64,000 nt of DNA from Microbotryum silenes-acaulis (Eukaryota; Basidiomycota; Microbotryomycetes; Microbotryales; Microbotryaceae). Each line of letters begins with the position of its first letter. The stretch's first letter is position 1. The stretch is from contig QPFY01000004.1 of assembly GCA_003665825.1 (NCBI GenBank), forward strand, positions 1,488,001 to 1,552,000. Reading direction: 5' to 3'. Under the pieces are notes generated by a model. The model was not told where the DNA came from, searched no databases, and saw only the letters and a program-made list of their open reading frames with translations. A program made the translations under genes and the position numbers. Positions 1-64,000 of this stretch are shown here, one piece after another.

Positions 1-269
1 TCGCATTTGTCGGCAAGGCACCAGGCACGTACCTCATGTTGCTCGGCGGTGGGTACTGGGGTCAACGCCTGAACAAGATCTACCGCGAGTCGGTGAACGA
101 AGAAGAGATCCTGGCGATCTTGAGGCCGATGCTTAAGGAGTACGCGCTCGAGCGCAACGACGGTGAACGCTTTGGTGACTTTGTCATTCGCAAGGGCTAC
201 ATCACCGCGACCGAGAGTGGGAAGCAGTTTTACGAGGAGATGGCTCCGGGGATGGAGGTTGAAGCATGA
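1..269 (+). CDS. MET5: Sulfite reductase (NADPH) beta subunit, C-terminal end (partial)
   Basis: The open frame enters from the left edge (first full codon at position 3) and stops with TGA at 267-269. The visible C-terminus, about 88 residues, contains GKAPGTYLMLLGGGY, then RLNKIYRESVNEEEILA and RFGDFVIRKGYI. This is the conserved end of the siroheme/Fe4S4 beta subunit of fungal assimilatory sulfite reductase, which reduces sulfite to sulfide for cysteine and methionine synthesis in the cytosol. The Cys ligands lie upstream of the window and cannot be checked. No intron is seen in this part. The symbol follows the budding yeast orthologue. Confidence 0.88.
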   Translation, partial: AFVGKAPGTYLMLLGGGYWGQRLNKIYRESVNEEEILAILRPMLKEYALERNDGERFGDFVIRKGYITATESGKQFYEEMAPGMEVEA

Positions 270-360
270 AAATCCGAGTTCGAGTCCGTGCGTCTCTGCT
301 GTGCGGAACGGGATTTATAGTCTTGTCTTTGAGCCTGTTTCTCGTTTAGGGGCCCTTTAT

Positions 361-554
361 CCCTGAAGCTCTCTAGAGCTGAAGGTTTGTTCAACTAAAA
401 TTGGGGGGGCGGGGGGGGCGAGCTGGGGAAATTGATGACAATCTCAACATTAGTAATCCCTGAAGCTCTTTAGCTCTTTAGAGCTGAAGGTTTGTTCAAG
501 GAAAATTGGGGGGCGCGAGCTTGGAAAATTGACGACGATCTCAACATTACTAAT
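361..554. repeat. Imperfect 97-bp tandem duplication
   Basis: Copy 1 (361-457) and copy 2 (458-554) both begin CCCTGAAGCTCT, continue with GAGCTGAAGGTTTGTTCAA and a G-run, and end TCTCAACATTA(G/C)TAAT. They differ by substitutions and by the length of the G-run and of the TTTAG repeat. It lies about 90 bp downstream of the sulfite reductase stop, so it may affect that gene's 3' UTR. No coding signal is seen. Confidence 0.85.
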
Positions 555-2600
555 TCTCGTTGGCGGGGGGCGGCTCCGGCACAGGCCCGCGCGCAAGGCC
601 AGCAGCCGGCAGCCAGCCGGCACAAGCTGGCACAGACCTGCAGAGACCGGCGCGGAACGGCGGCGAACGGCACGGAGTGCAAAGTCCTGTAGTAGGCGTG
701 CGCTTCGGCGCGTCTGATCGCTGTGTGCGAACATCAACATCTCAGTAGCTCATGGTACAGCCCTCCTCGGAGCACCGTGGAGTAGTTCATCAGTCACGAA
801 CGGTGCTCAGTCGGTCAGACACACCAGTCATTGGTATCAAGTGGCATTTGTATCCACCCACCCTGCGGCGATGTCGATCTCTCCCAGTTCACGTGTCTTA
901 GTCGTGCCTCCCGACGCCGAGTCATTAGACAGCATCTCCGAGGGAGCTTGGCTTGACAACAGGCAGTCGCTCGTGCCAACATGGCGAACGAGTACAGTAC
1001 GCTTATTATGGACCGAACAGATTTGGTGCCTCACATTCGCTTGACGACGATCTAGTGATCAAGTGCTCATTGCGACAGCTCGTCTTGTCCAACGTCAAAC
1101 TTCGTTTGGAACAACTGCAGATTCTTTGTCAGACTCACAACTTGCAAAGCTACTCTCTTCGGCGATCAAGGGCTAGAGAACTGTTTTTGCGTATTAGATT
1201 GCCTTTATGCACTGAGAGTTGTCCAGCATGTGAGAGTGGCTACATCTTCAAGCGAAGCACAGCCAATGACATCATTCTGGTCCTCAGACGGCATTGCAGT
1301 GCCACCTACCCCGCCACACGGTCTACCGGCACAAAACATTGGAGTCGTGTCAAGCAGAACTGAGCAAGGAGATTTTTGAACGAGAGAAAGGTCATTGACA
1401 AAGAATGCAACTCAGAACAGACGACGGGCGGCGACCAACAAGGACAGCCACCCTGATGACGACACACGGCTTCGCCAAACCACGGACGCGCAGGCGACGG
1501 CGTCAATGACTTCGGAGCAGAGGCCGCCGACAAGGATCGTGAAATGTCTTCGGGACGCGCGGCTGGCTCTTGAATGAAATGTGGATTTGTCGTTGGAGTC
1601 TCTAGCCTTGTCTTGTGGTGGTTATTTATTGAAACTGAACAGCGATGTGCTGAACGAGTTGGCGGCAGGGACGAGCCAATGAGTTCGTAATCAAGTGAAG
1701 AAGAGGAGACAAAGACGCGAATAGCGCGCACGACTAATACAAAGTGGAGACGCGCGTAGTGCGGATTTAAGGCAAGAGTAATTTACTTCAACATTATTCG
1801 CTTGCGGCTAAGTAGGACGTACTGCCTATCCTCGGGCCATGCAGTGGTTGTGAGTGTGACTTTATAGAGGGCACTGGAGGTTCAGGGACTGGTCGCCGCC
1901 CCGCGGTGCGTTAATTTGCAATCTACATCTATCTATCTACATCTACATAAAATAATGCACGACTTAAATAAGGTTCTCAGCCGCGCGCGCGCGCGCGCCG
2001 ATCTTTCCCCGCCCTCCCACGGTCCGGGAGGTGGGCGAGCCCTAGTAGATATGAATATACACAACAGCATGCCAAATCGAACGTGAGCAGGGAAGCTGAC
2101 CTTTCCCGGTGGCGTGCCAGGCGCAACCGGTCAAGGTTGTCCGCACGTGACGCGTAACATGCGTGACACGCGCAACGATTGTGAAGCACGATAGAGAGCT
2201 CCGATGACGAGCAGGTACGGGATCGTTGTCCCGAGAAAGGGGTCGTGAGAGCTGGGCTATCATGGCTCCTCGAAAGGCAACTAATTTTACTGTGTACACA
2301 TGATTCCTGAGTGCAGCAGGCCCAAGGAGGGTATCCCGAGCTAATGCGCGCGGATTAGGGTTTTCAACTCGAGAGTGGCGCGCCGGGCTCCTCGGGTGGT
2401 CCCGCCCTCGATTCTGTGCCAACTTGGCCGACGGATTGAATCCGGACTCCGAGCTGGAACCTCGCCGCGGCGTGACATCCGTCGACTATCCGCACCTCCA
2501 CGACACGAACCTTGTCGTTTCAGCCTCCCCGCGACTTAGAGCTCAAGGTCGCTCCGCAGGACTCATCGACCGCGCCAGAGCAAGCAAGAAGTTCCGGAGG
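555..2600. other. Long intergenic stretch, no supported gene
   Basis: Open frames here (for example 953-1363 plus, 1306-1731 minus, 2042-2422 minus) match no family I recognise and lack a convincing start or splice context. The stretch holds an ATCTACATCTATCT-type microsatellite (about 1921-1950) and a CG dinucleotide run (about 1981-1998). The part close to 2601 is presumably the old promoter of the GT31 pseudogene. Confidence 0.5.
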
Positions 2601-4625
2601 ATGGCGACACCAAGAACACCGATGTTGCCCATCAATGGAACCCCTCGCATCCGGAGAACAGGGTTCGATGCCTTCACCCCCGCCCCCGCAGAGCAACCCG
2701 TGTCCTTGTCGAGTGGTCGAGCTCTACCTCCGTCAAAGCCCATGCCCAGCGCTGGCAAGTCTTCTGGACCACGTCGCAGTCGGATACGACAACTGGCGCT
2801 CGTGATCATCCTCGTATCGGGAACCTTGATGTTGTTCAGTGGGTCGTCATCGTCGAACCAGTCGTCGCAAAAGGACTCGCTCTTCTTCTGCCCCCACTCG
2901 ACAGCGAAGCGCCACACCCCGACCGTGATCCTGCAGGTGGATGGAGCGAATGCTCGGACAGAGAATCGCACCTACTGGGTCGGAGGCTCCGATCCGGCAG
3001 AGTTCCTGCCTTTCACGTCCCAGCCGCACGACCTCCGATTCCTACAATCGACAGGGCTCGGGGCTCCGCAGCTCCACCACCCCCATCTGCAGGACCACGC
3101 GGACAAGCCCGAGCAAGGCAGGCAGCTTTGCCACGTCCATCGGGTGCCGTCTAGTCCGCGCGCAGAAGTTCCAAGAACATGGAAGGATAGCAAAATCATG
3201 TTCGGGATGTCGACCACGCCTGAGCGAGCGCTCTACTCACTACCCGTATGGTCGCACTGGGTGCCGGCATCGAAGGAGAGAATTGACCTTTCGGGGCATT
3301 CACGGGCGGCACTGGCGGTGCCCGAGATCCTGATTCTGACCCATCCACCGAACCCGACCGAGGCGTCTCGCATCACCGAAGCCGTCGAGGAGGCTCATGG
3401 CATCGGTATCAACGTCGTGATACGTAAGCAGGAAGCGGACCGATTCGAGACGAGGTACTTTATGCTCGCCAAGGAGATGTGAGCCGAAGCGCAAAGGAAG
3501 AAAAAGACTCATGGCGTCGAGACCGACTGGTTTGTGTTCTGGTGAGTCGTGATACACTTTATCCAACGCGCTAGAGTTGAAGCTGAGAGTTCTCACGCTG
3601 CAATGTCGGCCTTCTCTTAGTGACGATGATACCTTCTTTCCCGACTGGGACTCGGTGGTGAGGATGCTGTCAGAGCACGATCCGGCAAAACCCATCCTCA
3701 TCGGCGCCCTCTCGGAAGCCGTGCATCAAGTGAGTGGCCAAAATAAATAGTTAACTTCTGATCAAGCATCTCCCGACTAGGTCAGTTTCTGCTGAACCCT
3801 TCAGGTCAAACAGTGGGGTCACATCAGTTACGGTGGTGCAGGAATCTTCGTTAGCCGAGCGATGCTGCACCTTTTCAACGGCCCGGGGCAAAGTCAGTAG
3901 AGCTTGCTTTCGAACGGTGCATTGGGAAGTAGCTGACAGATCACATGGCTCGCAGTCGAAGAATGCCTTGACAAATTTGGTTCGGCGTTCGGCGGTGATG
4001 CAATGGTCGCGCACTGTGCAGCTCTGGCGACCAAAAAGGACATTAAAGACGTTTTGACCCTCGATGATACGTTACATCAACTTGACATCCGTGGAGATGG
4101 AACAGGATTCTTCTAGTCCGGTTTCCTCATCACATCACTGCATCATTGGGGCAGGTCCGTTGCGCCGAGCTAAACTTTGCACTCACTGCACCGGGCCAAT
4201 TTTTACTGACCGCATCCCTGCCATGTGCTCGCAGCTGGTTTACTATTTTCCCGCCATGGTCCGAGAGCGGGAGCGGAGATCTACGGAAGAGCATCAGTCT
4301 CGTAGGACGAGCAGCCAAAGCCGTCGGGGGTGACAACTGGGGGCGACGCTACGTTTTCGAAGACGGCAAAGTCGTTGTCAGTCTCGGTTACAGCATCTCG
4401 ATCGAAGCGAGGGCATTGTCCGAGTCCGAATTAAACCGCTCCGAACATACATGGTGGGAGTTCGAGACGTTCCATCCGATTCGGCCGGGGAAGCATGAGA
4501 GTATCGAGAAGCGCACGTATTATCTCTCGGCCGTGCGACATCTAGAATCGGGGGTGGCAAGACTCGAGCACAAGAATCAGGAGAATGAGAGGGCCGACGT
4601 CATTTGGGATGCACGTGAGGGCTGA
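2601..4625 (+). pseudogene. Fringe-like glycosyltransferase (GT31-type), broken by two nonsense codons
   Basis: The first in-frame ATG is at 2601. A membrane anchor (LALVIILVSGTLMLF) follows a basic N-terminus, as in type II Golgi enzymes. Downstream come KIMFGMSTTPERALYSLPVW, the metal-binding DDDTFFPD, GALSEAV, the SYGGAGIFVS block, GSAFGGDAM, and LHQLDIRGDGTGFF followed by SGFLITSLHHWG. GT-AG introns at 3542-3620, about 3729-3806, about 3894-3955 and about 4155-4233 join these blocks. Two in-frame stops interrupt exons: TGA at 3480-3482, where relatives usually have Trp (KEM-stop-AEA), and TAG at 4114-4116, where Glu is usual (GFF-stop-SGF). All other family blocks remain, so decay looks recent. 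Splicing around both stops would delete conserved sequence. Sequencing error at two sites is the alternative. The acceptor sugar is unknown. Confidence 0.78.
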
Positions 4626-4899
4626 TAGGGGGTGCGTTGCGCAATCATACGTGCTAGTGCCATAATACCTTGGTTTGCCAATAAACAGTAGATTTCTTCG
4701 TGCGACCTGGGAGGCTCTGGCAGCCCTTGAAAGTCCGGAAGCAGACGAACGCGGCTAGATTTAGCTGTGAAGAAATCCCCCTGTGGAATAAAGGCTTAAT
4801 CCGGTAATGTGCAGGCATAACCAACCAACAGAGTGAGAAATATATTCGCGAAGCAAAAATTGTAACTTCAACGCAGCAAAAGAAACATAGCATGGCAAT

Positions 4900-5015
4900 G
4901 GCCCGAACCCGGGATTGAACCGGGGACCTCGCCCAAAGTAGATACATCCAGAGCGCAAGATAGCACAAGACTGTTAACTCCCTAAGGGCGAATCATACCA
5001 CTAGACCATCCGGGC
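4900..5015 (-). tRNA. tRNA-Pro (anticodon AGG) with an intron
   Basis: On the minus strand the acceptor arms GCCCGGA and TTCGGGC pair. The D arm contains GGTCTAGTGGTATGA. The T arm contains GGTTCAATCC. The anticodon stem is CGCCC/GGGCG around loop TTAGG, giving anticodon AGG (plus-strand 4981-4983). About 44 extra bases (roughly 4936-4979) sit just 3' of the anticodon, where nuclear tRNA introns occur. Removing them leaves about 72 nt. The discriminator is at 4900. The gene lies just upstream of the LINE array. Confidence 0.9.
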
Positions 5016-5089
5016 AGCAAGCGGTGGTCGCCAAGCCAGGCTTGAATATATATCATTATTGTTTGCAAAAAAGAATGTCGATTCCACAC

Positions 5090-5117
5090 ACACACACACA
5101 CACACATACACACAAAA
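5090..5117. repeat. (CA)n microsatellite
   Basis: An alternating CA run, interrupted once by TA, lies about 75 bp upstream of LINE A1 ORF1. It may be part of the A1 5' region or of the pre-insertion target; the 5' boundary of A1 cannot be fixed from one full copy. Confidence 0.85.
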
Positions 5118-5191
5118 GTGAGTTTTTGCGGTGTAGCGTGTGTAGTTGACCTCGTACCCCCTTAAGTGTTACAGGTTAACACGAACAAACG

Positions 5192-6868
5192 ATGCCGGAT
5201 CCGCCCGGCGCCCATGCGGCCCCGCCCAACGACCCGTTGGGTGCTAACCGCGCGAGTGACGAAAGATCACTCAACACGCAAACGCGTGAACCGGTCACTG
5301 GAGGAACCGCGAATCCTCCAGCGTGGTCCACTGAGGCGACTCAGGCTCGACTGGACTGTGAAAAGGCGATGCAGAAGACCTTTAGAGCACTCGGTATCGT
5401 TCCCTCCGGCAAGTCGACCCGCCGACTGATGGTCCTGATGCACGACGCCTCGACCCCGCCTTCGCAGGCGCCAGTGCTCGCACGAGCCGCCCAAAGAGCG
5501 GTGCGAAACGACGCAGCCCCGGCCTCCAATGTGATCCGAGTCATTATGGATGGTCCTGGATCACCCAGAGGTCCTGTACAGATCGCGCTGCGCAAGCACT
5601 TTGGATTGGCCGAGACGCCGTTCATGTTCGCGCGGCCCGAGGGCGTCGTGCTCGACCCCGAGGTTGAGAAGCTTTTCTCGAAATGTGTGAAGCTGAACCC
5701 GATTGTGACGAAAGCCACGAAGAGGTTCCCGATCGCTCGTCACACGTACGAGCTTGTTTTCGAATCCGACCAAGCCTGTCTCGAAGCCGCTGCAGCGGGC
5801 CCATTCTCTCACCACGGCAAGGAGATGGTTACCGAGCTCCCCAGCGCCTCTCCCCTTAACCACGTCGTTCAGGTGCGATTCACCTTGCCCTCCTCCTCCA
5901 GCGCGATCCCCGCTTCCGTGCTCCGAAAATCTCTCGATGATGCTCTCACCCTTTCGTTCGGCTGCGCAGGTCGTACGCAAGGTTATACCCTGATGCAATT
6001 ACAGCGGGGCCTCGCGGTCGATCCGAATGGAGATCCGATGGCCATGACCGAAGACGGGTTCCACTGCGCGTACCTTCGCTTACATGCTGATCTTTTCCAA
6101 GGCTCTACCGAGACGCAGAAGGCTGCGCTCAACGCCGCCTTGCCACAAGAGATCGAGATCCTGGGCGCCAAGTACGGCTTGCGACACGAATTCGAGACGC
6201 ACTACTGCGCCGTGTGCGATCGCGCCGGACATCAGTGGGGCGCTTGCAGGAAGCCGGTTTCGACTCCGGCCACCGCCGCCCCTGTTCCGGGGGCCTCGAC
6301 TTCGACTTCGACTACCGGCTTCCGAGTCGCTGGAAAGAATGGGAAGCACGGTGGGCCTGCCGCATTGAACTCTCGCGTCTCTGGCGCGAACATGATCCAG
6401 CTGGGACCTCGTGCTAACCCCGCAGGTGCAGCGACCGGCAACAAGGACGACGCGAACGACGGCGACGGCGACGGCGACGACGAGTCGGTCGCTTCGACCG
6501 AACCGGAGGGCGGCGACACTGGGGAAGAGACGTCGACGCGTGCGACCATGGGCTCAACAAAGGAGACGCAGACGACGACGGCGGCGCCCGTTTCGACCCC
6601 GACCTCTCCTTCGCCTTCTGCTTCTGCTCCGGCTTCGCCGTTGTCCGGTGGCACGTCGGGATCATCGGCCACCTCGACAATCTCGATAGCCTCGACGAGT
6701 CCTCGACGCCTTCGTTCGAGCTCGGCACCCGGCAACCGACGTGTCACCCGGGCGGGATCCGCCATGATCCTCGGTGCATCAGGGGGTGACGGCTCAGGGG
6801 GCAACAGTTCAGGGGGTCACAGGTCCGAGGTGACCGAATTCGAGGGGGGCGGCGCTGAACTGATTTAA
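5192..6868 (+). CDS. LINE A1 ORF1: gag-like RNA-binding protein with zinc knuckle
   Basis: The 558-residue frame starts at ATG 5192. The N-terminal half has no strong family match. Around residues 341-354 lies one zinc knuckle, CAVCDRAGHQWGAC (CX2CX4HX4C, as in gag nucleocapsids). The C-terminal third is Ser/Thr/Ala/Gly-rich and acidic, probably disordered. By position and knuckle it is the LINE ORF1 protein expected to coat element RNA. It ends TAA at 6866-6868, two bases before the ORF2 ATG, so the downstream ORF may be reached by reinitiation. Confidence 0.8.
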   Translation: MPDPPGAHAAPPNDPLGANRASDERSLNTQTREPVTGGTANPPAWSTEATQARLDCEKAMQKTFRALGIVPSGKSTRRLMVLMHDASTPPSQAPVLARAAQRAVRNDAAPASNVIRVIMDGPGSPRGPVQIALRKHFGLAETPFMFARPEGVVLDPEVEKLFSKCVKLNPIVTKATKRFPIARHTYELVFESDQACLEAAAAGPFSHHGKEMVTELPSASPLNHVVQVRFTLPSSSSAIPASVLRKSLDDALTLSFGCAGRTQGYTLMQLQRGLAVDPNGDPMAMTEDGFHCAYLRLHADLFQGSTETQKAALNAALPQEIEILGAKYGLRHEFETHYCAVCDRAGHQWGACRKPVSTPATAAPVPGASTSTSTTGFRVAGKNGKHGGPAALNSRVSGANMIQLGPRANPAGAATGNKDDANDGDGDGDDESVASTEPEGGDTGEETSTRATMGSTKETQTTTAAPVSTPTSPSPSASAPASPLSGGTSGSSATSTISIASTSPRRLRSSSAPGNRRVTRAGSAMILGASGGDGSGGNSSGGHRSEVTEFEGGGAELI

Positions 6869-6870
6869 TC

Positions 6871-9800
6871 ATGATTGAGTCCCTCACCGTGTTGACGTTC
6901 AACGTCCGATCGATGAAGAACGCAGTCAATCAAGTCAAAATCATCCGTTATCTCAAAACCCTTCGGCCGGCCCCTGCGGCCATCCTCCTGCAAGAGCACC
7001 ACCTCAGCTACAACGCGTCGCGCGAAGGCTTCGAGAGTGCTTGGCCAGGGGCTTGTATTCGTTTCACTCCTCATGTCCTTACCCTCATACCCGATGGCTC
7101 ACCTTTGGCGGGCCATCTCCTTTCCTCCACCCCGGTCGTCTTTGCAGGAGCTCCTCGTTTCGACGGTCGGATTCTGCGCTCGGTGTTTCGTCTTGAGGAG
7201 CTCGATGTCGAGATCATCAACATGTACGCGCCGGTGCAGGAGGACGATCGTCGCGACTTTTTCGGGCTTCTGCACTTCAACGCCCCGAGACCCAAGACTC
7301 TTCGGATCTTGGCCGGCGATCTCAACGATTGTCCGGATGTATCGGTCGACCGAGTGTCCATCACCGATCGCGCTTGGACTCCTGTATCGCACTGGCAGAC
7401 CTTGCTGTCAAAGATCGCGTTCAAGGCACTCGACACGGTCCGACATGTCCATCCTTGCACCCCCGCATTCACTCGTCCTCACTACCGTGGTAGAGGGGAA
7501 GAGCGAAAGATTTGCTCGTGGTCGCGGATCGACTATATTCTTGTCCAATCCAGTTGGGCGAACCGGTTGTTGAGCGCTTCTACGCTCTTCGACGCGCCAT
7601 GTTCGGACCACAGACCTGTAGTTGCAACTTTCGCATTGCCTACATCGAACGCTGATGCCGAACCCCCCCTTTCTCTTCCCTCTACGAGCGACTTCATTTC
7701 GAGGCTCAACCCAACGGTCTTTGACGATCAAGACTTTGTCGCATCGATTCCCGGGGTCGTCGACGAGGTCTATCAAAGGCTCGAGGGGACCGCTCCGCTC
7801 GGCGAAGTCTATGACGCCGCTCTGCGGGCGGTTGCAGTCGCTGGCCATGCACGATATCGCTCGACTCGTGCCGACATGCGCCGACTGCGGGCCGAGAGCC
7901 AATCCGTCATGGAGGCTTTGGAGGCACGCGGTGAGCACATGAATGAGGCCGAGCGCGATGCGTATGCTCTTGCCAAGTCGCGGTTGGACCAGTTGGCGGT
8001 AAAGGAGGCTCAGTGGCTGCGTATTCGTGCGCATGTGCCGTCAGTCGACTCGAGGGAAGGTCAATCGGCAAGCATTCGCACGCGCCTCAACCGCCGGAGT
8101 CGCCAGACGAGCATCGTCTCGCTGGAGGATGTGGATGGCACCGAGACCGTTGACATGCAGGAGGCGCTGGGTATTGCTTCACGGCACGCGCAGTCGCTCT
8201 TCACGCCGGACCCAGCTCGTGGCGACCCGACGAACGCACGTCGGTCCCTGCTCGACCCTATTCGCGCAGCGAAATGCTACGATGACGACCGCTCGGACCC
8301 TACGTTCGGTCGTCGGCTGCCTCGTCAAGCGAGAGTAACGCTTGACGAGCCCTTCACCCTCCTCGAGGTTGAAGCGGCGTTGAAGAAGACGGATTCGGGG
8401 CGATCACCGGGGCCCTCGGGCATTCCGTACGAGCTCTTCAAGGCGCTGCCAACCTACTTTGCTCCCAAGCTGTTGGACTTGTTCAACTCGATTTGGGAGG
8501 GCGGCAAAATGACGGCGTCCTTGGCAGAGGGGCTGGTGCGGCTCTTGCCCAAGAATAAACCGGGGGCCAATCTGAAATCACTGGGGGCATACCGACCGAT
8601 CACATTGCGCGAGACGACCTACAAGGTCCTCAGCAAGGTCTTGGTGGCGCGACTCAATGGGGTGCTCGGCGAGCTTTTGCCGCCGGCGCAACACGGTTTC
8701 ATGCCATCAAGACGTTCAGCGGACGCGGGAAGTCATCTCACTCTCCTTCTCGAAAAACTCAGGTCGCTAGGCACTGAAGTTTTCCCCGAGGGCGCCCTCT
8801 TGTCTTTGGATCAGCAGAGCGCGTACGATCGGGTCGATCACGCCTGGATCTTCGAGGTCTTTGAGGCCTTTGGGTTCGGCGAGCGTTTCATCTCGCTGCT
8901 GCGCGCTCTCTACGATCCCGAGACTCTGGGGGTGCGCTACCTTGTCAATGGGTTCCCCACGGACTTGGTGCGGTTGCTGTGTGGTCTCGGTCAGGGGGAT
9001 CCCCTCTCGTGCCCGGTTTGGAACATCACGTTCCAACCCTTCCTCGACGCCCTCGTGCGGCGCGGGATCGCGCTCGACCTGCAGAAGGTGTGGCCAGGAG
9101 GGCCGCGTGCGCAGCTTACGCATCTGGCGTTTGCCGATGATGCTGTGGTGGTGGTGGAGTCACCGGCGGCATTGTCGAAGCTGCAAACGCTGTCGCAGAC
9201 GTGGTACGAGGCAACCAACGGGAAGACCAACACGGACAAGACGCTGGTGCTACCACTCGGACCGAACTGGCTTCGGGACGAGACTGCGCAGGCGCTGCCA
9301 ACGGTGCAGGAGGGGGAGAGCTTCAAGTGGTGCGGCTATGCCTTCTTTCGCCACGGTGACTCGAAACTGTTTTGGACCCATGTTCTTGACAGGATCAAGG
9401 CCAAGGCCCGCGCCGCTGGAGACCGGACACTTTCGCCGAGTGGGAAGGTTTTCTATGTCAACGCTCACATCATCTCGACGGTCCTCCACGTGCTGTCCTT
9501 CGACATACCGCCTCAATGGTTCATTAAGGCGGCGGAGACGGCACTTACGGATTTTGTCTGGGGAGGAGCAGGGCGAAATACCGTCGCTCGCGATTTCGTG
9601 TTCCAGGCTCGGGAGGACGGTGGCTTGGGCTTGATTTCGATCGGCGACATCGTTCATTCGGTGGCGCTTCGATTTTGGGATGCTGTGGCGGGCTCGGACG
9701 AGGCGATCTGGGCGCCCCTAGCTCGCGAGAGCTGGAGGTCCCTCGTCGCTGCGACCCGCGATTTCAGTCCGTGGGGGTTCTTCAGCAGCACGGCTCGGGT

Positions 9801-10872
9801 CGAGAAGCTGTATCGCGACTCGACGCGTTGGGGGGCAGTCGTTGCAGCGGCCAGGGTCACAGTTCCAACCATCAAGTCCGAACTCCTTACGCTTCCCGAA
9901 TTGCTTTCGCTTCCGCCTCGCCTCCCTTCACTCTATGCTGAAGGTGCCAAGCACGCATATGACGATGCGGACGCAGTGGCGAAGTTTGCGCAGATCGCGG
10001 ACCTGTACTGGAGGGACGAAGGGAAGGGCTGGGCTCTGGTTGGTCATCGACGCGGGTTCTGGCAGCACTCTAAGGAACCCGCCCTACAGCACGAGCACGT
10101 GTGGTCGCGCGTGGGTCAGTTGCTCAAGGCGAAAGCGTTGCTGCCCAAGACCGCGTTGCGACCTGCTCGGATACCTCTCAAGGAGGCTCCCCGTCCCCGG
10201 TGCTTCAACTTCTTTGGGCTCACCCGACCGTTCACTATTCGCAAGCTTCGTCGGCTTGTGAACAAGGTGCGGTTCCCAGGGAGGGAGGATCGTGTCAAGC
10301 GTTTCCCTGATGGGACTTCTCAGAGCGATAGGAAGCGCTTCTGGAGATGGCTTCATGACCGGTTCGCGTCTGCTGTGGAGCAGGACACCCACTGGCGGCT
10401 CATGTACGACGTGACGCCGACGCGCAAGAGGCAGCATACTCAGGGTCATGCCTCTTCGCCGACGTGTCTGTTCTGTGGCAACGAGGCAGCGGTCATCGAG
10501 ACGGTGTCGCACTACTTTTTCGAGTGCGCGTACTCGACCAGCTTCTGGGGCGGGGTGCTGCGCATTCTGTTCGACAAGCTCGGCATCGAGGATACCGACG
10601 TCGATCCGTCGACGTTCACTCCGGAGCAGCTGACTATGGGGCTCCCCCTTTTGCGGGGTCGTGGGAGAACGACCTCGAAATGGATGTGGGTTCGGCTGGC
10701 CTGCGCGATCGGCTTCCAGCGGCTGCACCTGCTCCGCTGGCGCGTTCATCAGCGGTTCGAGCTGGACAACGTCGTGGCCCCTCCCTCGCTCCTCAGTGCG
10801 CTCAGAGCGTTCGAGCGAGATTTTCTCTCTCGAGCGGGCTTTGTGCCTGGGGCTCGAGATTGGGAGGTGTGA
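6871..10872 (+). CDS. LINE A1 ORF2: endonuclease-reverse transcriptase
   Basis: The frame is intact, 1333 residues. Residues ~1-240 form an exonuclease-endonuclease-phosphatase domain: TFNVRS, LLQEHH (catalytic Glu), LAGDLND, SRIDYILV and SDHRPV (catalytic His). Residues ~500-800 form the reverse transcriptase: [37 protein letters not shown] (motif A Asp), [10 protein letters not shown] (motif B) and LAFADDAVVV (motif C). Near residue 1200 is a Cys/His motif, CLFCGNEA followed by HYFFEC (zf-RVT type). No RNase H motif is seen. The enzyme should nick target DNA and prime reverse transcription from the nick. Confidence 0.93.
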   Translation: MIESLTVLTFNVRSMKNAVNQVKIIRYLKTLRPAPAAILLQEHHLSYNASREGFESAWPGACIRFTPHVLTLIPDGSPLAGHLLSSTPVVFAGAPRFDGRILRSVFRLEELDVEIINMYAPVQEDDRRDFFGLLHFNAPRPKTLRILAGDLNDCPDVSVDRVSITDRAWTPVSHWQTLLSKIAFKALDTVRHVHPCTPAFTRPHYRGRGEERKICSWSRIDYILVQSSWANRLLSASTLFDAPCSDHRPVVATFALPTSNADAEPPLSLPSTSDFISRLNPTVFDDQDFVASIPGVVDEVYQRLEGTAPLGEVYDAALRAVAVAGHARYRSTRADMRRLRAESQSVMEALEARGEHMNEAERDAYALAKSRLDQLAVKEAQWLRIRAHVPSVDSREGQSASIRTRLNRRSRQTSIVSLEDVDGTETVDMQEALGIASRHAQSLFTPDPARGDPTNARRSLLDPIRAAKCYDDDRSDPTFGRRLPRQARVTLDEPFTLLEVEAALKKTDSGRSPGPSGIPYELFKALPTYFAPKLLDLFNSIWEGGKMTASLAEGLVRLLPKNKPGANLKSLGAYRPITLRETTYKVLSKVLVARLNGVLGELLPPAQHGFMPSRRSADAGSHLTLLLEKLRSLGTEVFPEGALLSLDQQSAYDRVDHAWIFEVFEAFGFGERFISLLRALYDPETLGVRYLVNGFPTDLVRLLCGLGQGDPLSCPVWNITFQPFLDALVRRGIALDLQKVWPGGPRAQLTHLAFADDAVVVVESPAALSKLQTLSQTWYEATNGKTNTDKTLVLPLGPNWLRDETAQALPTVQEGESFKWCGYAFFRHGDSKLFWTHVLDRIKAKARAAGDRTLSPSGKVFYVNAHIISTVLHVLSFDIPPQWFIKAAETALTDFVWGGAGRNTVARDFVFQAREDGGLGLISIGDIVHSVALRFWDAVAGSDEAIWAPLARESWRSLVAATRDFSPWGFFSSTARVEKLYRDSTRWGAVVAAARVTVPTIKSELLTLPELLSLPPRLPSLYAEGAKHAYDDADAVAKFAQIADLYWRDEGKGWALVGHRRGFWQHSKEPALQHEHVWSRVGQLLKAKALLPKTALRPARIPLKEAPRPRCFNFFGLTRPFTIRKLRRLVNKVRFPGREDRVKRFPDGTSQSDRKRFWRWLHDRFASAVEQDTHWRLMYDVTPTRKRQHTQGHASSPTCLFCGNEAAVIETVSHYFFECAYSTSFWGGVLRILFDKLGIEDTDVDPSTFTPEQLTMGLPLLRGRGRTTSKWMWVRLACAIGFQRLHLLRWRVHQRFELDNVVAPPSLLSALRAFERDFLSRAGFVPGARDWEV

Positions 10873-11853
10873 TGACCGAGTTAAGTCCTTCCTTCCCATT
10901 TTCCTCCCCTCCTCTCTCTCCCCTCCTTTCCTCCCTTCTTTTTCGGAGGTCGACTTTCCTTTCAGAAGCTGACTGTCTTGAAACTTGTTGCGCAGTGGAA
11001 GGCTGCGCACCTCTCTCTCTCTCTCTACTTTGCGCAGTAGCGGTCTTCGTTCTTGGATGGATCGGCAAGCCCGGTCGATCGTCTTTGCGTTGGAGGCTTT
11101 GTGAAGTTCTCCCCTCTCCTTCCCCCCCCCCTTTCCCTTCCCTTCCTCTTCTCGTTCCTGTTGCTCGGTTGTTGACTACGCTTCAGCCACTTCCCCTTTT
11201 ATTCCTAAGCCTTGTGTTGGATTTCGTCGGATGGATCGTTCGTTCGCGTTGGTCAAGATCTACAGCATGGATCGGGAAGAAAGGTCGCTCGTTTTTTTGG
11301 TCGACATCCTCGCGTCAAGGCGAGGCTCGTTTCGTTGTATTGGATCGTCTTTCGCTTGGCCCCAACGGCTCAACAGCCAGCACTCGAGACTCAGCCAAGG
11401 GAGGACATCAGGCGCTGTCGGGGTGACGAGTAGCTGGGGCTTGGCTGCGGCCTGTTAGTCCCTGGGGACCTCTATCTCTGGCTTCGACCCCCTCCCTTGG
11501 CCCCTCGGGTGTGTTCCCCTCCTCCTCCTCTCCTCTCTGTCTTAGTATTCCTGGTTCTTCGCGTTTCCAGTCGTGACTTTTTGTATATTCTCCCCCTTTC
11601 TTTCTCTAGGCGCTCTTGCCTGGTTTTCGAGTATCTTCGCTCCCACTCTTGGGACGTGAAGCGGCAGCAGTACTCACCGCGCGTTGGAGTCCGCGTTAGG
11701 TGCTCGGCGGGTTTTGATCTGCGCAGCGCTCTTTGCGCGCAGGGGTTTGACTTTCACCCAACTGCTTGCCGTCGTTGCTTTATAACCTCTTTTAGCTCTT
11801 TTTGTAGCGGTCCCAGCCAACCTGAAGGATTGCAATTTATGAGCCCCAGTCCC
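10873..11853 (+). other. 3' UTR of LINE A1
   Basis: This is a CT-rich stretch of almost 1 kb with long runs such as CTCTCTCTCTCT, ending TTTATGAGCCCCAGTCCC before the tail. No supported coding region. Only the last ~200 bp are repeated elsewhere in the window (A2). Confidence 0.75.
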
Positions 11854-11873
11854 AAAAAAAAAAAAAAAACGAT

Positions 11874-11915
11874 TCATCTTTCATCTTTCATCTTTCATCT
11901 TTCATCTTTCATCCC
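11874..11915 (+). repeat. TTTCATC heptamer repeats at the 5' end of LINE B
   Basis: About five tandem TTTCATC units open the B1 5' UTR. Copy B3 (26909-26932) has about three. Copy-number difference at the extreme 5' end suggests a variable 5' repeat belonging to the element rather than to the target. Confidence 0.8.
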
Positions 11916-11986
11916 AATCGCACTACCCTACCTCTGCAAACGTCAATACATCGAATACATCAACTGCTACACCAGCTATCGACCCG

Positions 11987-13987
11987 ATGTCCGACCAGGC
12001 ACCGCCTGATCCGGGCCGCGGCCCTCCGGAGCCGGCAGCGACGGGACAACCACGTGGTGACGCGGGGGCGGAAGCCGATGCCGCCGAGGGACCAGCGAAC
12101 CCCGGCCTAGCGCTGTACCAGGAAAAGCGTGATGAAGAAAAGAAGAGGAAAGAGGATGTCGCGAGAATCCTGAAGATGATCAGTGTCGAAGATGGCACAC
12201 GCCAGGGCACCCGCATCCTTGTGCTCAAAGACGCACTCGGCTTCGGCAAGGACCGGGCCACCTCCCTGCGCTTCAGCGCACTCAATGCAACGAAACCAAT
12301 TACCGACACGTCTGGTGCCGTTCTGGAAGTCACGTTCGAACACACCGGCGTGGCCACCGAACGCGAGAAGTCCGAGTTGTACTCGAAGGTGCTCCGTACC
12401 CTGTCGCCCGACACGTCGTTGTGTTTTAACCTGCCCGCAGGAGTTGTCCTCCCGCCCGAGCTCCAGAAATACGCTCCAATCATCCATGGAGTCGCACCGG
12501 AATCGATCATCCAAAGCGGTAACACCCGGTTCAAGTTCGTGGTGCGCTGCGCTAGCGCAGCGGCGCTCGACCAAGTCCACGACGCGGCGACCAAGATCGA
12601 GTGGAAACGCTCCTTTGCCCAAGTCCGCAAGCGCTTGGCGTTCGTCAAAAACGTCGTCGAACTGCGTTTCATTATCAGTCCTGAGGCCGAATACACGAAC
12701 GACGACCTCTGGAACAAACTGCAAGGCGTCGTCGCCAAGCTTACCGGGGACGGCCACAAGTGCGACTTGCTCCAACTCCAGCAGCCTCTAACGGTCGTTC
12801 AAGGCTCGTACCTCGTCGCTCGAGGAAACTACGCGGCCATCGTCCAGTTCGACGACGACGACCTGTTCAAGAACAACGGTGCTCAACTTCGGCAGGTTCT
12901 ACCGACGAGGATCGACCTTCGGGGACGACTCGCAACACTCACGCCCCTTCGCCACGACTACGAGGCCGAAGCCTCGTGCCGCCGATGCGGCTTTGTAGGC
13001 CACTCCGACAACTGCGTTCAAAAGCCGGTCCAGCGTCAGCAGGCCTCCCAGAAAAACAACAACAACCAAAGGCCCCAGGCCGAGCCCCAAAGCAACATCG
13101 AGCAAACCTCGACCCCCCAGAAACAACGCAGAGGTGATGTAGCCTCTCCCTCTCCCCCAATGTCTCCTGTCGCGTCCAAGCGTTCAAAGAAGAACGCATC
13201 TCCCACAAGGGACACTAACAACTCACCACGAGTCTACCCTACTCGTTCACAAAGCTCTACACCCACAGCATCCGCCCCTCGCGGTTTCATCGTCGCCGCA
13301 AACCCATTCGCAAGTCTGGCCGGCGACGTAGCCGAGGAGGCGCAGGAGGAGCCGGCTCAGGCCCTCGAGGACGACGAGGACGCGATGAGCGTAGTCGAGG
13401 CACAGCTGGAACAACAGCAGGAGGTGCCGCCGCTGGAGCCTTCGGATCTGTCGGATCTGCAGGACCGCGGAGCGGAGGGGAACCAGGGGGAACACACGGA
13501 GACGAGTGACGCGGAAGAAGGGGAATCGCAGTCGGCCGAGACGGGGTCTGTGCCTGAGATTGTTTCGACGACTCCTGAGCATACCCCTGAGCTGACGCGG
13601 TCCCGATCGGCCAGTCACCATCAGCTTGATATGGACGGCCTTCCCGACGACTGGATGAATCGTGTGTCGGATCGCGAGCGCAAACAGGATGCTGGTCTAT
13701 ACGATGAGATCACCGAGTTGGACCGCACCCCGTCTGTGACCGGTTGGATGCCTTCGCCGTCTCCAGGTCCAGTGTTTGATCCCGAGCCCGAGCCCAAGCC
13801 CAAGCAGGAGGTGGACGATGGAAGTTCCCAGGGTCTTCGCCGGTCCGAGCGTATCCAGCGTCTCACCAGCGTCGCGCGCACATCGGACTGGAACGAATCG
13901 ACTGCTGCGGACCCGCTCCCCTCACCCACATTCGGACCTATGTTGTCCATCAAGGGAGCTGCTGCTGCAACGAAGGCGCGATCGTAA
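11987..13987 (+). CDS. LINE B1 ORF1: gag-like protein with zinc knuckle
   Basis: The frame is intact, 666 residues, ATG at 11987. The N-terminus is Pro/Gly-rich; residues ~40-60 are Lys/Glu-rich (EKRDEEKKRKEDV), possibly coiled coil. A zinc knuckle CRRCGFVGHSDNC lies near residue 330; its last spacing is three residues (CX2CX4HX3C) against four in family A. The C-terminal half is Gln/Ser/Glu-rich and probably disordered, with basic patches. The stop TAA at 13985-13987 overlaps the ORF2 ATG by one base (TAATG). Confidence 0.82.
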   Translation: MSDQAPPDPGRGPPEPAATGQPRGDAGAEADAAEGPANPGLALYQEKRDEEKKRKEDVARILKMISVEDGTRQGTRILVLKDALGFGKDRATSLRFSALNATKPITDTSGAVLEVTFEHTGVATEREKSELYSKVLRTLSPDTSLCFNLPAGVVLPPELQKYAPIIHGVAPESIIQSGNTRFKFVVRCASAAALDQVHDAATKIEWKRSFAQVRKRLAFVKNVVELRFIISPEAEYTNDDLWNKLQGVVAKLTGDGHKCDLLQLQQPLTVVQGSYLVARGNYAAIVQFDDDDLFKNNGAQLRQVLPTRIDLRGRLATLTPLRHDYEAEASCRRCGFVGHSDNCVQKPVQRQQASQKNNNNQRPQAEPQSNIEQTSTPQKQRRGDVASPSPPMSPVASKRSKKNASPTRDTNNSPRVYPTRSQSSTPTASAPRGFIVAANPFASLAGDVAEEAQEEPAQALEDDEDAMSVVEAQLEQQQEVPPLEPSDLSDLQDRGAEGNQGEHTETSDAEEGESQSAETGSVPEIVSTTPEHTPELTRSRSASHHQLDMDGLPDDWMNRVSDRERKQDAGLYDEITELDRTPSVTGWMPSPSPGPVFDPEPEPKPKQEVDDGSSQGLRRSERIQRLTSVARTSDWNESTAADPLPSPTFGPMLSIKGAAAATKARS

Positions 13988-16900
13988 TGATTGACTTCAT
14001 CATCATGACCTGGAACGTCAACAGGGGCTTCAATACCCCTGAACGACGTCGTCTGCTTCTTTCGTATTTCACTTCGCTCACACCTCCCCCTTCTGCTATC
14101 CTTCTCCAGGAACACAATGTTCCTAAATCACGACAATCTCACATACGCCACGAGTACGCCCAGTCCCACCAGGGCGAGGCCTACTTTTCTCAACACTGCC
14201 TCACTTTGATTCCAAGCTCTTCTCCTCTTCTCGGTGGTCATCGTCGCACGCGTCAGTCTCTTGGCGGGCGCTTACTCGTGACCACCTTCGATGTGCGGGG
14301 TTCGACGGACGTCGTCGAACTCAACAATATCTACGCTCCGGTTCAACCCGCCGAGCGCCTCCTCTTCTTCACCTCCCTTCACTTTCGGGCGACCGTCTCC
14401 TCTCACATTCGGGTCATCGCGGGCGATCTCAACGACTGCCCTATCCCCGCGGTGGATCGAGTGCGACAGGTGGACCGCCCGAACACCCACCACTGGCCCG
14501 CGCTTATGTCTCGGCTCGACGGGGCGTACACGGATGCCATTCGGCTCATGCACCCACTGTCGCCGGCGACCACGCGCCCGCATCTCAGCAAGGACGGCCG
14601 GCTCATTTCGCGCGCGCGCATCGACTTTGTTCTGGTGCAGCGGCGACACGAGCGACGGATCGTTTCTGCTTCCACTCTGTACAATATCTCTCGATCCATG
14701 TCGGATCATCGACCGGTTACGGTCACATTTAGGCTGCGCGCAAGTGGTGCCGAGGTCGAAGCGGAGCTCTGCCTTCCCCAGGCGGCTCATTTTCTGACCC
14801 GCATCAACTCGTCGACCTTCAAACACGCCGAGTTTAAGGAGTTCGTCACTCCTCTCCTTGAGCAAGCACCGTCTGGGGATCCGGTCGCGGACCTTCAGCG
14901 CGTACTCTCGGAGTCTCGGGTCCAAGCTCTCGAGCTGTCTCGGCGTCTGTTTCGGGAGCGCAACGCCCTCGAGATGATGCTGGTATCTCGACTGCAGGAC
15001 ATTGAGTCTCGTCGGGTGATGAGCCCCTTTGACGTCATCGACTGGACGAACACCCACGACGCTCTCACCAAACTTGTGAACGAGCGAGCAAGGCAGTCCC
15101 GGATCAGGGCGCACGTGCCCGAGATTGCATCCGAGGAACGTCTCAGTCGTCCGGTTCATGCCAAACTGGCTGCTCGGTCCCGGGATGTGAAGTTTCAGAG
15201 TATCCGGCTCGCTGATGGCGAGCTCACCACTGACATTGAGCGCGCGCTCGAGCACACCCATTCTCATTTCCAGCAGCACTACCTTGTCGAAGCGAAGGAT
15301 CCGGAACAGGTCGTGACGATGCGGGATGAGCTCTTGGGATCCATCAGATCAGCAAGACCTTGTGACGACCCGCTTTCCGACGCTCGCTTCCTTCGGCGCT
15401 TCTCGAATTCGCACGTCGACATTCTTGCCGAGCCCATCAGCGAGGCCGAGGTGCTCGCAGCGATTCGAACCACGCACGAAGGTCGATCTCCGGGTCCTTC
15501 AGGGGTCCCCTATGAGATGTATCGAGCCTGCCCCTTGCTTTGGGCCCCTCTCTTGACTCGAGCCTACAACGAGCTGATTACTCGAGGCTCCCTTACTCCA
15601 CAACAGAGCCAGGCGAATGTGCGCCTCTTGTTCAAACACAACAAACCTGGTGCAGCGCGGTGCGACCTCAAATCGTATCGTCCGATCACCTTGCGGGAAT
15701 GCGACTACAAGATCTTCACCAAGGTCTACGTGGCTCGTCTGAACCGGATCCTCCCCGATGTTCTTCCGGCCGGACAGCATGGGTTCGTCAAGGGGCGAAG
15801 ACCAGCGGACGCGGCTTTGCATCTGAGGCTCCTGATCGACGAGATTAGGGGTCGTGGGGCAGAGTTCCCGACAGCAGCGCTCCTCTCCCTGGATCAGAGC
15901 TCGGCTTACGACATGGTCGAGCACGATTGGGTCTTTGCGGTGTTTGAGGCTCTCGGCGCGCCGGAATCTTTCCAGCGCGTCTTGCGGATGCTCTACAACG
16001 GCGAGACGTCCACAGCGCGGTACATTGTCAACGGTTTCCTTACCGAGATGGTGCGACTCCTGTGCGGTCTTGGCCAGGGCGATCCTCTCTCTTCTTCTGT
16101 CTGGGATGTGGTATTCCAACCCTTCCTTGATTCTCTCAGTCGACGCAACATTGCGCTGACTATCACTCTTCCGGAGCTGGCTCCTCGTCCGCAGACTCGA
16201 TGCATCACCAATTTGGCGTTCGCGGATGACGCCGTCGTCGCTGTCGCTGGACCGGAAGCTATTGCTTCGCTCGAGGCGTTAGCTCGGGATTGGCGACTCG
16301 CGACGAACGGCCGTCTAAACACCGACAAAACCGTGGTGATGCCATTGGGCGCGACGTTGTGGGATCGCGCGGACTTGTCCAAACTGTCGTTCGTGGCACC
16401 GGACGAGTCTCTTCCCTGGATCGGTCTCCAGTTTGCGCCTGACGGCAACAACAGGCTGGGATTCCATGATCTTGAGCGAAGGGTCGATCGAGTGATTCTC
16501 TCGGTGCGCGACCGATGGATGACGCATCATACCCGGGCTTTCTATCTCAACCGCTACGGCATCTCCAAGGTGCTGCACTCTCTCCGCCGACGTACCGCCA
16601 TCCGACGTGATCAAGGCGATCGAGCGCAAGCTTGCCGACTTTGTGAAGGGAGGACCGCGGCGCAGCGACTACAAGCAATCGGTCGTCTTCACGGCACGGG
16701 CGCGAGGTGGTCTCAGCGTCGTGAGCATCCAAGATGTGGTGGATTCAGTCTCGGTACGGATTTGGGACGTGCTGGCCGGCGGGTCAACTGCGATTTGGAG
16801 CGATCTGGCTCGGAGTTCCATCCGGCGAGCGCTTCCGACCTTTGACTTTGCTACGGATCTGTGGACGTGGAGGAACGCCGACGCACCCCGGGAGCTACAT

Positions 16901-18025
16901 CCCCGCTGGCGAGCGGTGCTCTCGGTCGCTGAACGCTACCCTGCCGTCGTCGATCCTGCCAAACTTTCGGTCTCCAATTTTCTTTCTCTTTCTCCCCTCC
17001 AACCTGGTCTGCATGACTCGCGGGCGTTCTCGGAGCAGGATAAGCGTTTGGCGAAGCTTTTCAGTTTCGAACGCACCATCGCTGACATCTATGCGCGAGC
17101 CCAATACCCCGCAGCTCCAACGGTGCCCTGGACCCCTGAGAAGCATCCCCAAGGCGACGGCTCGGAGCTGTCCAACCTTTGGCAATGGAAGCGCGATCAA
17201 GTCCAGGCGTGGATCCAGGTCGCAGGCGATCGCCTCATCCCGCCGCTTCCGCCTCCTGTTCCCGTCCTCGCACGTCGACCACCCGTCATTCGTGTTGTTG
17301 GAGCACCTGGAGTCCGGCCCGGCGGTCCCCTCGAGCACATCTTGCCCAGAGCGACTCCGGTCGGCATGCCTGATCAAAAACTTCCCCTCCCCTCCGGCCC
17401 CTTGTGTGCTGATCAGTGGAGAATGTTGAACTTGGACAGACCTTACACCATTGCGCGACTTCGACACGTCATCAACCATCGACGTTTCGACCACACACAA
17501 CGCCCTGGATCACTCGCCACACCCAAAGAAAGGCGACTCTTCTGGGTGTGGTTCCACACCGGGCCCGCCACGGCCCGCGAGCGCGAGGTGCACTTCAAGC
17601 TGGCGTACCACTTCACGCCAACGCGGAAGCGCCAGTTTGTGCAGCGGCATGGCGACTCAGCCTGCTGCCTTGTGCAGGCATGCAGCCTGGCAGGGGTGGA
17701 GGATGACTTTACTCACTTTTGGCATGATTGCCCTGACTCTTCTCAATTTTGGCAAGCAGCTAGGTCCATTCTCTGCGACGCGCTGGGGGTCGTGTCGATC
17801 CTCGACCTCGACTACACGGCACTTCAGATCGAGCACGGCCTCCCTCGACTGCGCGCTCGCCTTCCGACGTCGAAAAAGCGCCCAATCCGCGCCTTCATTG
17901 CGCTGGCGCTCGACACTCTCAGCAACCGACGCTGGGATCTCCATCGCCACGCCAGAGCGATGTCGAGCATGGACAAGGAGATGGCGGGACTGAAGGAGAG
18001 GTTGGAGCTCAGATTGGCACGATGA
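13987..18025 (+). CDS. LINE B1 ORF2: endonuclease-reverse transcriptase, with a frameshift near 16590
   Basis: Frame one runs from ATG 13987 with endonuclease blocks TWNVNRGF, LLQEHNV, AGDLNDCP, ARIDFVLVQ and SDHRPVTV, then RT blocks [45 protein letters not shown] and NLAFADDAVV. After KVLHSL (about 16585) homology to family C continues in the next frame (DVIKAIERKLADFVKGG) to the stop at 18023-18025, including a Cys/His motif (CCLVQAC, HFWHDC). Against C1, two bases seem lost in a TC run (gcactctctccgcc). Summed length, about 1346 codons, matches C1 (1339). The same lesion is in B3, so it is inherited or is read by +1 frameshifting. Confidence 0.85.
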
Positions 18026-19412
18026 AGTAGACGGCGCTCCTCCCTACCCAGCCAAGAACCACAAACCAAAAACCAAATAAAAATCACAAGTCCCCTTTCC
18101 CTCTTTCTCAATCTCCAAAATGTCTCCCAAACACGCCAGAATACTGAACCTGTTTTCTCTCGCTCTTTTTGCCATTCCTCCTCATAGGCTTCCGTACTCC
18201 CCAGGAGCCTCGGGTTCTTTGCGCCGGCGGGCATTGTCGCCCTTGGTTCGAGCTTCTGCCACATCACGATGACACACAGCGAAAGCGGATCCCCTTGGCC
18301 CTCTCCTGGACTACGCCGTGAGTTTTCCACTCCTCTCAAGGGCCGGGTCTGTCTTCTCTTTCGGTCGAGCGACTCCGTGATCTCCTGTTCAAGGCCGGCA
18401 CAAACTGCCTGCGTGGCTCGCCTCTCCTTGCTTTGCTGCTCGCTCGGAGTCGCGGCCGCGCGGCGGGTGACTCGGGTACCGAACCGCCATACACATCCAC
18501 ACTCGAGCGAGGTCCCACACAATGACATCACCGTCGTGGGCCTCATGCTCCTTCTTTCCCCAGTATCTGCGGTGATTGGGAACCACCTGCACGTACAACG
18601 GGACTCGAGTGTGCGTTCCGAGATTGGGAGTACGCCGCAGGGAAGCGAGGCCCCTGCGGAAGGTATACCCCGCCTCTGGTCTCCAGCCGCGCGCCGGTGT
18701 TGTCGGCCACCCGCCCGCGCTGCAGACCGAGGCGTGTCCAATGGACTGTCACATGCTCCGTGACTTTCCCCGGAAATCTCGGGATTGTGTGTTTTTGTGC
18801 GAAGTAGGCCTGTTTCGCAGTTGCAGTCATTGAAATGGGGGTGATCTGGGGTCGTGTGGTCGCGAGGGGGGGGCCGACTTTGGTAACCGAAAAGGGGTTT
18901 GGAATCCGCGGTGCAGATCCAGCGCAGTTGGGTACAAGGGGTAGGTGATTGCTGCGGTCGCAGGGGGTTACATCCCCCCTTTGGACCACGTGAATCATTC
19001 GGATTGAGCGGGATGTTTGTGCCATCGGAGGCCTTGTTCGACGCGTGTCAAAGAATTAAGGGGCTTCAAGGAGTAGGGCGGTCTCAGGGGGGGTCTGAAG
19101 TCAAAAGATCGAAGAAGGTTCAACTGTACAACTATAATCGGATTCGCCTGTACAACACATGTACCACCACCAACAATTCCTCCATCGTTTCCCGATTCCT
19201 TGTGTATTATCTTCAATCTTCCTTTCATTCGTCTCTGGGAGGGAGCAACCGTGGGTGGGGGGGACTTGAACTCGGATGTATCGGGTTGGTCTGTTCTGCT
19301 AGTTACAACGCATCGAGCGGCGGTTGTGGTCATCATCGTGCATACTGGGCAGCATCTCCTTTAGTTCCGTAGGGGGTTTTCTCGTCTTGCAAATTAGCGA
19401 TGAGTTTCATAC
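18026..19412 (+). other. 3' UTR of LINE B1
   Basis: About 1.4 kb, nearly identical in B1, B2 and B3. Open frames on both strands (for example 18269-18763 plus) stay open in all copies, but the copies are too similar for this to show selection. The last ~200 bp resemble the 3' end of family C and contain, on the minus strand, a tRNA T-arm-like string (CGAGTTCAAGTCC). Confidence 0.75.
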
Positions 19413-19425
19413 AAAAAAAAAAAAA

Positions 19426-19629
19426 TGTCGAGGAAGTACTCACCGCCCGTTGGAGTCCGCGTTAGGTGCTCGGCGGGTTTTGATCTGCGCAGCGCTCTTT
19501 GCGCGCAGGGGTTTGACTTTCACCCAACTGCTTGCCGTCGTTGCTTTGTAACCTCTTTTAGCTCTTTTTGTAGCGGTCCCAGCCAACCCGAAGGATTGCA
19601 ATTTATGAGCCCCAGTCCAAAAAAAAAAA
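19426..19629 (+). mobile_element. LINE scrap A2: 3' end of family A
   Basis: Starting a few bases after the B1 poly(A), the sequence follows the last ~200 bp of A1 (from GTACTCACCG to CCCCAGTCC) with a few substitutions and ends in its own poly(A) (19619-19629). It is an extremely 5'-truncated insertion, typical of incomplete target-primed reverse transcription. It has no coding capacity. Confidence 0.88.
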
Positions 19630-19630
19630 C

Positions 19631-19711
19631 GAGGACGATGTCCTGCCCGCCCTCCCCCTCTTTGAGGACGTCACCACCGCCAAGAGCGCCTCGACCTCAA
19701 CTACCCATTAA
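19631..19711 (+). pseudogene. LINE C1 ORF1, C-terminal remnant
   Basis: An open frame of 26 codons ([16 protein letters not shown]...STTH) runs from the truncation point to TAA at 19709-19711. The stop shares its last base with the ORF2 ATG (TAATG), exactly as in family B, which supports reading this as the end of ORF1. Confidence 0.65.
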
Positions 19712-22700
19712 TGATCAAGCACACCATCATCACCTGGAACGTGAGGAGGGGCATGGGGGTCCCGGAGAAACGACGCAACATTTACGCTTACCTATCCACT
19801 TTCAAAGCATCGGCCATTCTCGTACAAGAGCACTTCATCAGACCGCACCTCTGGCAACTCATCAAGGACGAGTACGAGGGCAAGCTCTTCATCAACCAAC
19901 ATTGTCTGACTCTGATTCCGGCTGACTCCCCCCTGATCGACGCCGAGCTCTTGCGCACCCACTCGGCACTCAACGGACGGATCCTGGTCACCTCCTTTCG
20001 TCTGCGGGGCGACACTAAAATTTTCGAAATGAACAACATCTACGCGCCCGTTGAACCAAAACAACGAGCAAAATTCTTTGACAAACTCTTATTTCACAAA
20101 ACACAGAAATCCCACGTCCGACTCCTTGGCGGCGATCTCAACGACTGCCCGCGCCCAGAAGTCGATCGGCGGAACCAAAGTCGGCGCGGCCACCACTGGC
20201 CGATCCTGATAGGCAAGCTCGACTCGGCCTACACGGACTGCATCCGCTACAAGCACCCCATCACCCCATCTTTCACTCGACCCAACCCCAATCGCAAGCG
20301 ACCCAACTCATTTTCCCGGCTTGATTACTTTCTCCTACAACGAACTCACCAGAAAAGGCTCGACCAGGCCTCGACGATCTACGACTACCCCAAGGATCTC
20401 TCCGATCACCGACCGGTCTTGATTGTGCTGGCTCTCTCAGACGATCTTGATGCGACTCTCCCACAGCTCAGCCTACCTACCACATCCAACCAACTACATC
20501 GAATTAATACCACAACCTTCAAGACGGTGGAATTTCAGCGGATGATGGAAGGATGGTTGGAAGGGGCAAGCGGGGAGGAACCGGTGGGGGAGCTCGAGGT
20601 CATTCTGGAGGCGTGCAGGGATAGGGGTGGTGAGCTGGCGAGGAGGCTGCATCGGGAGCGGTCGGAACGGATGGAGTATTTGGTGGGGAGGGTGCAGGAT
20701 CTGGAGGCGTTACCGATATGGAGGGACGAGGACACGGCAGAATGGACGAGGACGTCGGAGGAACTCAAGCGGGCGGTCGAGGAGCGCGCGCGCCTACTCC
20801 GGATCCGAGCCCACGTCCCCGAGATCGCTTCCGAGGAACGACTGTCGCGGCCGGTCCACTCCAAGCTCGCGGCGCGGAACTCGGATTCCAAGATCACAGC
20901 ACTGCGCTTGGCCAACGGAGAGCTAACGCATGACATTGATATTGCTCTTGACCACACGCAGGCGCATTTTCAGCGCCTCTACCACATCGAGCCTCGCGAC
21001 CCGGACCGCGTCGCTCGACTTCGGGACGAATTCCTCGCGCCGATCAGGGCGGCGCGGACTTGCGACGACCCGCGCTCGGATCCGCTCTTTCTGCGCCGAC
21101 TCTCGGAATCGCAGATCGACTTACTCCAGCGACCGATCACCGAGGACGAGGTCGTGGTCGCGATCGGGACGACGCACCCGGGGCGATCGCCGGGACCGTC
21201 GGGCGTGCCCTACGAACTGTACCAGACCGCACCCGAGGCGTGGGCCAAGGTGCTGACCAAGGCCTACAACGCGATGATCGAGCGAGGCTCACTCTCTCCC
21301 AAGCAGGGGCAGGGACTCGTGCGCCTGATTTACAAGCCCCACAAGAAACATGCCGATCGCGCCGACCTTTCGTCGTACCGGCCTATCACCCTGCGCGAGT
21401 GCGATTACAAGATCTTTACCAAGGTCTACGTCGCCCGACTCAACCACCTTCTGCCCGATCTCCTCCCGCCGCAGCAGCACGGATTCGTCAAGGACCGCCG
21501 ATCGGCCGACGCTGCGCTACACCTTCGTCTCCTGGTCGAGGAACTTGGTGCGCGCAGGACCGAGTTCCCCATGGCCGCGCTCTTGTCTCTTGACCAATCA
21601 TCCGCCTACGACCTCGTCGAGCATGACTGGATCTTTGCCATCTTCGACGCTCTGGGCGCTCCTGCCACTTTTCTTCGCGTGCTGAGGATGCTCTACTCGG
21701 GTGACTCGACCTCAGCCCGCTACATCATCAATGGTTTCCTGACGGCGCCGGTGCGACTGACGTGTGGGCTCGGCCAAGGGGACCCGGCGTCGTCATCGGT
21801 CTGGGACATCGTGTTTCAGCCGTTCCTGGATGCTCTACACCGTCGAAACATCGCGCTGAATCTCTCCATACCTGCACTTCATCCGTACCCACAGAGCCGC
21901 GCCATTACATCACTTGCTTTTGCCGATGACGTTGTCGTCGCCGTCGCGGGCTTGGAGTCACTCAACTTGCTCGATGACCTGGCGCTCGACTGGAGGCAGG
22001 CAACGAATGGCCGGCTCAACACGGACAAGACGGTCGTCCTACCGATCGGACGCCGCTGGGACCCGGGGGAACGCCCGCTCGTCGTCAAGGCCGCAGGCGA
22101 GTCGCTCGAGTGGATCGGCCTCCCCTTCGACCCCAGCGGCGACACCGAACTCGCCTACGCGAATCTCATCGAACGCCTCGAGGCAACGCTGGAGGCGGTC
22201 CAGCATCGCTGGCTCACGCACCACACCCGTGCCTTTTACGTCAATCGATACGCCATCCCCAAGATCCTGCACTTCCTTGCAGCCGACATCCCGCCGCCCG
22301 AAGTCGTCAAGAAGCTCGATGACATGCTCGTCGATTTCGTCCGTGGGGGCAAGGGCAGGACCAGCTACGGCAGAGACATCGTGTTCACAGCCAAGCTCAA
22401 GGGGGGACTGGGGGTGATCAGGATGCAGGACGTCGTGGACGCGGTTGCGGCACGGATCTGGGACGTTCTTCTCGGCGGTTCTGGCGCGATCTGGCAAGGA
22501 CTTGCGCGCGCGGCACTCCAGCGAGCTCAGCCCGACCTCGACCTGGCCACCGATCTCTGGCCACATCCATCCACTCCCATCCCCAACGACCTTCATCCCC
22601 GATGGCACGCCGCACTGGGCGTTCCGAAACATCACGACGCGCAGGTCAACCCGAGGGCCTTGACCACCGCGAACCTGCTCGCGCTGCCCACCCTGCTCGG

Positions 22701-23730
22701 CAGCCTCCACACCCCCATCAGAGGGAAACAGACCATCGACGCGGTTCATGTACCTGACTACCTTCGTCTCCAGGGCTACCCGAAGGTGGCGGATCTCTAT
22801 CGGCGCGAGTTGTATGCGGGTGGGGGGTTTCACCTCTGGACGCCGCCGGCGGATGTGCTCGGCGACAACAGCGAGTACGATCGACGCGGGCTCCCACAGC
22901 GACTGGCAATCGCGGCCTGGTACCGGTTCACTGTCGATCGACACAAGAACACGCCCTTGGCGGCGGCGGTGGCGGCGGGACGGCTCAACGTGCCTCCCCG
23001 GATCGGCACCAGCGCACTGCTCGAGGCGATCCTCCCCAAGCCCGTGGCCCGCTTCGCAATGGAGCAGCGCCTTCCGGACCCGGTGCTTCCACAACAGGCG
23101 AGCCAATACAAGCTGCTGAACATGGCTCGACCCTACACGATCCGTCGCATCCGCCGGGTCCTGAACGCGAAGGCCTTTACCAACACGCTCGGGCTCAAGG
23201 GACCACCGCAGCCGGACGATCTCAGGAGCTTCTGGAAGGCGGTCAACTCGAAGGCACTGACGGCGAGGGAGAGGGAAGTTTGGTTCAAGCTGATTCTCCG
23301 CTTCACCCCGACGCGCAAGCTGCAGCACCAACAAAACCACGACACTTCTCCCGCGTGCCTCGTCTGCAAAGCGCCGGTGGACGACACCGACCACTACTTT
23401 TTCGACTGCGTTGACTCGCGGAACGTCTGGATCGCGGCAAGGGGCGTGCTATGCGACGCACTCGGGTGCGACACGATCAAGGACGCCCAGTACACGACAC
23501 TGCAACGGCTCTTTGGCCTCCCCAAGCTCAAGGCCAAGCTCAGCGAACAGGAAGGGGCGGGCAGGACGATCGAGATCTTCACGGGGATGGTTTTGGAGAT
23601 GATCAGCAGTGGGAGATGGAGGATGCAGAAGCACGGGACGAGGATGGAAAGCGTGGAGAGGAGGAGGGTGGTACTGGAGGAGAGGATGAAGTTGAGGGCG
23701 GGAGGAGCAAGGGGCGGGCGAGGGCAGTAG
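19711..23730 (+). CDS. LINE C1 ORF2: endonuclease-reverse transcriptase
   Basis: The frame is intact, 1339 residues. Endonuclease blocks are [31 protein letters not shown] and [10 protein letters not shown] blocks are [53 protein letters not shown] and [11 protein letters not shown]. Motif B has PASS where A and B have PLSS or PLSC. A C-terminal Cys/His motif (CLVCKAP, HYFFDC) follows. No frameshift exists at the position where family B is shifted ([16 protein letters not shown]), so C1 serves as the reference. With ORF1 truncated, the copy could act only if ORF2 is translated from a read-through transcript. Confidence 0.92.
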
Positions 23731-24377
23731 AGGCTGGGTTCGATTTCCCCCCACCATCCCACACACACACACACACACACACACACCACATCACACTTCC
23801 TCTTCCAAAACTGTATACTAAATATCTTGCTTTCATCTTTCATCTATTACAGGTCTGCTTTCGTTGCTCATGGACCGGCTCGCGATTTGGGATTGACTCG
23901 ACGGTGGCTCGCGCTCTTTGGCTTCGGGGTTCTGAGTCAAGGGAGGGATCAGCAGACACAGGCAGAAAGTCGGCTTTGAGGGGCCAGGGACTGCTGAGGT
24001 GGAGGTTTTGAGGGACCTCCACCGCGTCTTGCTGTGACCGAGCATAGACTTGGGGCTTCGTGGGTCAGGGTAGTTGCGCAGTCGCTCTCCTGTCTTTGTC
24101 TCGACCGAGTTGGGAAGTGGGTGCGGGGTGGGCCTCTTGTCGTTAGTAAATCGTTTTATTACTCTTTCTCTCCTTCTCTCTCTCTCATTCGTCTCCTGGG
24201 GGGGGGAGCAACCGCTTGGCTGGGGCACTTGAATCCCAAGTATCGGATTGGTGGACACCGGCCCGTTTCTCGCATCTTGCGGGCGGTTTGTGTTATCATC
24301 GTCGACTTCCATCTAGTTTTTCCGTAGGCTAATCAGGGGGAACAGGAATTGGGGGCAATATGATGAACAAGTTCTAC
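23731..24377 (+). other. 3' UTR of LINE C1
   Basis: Contains a (CA)n run at about 23761-23786, a CT-rich run followed by a G-run (about 24165-24210), and a terminal ~190 bp that aligns in patches with the end of family B (CATTCGTCTC, GAGCAACCG, ACTTGAA, TATCGG, TCCGTAGG). No gene seen. Confidence 0.75.
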
Positions 24378-24390
24378 AAAAAAAAAAAAA

Positions 24391-25497
24391 CTCTCGGTCG
24401 CTGAACGCTACCCTGCCGTCGTCGATCCTGCCAAACTTTCGGTCTCCAATTTTCTTTCTCTTTCTCCCCTCCAACCTGGTCTGCATGACTCGCGGGCGTT
24501 CTCGGAGCAGGATAAGCGTTTGGCGAAGCTTTTCAGTTTCGAACGCACCATCGCTGACATCTATGCGCGAGCCCAATACCCCGCAGCTCCAACGGTGCCC
24601 TGGACCCCTGAGAAGCATCCCCAAGGCAACGGCTCGGAGCTGTCCAACCTTTGGCAATGGAAGCGCGATCAAGTCCAGGCGTGGATCCAGGTCGCAGGCG
24701 ATCGCCTCATCCCGCCGCTTCCGCCTCCTGTTCCCGTCCTCGCACGTCGACCACCCGTCATTCGTGTTGTTGGAGCACCTGGAGTCCGGCCCGGCGGTCC
24801 CCTCGAGCACATCTTGCTCAGAGCGACTCCGGTCGGCATGCCTGATCAAAAACTTCCCCTCCCCTCCGGCCCCTTGTGTGCTGATCAGTGGAGAATGTTG
24901 AACTTGGACAGACCTTACACCATTGCGCGACTTCGACGCGTCATCAACCATCGACGTTTCGACCACACACAACGCCCTGGATCACTCGCCACACCCAAAG
25001 AAAGGCGACTCTTCTGGGTGTGGTTCCACACCGGGCCCGCCACGGCCCGCGAGCGCGAGGTGCACTTCAAGCTGGCGTACCACTTCACGCCAACGCGGAA
25101 GCGCCAGTTTGTGCAGCGGCATGGCGACTCAGCCTGCTGCCTTGTGCAGGCATGCAGCCTGGCAGGGGTGGAGGATGACTTTACTCACTTTTGGCATGAT
25201 TGCCCTGACTCTTCTCAATTTTGGCAAGCAGCTAGGTCCATTCTCTGCGACGCGCTGGGGGTCGTGTCGATCCTCGACCTCGACTACACGGCACTTCAGA
25301 TCGAGCACGGCCTCCCTCGACTGCGCGCTCGCCTTCCGACGTCGAAAAAGCGCCCAATCCGCGCCTTCATTGCGCTGGCGCTCGACACTCTCAGCAACCG
25401 ACGCTGGGATCTCCATCGCCACGCCAGAGCGATGTCGAGCATGGACAAGGAGATGGCGGGACTGAAGGAGAGGTTGGAGCTCAGATTGGCACGATGA
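24391..25497 (+). pseudogene. LINE B2 ORF2, C-terminal fragment
   Basis: Open from the truncation point (LSVAERYPAVVDPAK) to TGA at 25495-25497, 368 codons. It lacks the endonuclease and reverse transcriptase and keeps only the thumb/C-terminal part with the Cys/His motif. It should make no functional protein. Confidence 0.85.
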
Positions 25498-26888
25498 AGT
25501 AGACGGCGCTCCCTCCCTACCCAAGCAAAACCCAAACCAAAAACCAAAAAAAATAAAAATCACAAGTCCCCTTTACCTCTTTCTCAATCTCTCCAATGTC
25601 TCCCCAAAACGCCAAAATACTGAACCTGTTTTCTCTCGCTCTTTTTGCCATTCCTCCTCATAGGCTTCCGTACTCCCCAGGAGCCTCGGGTTCTTTGCGC
25701 CGGCGGGCATTGTCGCCCTTGGTTCGAGCTTCTGCCACATCACGATGACACACAGCGAAAGCGGATCCCCTTGGCCCTCTCCTGGACTACGCCGTGAGTT
25801 TTCCACTCCTCTCAAGGGCCGGGTCTGTCTTCTCTTTCGGTCGAGCGACTCCGTGATCTCCTGTTCAAGGCCGGCACAAACTGCCTGCGTGGCTCGCCTC
25901 TCCTTGCTTTGCTGCTCGCTCGGAGTCGCGGCCGCGCGGCGGGTGACTCGGGTACCGAACCGCCATACACATCCACACTCGAGCGAGGTCCCACACAATG
26001 ACATCACCGTCGTGGGCCTCATGCTCCTTCTTTCCCCAGTATCTGCGGTGATTGGGAACCACCTGCACGTACAACGGGACTCGAGTGTGCGTTCCGAGAT
26101 TGGGAGTACGCCGCAGGGAAGCGAGGCCCCTGCGGAAGGTATACCCCGCCTCTGGTCTCCAGCCGCGCGCCGGTGTTGTCGGCCACCCGCCCGCGCTGCA
26201 GACCGAGGCGTGTCCAATGGACTGTCACATGCTCCGTGACTTTCCCCGGAAATCTCGGGATTGTGTGTTTTTGTGCGAAGTAGGCCTGTTTCGCAGTTGC
26301 AGTCATTGAAATGGGGGTGATCTGGGGTCGTGCGGTCGCGAGGGGGGGGCCGACTTTGGTAACCGAAAAGGGGTTTGGAATCCGCGGTGCAGATCCAGCG
26401 CAGTTGGGTACAAGGAGTAGGTGATTGCTGCGGTCGCAGGGGGTTACATCCCCCCTTTGGACCACGTGAATCATTCGGATTGAGCGGGATGTTTGTGCCA
26501 TCGGAGGCCTTGTTCGACGCGTGTCAAAGAATTAAGGGGCTTCAAGGAGTAGGGCGGTCTCAGGGGGGGTCTGAAGTCAAAAGATCGAAGAAGGTTCAAC
26601 TGTACAACTATAATCGGATTCGCCTGTACAACACATGTACCACCACCAACAATTCCTCCATCGTTTCCCGATTCCTTGTGTATTATCTTCAATCTTCCTT
26701 TCATTCGTCTCTGGGAGGGAGCAACCGTGGGTGGGGGGGACTTGAACTCGGATGTATCGGGTTGGTCTGTTCTGCTAGTTACAACGCATCGAGCGGCGGT
26801 TGTGGTCATCATCGTGCATACTGGGCAGCATCTCCTTTAGTTCCGTAGGGGGTTTTCTCGTCTTGCAAATTAGCGATGAGTTTCATAC
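25498..26888 (+). other. 3' UTR of LINE B2
   Basis: Near-identical copy of 18026-19412, with small differences in the A-rich stretch after the stop codon. No additional gene. Confidence 0.75.
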
Positions 26889-27002
26889 AAAAAAAAAAAA
26901 AAAAATTGTTTCATCTTTCATCTTTCATCCCAATCGCACTACCCTACCTCTGCAAACGTCAATACATCGAATACATCAACTGCTACACCAGCTATCGACC
27001 CG

Positions 27003-27271
27003 ATGTCCGACCAGGCACCGCCTGATCCGGGCCGCGGCCCTCCGGAGCCGGCAGCGACGGGACAACCACGTGGTGACGCGGGGGCGGAAGCCGATGCCGC
27101 CGAGGGACCAGCGAACCCCGGCCTAGCGCTGTACCAGGAAAAGCGTGATGAAGAAAAGAAGAGGAAAGAGGATGTCGCGAGAATCCTGAAGATGATCAGT
27201 GTCGAAGATGGCACACGCCAGGGCACCCGCATCCTTGTGCTCAAAGACGCACTCGGCTTCGGCAAGGACCG
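27003..27271 (+). pseudogene. LINE B3 ORF1, N-terminal part cut by the inversion
   Basis: ATG 27003 starts the same protein as B1 ORF1; about 89 codons are kept, up to LGFGKDR. Beyond the breakpoint the frame runs into reversed phosphomannomutase sequence and soon stops. Confidence 0.9.
27270..27271. other. Inversion breakpoint 1 (LINE B3 ORF1 / PMM-1)
   Basis: The left side ends GGCAAGGACCG (element B). The right side starts CGACCAACGGGAGAGACG, the reverse complement of the PMM exon encoding VSPVGR. The two bases CG belong to both sides, so the join has 2-bp microhomology and no inserted bases. Confidence 0.88.
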
Positions 27272-28229
27272 ACCAACGGGAGAGACGCTGTGATGTACAT
27301 CCGCACCGAAAGTGAGTCTTAGAATGCCGCTATGTGATGCAAGAACATAGTCAGGAGCCTCGACGCACTTGATCATCCCATGCCGGAACTCGATGAAAGT
27401 TCCTCTACCGACGTCCGTGCCCGAGCAAAATCCATCAGTTCCCAAAACCTTGACACGAACCTCAGGCGTTATCATTGCTCACCGCTTGATAGGGATGTCC
27501 AAATCGGCAATATAATGCAAGATGAACCTGACCATTTTCTTGTACTTTTCCTCCCCGATGAAATTGATGAAGGACGCCGCTTTCAATTGCTTGCCGAGTT
27601 TGATCGCGATCAGACCGTTCTCGGCGAAGCAAAAGTCAAAGTCGTCTGAGATTAATGGGATGGAATGGGAGGAAGGAGAAAGGATCAGGTAAATCTCCCA
27701 GTCCAGAGGTGCAGGATCTAGATCAGGCTTGATCCTTGACGAAGAGAGCTTTCGCGGAGTCCGCCCTCTGTTTCCTACGCAGTGTCGCGGGCAGAACATA
27801 ACGACTCACTGTCCTGCCCATTCAACGCCAACTGTTCCGTAATCTTACGCAGATCCGAGCCTCCCACGAACCCAATGGCGGCTTTGGCACGGACTTGTTT
27901 GAGCACTTCGATGACTTCTGGGGAGACGCCCTGGATCGTGCACGCGACGAGGAGGGGCCCGGGGGTCAGTTGAAGGATACGATTTTTCAGCTTAGGTAGG
28001 AGGATGCTGATCGTCAACGAGGGCGGACTTACTCTTCGAGCAGGAGTAAGCGTATCATCGACATCTGCGCATCGGAAATTCCAAATTGAAGATGAGCCAC
28101 AAAGTCTTTCAATGAACATGGCGGGCGGTGCATCTCGGCACGAGGGCGACTCAGAGGGGTGCGTGACATACCGAACAAGCACACGATACCACCCTGAGGT
28201 CGTTCATTGATGGGGACGACGGGAGCCAT
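27270..28229 (-). pseudogene. SEC53: Phosphomannomutase PMM-1, 5' half separated by inversion
   Basis: Reading leftward from ATG at 28229: MAPVVPINERPQGGIVCLF, the HAD nucleophile region [78 protein letters not shown] and VSPVGR, where it is cut. Exon 1 (28172-28229, 58 nt) and exon 2 (28033-28064, 32 nt) have the same lengths and phases as in PMM-2. The enzyme converts mannose-6-P to mannose-1-P for GDP-mannose and glycosylation. The usual DVDGTLT is DVDD here. The 3' half is at 54640-55221 on the opposite strand, so no full protein can be made. Confidence 0.9.
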
Positions 28230-28549
28230 TGTTGGGTTCTCAGACAGGTGGTATTGGGGGAGAGAAGGTTAGAAGGACGAGGACTAAAAGCTGCTTTAGG
28301 GCCTGTGAGGTGGACGTTCGATTCGGGATCTATTTTGGGGGCCGCAATTCGGACGATCTCGAGAGAGCCCTTGGCGCGTCGCGACGGAATTCCGAACCCG
28401 GTACCGAGGACGCTCCCGGCTGACGTGTCCGTCCGACAAGGTACTTTTCCAGAACGACACAGCCTCATTCGACAGAAGGCTGGACAGACTAGTAGACACA
28501 AAAAAGAAATTGCACATGGTCGGTACCCTGAATTGAGATCCCCGATTCT
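28230..28549. other. Intergenic: PMM-1 upstream and ERG7 downstream region
   Basis: About 320 bp between the PMM-1 start and the ERG7 stop; both genes are on the minus strand. It would hold the PMM-1 promoter. No distinct site recognised. Confidence 0.5.
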
Positions 28550-31500
28550 TCACCACCCCTCTTTCCCCACGTACTTCCAAGCCTGTCCAAGAGCGTTGAT
28601 GGTCCAAGCGAATTTCTACTCGTCAAAGAACGACGCCAAGTCAGCCCTATGCCGCTGCATCAATTGAAGTACATGAGAGATGACATACGAAGTTCGGATA
28701 ACTGATCGCCGCGTTCTTATTGAAGACTGTGAGCGGGGTGGCGAAGCTCGCAATTAGCGCGGATACAAACCGATTACTGATCGGAGCATCTCCCCTGGGC
28801 TCACCTCCTTCGATCGCCTCTTGAGGCCATTCGCCCGAAGGCAATTGTCTCGACATGATGAGACGACATCCTCGGCGGATGGGTTCGGAATCGGGGTATT
28901 GCGCTGTAATAAGGCCGATCACAGCTGTGAAGAAGTCGATCTTCCAGGGGTCAGCTCCTGTCATCGCCCGTCGGATTCGTGAGTTCGACTCACCCCAAGC
29001 GGTTTGCGTCACTTGCGACTGCGCATGATGGACGTATTGCTCCGTCTCGCAGGACTAAGAGGAGCGCAGAGAAGGCAGAATGAGCTATACTGAACCGCTC
29101 TGGCGACCGCAGGGGTGCAATCTTACCTTGTAGCTCTCGCCCCACCCTCCATCCTCCATCTGTTTCGACAACAAGAACTCGCACGCCCTCTTGACGCTCT
29201 CCGAATTATCAAAATGTTCCCCGGCCAAAGAGAGGGACTCGATGGCGAACATCCCGGCGTAAGTGAAGCACTGGTAAGGCCACGCTCCATCGCATCAGTC
29301 TCTGTTTGACCTCCCGATTCGGTGTAGCACCGGCTTACGATCGCCCAAGAACCGTACCAACTCCCGTCGGGGCGTTGCTTCTTGTGGATGTACTCAATCG
29401 CTCGCTTCGAGACGCGTTCGATATCATCTGCTCGATAGTCGGGGTGTTTTCGCTTGAAGATTGTGAGAGCCGTCACACCTAAGTCATCGCCGAGCGTTCG
29501 TCAGCAACTGCTTCATCTGCACCACCTAAGAAAAGGACTTACAAGCCGTGGTGCATTCGGGGTATGAGTACTCGGTCATAATGTTCCCAAACACCTCCGC
29601 AGGGTTGAGCCACTCAAGCCAGTGCGGACCCCTAATCAATTCGTATGACGCAAAACCCCCATCGGCATTCTGCATCGTCAGAATTGTATCGATCGCATCG
29701 CACAACCGTCTTTTCGAAACGCGTTCCTTGACCCCGGGTAGACCTTGCAGCATTATGACGGTCTTCAACCCTTCGGCAGTACAGTCCGATACGGTGTAGC
29801 CTTGTTCTTTGGTAGAGAAAGGCCAGGCTCCCTTTGTGCGATGTCGATACGCTTTTTCGAAATGGGGTGGGTTCTCGCGGATTTGGGAATGGTCGAGCCA
29901 GTCGAGCATTTTTTCAAGACTCTTCTTGTTCGAGGGTTCGAGGGCGAGATCACTTTCGACGAGTGCTTGGCCGATGAAGGACGTGTCCCACAGTTGAGAG
30001 CCGTTTGTCCCTGCGGCAGCGACCCATGGAAAAGGTGAGTGTCAACTGGTCTGGAAGGTTACACCATGATTCAAGTGGGTAGACTTACCCGTCATCATCA
30101 TGCCCTGACTCGAAACCCACATAAAATCACGAATGCAAGATAGATGGGCCTTGAAGGCATCACTGTCCGGACCCTCCTCGAGCCACCGACAAATCATGTG
30201 CATCGCCTTCGATACCGGCCCCACGGATTGATAACTCGTATTGTCGTCCTCCATCTTGACGAGCTCGTACGCACGTGCGAGTCCTCGATTGCGAATGAAG
30301 GCAGGAGCGAACCGATCGTACACGTTGAGGATGGCAAAGAGACCGTTAGCCACGGCCGAATGAGGAGCGTAGAGGTCGACGGGGCAGACGTTGTTACGGC
30401 ATGAACTCCACTTGATTGACTCGTACGGCTCGACGTAAATCTCTTGTCGCAGGGAGAGGATAAGAGGGTCGAGATTGGCTTGGAAGTATCGACCGTTGAG
30501 GTAGCCCATGGGGATGTAGACGTTGCGGGTGTGGATCCACCAGCGATGAGGGTGGATGGGTAGGAATTCGGGCAGCAGCCATAGCTCGGTGGGGGTAGGG
30601 TTCAGTCCGGACCACGAGTGAACGTTGAGGATCGCCAGCCAGAATTTGCCCCATCTTTGAAATGCCCCGAGTCAGCAGAGATGTACGAGAAAGAGCCTTG
30701 TCACCGCTGAGACTTACGATGGGATCCCAGTGCAGCCACCTGTGACCGCAAGGTTTGATCAGCGACCAGATTGACGCGGCGACAACGGCGAGCTGCAAAC
30801 AACGGACCTAGATGATGCAATGTCGCTCTTGCCCTGATCATCATGGGCTCTTCGGCATCGACACCGAGCAAACGCAGGGTGACATAGTTGAGACCTGTCC
30901 CGAAGACGCTTGACTGCGCTTCGATGTGTCTGCGGTGTGGGGAAGGAGGCGGGGTCAAAATCTGCCGCTAGCTCGGCGATTTGGATCTGTCTTTATGAGC
31001 TTACATCCCCCAGCCCTCGTCCCCTGGTCCATTCGTTCGTTGAACATTGGAAAGATATCTGGGAGTAAAGCACAGCGCAGGATGAGCCCTGTGTGAACCG
31101 AAGAGTACGATGACGGAGCCATTTTTGCTCACCTGGCGATCTCGATTTTCCATTCCTCGGGTATGGGGGTCTTGGTGACATACATGGCGATGACAATACC
31201 GGGTAGGAGGAACAGGGGACCTATTTGGGCAATAGCGAGAAGTGAGTGCCAGTGCGGAAAGCCAAGTGAGCTGATACGTGCGACCAACTGACCGCCGTAC
31301 TGCAAGCGCCCCACCCCATACGGACACGTGGAATCGATCAGAAGGTCAGCCAACGGAGAGACCGCCAACGAAGGAACGACACGTACCTCTCCACTCCAAT
31401 GGCCATCGCTAGCCTGAATGCGCTTGTAGAACTCGAAGCCATTCTGTGCAGCCTTGTAAGGGTTGCCCCTGGGCTGCTCGAGTGGTGGCTGAGGTGCAGG

Positions 31501-31731
31501 CACGTCCAGCCCGAGCCAGTACTTTGTCTCGTCGTTCTGCTCGGCCGCGAGTTGCTCGGTCGGTCGTGGACCCCACACAGCCTCGTAGACAGCACTACTA
31601 CGCGAGTCTTGAGGTCGATCGTAATGCCATACGTGGCGGTCTTGGGAGCTGTCCAAGCGCCATCGAGATGGGTCGGTCGCACCGAGTGGGCCCGCTCGAG
31701 GTCGCTCCGTCTTGGCGCGATCAGTTGCCAT
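28550..31731 (-). CDS. ERG7: Lanosterol synthase (2,3-oxidosqualene cyclase)
   Basis: ATG at 31731, stop at 28550-28552, about a dozen exons. Reading order: [27 protein letters not shown], a 7-nt microexon (31293-31299) that completes [38 protein letters not shown], the membrane-edge block [16 protein letters not shown], the catalytic motif DCTAEGLK (general acid Asp), and QW-type repeats [33 protein letters not shown] and [11 protein letters not shown]. It ends [19 protein letters not shown]. It cyclises oxidosqualene to lanosterol in ergosterol synthesis at ER/lipid-particle membranes. The boundaries checked (31387-31731; 31133-31220; 31005-31058) are all GT-AG. All family blocks are present and in frame, so the gene looks intact. 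Confidence 0.93.
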
Positions 31732-32103
31732 TGTTCAGGGGGTGAGGGGCGGAAAGGGGGAAGGGGAAAGAGACGCGAGCGTATGTGGAGCCAAGGCGAC
31801 CGGGTCGTAATAAGAAGCAGTTAGCAACAGCAGGGCGTGCGCGACCCTTTCAACTCGGCGCTAGACTCGCTCTTACGTGCTCTTATTAGCTCGCTCTTAC
31901 GTGCTCTTACTAGCTCTGACTCGCGGCGCGTATTTGGCAAGTTCCTCCCGGCGCGCGTCGAATTCGCCGTTTCGCTGTGCTCGGGCTCTGCGGAACTCTT
32001 TCGGACTGACTTCTCCACATCAAGCGACCCGCATCCGCAGAACTACTCATCGCTGCCAATCTCTTGATTCCAAACGCGTGGTCCAGCTCACAATTGGCCC
32101 AGC
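31732..32103. promoter_or_regulatory. Divergent promoter region ERG7 / ARP9-like
   Basis: 372 bp between two divergent start codons. It contains a direct repeat of CTCTTACGTGCTCTTA-type units (about 31870-31915) that could bind a shared regulator. No TATA box is obvious. Confidence 0.55.
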
Positions 32104-33883
32104 ATGGCACGCGACGAGATGCTCGTGATCCTCGACGTGTCGACGACCGTCATACGCGCGGGAGTGGGAGTACACGAGATCATCAGGGCGCCCACGGCGG
32201 TCAGTTGGTCGATAGAGTTCATATGCTGCTCTCTTGATCTCGTCATGTGCTGAGCTCGCTTGCTCTCGCGTCTCACGCTACAGGAGGTCTCGACCCGTGT
32301 CGGCAAGCGGCCTAGCAACACCACCGCCTCCAACGGCTCCACCCCGACACCACAACTCAACGACTACCTCGTGGGGAATGCACTGCTTCAAGCTGAGCAA
32401 TCGGGAGAATCGCTCGAGATCGTCCACCCCTTCCAGAACGGGCCGAGGGGTTTCCAGGTCGTCGACTGGCTCGCCACAGAAGCCCTGTTGTGCGTGGGCA
32501 GTCACTCCAGTGCTTTGAAATGTACAATACTCATCGTTCGCCCCTTTTCTACAACAGCCGCTACATCTTCCACACCGCGCTCGCCCTGGTCCGACCACCA
32601 TTGGCACACCCGTGTCTGCTCTCGATCCCGCCCCACCTCAACCCCGTCGTCGTCGACCACTTCCACGCCCTCCTCTTTGAGCGCCTTCTCATCCCGCAAC
32701 TCCTCGTCGCCACCCGCCCCTTCTTCGCCGCCGCAGCAGCCGGCGTTCTCTCCGCCGCGATCGTCGACATTGGCGCTCGAGGCGACGGGCTCGACATCTC
32801 GATCGTGCACGAGAGTCAAGTCGTCGAAGCCGCGACTTTGACCCTCCCTCTCGACGAAGGCGTCTTGGACGATTGGGCTTGCTTGTTGCTCTTGCAGGAG
32901 GACCCCACCTTGCCGAGCCAGATCGTGCCCGCCGATCAGAGCGGGAATGCAGGCGCTCTTGTCCAGGCCCTGAGGCGCATCGTCGAGCTGCTCAAGGCCA
33001 AGAACGTGATTGGGTTTGCCCCCACCGCGATTGGCAATGCTAGCTCAACCACCGTTGAGGAGAACGAGGGCGAGTTCGACGTTGCCAAGGCCATCGTCGA
33101 AGGTAAAGTCGACAAGATTGTCGGCAAGAAGAAGGCGAACGCGCAGGACGAAGAAGCGATTGGCGATGTCATCGAACTACCGAGCCCTTTGGATGCGGAA
33201 AAGACGATCAAGGTTGGCCCTGCACGGAGAAGGTACTTCGATCCCCTCTTTGCCCCGCAGTTGCTCCAGCAGTTGAGACCGTCGGCTTCACCGGAGGCGG
33301 CCTTGCTCACTTTGACCGAGTACGAAGGGAGGGAAGTGCTGCATACGGGGATACAGGAGGCGATCGGACTTGTGATTAATCAGGTCGAGGATGTCGAGCA
33401 ACGACGACTGATATGGGAGTCCATCGTCATCGTCTCGGTTGGGAAGCTCGCGACGAATAAGAGTAAGCTTTGATACTCTTCCGCCATTTCAACGAGAGCA
33501 GATTGACTGATTCACTTCCTGCCCAATTCCCTGCAGCCCTCGGTGCTGCATTAATACCCCAACTCGAACCTTACGTTATCGATCCTGACTCGGGTTCGGA
33601 ATCGCAACCCAAGATCGTTAAGTATGCGCGCACGCCCGACTACTTCTCAGAGTTTAAGGAACGGTCCGGCGAATTGGCCGTTTACCTCGGGGGTTGCATC
33701 ATGGCCAAAATCCTGATCTCGGATCTTCAGTCGCGCTTGTTCATGGTCAGTGCTGCCCTTACCCAGTTTTTGCATGGGCCGCTTTGACTGACATTCTACA
33801 TCATGGCATACCTCACACAGTCCAAAGTGGATTACACCAACAAGGGTCCGGCGTTCTACCGCCAGCTCGAAAAGACCATGTGA
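32104..33883 (+). CDS. ARP9: Actin-related protein, Arp9-like (SWI/SNF-RSC subunit)
   Basis: Exons by GT-AG: 32104-32199, 32284-32489, 32558-33462, 33537-33745 and 33821-33883. The start MARDEMLVILDVSTTVIRAGVG is an actin-fold phosphate-1 strand. Later blocks are RYIFHTALALVRPPLAHP, AAIVDIGARGDGLDIS (phosphate-2 loop, changed from canonical actin), TLGAALIPQLEPYV, ARTPDYFSEFKE, YLGGCIMAKI and SKVDYTNKGPAFYRQLEKTM. The last four blocks are the pattern of Arp9 rather than of actin or Arp4. Degenerate nucleotide loops fit a structural chromatin-remodelling subunit. Arp7 or another divergent Arp is the alternative. It converges on ETP1 with 76 bp between stops. Confidence 0.75.
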
Positions 33884-33959
33884 AACAGCTAGACTCAAGG
33901 GGAATTGTAATTGCAGGAATGACATGTTGGAACACGAAACTGTAAAAATATCAATTGGT

Positions 33960-36526
33960 TTACTTCTTTTTCCTCCTCTGTGTCGAACTGGGTGTCGAAG
34001 GGGCTAACGTCGGAGCAATGATCGTCCCTCCCACCGCTTCTGCCGCCCCACCCTGAGTCTCGATCTGATCCCTCGCTGAAAGCGCAAACATGACATCCCT
34101 CATCTGTTCCCTCAAATCATCGACCTCAGCCCTGACTTGCACCGTCTCCGCCTCCCTTTTGGCGACTTCGGATCTCAAATGCCCCAAATTCTCCGTCAAC
34201 GACTTGGTCACGGCCTTCTCCGACTCCAATTCCTTCTCCAACTGTTTCCGCATCTTGGTCCATTCGACCTTCTCCTTCTTCCTCCTCGATTCATCCTCCC
34301 CCACCTGTTTTTGCATCGCCTCGAATTTCACCTTCCAAGCGCGACTCGTTTCCTCCTCCCTCGCCTCAAAATCTTTGACCCGCTTGACTAATTCGTTCCT
34401 TTCCCCAACCCACCCTTCACGTTCCCTCTCAAGTCCCTCCCGTTTCTTCCTCAACTGCGCAATCTCGTCCTTATCCCTCGCCATCTCCTCCTCATAATAC
34501 CCTCGTTGGGACTCCAATTGACTCGTCATCAGATTCGCATACTCGACCCCCATCGCCTCCAACTTATCCTGCGAAGCCTCGGTACTTCGATCAGGTCCAC
34601 CTGTACCCCCTCCTCCGCCACCCGAAGTCGAATTCGACCTCGCGCGTTGCTTGTGCTCCAGATTCGCCTCCGTCGATCGTCCATTGTTGCCAAACATGGA
34701 AGGCAGTTCGACGAGTTTGCCGTCCGTGCGCGAACGGATCAGACGATGAACGTATTCGTCGTCGGCATAACTCCACACGCGGCCAGTCTCGATCTCGAGC
34801 GAGTACCTGTGCCCGCTTTCTTCGAAATGAGAGTGCGCGTGACCGCCTTGGTATCGCCCACTGTAGAGAGTGCTCGCTGTTAATAGAAGTCACTCGTGAA
34901 GTTCAGGTAGAGTGCGACGTACCACCCGACGTTGCCACAGATGACGCAGATCCAAAGGTTCGCCGGCGATTGGCACACCGTGCAGAGAGAAGGTGGAGGC
35001 GCCGTATTGGTCCCTCGTCGATTGCGAAGATTCGTCTGTCGACAAATCGGGCACCTAGGAATGCACGATACCCACTCATCAGTGATCACCAACGAAGTCA
35101 TTTGATCGCGGGGTCTCCATCGGGCTCACCTCGAATCGCCCCACTTAAGCAAACACTCGCAATGCGCATCATGAGAACAGAGCTGAGAGATGAGACCGCT
35201 GACGTTGGCGTCGAGGCGTTCGAGACAGATGGGGCACGTCGGTAGCTCGACCTGATCGTTCGTATCCCCGTCGAGGTTCGAAGATGGGTAAGGGAACGTG
35301 AACGGGGGTGTCGTCGAGGTCTTGAGCTGGATGCTCGAGATGGGCACGACGTGACACAGTTCGGAGTCTTTGGTGTCGTGGTAGGGGCGTCCGTTGTACA
35401 TGGTACGGAACTCGGACGCATCGCTCGCTGTAGTTATAGCGGTCAGAGACCAAAGGATCAGCATTCTCGTTCCTTGAGCTGCAACAACGGCCTTCACGTA
35501 CCATCTCGAAAGCGAATGAGGACCAGAGTTCGGTTAGGGGTCGAGTCTCTGCACACCCGACCGGGCCGTGAGAGAAGCCGTTAGCGCTGAACCACGGAAG
35601 CGCTCTGAATTTGACACTCTGACCAAGCTCCAAAGCATACGCGAAGCCCACCTCAACACCCTCAGATGCAAGACTGAGTCCAACGCCGGCGAAATGAAGG
35701 TCAACAGTGCCGCCGCCGTAACGATCCCAGGGACCGAGACGAGCCCCACTACAGTCCCAGCATCATCCTGCACTGCCTTGCGCTTCTCCTTTTCTGAACT
35801 TTCGCCTGTGACGCCACCTTCGCGATAGAGATGGATTGTGCCCCAGTACAGATCGGTCGTGCCTGATTTCTCGGGGGGTCGGATCGACGGAGTTCCGGTT
35901 GAAGTGGTTGGTGATTTAGGATCTCCTGATGATCTAGACGAGCGAGTGCGTACAAGAGGGGAGCCCGGGATAGACAGGTGAAGAGAGTTGCTCCCCGCTG
36001 GACTGAGGGCAAGATTCTCGATCAACGGTAGAGGCGGGGACATGGACGGATTGTTCGGGGACGAGGACGAGGCGAGTGGGGCGTATGACATGGGCGTAGG
36101 GTGATCGACGCAATCGATCGAGATGGGGCCGAAACGAAAGTCGAGAGACGCCTTTTGAGTCGCCTGGGATGGTGTGAAGAGGTCGGCTGTAGCGATCAAA
36201 GGCGGGGCGACCGGTCCAGTTGACTCGGACCACACCCCACTCGAGGCGGTCGCACTCGTAGGCGGTCGACGTGGCGGACCCAGCGTCGGTGAAGCAATCG
36301 GAGCACTCGAAGTGGTCTGTAGCTTCCTACTGATGGGGAAGTGGCGCCACAGGCTTCCTGAGGGGAGGACGAGCTTGCGGTGCGAAGTGAGCAAGTCGTG
36401 GTCGAGCGCCGAGGGAAGCCGCGTACGCGTGTTCGGGTACAGTGGCGAGGGCTCGAACGTCGTCGAGGTGTGGTCGTACAGCTCGATTACGACGCTATAT
36501 CTCCGTTCAGGTGCGGGCACGGGCAT
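33960..36526 (-). CDS. ETP1: BRAP2/Etp1-type RING and UBP zinc-finger protein
   Basis: Stop TAA at 33960-33962; I chose ATG 36526, which begins MPVPAPERRYSVVIELYDHT. Domain order fits BRCA1-associated protein 2 and yeast Etp1: an RRM-like fold (GTIHLYREGG, VVGLVSVPGIVTAAALL, LVLIRFRD, ASEFRTMYNGR, CHVV), a RING (CPICLERLD, CSHDAHCECLLKWGDSRCPIC), a UBP-type finger (LCTVCQSPANLWICVICGN, GCGRYQGGHAHSHF, SGHRYSLE), then TGRVWSYADDEYVHRLIRS and a coiled coil to a basic tail QRRKKK. An intron splits the GCGRY cysteine codon. A 150-residue Ser/Pro-rich insert sits ahead of the RRM. The family acts as cytoplasmic ubiquitin ligases or adaptors; yeast Etp1 links to ethanol tolerance. Confidence 0.86.
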
Positions 36527-36919
36527 CCATGCGATGCAGAGGCGCTGTGGCCGAGAGAGGGACGAGGATCGGATGACGGTCGAGGAAGCTGGCAAGGCAC
36601 TCCAAGCCAACTTTGGGGCTCCACTTTTGACGCCGACCACTTTCGCAGACTTTCGCCGTCGGTGCCGTCAGCGACCGAGTCATGCGCTCGGGCTGCCAGC
36701 ATGAAGATAAGAGGTAAGTAGTAGATGTCTGGACTAGAAGGCAAGGTAAAGACGCGATGGGTTCTGCTATTGGCACAAGATGATTACTCGAATACGCTAC
36801 ACTGGTTTCAAACGCCGTACGTCTACAGGGTATGACGACAAACTCGGTGAAGATTGTTTCTACTAGTAGGCACAACTTCAGGACGAGAACACTGCTGAGA
36901 GCCTCTTCTCCTTTCCCCT
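36527..36919. other. Intergenic between MADS gene and ETP1
   Basis: About 390 bp between two minus-strand genes. It would hold the ETP1 promoter and MADS-gene terminator. Nothing distinctive seen. Confidence 0.5.
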
Positions 36920-38938
36920 TCACCGCGTCTCCTGCATGTACGGCCCTTCCTCATACCCTCCTCCCTGGTGGTACAACTCAGGTCCCGGACCACGGTGCTG
37001 TGGCGAGTGGTGCGGGTGCTGCGAGTGGGGTTGCATAAGCACCGAGGGCTGTTCGTACATCCTCATCGGCGGCTCGCTCGGATTTCCAGCATGCTGCAGG
37101 TGAGGCGAAGGGCCTGGGGAGCGTTGGTAGTGTTGAGGGTGGGGGTGACCATGCTCGGGTGACATGTGGTGCGGATGTTGCTGTTGCGAATGGTGCTGTT
37201 GCATGCCCAGGTGCTGCTGCGGATGCTGTAGGAAAGAAGACGCAGGGGCTCGCGTCAGCACTACAAGCTTGAAGCGGTTCTGGCTGGGTTCTGCTCAGCC
37301 GACTCACCATCCCATACTCGGCCGCGTAGTTATGCGGGTGATGCGGAGGGTACACTGTATGACCCTCCGGCGACATGTTGGGAAGTCGTCCAGGGGACAT
37401 GTTGCGCTGCATCATGTACGCATAGTCTTGCGAGCTCTGCATGGTTCCTTCGGGGCGGTCGCCACTGGGAAGCACAGGTGAAGTATAGTCGCCGTGGATT
37501 CCAGGAGATCGCTGCAATGGGTGCAAGCGTTGCGGGGTGTGAGGCGGAGCCGGCAGACCAGAAGATTGCTGCTCCGCGATCGCAAGGTTCATCCCCGACG
37601 AGTCCGGCAAGGTCTCGGGCGCACCGGTGAGGATCGCTGAAGGGCGGCCTTTACTACGACCCGAGGGGCGGTGGGCACGTGTTCTCAGAGCAATTTGACC
37701 ACCATGGATCGACGAGTTCGCTTCAAAAGGTCGCTTGTGCGCCGAGGGCGGCAAAGGGAGCAAAGGTCCGTCGGGGGGAGGCGAGATGTAGTCGCTTCCA
37801 TCTTCGGGAGTTACGGCCTGAGAGGTACGGAGAGATCAAGTCAGAATCCCCGAAGCCCGGAAAAGGTATCTATGCTACCTCCGTCTGCTGTCACGGCTCC
37901 AATGTGTACTCACCAGACATTGTTGAATTAGACGCTGACCCTCGGAGGGGTTCCCGTTCTCCGCAGCCCCCACCAGGGGTTGAAATTTAGAGGTGGTCTG
38001 GGGGACAGAAGGGTCTAAGTCAGCTTTTCGGGTGACTTCAGCTTCCCTTAAAGACCAAAATGACTCACAAAAGTGTAAACCTGCCAGTAACAAGTGATGC
38101 GCAGTCGAAAACGGAGCAGAAGCAGAAGTAGAAGCAGAAGCAATATCAGTTCCGTCTTCAACCGCGAGGTAGTTGTGAATTTTTTCGTCAAGACCAGTCC
38201 TGGAGTCGGACAGGTCCGGATCGATAACTCACAATACCTGTTTCCGAGACCACCAGCAGAAGCACTTGAGTTCCAGTGAGCGTGGCTAGTTCGTATGCCT
38301 GCCGGGAGCGGAACGCAAGGATGGGTTAGTAAGGGGCAACTCGCTCCGTCTTCAAGAATTCTACAATACGCACCTTCTTCATGATTCTGTTAGGTTGAGA
38401 CGTATACCGAGACAGGCGGGAGAGAGGCGCGGAGTCAGTGTGGCCCCTCAGAAACCTGCTGGTGACCAGGTGGCGGCCAGAGAAGGACGTACCCTGCTTT
38501 CCGCTTCGAGAAAGTGATGTGGCGTTTTTCCTTCTTGGTTATATATCTGGTAAGGGGTAGAACAGACGTCAGTAAAATGTAAGAGTTCCGAAGAGACCCC
38601 GCCGGATCCTAGGCAGTGCGCCCTTGGCCCACGCCGACAGTCAGAGATCTCGCAAGTACTAACTCGATCTCAATCTTGCGCCGTCCCTTCTCTCCACCAT
38701 CATCGTCATCCATCCCAGCACGTTTCGTCTTCTTGCTCGGTCGAGAGTCATCATCGTCGTCGTCATCCGAAGCGGCATCGGGGTTGAATTCGCGGATGAC
38801 GGGGGTCTTCATCACCGTGGGGCTGACCGTCGTGGCCGAGAGAGGGACCGACATGTCGGAGCGGATGGGGTCGAGGGTGGGTAATCCCGAAGTCAAGGGC
38901 GGGGAAGGGAGTTGTTCGGTTGAAAGGAAGGAGGTCAT
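36920..38938 (-). CDS. MCM1: MADS-box transcription factor, Mcm1/SRF type
   Basis: ATG at 38936-38938, stop at 36920-36922, at least seven exons. After a Ser/Pro/Asp-rich N-terminus (DDDDDDD, KKTKR) the MADS box is assembled from four exons: GRRKIEIE, YITKKEKRHITFSKRKAG, IMKK, AYELATLTGTQVLLLVVSETG, then VYTF and TTSKFQPLVGAAENG. This matches Mcm1 and SRF (type I), not the MEF2/Rlm1 type, because of TGTQVLLLVVSETG and the following SAM region (RLIQQCL). The C-terminal half is Pro/His/Gln-rich, a likely activation region (HPQQHLGMQQHH). It should bind CArG-like sites in the nucleus with cofactors; the yeast protein controls mating and cell-cycle genes. Confidence 0.88.
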
Positions 38939-40159
38939 GCAGCGGCGCGCGCGCGCGCGAGCCGTAGGGGCGGCGGAGGGGGCCGGTGGAGGGAGGGAAA
39001 GCCGACGGGTGGAAAGGGGTTCCGATCACGTGCCAAGTTCACCGCACGGGATGTGATTGTATATTCGGGTTCGGGTTAAGAAGATGTTGTTAGGCGGGCT
39101 AGGTGTTGACGGACGGGGTTGCTTAGGGTGATAAGCGCTGATGAGTTGAAGCCGAGGCAGACGAGTCGGGACGAGGGGGTGGTGCCGGTCGTGAAGCGGG
39201 TGAGGCGATCGAGCGAGGGAAAGAGGTCCAAGCGGGCGCGGTCTCGAAGACAATTGCAGATGGGCCACAGCAGGATTGCAAGTACCAAAGACGTGTCAAA
39301 CGTCGGGCGTGGATGATTGATAGAGCGCAGGGAGGGCTCCTCTTGCAAGAGTACGAAGCACCAGGCTTGTCCGAGCTCAAGGTTCAGCCGCGGGAATAGG
39401 TTGGCGCGAGAAGGCTTGCGGGTTGACGACGAAGCGATGGGCGGCCGCCGGGCTGGTCGACGTCGGGCACACGAGGTGAATTGGCGAAGGTAGAGATGTC
39501 GTAGAAGGTAGAAATCGAACAAAAAGGTGGTGAGGCTGAAGCGAAAGGGCAAAGAGTGAACCAACAGATACAAGTTGACGAAGCAGAGGGCCAAGAAGGA
39601 CGAAGAAAGGAAGGCGATGCCTGATCCCGGATGCCCGAAAGCGCGCTGGCTGCTGCCCCGATAATGAAGATCAGCGAGCGCGCGTGCGCTGAAAGAGACT
39701 CAGCACAGACCGGTGTCCCTCTTTCGACCTTGGCCTCGGTAGTAGTCTCTTCGTCCACACGGCGCAGATTGTCAGATCAAATTTGCTAGCCTCCTTCGTC
39801 ACGTTCCTACTCTCGATCTTTGCTGGAATCGACGGCACATGATGCATTCCCAGCGCCCCCCCCCCCCCCCTCCTATCCCCTCCTCGCGCTGCAGGTCGCC
39901 GCCAGAAGTGCAATTGGCTCAGCATCACGTCGGATCGAAACGCCGCTGCCCTTGACGAGGGGCTTGCTAATCTCGGGTCGTACTCGAGGCCATACACCAA
40001 TGCACGAGGTGAGAGGACACTGCGCTCCTACACAGCACTTTTTAAAACCACGAGTTGTTGTTCCAATCGTTACATAGCATGTCCTGCCCAGTGCAAGAAG
40101 TCCTCGCATTTTTTTGGAATCGATTTCACTTGGGGGCACACTAACTTACTAATTAGTAC
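38939..40159. other. Upstream region of the MADS gene
   Basis: 1.2 kb without a supported gene. On the minus strand it is pyrimidine-rich toward 39000-39700, as expected for a long fungal leader or promoter. Minus open frames (39076-39594, 39384-39758) look like chance or upstream ORFs. It holds a CG run (38945-38958) and a C-run (about 39857-39872). Confidence 0.45.
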
Positions 40160-40164
40160 TTCAT

Positions 40165-40900
40165 GCATTGCCACAGCCGACTAGTCAAGGCTCTGACTGC
40201 GCCGCCTCATCGAGGAAAGTCCGAGCCCAGGCTGCGTCGCGACGCGCTCAGTTGCGTGCCCCCCTCCATGCCACCACCGAGTCTCTTTGGAGCCTGCACA
40301 ACAAACAAAACATCCGAAAGGTCCACCTAGGAACTCGGATCCCGAGGTGCCACGTCTAGCCCAGTGGGAGAGGGCACGGGTTTCCCGCGCCAGACCTGCC
40401 TCTCCAGGAAGGACCGCGTGCAATTTCCTCACTTACTCGATGGGGCAAGTTTGACTGCTTTGACTGCCCGCCGCCGCCGCCTCCCCCGCCTGCGGCGCGC
40501 GCGCGCCTACGCTCAGAGGTCTCGACTTGCCTCTTCCGGATGGACGCCTGTGCGGGCAGACTGCATGCCTTCACGCGTTGGCCCGGTCAGCGGCTAGGGT
40601 CGAACGCTTGTAGACAGGGTGGTCCAGACCCTCTTGCTCGAATACACCCGTGGGACTACTGCCGTCGTGGCTCTGGCTGGGAGGGCCCCGGGTTTCCGGG
40701 GCAAAAACTTAAGACCGCCCCACCCGCGGCCCTTGGCTGGGAAAAAAGAGACCCCTAAAACGACCAGCCCCTTTTCGGGTCAAAGAAGGGAGGCGGGTCG
40801 CGCAGAGCGAAGCGAGAATACGCTGACCGGAAGCCGCGTCGCGTCCCACGCAACTCTTGAACGAGACGGTTCGGCAGCTCACAATCCTGTTGCCCATTAA
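40165..40900 (+). ncRNA. Candidate structured RNA, RNase P RNA-like
   Basis: At 40211-40228 the string GAGGAAAGTCCGAGCCC resembles the CR-I block of RNase P RNA, in which GAGGAAAGTCC leads into helix P4. Strong hairpins lie nearby, for example GCCCCGG-GTTT-CCGGGGC around 40684-40702 and CTCGG-ATC-CCGAG around 40334-40346. The region is GC-rich, lacks a convincing protein frame and sits alone between genes. I could not find a clean CR-V partner strand, so ends and identity are uncertain; RNase MRP RNA or chance are alternatives. Confidence 0.27.
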
Positions 40901-43330
40901 GCACAGCCGTTGCGATATGGTTGCTCTGACCACCTACTTGTATATGTGTGACCGTAAGGAGGAGGTTTTCCGATCTGGCGCGCGAGAATATCAGGCTTCC
41001 GAACTCTCATCAGCGATGAGGGATACCTACAAGAAGCCAAAATACTGTGTTTTCAGGCACAAAGAATTCACCGGAAGCTGTCTTCCTTAGGTCAATTGTG
41101 CTTTTGTGGTGGATTATAATGACACTGTAAGGCGCCGCTCCGCTTACGCCTCACGACAACCTCGAGCCAACCTCAGCGGCCTCAAGCTTTACTTGCGCGC
41201 GGCGCCACGGGCGTCTCTTGACCTTAGTCCTTTAAATAGTCTTTCTTCGCCTGCGGATTACACCGTTTGATCCTTACTGTTTGGACTCGGAATCAGTCAG
41301 GCTCGAGAGCGATCTCGTGCCTTTTAGACACCTCCTGTTCGACCGCGCGCGCGAGCAAGCCGCGGTGCCCTCCCCTTCAACAAACACCAATGTAATCACC
41401 CAATTGCCAGCAAATACACAAATACTCCAAACTCCTCATTCAGACCTCAATACTCCACAATTCCGCGATTTCTTTTTCGCTACACTCGAAGCGGATCATA
41501 TGAAACCGCCATGGATTTCTTTACCTAAGAGGTTCTTGTAACAGCATAATTGTATGAAGGCCTAGAGATCTTCGCAAAGTCCGGAGGAGTGCATTTAAGC
41601 ACACCGGCCACGCCAGTAGTGTAGGACTCGTCGGCCCTGTTATAACAGAATCGACCATGCACTCAAAACCCCCTCGGGTGGTGTCACAAAGATACGAGGC
41701 GACCCTTGAACACCAGGATAGACGCTCGAAGATCCTCGAAAGTCATTTCGGTCATCGGTTCCAAAGGTTCCGACGAGAATCGGCGCCGGCGAGAGAGCTT
41801 CCAGATCGAGTGGAAACAACCAGTCGATGCTCCGAGTGAGAGCTGACCGGGCATACAAAGTCGGGCAAGGCGGGGGGAGGGGCCGGAGGAAGAGCGATCC
41901 AAAAACGCCAAGCGAGCGGGCACTGCAGCCGACTGAAAGTATGCCAGAAACTCGGGTGCGTTGGTTAAGCACATCGCGCAGTATGTGGACCGAATTATTG
42001 ACGTGGGCGTAGTTCGGGGACACGAGTTGTTGACCTGGATTGAGGGATTCCAGGGAGTGGAAGTGGGCGGTATCTTTGACATCCGAGTGAACCCTACGAA
42101 TCTTCCGCAAGGCCTTCCACCACGACTTCCAGCATTGATCGGGGAAATCGAAGATCTTTTGAGATGTCTTTAGGGAACAATCAGGGGGTACAGGCAGGCG
42201 TGGTGGCGTTTGGAGGCGTTGACGCGTGGTGGCGTTTGGACGCATTCACAAACGAGGACGGAGTCATCACCTCGCCGTCAGGGCCTCGGAAGAACGTCGG
42301 GTTCACGGAGAGTGAATTTTGTGGCCCGCTGGAAGAAGAGCACGTGGTTTGCCCGTTCCTTGAGGTTCTGGACCTTGGAGAGTTTGGGGGGAGGGGGGGG
42401 GGGGGGGTGGGGGGGGGGGGGGGGGGTTGGGGGGTTCAGCGTTGCCACCGACGTCCAGGCTTCGAAGTAGCGGACCCAGCGTTGAGAAAACAGTTCCCTC
42501 GTCCTCTTCGCCGTATGGTCCTATATTAGGTAGAGGGTGGCAAAGTAGGCCCCCCCCCCCCCCCGATCCCGATCCAAGAGCGACAATGTTGGTTGGAGGG
42601 CAGTTTGCGTAAGGTAAAGTGGTTGCGTTGGTTTGCCGCCTGAAGACGAATGTCGAAGAGATGCCATGTGAAGCGGCCGTCCGGGTCGCGGAGTTGAAAG
42701 ACCCGCTTGGCGTGATCAATCGGGGGGGCCGAGGGAAAACACTCAAACAGAAACCACCGTGGTCTAGTGGCGTGCGGCTGCGCGGCCGAGAGAGATCTTT
42801 GAGGGTCTCTAAGTGGCATTCGTAGCTTGACCGCGAATGGCGAGCATGGCAGCTTTCCCGATTTCCCTGACGACGGTCTTGGAAGCCAGAAGGAAACGGC
42901 TGTAGTAGAAAATATTTGTGAAGCAATAGATGTTGGTAACCTATCATTAGGCTGCGTAGGGGAGTTCAAGCATCGGAATGGAGCGTATGCGAGCGATGGT
43001 CGAGACTTCACCTCCCAACCCGCATTTTCGGTGAATTTCACCCCGACCTGAATACTGAGGTAGTGGGTTGCGAGTCGCTGAGATGCCAGGTCCCGAGGTG
43101 TGAGGCGATGGGATGGACGCTGAATTATCCGAGGCGGTAGAGGAACGATCCTCTCTGGCCGGCCGTTGCCCGATCGCCCAACCACCACGCCCTGCGCAAA
43201 GGCGAGTGCGCAGGGCTCAAATCGCTCAAGCTCAAATTTATAGCAACTACCTCGGTCTCAGACGGCCGTGTGCACCCACTGCCAGGCTCGACACTAAAAC
43301 TCGATCATGTTGGCCTTTTTTCTTTTGGTA
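40901..43330. other. Gene-poor stretch with homopolymer G/C runs
   Basis: No gene is firmly supported. Minus-strand open pieces (41640-42245, 42526-43188) contain a phrase like an F-box start (LPPRIIQRPSHRLTPRDLAS), so a decayed F-box-type gene is possible. A long G-run (42384-42437) and a C-run (about 42549-42565) interrupt any frame. Confidence 0.4.
42384..42437 (+). repeat. Long poly(G) tract
   Basis: More than 40 G in about 54 bases, broken only by single A or T residues. On either strand it could form a G-quadruplex or i-motif. Length in the assembly may be unreliable. Confidence 0.85.
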
Positions 43331-43334
43331 GAAA

Positions 43335-43392
43335 CCTTTTTCCTTTTTTTGGGGGGGGGGGGTGGGGGGGGGGGGTGGGGGGGGGGGTGGGG
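43335..43392. repeat. Poly(G)/T tract next to a LINE tail
   Basis: Reading on the minus strand, LINE scrap C3 ends GTTCTAC and is followed by several C-runs separated by single A and then an A-run. This is where the other copies have poly(A). It may be an unusual tail or an expanded repeat. Confidence 0.8.
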
Positions 43393-43483
43393 GTAGAACT
43401 TGTTCATCATATTTTGCCCCCGGTTCATGTTCCCCCTCTTTGGCCTACGGAAACACTAGATGGAAGTCGACGATGATAACACA
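43393..43483 (-). mobile_element. LINE scrap C3: last ~90 bp of family C
   Basis: On the minus strand it reads GTGTTATCATCGTCGACTTC through to GATGAACAAGTTCTAC, the same as 24291-24377 of C1 with a few differences. It begins immediately after the tail of scrap C2. Confidence 0.88.
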
Positions 43484-43545
43484 TTTTTTTTTCTTTGGTA
43501 GAACTTGTTCATCATTGCCCTAGGTTCATGTTCCCCCTATTCGGG
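43484..43545 (-). mobile_element. LINE scrap C2: last ~48 bp of family C
   Basis: The minus strand matches the final part of C1 (AGGGGGAACATG...GATGAACAAGTTCTAC) and then has tail CAAAG plus an A-run (43484-43497). It lies between scrap B4 and scrap C3, all in the same orientation. Confidence 0.82.
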
Positions 43546-43671
43546 TTTTTATTTTTATTTTTTATGAAACTCATCGCTAATCTGCAAGACGAGAAAACCC
43601 CTACGGAACTAAAGGAGATGCTGCCCAGTATGCACGATGATGACCACAACCGCCGCTCGATGCGTTGTATG
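43546..43671 (-). mobile_element. LINE scrap B4: last ~108 bp of family B
   Basis: The minus strand begins right after the B3 tail, follows the last 108 bp of B1 (TACAACGCATCGAGCGGCGG to GAGTTTCAT), then has an A-rich tail interrupted by T (43546-43563). Confidence 0.9.
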
Positions 43672-43683
43672 TTTTTTTTTTTT

Positions 43684-45074
43684 GTATGAAACTCATCGCT
43701 AATTTGCAACACGAGAAAACCCCCTACGGAACTAAAGGAGATGCTGCCCAGTATGCACGATGATGACCACAACCGCCGCTCGATGCGTTGTAACTAGCAG
43801 AACAGACCAACCCGATACATCCGAGTTCAAGTCCCCCCCACCCACGGTTGCTTCCTCCCAGAGACGAATGAAAGGAAGATTGAAGATAATACACAATGAA
43901 TCGGGAAACGATAGAGGAATTGTTGGTGGTGGTACATGTGTTGTACAGGCGAATCCGATCATAGTTGTACAGTTGAACCTTCTTCGATCTTTTGACTTCA
44001 GACCCACCCTGAGACCGCCCTACTCCTTGAAGCCCCTTAATTCTTTGACACGCGTCGAACAAGGCCTCCGATGGCACAAACATCCCGCTCAATCCGAATG
44101 ATTCACGTGGTCCAAAGGGGGGATGTAACCCCCTGCGACCGCAGCAATCACCTACCCCTTGTACCCAACTGCGCTGGATCTGCACCGCGGATTCCAAACC
44201 CCTTTTCGGTTACCAAAGTCGGCCCCCCCCTCGCGACCACACGACCCCAGATCACCCCCATTTCAATGACTGCAACTGCGAAACAGGCCTACTTCGCACA
44301 AAAACACACAATCCCGAGATTTCCGGGGAAAGTCACGGAGCATGTGACAGTCCATTGGACACGCCTCGGTCTGCAGCGCGGGCGGGTGGCCGACAACACC
44401 GGCGCGCGGCTGGAGACCAGAGGCGGGGTATACCTTCCGCAGGGGCCTCGCTTCCCTGCGGCGTACTCCCAATCTCGGAACGCACACTCGAGTCCCGTTG
44501 TACGTGCAGGTGGTTCCCAATCACCGCAGATACTGGGGAAAGAAGGAGCATGAGGCCCACGACGGTGATGTCATTGTGTGGGACCTCGCTCGAGTGTGGA
44601 TGTGTATGGCGGTTCGGTACCCGAGTCACCCGCCGCGCGGCCGCGACTCCGAGCGAGCAGCAAAGCAAGGAGAGGCGAGCCACGCAGGCAGTTTGTGCCG
44701 GCCTTGAACAGGAGATCACGGAGTCGCTCGACCGAAAGAGAAGACAGACCCGGCCCTTGAGAGGAGTGGAAAACTCACGGCGTAGTCCAGGAGAGGGCCA
44801 AGGGGATCCGCTTTCGCTGTGTGTCATCGTGATGTGGCAGAAGCTCGAACCAAGGGCGACAATGCCCGCCGGCGCAAAGAACCCGAGGCTCCTGGGGAGT
44901 ACGGAAGCCTATGAGGAGGAATGGCAAAAAGAGCGAGAGAAAACAGGTTCAGTATTTTGGCGTTTTGGGGAGACATTGGAGAGATTGAGAAAGAGGTAAA
45001 GGGGACTTGTGATTTTTATTTTTTTTGGTTTTTGGTTTGGGTTTTGCTTGGGTAGGGAGGGAGCGCCGTCTACT
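43684..45074 (-). other. 3' UTR of LINE B3
   Basis: Near-identical reverse-strand copy of the B1 and B2 3' UTRs; no additional gene. The A-rich stretch after the ORF2 stop matches B2 better than B1. Confidence 0.75.
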
Positions 45075-45319
45075 TCATCGTGCCAATCTGAGCTCCAACC
45101 TCTCCTTCAGTCCCGCCATCTCCTTGTCCATGCTCGACATCGCTCTGGCGTGGCGATGGAGATCCCAGCGTCGGTTGCTGAGAGTGTCGAGCGCCAGCGC
45201 AATGAAGGCGCGGATTGGGCGCTTTTTCGACGTCGGAAGGCGAGCGCGCAGTCGAGGGAGGCCGTGCTCGATCTGAAGTGCCGTGTAGTCGAGGTCGAGG
45301 ATCGACACGACCCCCAGCG
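45075..45319 (-). pseudogene. LINE B3 ORF2, last C-terminal piece
   Basis: Encodes the final part of ORF2 (SILDLDYTALQIEHGLPRL to LELRLAR, stop 45075-45077), cut off from the rest by the solo LTR at 45320. Confidence 0.88.
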
Positions 45320-45598
45320 TGTCGCAGAAATGTTCTCGAGTGGTAACTGATGATGACCACGACTCAGTCCAATGAACAGGGACGAGAACAGAGTGGCCAG
45401 AGACTAAGGGACAGACTCGCGGAAGGCTAGAAAGTGAAGCGTAAAGCTAATAAGGAGAGAGATTAGAGACTAGTAAAGTAGGGAGATTGAGCGACTAAGG
45501 AGTGAATGACACGCCGCTAGGCTCAATCCCAAGTACCATAATAGGAACAATAATCAGATGAAGGACGGGACAACCCATATGACCATATACGAATGACA
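45320..45598. mobile_element. Solo LTR in LINE B3
   Basis: 279 bp beginning TGTCGCAGAAATG and ending CGAATGACA (TG...CA), flanked by a 5-bp direct repeat CAGCG (45315-45319 and 45599-45603). Removing it with one repeat restores the B ORF2 sequence. No coding capacity. The minus-strand end TGTCATTCGTATATG recalls the start of the nearby Copia LTR (TGTCATTTGATATG), so it may come from a relative; orientation is not settled. Confidence 0.82.
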
Positions 45599-46668
45599 CA
45601 GCGCGTCGCAGAGAATGGACCTAGCTGCTTGCCAAAACTGAGAAGAGTCAGGGCAATCATGCCAAAAGTGAGTAAAGTCATCCTCCACCCCTGCCAGGCT
45701 GCATGCCTGCACGAGGCAGCAGGCTGAGTCGCCATGCCGCTGCACAAACTGGCGCTTCCGCGTTGGCGTGAAGTGGTACGCCAGCTTGAAGTGCACCTCG
45801 CGCTCGCGGGCCGTGGCGGGCCCGGTGTTGAACCACACCCAGAAGAGTCGCCTTTCTTTGGGTGTGGCGAGTGATCCAGGGCGTTGTGTGTGGTCGAAAC
45901 GTCGATGGTTGATGACGCGTCGAAGTCGCGCAATGGTGTAAGGTCTGTCCAAGCTCAACATTCTCCACTGATCAGCACGCAAGGGGGCGGAAGGGAGGGG
46001 AAGTTTTTGATCAGGCATGCCGACTGGAGTCGCTCTGGGCAAGATGTGCTCGAGGGGACCGCCGGGCCGGGCTCCAGGTGCTCCAACGACACGAATGACG
46101 GGTGGTCGACGTGCGAGGACGGGAACAGGAGGCGGAAGCGGCGGGATGAAGCGATCGCCTGCGACCTGGATCCACGCCTGGACTTGATCGCGCTTCCATT
46201 GCCAAGGTTGGACAGCTCCGAGCCGTCGCCTTGGGGATGCTTCTCAGGGGTCCAGGGCACCGTTGGAGCTGCGGGGTATTGGGCTCGAGCATAGATGTCA
46301 GCGATGGTGCGTTCGAAACTGAAAAGCTTCGCCAAACGCTTATCCTGCTCCGAGAACGGCCGCGAGTCATGCAGACCAGGTTGGAGGGGAGAAAGAGAAA
46401 GAAAATTGGAGACCGAAAGTTTGGCAGGATCGACGACGGCAGGGTAGCGTTCAGCGACCGAGAGCACCGCTCGCCAGCGGGGATGTAGCTCCCGGGGTGC
46501 GTCAGCGTTCCTCCACGTCCACAGATCCGCAGCAAAGTCAAAGGTCGGAAGCGCTCGCCGGATGGAACTCCGAGCCAGATCGCTCCAAATCGCAGTTGAC
46601 CCGCCGGCCAGCACGTCCCAGATCCGTACCGAGACTGAATCCACCACATCTTGGATGCTCACGACGCT
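45599..46668 (-). pseudogene. LINE B3 ORF2, middle piece
   Basis: The piece between the Copia insertion and the solo LTR encodes VVSIQDVVDSVSVRIWDVL through to the Cys/His motif (CCLVQAC, HFWHDC). Against B1 it has at least one further indel, near 46205-46235, where the frame changes (LSNLGNGSAIKS). Confidence 0.85.
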
Positions 46669-46915
46669 TGTCATTTGATATGTGTCTGTGCCTGTGGTAT
46701 CTGCGCGGATGCGCGTGCGTTTAGTCATTAGTCACTTTGGTATTGGAGTTTGATCTGTTTAAGTTAGGGAGCGCACGGGGCTTTCTTCCCGCGCGGCTGT
46801 TTACTCTTGGTAGCTTTCTCATCACTCGCTCTACATTGTGGTCCTGACTTCTCGGCGTCGTGCACCCTCACCTATCGGAAGGCTTTACTTCCGCGCTCGC
46901 ATCTTTTCTGCGATA
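46669..46915 (+). repeat. 5' LTR of the Copia element
   Basis: 247 bp, TGTCATTTGATATG to TTTTCTGCGATA. The right end is TA rather than the usual CA. Confidence 0.93.
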
Positions 46916-46927
46916 GGTTATGAGTCC
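46916..46927 (+). promoter_or_regulatory. Putative primer binding site (half-tRNA initiator Met)
   Basis: GGTTATGAGTCC directly follows the 5' LTR and is complementary, with one mismatch, to the anticodon arm of initiator tRNA-Met (GGGCTCATAACC). Drosophila copia and yeast Ty5 are primed by this internal tRNA region. The gag ATG (46920) lies inside the site. Confidence 0.65.
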
Positions 46928-47795
46928 AACGGGTAGCGTAGGAGGCCCGGGTCAGCAAAGCGATTCACATCGCACCACCAACATCGGAATGGACACCGAA
47001 ACACACTCCACTGAAACGAGTGAACGTGGATTACATGTCCCAATTCTTCGGGCATCCAACTACATGGATTGGCGTCGACGTCTTATTGGTCGTCTTGGGT
47101 CCAAGGATTTGCATCTTTGCGCATCGAGGCGGATGAGCCCGGCTGCGGAGGCTGTTCTTCAGGCCGCAATCGACGATCGATCGCGTGGCTTCCACTCGCC
47201 ACTCGAGCGGCTCGACTTCGCAGCTATGGACGCGAAGATCGCCAAGGAGCTAAAGAAGGAGGTTCGAACTCAGGCTGAAATCATTCAGTTTCTCGACGAG
47301 GCCAATCTTCGCCTGGTCAGGGGTTGTTACACGTCTTACGACATACTCGACTCGCTGAACACGTTCTACCTCGGCACGATGAGCGCTCAGATCGGCGCCT
47401 TGACGACTGAGCTCTATGCGCGCAAGTTCTCGTCTGGCGATCGCGGGCAGTTGCTTCACCACCTGATCACCATCCAAGGAATTCTACAAGATCTTGAGGC
47501 GTGTGGCTCCGGGATGCCACCAGCTCAACAGTCGACGCTGATGCTCGATTCCGTCTTCGACCCGCAACACGAGTCGTTCACCAGCTCACTGCGTCGACCT
47601 CTGGCTCTTCCTTCGGAGATTGTTTCAGAGGCACGGTCGTATCAGTTCAAAATCTCGCTGGCAAGTCGCATCAACGGTCTATCTGCCACGACTTCCGGAC
47701 GCGCCATTGCTGAGTCGCCTGTTCCCGCGCTCGTTGCGCAAGGCGAATCGCAAAAGAGGTCACAAGAAAGGCAATACTCAACAGGTTTGGCTTGA
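46920..47795 (+). CDS. Copia gag-like protein (shortened)
   Basis: 291 residues from ATG 46920. The Copia-type gag core is visible: [18 protein letters not shown] near residue 40 and [51 protein letters not shown] in the middle. No CCHC knuckle and no protease DSG/DTG motif follow, although in Copia both should lie between gag and the integrase zinc domain. The stop at 47793-47795 is within sequence that continues as pol in the +1 frame. A cut-down gag could still be packaged by proteins from a complete relative. Confidence 0.7.
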
Positions 47796-49938
47796 CGGCT
47801 CTCTCGTCGCCGAAACTGTCAAGACGAAGGCCAAACAACCAAGTTACGTCTTCGATTTTGAGATTGTTTCTCCACCCTCGCCTGTGCTCGTCGCAGCTAC
47901 CCGTGCTTCCGTTGGAGCTTCGCTCATGGAATGGCATCGGAGCTTCGGACACATGGCACCGTCTTCAATTCTTCAACTCGTCAAATCCAAGGCTGTCGTT
48001 GGAATTCGTTTACTCGACAAGAAGATTGAAGACTGTGAGCCGTGCATCATCGCAAAGGCGCGCGCGGGCTCTCACAATCATGTCAGTCGAAAACCCGAAC
48101 ATGTTCTTCACGGTCGGTCTTTCAAGATCGTCGTCTCTTCCGATGTCACCTTCTCCGACAAGGCTCCTTCGATCGCGGACTCGGCTGTCGAGCCTCGCAT
48201 CTACGAAGTTGAACCTCTACAGGAACACGAGTTAGTCCACCCACTGCCGTTTCCTGGCTTGGAGCAGATTCCGGCTTTACGGCCTGCTCCCCTTCCTGAG
48301 GCAGGTTTGGCTTTTCAGCCTGCGCTCTTTCCCGAGGCAGATCCGGCTTTACGGCATGCGCTCGTACCCGAGGCAGAAGCTCCGGCTTTACGGCCTGCGC
48401 TCTTTCCCGAGGCGGTTCCGGCTTTACAGCCTGCGCTCGTACCCGAGCTTGGTCCGGCTTTTCGGCCAGCTCCCGCTCCTCTTCTTCGTTTCCAACATAT
48501 GGACGATGACGACGTTGCTCCTCCTCCTTTACCGGCTGTCGGTCCGTTGGCCGAAGACGCTGAAGTTGAAGAGGACCCGATCGATCATCGACGCGAGGAA
48601 GCTGTTGAGGCTATCGACAGTGACGATGACGACGGCCCTGCGGAACACGATCAACCATTACCTCCTGAGGATGGTTACGAGTATCGACCTTACCGTGTCG
48701 GCCGCAACCCTGGTGCGCTCGAGACCGTCGATGCAGGTAACATTTTACCGACTCGCCTGCGTGCTCAGCATCGTGCAGGCGCCCTTCGTGTCGTGTCTAC
48801 TCGCTCGGTCTACCGTCGTCCACCAGAGCTCATTGCTATGGTTTCGTCTCGTCACCCTCCGCTTCCCAAGATGTTCGCGGAAGATCGCGGCTATACGCGC
48901 TCCAATGTCGATGCTTGTCTCTACTTCAAGTATCATGGCAAGTCGTTCACGATCATCACTTTGTACGTTGATGATGGGCTTGCTGCATCGAACAACCAGG
49001 CTTTTCTGGACTCCGAGATTTCGGCTTTCGATGCGGTCTACAAGCTCAAGCGACTTGGCCCGGTCAAGACGTTTCTCGGTCTCGAGTTTCTTCGTACCAA
49101 GGATTTCATCTTCGTCCACCAATTAAAGTACATTCGAGGCTTACTCGAACACTACACCTTCGAAAGCAAGTCGAAGAAGCCGGTCGCGACTCCCATGGAG
49201 GATCGCGTCGTTTCGTCTTCTACTGCTCCGTTCTCCGACATTCTCGTCTACCAATCGGCTGTGGGGGCACTACAATATGCTGCGCAACGTGTTCGTCCCG
49301 ATATCGCGACTGCTGTTCGTGCGGTGGCGAAGTGCGTGGCTGCTCCAACCGAAGGAGACTGGATCTGCGTCAAGCGAATCTTTTGCTATCTTTCTGACAC
49401 CGTCGACTATAGGCTACTCTACCGCGTAGGCGGTTCTACCAACTTCGAGGTGTACAGTGATGCGTCGTTTGGTTGCGATCACGACAACGGCAGATCTGTG
49501 GGAGCGTATGTCGTTATTATGGCTGGCGCTGCCATTTCCTGGAAGTCGAAGCAACAAACGATGGTCGCTTCTTCTACAGCAGAGTCTGAGACTCTGGCTG
49601 CTTCAACTGCAGCAAAGGAGGCTATCGGTCTTCGCAACCTGGCGTCCGAACTTCGCATCAATCAAGGTCGATCTACTGTTCTGCATGAGGACAACCAACC
49701 TTGCATCGATTTGGCGAAGAATCCCGGAGCTCGAGGTCGTACTCGCCATTGGAATGTGCATCATTTCTATCTACGCGAACGAATCGAGGTTGGCGATATC
49801 GATCTCCGCTACTGTCCGACCGACCTGAACACGGCCGACATTTTGACAAAACCCCTATCCAAGCTCAAGTTCGCTACGCATCGCGAGAGACTCGGGATGG
49901 TCTCGCTGGCTACCTTGGCATGTGGGAGTGTCATTTGA
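47780..49938 (+). pseudogene. Copia pol, internally deleted but open
   Basis: The frame is open from before 47780 to 49938 without an ATG near its start. Kept: the integrase zinc domain ([26 protein letters not shown]), a piece of the integrase tail ([15 protein letters not shown]), a linker with 12-residue repeats, the RT C-terminal half ([40 protein letters not shown]) and RNase H ([45 protein letters not shown]). Missing: the integrase DDE core and the RT N-terminal half. At least two deletions kept the frame open. Confidence 0.82.
48271..48480 (+). repeat. About six tandem 36-bp repeats in Copia pol linker
   Basis: Units of about 12 residues, such as [12 protein letters not shown] and [12 protein letters not shown], repeat between the integrase remnant and the RT remnant. 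DNA copies differ by several substitutions each. Confidence 0.8.
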
Positions 49939-50175
49939 CATGTGTCTGTGCCTGTGGTATCTGCGCGGATGCGCGTGCGTTTAGTCATTAGTCACTTTGG
50001 TATTGGAGTTTGATCTGTTTAAGATAGGGAGCGCGCGGGGCTTTCTTCCCGCGCGGCTGTTTACTCTTGGTAGCTTTCTCATCACTCGCTCTACATTGTG
50101 GTCCTGACTTCTCGGCGTCGTGCACCCTCACCTATCGGAAGGCTTTATTTCCGCGCTCGCATCTTTTCTGCGATA
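49929..50175 (+). repeat. 3' LTR of the Copia element
   Basis: 247 bp; differs from the 5' LTR at four sites (for example TGACATG against TGATATG, AAGATAGG against AAGTTAGG). A short purine stretch GTGGGAG precedes it. Confidence 0.93.
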
Positions 50176-52908
50176 ACGCTGAGACCACCTCGCGCCCGTG
50201 CCGTGAAGACGACCAATTGCTTGTAGTCGCTGCGCCGCGGTCCTCCCTTCACAAAGTCGGAAAGCTTGCGCTCGATCGACTTGATCACGTCGGATGGCGG
50301 TACGTCGGCGGAGAGAGTGCAGCACCTTGGAGATGCCGTAGCGGTTGAGATAGAAAGCCCGGGTATGATGCGTCATCCATCGGTCGCGCACCGAGAGAAT
50401 CACTCGATCGACCCTTCGCTCAAGATCATGGAATCCCAGCCTGTTGTTGCCGTCAGGCGCAAACTGGAGACCGATCCAGGGAAGAGACTCGTCCGGTGCC
50501 ACGAACGACAGTTTGGACAAGTCCGCGCGATCCCACAACGTCGCGCCCAATGGCATCACCACGGTTTTGTCGGTGTTTAGACGGCCGTTCGTCGCGAGTC
50601 GCCAATCCCGAGCTAACGCCTCGAGCGAAGCAATAGCTTCCGGTCCAGCGACAGCGACGACGGCGTCATCCGCGAACGCCAGATTGGTAATGCATCGAGT
50701 CTGCGGACGAGAAGCCAGCTCCGGAAGAGTGAGGGTCAGCGCAATGTTGCGTCGACTGAGAGAATCAAGGAAGGGTTGGAATACCACATCCCAGACAGAA
50801 GAAGAGAGAGGATCGCCCTGGCCAAGACCGCACAGGAGTCGCACCGTCTCGGTAAGGAAACCGTTGACAATGTACCGCGCTGTGGACGTCTCGCCGTTGT
50901 AGAGCATCCGCAAGACGCGCTGGAAAGATTCCGGCGCGCCGAGAGCCTCAAACACCGCAAAGACCCAATCGTGCTCGACCATGTCGTAAGCCGAGCTCTG
51001 ATCCAGGGAGAGGAGCGCTGCTGTCGGGAACTCTGCCCCACGACCCCTAATCTCGTCGATCAGGAGCCTCAGATGCAAAGCCGCGTCCGCTGGTCTTCGC
51101 CCCTTGACGAACCCATGCTGTCCGGCCGGAAGAACATCGGGGAGGATCCGGTTCAGACGAGCCACATAGACCTTGGTGAAGATCTTGTAGTCGCATTCCC
51201 GCAAGGTGATCGGACGATACGATTTGAGGTCACACCGCGCTGCACCAGGTTTGTTGTGTTTGAACAAGAGGCGCACATTCGCCTGGCTCTGTTGTGGAGT
51301 AAGGGAGCCTCGAATAATCAGCTCGTTGTAGGCTCGAGTCAAGAGAGGGGCCCAAAGCAAGGGGCAGGCTCGATACATCTCATAGGGGACCCCTGAAGGA
51401 CCCGGAGATCGACCTTCGTGCGTGGTTCGAATCGCTGCGAGCACCTCGGCCTCGCTGATGGGCTCGGCAAGAATGTCGACGTGCGAATTCGAGAAGCGCC
51501 GAAGGAAGCGAGCGTCGGAAAGCGGGTCGTCACAAGGTCTTGCTGATCTGATGGGTCCCAAGAGCTCATCCCGCATCGTCACGACCTGTTCCGGATCCTT
51601 CGCTTCGACAAGGTAGTGCTGCTGGAAATGAGAATGGGTGTGCTCGAGCGCGCGCTCAATGTCAGTGGTGAGCTCGCCATCAGCGAGCCGGATACTCTGA
51701 AACTTCACATCCCGGGACCGAGCAGCCAGTTTGGCATGTACCGGACGACTGAGACGTTCCTCGGATGCAATCTCGGGCACGTGCGCCCTGATCCGGGACT
51801 GCCTTGCTCGCTCGTTCACAAGTTTGGTGAGAGCGTCGTGGGTGTTCGTCCAGTCGATGATGTCAAAGGGACTCAGCACCCGACGAGACTCAATGTCCTG
51901 CAGTCGAGATACCAGCATCATCTCGAGGGCGTTGCGCTCCCGATACAGACGCCGAGACAGCTCCAGAGCTTGGACCCGAGACTCCGAGAGTACGCGCTGA
52001 AGTTCGGCGACCGGATCCCCAGACGGTGCTTGCTCAAGGAGAGGAGTGACGAACTCCTTAAACTCGGCGTGTTTGAAGGTCGACGAGTTGATGCGGGTCA
52101 GAAAATGAGCCGCCTGGGGAAGGCAGAGCTCCGCTTCGACCTCGGCACCACTTGCGTGCAGCCTAAATGTGACCGTAACCGGTCGATGATCCGACATGGA
52201 TCGAGAGATATTGTACAGAGTGGAAGCAGAAACGATCCGTCGCTCGTGTCGCCGCTGCACCAGAACAAAGTCGATGCGCGCGCGCGAAATGAGCCGGCCG
52301 TCCTTGCTGAGATGCGGGCGCGTGGTCGCCGGCGACAGTGGGTGCATGAGCCAAATGGTATCCGTGTACGCCCCGTCAAGCCGAGACATAAGCGCGGGCC
52401 AGTGTTGGGTGTTCGGGCGGTCCACCTGTTGCGCTCGATCCACCGCGGGGATAGGGCAGTCGTTGAGATCGCCCGCGATGAACCGAATGTGAGAGGAGAC
52501 GGTCGCCCGAAAGTGAAGGGAGGTGAAGAAGAGGAGGCGCTCGGCGGGTTGAACCGGAGCGTAGATATTGTTGAGTTCGACGACGTCCGTCGAACCCCGC
52601 ACATCGAAGGTGGTCACGAGTAAGCGCCCGCCAAGAGACTGACGCGTGCGACGATGACCACCGAGAAGAGGAGAAGAGCTTGGAATCAAAGTGAGGCAGT
52701 GTTGAGAAAAGTAGGCCTCGTCCTGGTGGGACTGGGCGTACTCGTGGCGTATGTGAGATTGTCGTGATTTAGGAACATTGTGTTCCTGGAGAAGGATAGC
52801 AGAAGGGGGAGGTGTGAGCGAAGTGAAATACGAAAGAAGCAGACGACGTCGTTCAGGGGTATTGAAGCCCCTGTTGACGTTCCAGGTCATGATGATGAAC
52901 TCAATCAT
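50176..52908 (-). pseudogene. LINE B3 ORF2, N-terminal piece with shared frameshift, cut by Copia
   Basis: ATG at 52908 (overlapping the ORF1 stop as TAATG). Endonuclease and RT blocks are the same as in B1 and all catalytic residues are kept ([52 protein letters not shown]). The same two-base loss in KVLHSL(S) as in B1 shifts the frame at about 50308. The Copia insertion follows at 50176. Confidence 0.9.
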
Positions 52909-54641
52909 TACGATCGCGCCTTCGTTGCAGCAGCAGCTCCCCTGATGGACAACATAGGTCCGAATGTGGGTGAGGGGAGAGGGTCCGCGGCAGTCGATTC
53001 GTTCCAGTCCAATGTGCGCGCGACGCTGGTGAGACGCTGGATACGCTCGGACCGGCGAAGACCCTGGGAACTTCCATCGTCCACCTCCTGCTTGGGCTTG
53101 GGCTCGGGCTCGGGATCAAACACTGGACCTGGAGACGGCGAAGGCATCCAACCGGTCACAGACGGGGTGCGGTCCAACTCGGTGATCTCATCGTATAGAC
53201 CAGCATCCTGTTTGCGCTCGCGATCCGACACACGATTCATCCAGTCGTCGGGAAGGCCGTCCATATCCAGCTGATGGTGACTGGCCGATCGGGAGCGCGT
53301 CAGCTCAGGGGTATGCTCAGGAGTCGTCGAAACAATCTCAGGCACAGACCCCGTCTCGGCCGACTGCGATTCCCCTTCTTCCGCGTCACTCGTCTCCGTG
53401 TGTTCCCCCTGGTTCCCCTCCGCTCCGCGGTCCTGCAGATCCGACAGATCCGAAAGCTCCAGCGGCGGCACTTCCTGCTGTTGTTCCAGCTGTGCCTCGA
53501 CTACGCTCATCGCGTCCTCGTCGTCCTCGAGGGCCTGAGCGGGCTCCTCCTGCGCCTCCTCGGCTACGTCGCCGGCCAGACTTGCGAATGGGTTTGCGGC
53601 GACGATGAAACCGCGAGGGGCGGATGCTATGGGTGTAGAGCTTTGTGAACGAGTAGGGTAGACTCGTGGTGAGTTGTTAGTGTCCCTTGTGGGAGATGCG
53701 TTCTTCTTTGAACGCTTGGACGCGGCAGGAGACATTGGGGGAGAGGGAGAGGCTACATCACCTCTGCGTTGTTTTTGGGGGGTCGAGGTTTGCTCGATGT
53801 TGCTTTGGGGCTCGGCCTGGGGCCTTTGGTTGTTGTTGTTTTTCTGGGAGGCCTGCTGACGCTGGACCGGCTTTTGAACGCAGTTGTCGGAGTGGCCTAC
53901 AAAGCCGCATCGGCGGCACGAGGCTTCGGCCTCGTAGTCGTGGCGAAGGGGCGTGAGTGTTGCGAGTCGTCCCCGAAGGTCGATCCTCGTCGGTAGAACC
54001 TGCCGAAGTTGAGCACCGTTGTTCTTGAACAGGTCGTCGTCGTCGAACTGGACGATGGCCGCGTAGTTTCCTCGAGCGACGAGGTACGAGCCTTGAACGA
54101 CCGTTAGAGGCTGCTGGAGTTGGAGCAAGTCGCACTTGTGGCCGTCCCCGGTAAGCTTGGCGACGACGCCTTGCAGTTTGTTCCAGAGGTCGTCGTTCGT
54201 GTATTCGGCCTCAGGACTGATAATGAAACGCAGTTCGACGACGTTTTTGACGAACGCCAAGCGCTTGCGGACTTGGGCAAAGGAGCGTTTCCACTCGATC
54301 TTGGTCGCCGCGTCGTGGACTTGGTCGAGCGCCGCTGCGCTAGCGCAGCGCACCACGAACTTGAACCGGGTGTTACCGCTTTGGATGATCGATTCCGGTG
54401 CGACTCCATGGATGATTGGAGCGTATTTCTGGAGCTCGGGCGGGAGGACAACTCCTGCGGGCAGGTTAAAACACAACGACGTGTCGGGCGACAGGGTACG
54501 GAGCACCTTCGAGTACAACTCGGACTTCTCGCGTTCGGTGGCCACGCCGGTGTGTTCGAACGTGACTTCCAGAACGGCACCAGACGTGTCGGTAATTGGT
54601 TTCGTTGCATTGAGTGCGCTGAAGCGCAGGGAGGTGGCCCG
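52908..54641 (-). pseudogene. LINE B3 ORF1, part downstream of the breakpoint
   Basis: Open in the B1 ORF1 frame from the breakpoint (ATSLRFSALNATKP) through the zinc knuckle CRRCGFVGHSDNC to the stop at 52908. It lacks the ~89 N-terminal codons at 27003-27271. Few substitutions separate it from B1. Confidence 0.9.
54640..54641. other. Inversion breakpoint 2 (LINE B3 ORF1 / PMM-1)
   Basis: The left side is element B reversed (GCAGGGAGGTGGCCCG). The right side is PMM exon CGTAACGCTTC, encoding R-N-A-S. CG is shared, as at 27270-27271. Flipping the interval restores both GACCG-GGCCACC (element B) and GTTGGT-CGTAACGC (PMM). Confidence 0.88.
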
Positions 54642-55221
54642 TAACGCTTCGTACGTCCAATCTCGGACCTGAGCCTGAAACGAGCCTCAATACCCCAAAT
54701 TTTCTTTCTACAGCGTTCAAAAGCGCAACGACTTTGAGAAATACGACATGGTAAGCTCAGACACATACATCACGAGCAGCTTTTCACTCGCAAACTTTAA
54801 CCGACCCGACCTGTGTAACCTGCGTTTTCGTCGTGCACAGGAGGCCAAAGTCCGCGCGACGTTCATCGAAGCGCTCAAGAAGGAGTTCGCCGACTATGGC
54901 TTGACGTACTCGATCGGTGGTCAGATCTCTTTCGATGTCTTGTGCGTCGTCTCTTTTCTCCCAAATTCGACGTCTTGCTCGAACCAGACAAGACCTGACG
55001 GGTAAGTTATTTCTGTGGCCGCAGCCCCGACGGCTGGAACAAGACCTATGCCTTGCGTCACATCGAAGCGGACGATTTCCGCGAGATCCACTTCTTCGGC
55101 GACAAGACTTACAAGGGTGGGAACGATTACGAGATCTACACAGATCCGAGAACGATCGGGCATTCGGTCGAGAGTCCTGCGGATACGATCAGGGAACTCA
55201 AGAAGTTGTTCAACCTATGAT
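54640..55221 (+). pseudogene. SEC53: Phosphomannomutase PMM-1, 3' half separated by inversion
   Basis: Exon pieces: the remainder of the NAS exon to 54651, then [46 protein letters not shown] (ending at a GTGCGT donor) and [34 protein letters not shown] (Mg-binding HAD motif region), [12 protein letters not shown] with TGA at 55219-55221. Introns fall at the same places as in PMM-2. It has no promoter or N-terminal catalytic Asp; those lie 27 kb away on the other strand. Confidence 0.9.
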
Positions 55222-55978
55222 TTAGTTTGACTTGCCATGCAGAAGACGGACGAGATATGGGCCGTACTATGGCGGACTATGTAGAAAATATCATTAATTG
55301 CTAGTTACTGCTCCTTGATTTTCAAAGCTCTTTCGGTTCGCGGATAGAGGGAAGAAGACCTCTGGGCAGGACTACACGGGCGCGACCTCGGGCCAGAACT
55401 ACACGGGCGCTTTCCATTGCAGAACGCTTCTCAGGGCCCGGCCTGCTGCCATAGACACTTGTTTGTACGGTTTCGATTCGTGAGCCTCACGATGCCCAAT
55501 AATGCTCGCTCTGCTCTGGTTCTTGAGAGTGACACCTCATGACCGCGGAATCGGAAGGAGAGGGAAGGGACGATGACAAACGGAAAAGGGGTGAGTAAGA
55601 CCAATCGACGCAAGAGCCAGCCTGAGCCGCCGGCTGCTTTGCGGAGTTTTTTCCATCGTGATCAATGCCTGCCGTCGGTTGCCCATTCAAATTTCCACTA
55701 CTTTACTCAGTGATAAAACGAAAAACATGCTTGCACCCTCATCGGTGTTGAAGCTGGTCAATCTTAAGCTCGGTCGAACGTGCTTCCAAAGCCTCTCCGC
55801 GGCGACCGGATGAGTTGACTCTACTGCCACGCGATCGCGCGCGCCGCGTCGGCAGACGAGCCGCCACGTCGAGCGAGCTCGAGTTCGCACGCGTCCAGCT
55901 GGCGCCCCTTTCGCTCTCTCTCCCTCGCTCCCCTCACGCTCTCTGCCCTCTCCCAAGCAAACGACCCACCACCTGAAC
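55222..55978. other. Intergenic, PMM-2 promoter region
   Basis: About 757 bp between the PMM copies. It has a short direct repeat (ACTACACGGGCGC at about 55370 and 55399) and a CT-rich leader (55905-55955) just before the PMM-2 ATG. Confidence 0.5.
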
Positions 55979-57512
55979 ATGTCCCCCGTCACCCCCTTCA
56001 GTGAACGCCCCCAAGGTGATGTCGTGTGCCTGTTCGGTACGTGTCCTCTGCCTCTGCTTCACCAGGCATCGCGTCGCGCAGTCGCTAGTTCAGTGACTCT
56101 GACCAACTGATCTTCCTCACTCGCGCGCTCTCTTTTCTGGTGCCTCCTTTTCTCTAACAGACGTCGACGGTACTTTGACCCCTGCTCGACGAGTAAGCAC
56201 ACCCATCCCCATCGTCTCCTCCAACAACCGACGAACTGATCTTCAAACCCCTCCATCTCGCGCAGACGGCCTCGCCCGAGATCCTCGAAGTGCTCAAGCA
56301 GGTCCGAGCAAAGGCAGTCATCGGCTTCGTCGGAGGTTCGGATCTCCCCAAGATCACCGAGCAGCTCGCTGTTCATGGCCAGAACAGTAAGTTCGGAACC
56401 GCTCATTCCCGGTGAGGATCATCCCGGACAGCAGCTACCTGCGAGGGCTGTCGACCCGTCTAAAGGTCGGGCCAAGCCTCGCTGCGACGCTCGTGCCAAT
56501 TTTCGAGCCACGTTCCATTCAATGACACCTGTTTCCAATCTCCGAACAGTCACCGACGACTTTGACTTTTGCTTCGCCGAGAACGGCCTGACCGCGATCA
56601 AGCTCGGTCAAGAGCTCGACTCGGCTTCGTTCATCAAGTTCATCGGCGAGGAAAAGTACAAGAAGATGGTCAGGTTCATCCTGCACTACATCGCCGACCT
56701 CGATATCCCCATCAAGCGGTCAGTTGTGATTAAAAGGGGGGGAGGGCTTGCGATTGAATGAGATGATCAATGCGCTGACGAGTTTGCTCTTTCACATGCA
56801 GAGGAACGTTCATCGAATTCCGCAACGGCATGATCAAGTCAGTCCCTTCTCATTGACTGTTCTTGTCAAGAGCCTCTTTGCTGACTGTATATCTCGACCT
56901 CCGCACAGCGTCTCTCCCATCGGCCGTAATGCTTCGTACGACTTGTTCTTTCCCGTACTCATACTCAGAGCGCCAGTCAATCTCATGCACTGTTCTTCGC
57001 CCTCCACAGCGTCCAGGAGCGTGACGAGTTCGAGAAGTACGACAAGGTCAGCCATAAGAGTTTATTCGTAGCGTACCTACGATACCATACTAATGGTAAC
57101 CGCGTTTTCGGCTCTGTGAAATCGAGTACAGGAGTCCAAGGTCCGCGCGACTTTCGTCGAGGCGCTCAAGAAGGAGTTCGCCGACTACGGTTTGACCTAC
57201 TCGATCGGCGGACAGATCTCTTTCGATGTATTGTGCGCCTTCAAGCGGTCATAAAGCTTCGTGGTTGAAACCGCCGCAACTCGATCGCTCATCTTGTCCT
57301 TCACTCTTCTGCGCAGCCCCAATGGCTGGGACAAGACCTACGCCCTGCAACACATCGAGAAGGAGAACTTCAAGGAAATCCACTTCTTTGGCGACAAGAC
57401 CTACAAAGGAGGCAACGACTACGAGATTTACGAGGACAAGAGGACGATCGGGCATGCCGTACAGAGCCCCGCCGATACGATCCGCGAGCTCAAGACTTTG
57501 TTCAAGCTTTGA
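55979..57512 (+). CDS. SEC53: Phosphomannomutase PMM-2 (intact paralogue)
   Basis: Nine exons: 55979-56036, 56161-56192, 56266-56386, 56550-56718, 56802-56837, 56909-56935, 57010-57046, 57132-57232 and 57317-57512, all GT-AG. The protein starts [19 protein letters not shown] and has the HAD motif [11 protein letters not shown] (nucleophile and acid Asp), [72 protein letters not shown] and [18 protein letters not shown], ending [12 protein letters not shown]. Length and motif order match eukaryotic PMM/Sec53. It isomerises mannose-6-P and mannose-1-P in the cytosol, feeding GDP-mannose for N-glycans, O-mannosylation and GPI anchors. It is tandem to the broken PMM-1 and is the only complete copy in the window. 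Confidence 0.95.
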
Positions 57513-58309
57513 TAGATGAAGTTCGATCAAGTCTCTGCTTTGATAGTCACTCTTGGATTGGACGATCGTATTCCATCTCTTATTCTAGAAATACTCGGCC
57601 TCTATCGACTCCTTTCGTGATCCTGGGTTCATTAACCTGATCGTTTCTTCCTTCTTCAAATCTTTCTTTCTTACTTTCCGGGTTGCAATAGACACTACGT
57701 TCCAACTTCTTTCTCGAGTGTTCTCCCGAGTCTCTTCAGTCGCGGTTCGGACAGAAGAGCATAAGGACAATTGGGATGCATTGCGATTCACAGCCATTCC
57801 TGTAGGGTAACCGAAAGACTGGACGAATAAAAGAGAAGTGCGTTTTCCCGACCACGAAAGCCGAACAACCAACGACATTGCGAATTTTCAGTCTCTCGAA
57901 TATGCGCCCAGGATACGTACTGAAGAAAAAAGGAAGAAGCAACGATCTCCAGCCACCCCAAGGGTGACCTTCTCGGAACGTTGTTCAAGGTGGATGATGA
58001 AAATTTGGGGCGGTCCACTTTCTCGAAAGAGGTGTTCCGGTCCGTGTGATCTTGCGCGTCAATAACTAGGGGCTACGCCAAAGAAAGAAGGAGTGAGATC
58101 CCGGAGATTGGTGGTGCGAAAGAGTGTACGAGTCGGAAACCGGTAAGAAAGAGGTTCGTCCCGGGGGCGGGTATCCATCGAGAGTAAAAGTGGGGTGTGG
58201 GCGGTGGGCGGTGGAAGAAGTGAAGGGAGGGAGGAGGTCGAGTCGCGGGTGGGAGATGCGTCTCCATTGTAAAAGTGAACAAGGTCGTAACAACGCGCCA
58301 AAGAGTTAA
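57513..58309. other. Convergent intergenic PMM-2 / RPL30
   Basis: About 800 bp of AT-richer sequence with no supported gene; presumably holds both 3' UTRs and terminators. Confidence 0.5.
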
Positions 58310-58858
58310 TCAAGCGTTGGTGACGGAGAGGAGGTCCGAGTCACCGGCGGACTCGATCGACATGACGCCGACGCGGAAGAGTTTACCGGCGGCGGTGCCG
58401 AGCGCGACGTTGCTGCCATGGTAAAGATGCACGGGCGTCTTGGAGAGCATGGCGTAGTACTCGAGCTCGGAGCGGCGGAGAGGGGGGCAGTTACCGGAAA
58501 TCAAGACGAGCTTGGCTGCGTGGGGAGGAAGGGTAGGGGGTGGTGGTGTGAGTACGGGTGGTCTGGATCTAGATGTCAGCGTGGATGATGTTGACTACTC
58601 ACACTTTCCGGAGCGCATGGCCTTGAGGGTGGACTTGACACCGAGGGTGTACTTGCCCGACTTGATGACGAGGGCGAGACGGCTGAAGGAGGGTGGGTGT
58701 GGTGGGTCAACGCCAGCACTCGATCACGCGGGGCGCGGAGCTGCCAGGCTCAGAGGCAGCCTCCAAGGGCCTAGGGCGGCGGTGGAGGAAAGAAAGACTC
58801 ACGTGTTGATGTTGTCCGAGGACGACTTCTTGGCCTTCTTGGAAGCAGCGGGTGCCAT
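58310..58858 (-). CDS. RPL30: 60S ribosomal protein eL30
   Basis: ATG at 58856-58858, stop 58310-58312, three exons. Exon 1 encodes [19 protein letters not shown]; exon 2 [18 protein letters not shown] and LKAMRSGK; exon 3 [35 protein letters not shown] and [13 protein letters not shown]. This is the L7Ae/L30e fold that binds a kink-turn in rRNA in the large subunit. The length, about 110 residues, is normal. Early introns after a short first exon are usual for fungal ribosomal protein genes. Confidence 0.93.
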
Positions 58859-59442
58859 TGTTGAGATAGGGTGGACTGTGGTGGTGTGGAACGAAAGGCG
58901 GGTCAGCACATGCAATGTGAGCTGCAGTGCAACCGCGAGTTGGCTGAGGCCCGGGGTGAAAAAAAGACGCGGGCGGGCCGAGGTGGTCGTGCGACCCAGC
59001 AGCTACACCCACGCCCCGTCACCCGTAGCCACAGCGCAAAAAGTGTTGGGTCTTTCCATTCAAGCCTCGTGATAACAAGCAGGAAGTACTGACTTGGTGT
59101 GGGATTGGGGGTGGGGAAGACGGTGAGTAGACAGACGACGGAGCAAGCCAAGCTCGCGCCGCCTGCCAACTGTGAAACTCGAGCGGACCTCGAAATTGAA
59201 ATTGCCAAGGCGCAGAGGTGTAATGGGGAATTGTCTGACACCACTCACTCGGCCGGGGCGCGTCGCAGCTTGCCGTCATCGACGCTTGCTTCCGAACCGG
59301 ACACCACCCACATCTCCCTCCGTGCACTCCACACTTTCGCGCTCAGTCCACATCTAGCACGCACCCCACAGGTCACACTACGACCAACGCACCCGCTCGG
59401 CACCCCGACGCCATTTCTCTACGCGTGACTTGTCCACCCACC
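58859..59442. promoter_or_regulatory. Divergent promoter region RPL30 / TAF10
   Basis: 584 bp between divergent starts. No specific site identified with confidence. Confidence 0.5.
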
Positions 59443-60233
59443 ATGAACCCTTCGGCCTTTGTCACCACACCAACTCCTTCATTGTCCAACTGGTCCCAAT
59501 CCAGCACGAGTCAAGCCACGAACGTCAACGGTGTCGGTGTCGGTGCGGGTGACTCGTCCTCTGCTCCTTTCGGCATGGACGCCGACCCTTCTCTACTCGC
59601 ATCCACCTTCGCTTCTACCTCCGACCCCACCCCTTTCTCAAATGCCAACGATACAACCCCCTCAATAGGAGCACCACCAACAACCCAACCCGAGCCCTTT
59701 GAAGAATCCGCTCCAGAACCCAAGACAGCCAAAGAGCGAGCCCAAGACCAACGTGACGTGCAGCTCGCCGAACTGCTCGAGATGATGGACGAGTGGCAAC
59801 CCATCATACCGGACGAAGTGACCGACTACTTTTTGCAAAAGAGCGGACTCGAGACGGATGATCCGAGGGTGTGAGTCTCGATCCGAGTTGGCTAGGGTCT
59901 GCGCGCTTCCCTTGCCGAGCTCACAGATGGATGGCTTGGTGTCGACCTCACAGCAAACGATTACTCGCACTTGCTGCACAACGATTCGTCAGTTCGATCG
60001 CCGCCGATTCGTTTCAGTACGCAAGGGCAAGGACGGCCGCGAGCAAGAGCTCAGGGTCCAAAGCCAAGGTTCGTTCGCGTTCTCGTTCTCCGAGCTTCGA
60101 CCACCGGATGGATACTCATCCCCAGCCTGCATACTTTCAGGGTCGAACCCGGACCGTGCTTACGATGGACGATCTCTCGGCAGCTCTCAAGGATTATGGC
60201 GTCGGAGCGGATCGTGCAGCCTATTATCTCTGA
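59443..60233 (+). CDS. TAF10: TFIID/SAGA subunit TAF10
   Basis: Two exons, 59443-59870 and 59954-60233 (GT-AG; the Val codon is split). The N-terminal ~95 residues are Ser/Thr/Pro-rich. The histone-fold region follows: LAELLEMMDEWQPIIPDEVT, DYFLQKSGLETDDPRV, KRLLALAAQRFVSSIAADSF, QYARART, a Ser/Arg-rich loop, then TRTVLTMDDLSAALKDYGV. This is the TAF10 signature. It is a shared subunit of TFIID and SAGA in RNA polymerase II initiation. The first ATG of the frame is at 59443. It converges on RPC53 with 169 bp between stops. Confidence 0.94.
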
Positions 60234-60402
60234 TGACAGCTTTTGGCTCGCTGTAAGAATTACTGTACACCACACCTGCACTTGCAACCCCTTCAAGATT
60301 ACTCGTGCGGGGACAGAAAACACCAGAGAGAAAGAAGGAGAAAATGCAACAAAAACGAAAGAGTGCATAAAACAAATGCGATAGGAACGCACACAAAAGT
60401 CC

Positions 60403-62521
60403 TCACTCTCGAGCGTCTTGATGCGCCTTGGACTCCCTCTTGACCGCCTTGAGTTTCATCTCGGCCTCCTTCTCCTCCCGATCCTGTTCGGCGATACGAC
60501 CCAACAGATAACTCGCTTCGGGCGCGGCGATGAACTTGTTGTAAGCTTGGCCGAGGATGACGACGCTTGGGATGGGGCGTTGGTCGGGGTCGGTAGGGGA
60601 GGGAGGGTCGTTCAGGTCGGGATGGTCGATCATGGCGATCTCTTGGAGGAAGGTCGGTTGGGCCGCGGGGAGGACCTGATAGGCAAAGGATAGGTATGAT
60701 GATCAGAACCATCAAGTCTGAAAATGAATGCTGAAGCTCACCTCGTAAATGAGATCATTGTTGATCTTGAATGTGACCTTGCCATTACGGTGGATACGCA
60801 TCTCGCCGATCCTGCCCGCTTCCTTGCTGTACCTCGCCGCCTTCTCCTTGCGCGTTCCGGCTCGACCCCATTCGGGAGGTTGAACGTCCGACTTATCGTC
60901 CTTGTTCTCCGGTGGAGAAGTTCCGTCGGCTCGGACGAATTTGGGGAACACGCGAGGGAATTGCATGATGTGCAATTGGTCCGGTTCTCCTGTCTGAGGG
61001 AAGGACCGCGGGTACCAGCTTCAGGTCAGGTTCAATTCTTCGCCCGCGGACTCCTCGGTCGAACCCACCTTGATATCAAAGAACGGCCTCAGGTTTGTAT
61101 CCTCGGGATTGATCGGCTTGGACTCCTCCTTCTCCTCTTCGAGCAAGTTCGTCTTCGAATCGGCCTTGGAGTCGGTCTCCAAGCCCGGTGTCGCGGTCGC
61201 AGAGGAGAGGTATATGGACGACGCTCGCGAATCGTCTCCCGGTTCGGCCTTGACGTCCATTTCGGCTGTGCTCAAGTCACCGCCCTCAGAACTTCTGATC
61301 TATTGAACCTGAATTCGCCTGAAACACAACAGCCCTGAACGCACCTTCACGTTCGGCCTTGGCCTTTCTGAGCTGACGCTCCTTCCTACGTTCAGCGGCC
61401 AATTTTTCGACGCGAGGATCCCTCGGCAGCGTCAACGGCGCCATCTCATCCTCACGACCGATCGAGTCGAGCTCGCGACTGCTCGGAAGCATCCCACTGT
61501 TCTGACGACCTCCATCGTTGTGGGATCCATCGTCCTCCTCCTCGGCTACGTCATCTTCGTCGTCGTCATCCGTCGCGTCGTTCCTACGTCCCGAAAGTTG
61601 GGTTCCGTCACGAGAGGCGTTCATCACCCCTGCTCCCGCCGCTCCGAACGTTCGTTTGCTTCCGAAACCTTTGGCTGTGAGTGTTGTTCCTGCAATTGAG
61701 TAGTCGTCCTCACGAGACAAGATCTCATAGCGTCGACATCACTCACGAGCTCCACCAGGACCTTGGGCCATCGGACCGCTGGCGGTCATCTCGAGTTCGC
61801 GACGAGGGGCCATCGCTCCTCGACCACGACCACGACCACGACCTCGGGACCTCGAATTGTCATATTCTTCCTGTTCAAGTGTAACCGAAAGCGGTCTGCG
61901 TAAGTAAGCTGATTCGGCGCGAGACAGGTGACCTAGGCCATCTCCGAACGGAGACGAAATCTTGTCTCGCTCCTATTTGACTGGCCTCGAATCAGCTCAC
62001 CATCTTGACCTCGCTGTCGAGGTAGAAAAAATGAGAAAAAAGAAGTCAGACGCCCCTGCATTATCACATAGACGTAATGAAGATCGATAGACTGACTCGT
62101 CCTCATCATCCGAAACGGCAGGCCTGTTCTTCCTCGTGTTCTTGGGCTTGAACTTCAACTTGGGCGTGACCGAGCGCGACGCATCCTGCACGTATTCACT
62201 CTGACCACCCAGCAGTCCACCTACAGGACGGACTCTCGGATTCGCTCGCGTGGTCGAGGACGTGGTCGTTGAACTGATACGCTTGGACGACGAGGCGGAG
62301 GCCTCTGCTCCTGTCGAAGGAACCCCATCTCCTGCGTCCTCGGCAGCTCGCATCTCGACATCCTCGGGTGGATCCTCGAACATGACTGCTTCCTCATCGT
62401 TATCTTCGATCTTGGGTTGTTTCGAGCTCGAGGCGATGGGTGATGCAGTAGCGGCGGGAGTGGAGTCGCTCGTGTCGATGACGGAGCGACGACCCCGTCC
62501 ACGGCCTTTACGTTCCGACAT
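60403..62521 (-). CDS. RPC53: RNA polymerase III subunit Rpc4 (Rpc53)
   Basis: ATG at 62519-62521 (MSERKGRGRGRRS), stop 60403-60405, several introns. The N-terminal half is basic and acidic low complexity, with LKFKPKNTRKNRP and an RG-rich stretch (GRGRGRGRGAM). An Asp/Glu run follows, then the conserved C-terminal RPC4 domain: QLHIMQFPRVFPKF, EAGRIGEMRIHRNGKVTFK, NNDLIYEV, FLQEIAMID and SVVILGQAYNKFIAAPEASY. In yeast this domain pairs with Rpc37 and acts in Pol III termination and reinitiation. The nearby tRNA gene is a Pol III template but that is coincidence of location. Confidence 0.88.
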
Positions 62522-62962
62522 GGTTTGGCACAACAGACCGGTGCTCGGGTGAGTGCTTTTTCGAGAGTCGATAAAGGTGACTCGAACAAAACACCTGCTT
62601 GGAGCGAGAGAGGTGTGGGTGAAACTGACGTGCGGGCTGAGTCAGATTGATAGACCAAACAGCTCTGTCTGCGAAACTGAGTGGCGCCCGGCCTCATGCT
62701 GCCTCATGGGCACCGACCGACCCGGGCACCACTGATTCGGCTAATTATCGCTAACAGGAGGTCACACTTTGTATTCGTCGTGAGAAAACACGGACATCGA
62801 GACATTCTCTAGGTCGCGATCGTTTGAAAACAGCGAGGTGTGCGAAGCTGATGTGCACCATCCTTTATCTAGCGTTGCATTCTCAAGCGACGCTCGGACC
62901 CCCACCCGCAATGTCAAAATATTCATGTTCATTCGCCTCGTCACCGCAACAGCAAAACACTC
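62522..62962. other. Intergenic, RPC53 promoter region
   Basis: About 440 bp between the RPC53 start and the stop of the next minus-strand gene. Nothing distinctive recognised. Confidence 0.5.
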
Positions 62963-64000
62963 TCACTTCCATTTCCTTTCGTCGAACGACTGGTCCGAGC
63001 CGACGTTATCGACCCCTCGCCTCTCCTGCTCCATCAGCTCTTCGAACTTTCTCCTCCTCGCCTCGCGATCGGCCGCACTGCTCCCCGAGCTCGGCAATTG
63101 ACCCTGGTTTTGCCCATCGCCTGAACTCACATCCGCAGGAGCGGCCGAAGGGACGTCCCTACGAGAAGAAGATTCGCGGATCGTGTCCCATGACGAAGGA
63201 GGTGCTGCACGTGACTTGCGTAGTTCTTCCCATCGTGAGGGCGCGCCATTGGGATCGGCAGATCGAGACATCGGTGCTCGTCGGCTCGGCGCGACGCTCC
63301 CATCCTCTGCGAGACATGAGGACGAAAAAGCATAAGTGCGCATATATAGCAGCTTGGGAAATCTTTATGAACTCACGCGACAAAAAGGCATCTCGATCAT
63401 CCGCCGCTGCATCATCATGGGCCACATCCACCATACCACCGGGAGGTCCATCGATCGCAGACGACCCTTCACTACCCACGCTTCCGAACGGATTGCTGCG
63501 CTTCAACAAAGGGTTCGACGCCGTCTCGAGTCCCGTACTCCCTTGCTTGATCTCGAGCACGGCTTGATCCATCGCCTTCTTGAGTTTGGCCGCGATGCTC
63601 GGTTCTTGGCCCGAGTCTTTGATCAGATTCTGCGCCGCTCGCGTTCCCGTTACGACGCCAATCTGACTCCTTTGGGCCCCGACATGATTTACGGTTGGTA
63701 AGCTACAAAATCCGGGACTGGCTAGAGCTGTCGAGTACTCTGACACTTCGAGACTCACCCGATGAAACCGCCTAGCAGACCAAGTCCGACGCCGCGACCG
63801 ATGTACGTCATCTTGCTCTTGGCCGCTTGAGGCCCGTTCGCCGCACCGCGCCCCGTCGGATCCGAAGCCTTGGTCGGGTAGAACAGTCGTGGTGGGGTCG
63901 TTGTTGTCGCCGCATTCGCACCGGCACCACCTCCACCAGAGGCTTTGGTCGCCGCTCGCCAGCCCGCGGTGAAGCGCTGTCGAAAGATGTAGGCTGGACC
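62963..64000 (-). CDS. Unrecognised protein, 5' end beyond the window
   Basis: Stop TGA at 62963-62965; the coding sequence runs off the right edge. At the right edge the minus strand encodes AYIFRQRFTAGWRAATKAS, a Gly/Ala/Thr linker, PRLFYPTKASDPTGRG and a glycine-zipper-like MTYIGRGVGLGLLGGFIG, possibly a membrane segment. Later exons encode AKLKKAMDQAVLEIKQG, NPLLKRSNPFG, a Ser/Asp-rich part, SRWEELRKSRAAPPSSWD, REARRRKFEELMEQER and end DERKWK. The introns look like GT-AG (donor near 63375, acceptor near 63303). I do not recognise the family; a mitochondrial or membrane-linked protein is possible. Confidence 0.6.

Follow-up and report, generated by a model that had tools for sequence, protein, structure and literature searches.

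Balanced inversions with two break points, sealed by non-homologous end joining, are a known kind of chromosomal rearrangement, as are inversions by recombination between inverted copies of a transposon, and twin priming leaves the inverted and the direct part of a LINE adjacent to each other. The break points of inversions are often obscured, whether by repeats or by decay. The inversion analysed here, situated in a stretch of 64,000 nucleotides of the Microbotryum silenes-acaulis genome at positions 1,488,001 to 1,552,000 of contig C4 (hereafter the window), resembles the first kind in its two reciprocal joins with few shared bases, the lack of long homology and the reversal of the segment; here the event is very clean, neither join having lost or gained a base, and it is resolved to the base because each break cut something that has intact copies. 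With transposon-mediated inversions it has in common a LINE array at one end, but its break points lie outside shared repeats, and with a twin-primed LINE two parts in opposite orientation, but 27 kb with several genes lie between them.

A preliminary description had proposed that the inversion splits a phosphomannomutase gene (PMM-1) and a LINE (B3), with ORF1 of B3 joined to reversed PMM-1 on the left and the reversed rest of B3 joined to the rest of PMM-1 on the right. Both breaks are indeed read in the window, which is free of N and gap letters:

27270 to 27271, no strand: left inversion junction, CG common to LINE B3 and PMM-1
54640 to 54641, no strand: right inversion junction, CG common to LINE B3 and PMM-1
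27271 to 54640, no strand: inverted block of 27,370 bp (27270-54641 or 27272-54639 are equally valid ends)

The left join, ...GGCAAGGAC-CG(27270-27271)-ACCAACGGGAG, leads from LINE ORF1 into reversed PMM-1, and the right join, ...GGAGGTGGCC-CG(54640-54641)-TAACGCTTCG, from the reversed LINE into PMM-1, the two joins being reciprocal and both found in the sequence. CG is the whole overlap at each of them; zero bases were lost or gained as judged by the LINE and PMM-2 yardsticks, and a flip of 27271-54640 explains the bases at both ends of the block.

On the side of the LINE, the break can be measured against an unbroken copy of the same array, B1, identified with the pieces of B3 by self-comparison of the window:

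11893 to 19425, plus strand: LINE B1, unbroken, same array, yardstick for the break
26909 to 27271, plus strand: 5' piece of LINE B3, element bases 1-363 with the start of ORF1, 100% identical to B1
50176 to 54641, minus strand: inverted piece of LINE B3, element bases 362-4827, comprising the remainder of ORF1 plus ORF2 as far as the copia insertion, 99.04% identical to B1
43672 to 46668, minus strand: 3' part of LINE B3, past the copia insertion, including a 266-bp extra stretch
43547 to 43669, minus strand: 3' tail of a B-type LINE
43393 to 43483, minus strand: 3' tail of a C-type LINE (another LINE family)

The left piece of B3 corresponds to positions 11893-12255 of B1 (363 bp) and the right piece to positions 12254-16719 (4466 bp), the two overlapping by element bases 362-363, which are exactly the CG. 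Throughout the assembly searched (29.85 Mb in 88 contigs), the first 1001 bases of the LINE are present at at least 37 places, 33 of which, some being one place repeated on redundant contigs, run unbroken through bases 362-363; among the other four, two start further in (at 655 and 718) and the two of B3 itself are the only ones that end there. A 30-base probe for the unbroken site likewise found 33 places, 31 exactly and two with one mismatch. ORF1 of B3 would now stop after 96 codons as compared to 666 in B1, while the inverted piece retains a match to RVT_1 and, just under the Pfam cut-off, one to Exo_endo_phos. The 4466-bp right piece shows 43 differences from B1, 22 of which are absent from seven other copies compared, and the 3' part shows 38. 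The extra stretch at 45333-45598, absent from B1 and B2, has a 19-bp repeat of LINE sequence on its flanks and is perhaps a small inserted element.

For the gene, a tandem paralogue serves the same purpose, with the exons of PMM-1 placed by hand against it:

27270 to 28229, minus strand: 5' half of PMM-1, six exons (28229-28172, 28064-28033, 27930-27810, 27645-27483, 27404-27369 and 27287-27270), by PMM-2 alignment, positions 3-107 of PF03332
54640 to 55220, plus strand: 3' half of PMM-1, exons 54640-54650 (remainder of the broken exon), 54714-54750, 54841-54941 and 55025-55220, by PMM-2 alignment, positions 108-220 of PF03332
55979 to 57512, plus strand: PMM-2, tandem paralogue left intact, 258 aa in nine exons, the reference against which the break is measured

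Scanned separately against the Pfam profile PF03332, the halves of PMM-1 cover positions 3-107 and then 108-220, and against the solved phosphomannomutase chain 5ue7_A of the PDB residues 12-137 and then 138-251. The break is located in the sixth exon within the stretch VSPxGRNAS, between G and R, where PMM-2 reads unbroken CCCATCGGC-CG-TAATGC and PMM-1 CCCGTTGGT-CG and CG-TAACGC. All introns of PMM-1 have GT/AG edges, and both halves are open, with no stop or frame error. PMM-2, 758 bp downstream of PMM-1, shares with it 117 of 142 aligned amino-acid residues in the 5' half and 95 of 114 in the 3' half; dN and dS (NG86) amount to 0.107 and 1.17 in the 5' half and 0.100 and 1.13 in the 3' half, whereby a dS above 1 is an uncertain estimate. 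PMM-1 and PMM-2 are old duplicates under constraint, which is visible in both halves of PMM-1. PMM-1 differs by an exon 4 shorter by two residues, in frame, and by the motif DVDDT, which is DVDGT in PMM-2 and DVDET in the solved phosphomannomutase 6i5x. As PMM-1 is constrained and carries no stop or frame error, its break is probably recent in comparison with the duplication. In its present state, the 5' half would encode 142 phosphomannomutase codons followed by 110 codons of antisense LINE before a stop. Neither a second copy of either PMM-1 half nor, with up to three mismatches allowed, an unflipped PMM junction was found in the assembly, and an unflipped haplotype was equally looked for in it and not found.

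Flipping the block makes LINE B3 and PMM-1 both whole, the halves being complementary at both ancestral loci. That a flip would restore both loci with only CG in common had been part of the preliminary description, and it holds to the base by the B1 match and the PF03332 halves: the pieces of B3 meet at element bases 362-363, the halves of PMM-1 at profile positions 107/108, and two independent yardsticks, the 33 LINE places on the one hand and PMM-2 with the solved phosphomannomutase sequences on the other, put the halves at the same junctions. The LINE pieces found in the block (the rest of B3, the B-type tail and the C-type tail) are on the minus strand, those left of the block on the plus strand; flipped back, they join the plus-strand array with all members in one direction, and PMM-1 and PMM-2 follow each other head-to-tail. 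A single flip is thus indicated alike by the element, the gene and the direction of the array.

The block carries, besides, a set of genes and a second transposable element:

28650 to 31734, minus strand: oxidosqualene cyclase (ERG7-like), squalene-hopene cyclase domains PF13243/PF13249 in three ORFs, one below the Pfam cut-off
32490 to 33473, plus strand: actin-like exon (actin-related; ARP9 is the name given in the preliminary description), PF00022, E 8e-6, below the Pfam cut-off
33963 to 36667, minus strand: ETP1/BRAP2-like gene, matches to BRAP2, RING and zf-UBP
38220 to 38690, minus strand: MADS-box (SRF/MCM1-type) exons, ends approximate, SRF-TF, E 1.1e-19
46669 to 50175, plus strand: LTR element of copia type inserted in B3, with LTRs at 46669-46915 and 49929-50175

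Domains thus back the ERG7-like, ETP1-like and MADS genes in the cargo as first listed, with the actin-like match remaining below the cut-off; that list was incomplete, the block also holding most of B3, the copia-type element and the tail of another LINE family. The MADS match was obtained on four short pieces spliced by eye, and the unspliced ORF gave no Pfam match. The ORF at 31132-31734 of the ERG7-like stretch had no Pfam match, and several other single ORFs scanned in the block matched no Pfam family, as expected of intron-rich genes. The copia-type element has LTRs of 247 bp that are 98.4% alike and a 5-bp target duplication.

With complementary halves, a common CG, no longer homology and pieces of matching orientation at both loci, the sequence is by far most probably read as a real inversion, balanced, with two breaks and a length of about 27,370 bp, that was sealed by end joining. 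Before the flip, one LINE array would have extended from near 5 kb through B3 and the trailing tails, followed by the MADS, ETP1-like, actin-like and ERG7-like genes and then by the tandem of PMM-1 and PMM-2. A double-strand break at a CG in ORF1 of B3 and another at a CG in the sixth exon of PMM-1, presumably present at the same time, would have freed the 27.4-kb segment, which would have been rejoined in reverse by end joining with a net loss and gain of zero. The loss of PMM-1 may have been tolerated because PMM-2 remained.

As to the route of repair, the preliminary description had taken the two-base overlap to fit end joining rather than recombination between long repeats. The second part stands: no long inverted repeat common to both break points is present, and as no homology extends beyond the CG across the joins, recombination between repeats is excluded. 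The first part does not stand as proof. Homology at the joins is as little (2 bp) as end joining asks; however, a share of 0.167 (~17%) of random break pairs in the window have at least 2 bp in common (up to 200,000 pairs, those less than 500 bp apart dropped). Since two shared bases are common by chance, the overlap is weak evidence for the route, only the absence of long homology is telling, and on the basis of the overlap end joining is not separable from other clean rejoining. Site-specific recombination, with a recombinase crossing over at the two bases of the palindromic CG, was set aside, as the bases flanking the two CGs are dissimilar (GGAC-CG-GGCC and TGGT-CG-TAAC).

Four other explanations were weighed. 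That the inversion exists in the assembled sequence alone is improbable, yet of these four it is the least so: LINE B is a high-copy repeat with almost identical copies, so that the linkage through B3, with the LINE at dozens of near-identical places, leans on long reads, and the assembly is incompletely purged, some small contigs duplicating places on other contigs. In cross-contig pairs, four of five at the LINE 5' side differ by 3-17 gap letters without a mismatch and one is identical, and one of two at the 3' side has two mismatches (range 0-2); the small contigs C29, C52, C53, C63 and C70, where flanks of LINE copies repeat those elsewhere, are probably redundant. Misassembled inversions, though, usually end in inverted repeats. 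Here the joins connect unrelated sequences with 2 bp in common, both coding and exactly reciprocal, in a window free of gap letters. Somewhat less probable still is that the event is real but of a more complex nature, such as a translocation or a series of steps, and shows in the assembly as one inversion. Distant linkage does cross about 11 kb of LINE and copia on the right and the 22-kb array on the left, but gene order, gene orientation and the orientation of the tails fit one flip, which brings PMM-1 and PMM-2 back in tandem.

The LINE machinery itself might have caused the rearrangement, either by twin priming at PMM-1 or by target-primed reverse transcription there. Many places of the family match at 99-100%, which suggests recent activity, and one LINE B copy on contig C2 (L063 3200-8050) has a 5' inversion in the shape of twin priming, its 5' 3.5 kb being inverted directly against its last 1380 bp. 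The pieces of the C2 copy adjoin, however, whereas those of B3 lie 27 kb apart with genes between them, which sets a twin-primed insertion aside; the split of B3 is also unlike that of LINE A copies on contigs C1 and C13, which are split on one strand with overlaps of 6 and 5 bp, as insertions leave. The joins are furthermore inside ORF1 and not at the element ends, and PMM-1 shows neither the element-end poly-A nor the target duplication of a plain LINE insertion, which was rejected on the same grounds. Many copies of the family adjoin tRNA genes, and a single tRNA gene was found in the window, at 4.9 kb. Taken together, an origin in the LINE machinery has very little probability. Ectopic recombination between inverted LINE copies of the array has next to none and is refuted for the present break points: the block is flanked by LINE pairs in inverted orientation, up to 4466 bp in length at 99% identity, but it was the flip that created the 4466-bp pair, and PMM-1, which would have to be one of the partners, has no repeat in common with the LINE and 2 bp at the joins.

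The setting of the LINEs is probably a more unusual feature than the balanced inversion itself. In the window, where the LINEs of the array follow one another head-to-tail, a tRNA gene stands at the head:

4900 to 5015, minus strand: tRNA-Pro(AGG), intron of 44 nt, heading the LINE array, ARAGORN with introns

The call relies on one program and on the appearance of the gene, as neither ARAGORN without introns nor Rfam reported it at 4900-5015. The array starts roughly 70-100 bp from it, the 5' end of LINE A being only approximate. Outside the window, ARAGORN with introns found a tRNA gene at 12 of 29 fetched LINE B 5'-end loci and none at the remaining 17; the 29 derive from 32 LINE B 5' places, three of which yielded no locus, and several repeat one place. 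All 12 tRNA genes are upstream of the LINE on the opposite strand, at a distance of 58-91 bp from the tRNA 5' end in nine cases (the 5' heptad repeat counted in) and of 158-268 bp in three, with tails of other LINEs to be seen in the gap. Without introns, ARAGORN recovered eight of these 12 loci; Rfam, run on 20 of the 29 loci, agrees in ten of these 12 cases and additionally finds a U2 snRNA next to one copy, with L014 and L025, both in the scan, below the Rfam score. Among the tRNA genes listed (46, from 63 of 669 candidates scored, introns ignored), eight of the 33 unbroken LINE places have one within 2.5 kb upstream, six of them within 270 bp. These LINE-tRNA figures are raw counts. The pattern resembles that of the TRE5 elements of Dictyostelium, which are reportedly tRNA-targeting LINEs.

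Several further observations touch on these elements. A tRNA gene was seen at five of 30 LINE B 3'-end loci (L037, L045, L054, L057 and L058), each time on the upstream side and the opposite strand. LINE family A yielded 33 rows, and in two of them a listed tRNA gene is found on the upstream side at distances of 100 and 63 bp (C16:445410-446410 with the tRNA at C16:446510, and C2:522031-522885, a 5'-truncated copy, with the tRNA at C2:522948), and more than one LINE family may share the tRNA target. The 5' ends of LINE B carry variable runs of the heptad TTTCATC (L005, L007, L008, L010-L013, L027, and 11869-11915 in the window), and the start apparently consists of CA repeats in LINE A and of TTCAC repeats in another family, which gives the impression that each LINE family has a 5' simple repeat of its own. 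At C7:1150974-1206582, LINE B copies follow one another at a spacing of 17,253-17,265 bp, as if a LINE-bearing unit had been tandemly duplicated, and at L004/L033 (contig C9) a stretch of some 80 bp or longer, next to a tRNA-like start, is repeated on both sides of one LINE B and looks like a long target duplication. Sixteen bases at 43304-43319 equal the start of a U2 snRNA gene lying between two LINE B copies on contig C20; these are the only two exact places in the assembly, and the match may be due to chance.

A wider reading, which we regard as unlikely, is that LINEs targeting the upstream side of tRNA genes build break-prone head-to-tail arrays of which the inversion would be one product. 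It would further imply, no more probably, that B3 was broken through the array itself, by the element endonuclease or by replication stalled near the Pol III gene, and not by chance. If true, such LINE arrays would be a standing source of clean inversions in the genome.

The balanced inversion is an ordinary kind of event in a new and cleanly resolved case. Both of its break points are readable to the base owing to the intact counterparts, the 33 LINE places and the PMM paralogue, so that the locus cleanly documents, from nature, the rejoining of a eukaryotic chromosome and provides a simple marker of two PCRs with which the inversion can be followed across strains. The case further exemplifies the loss of an apparent housekeeping gene by rearrangement, with the tandem copy kept.
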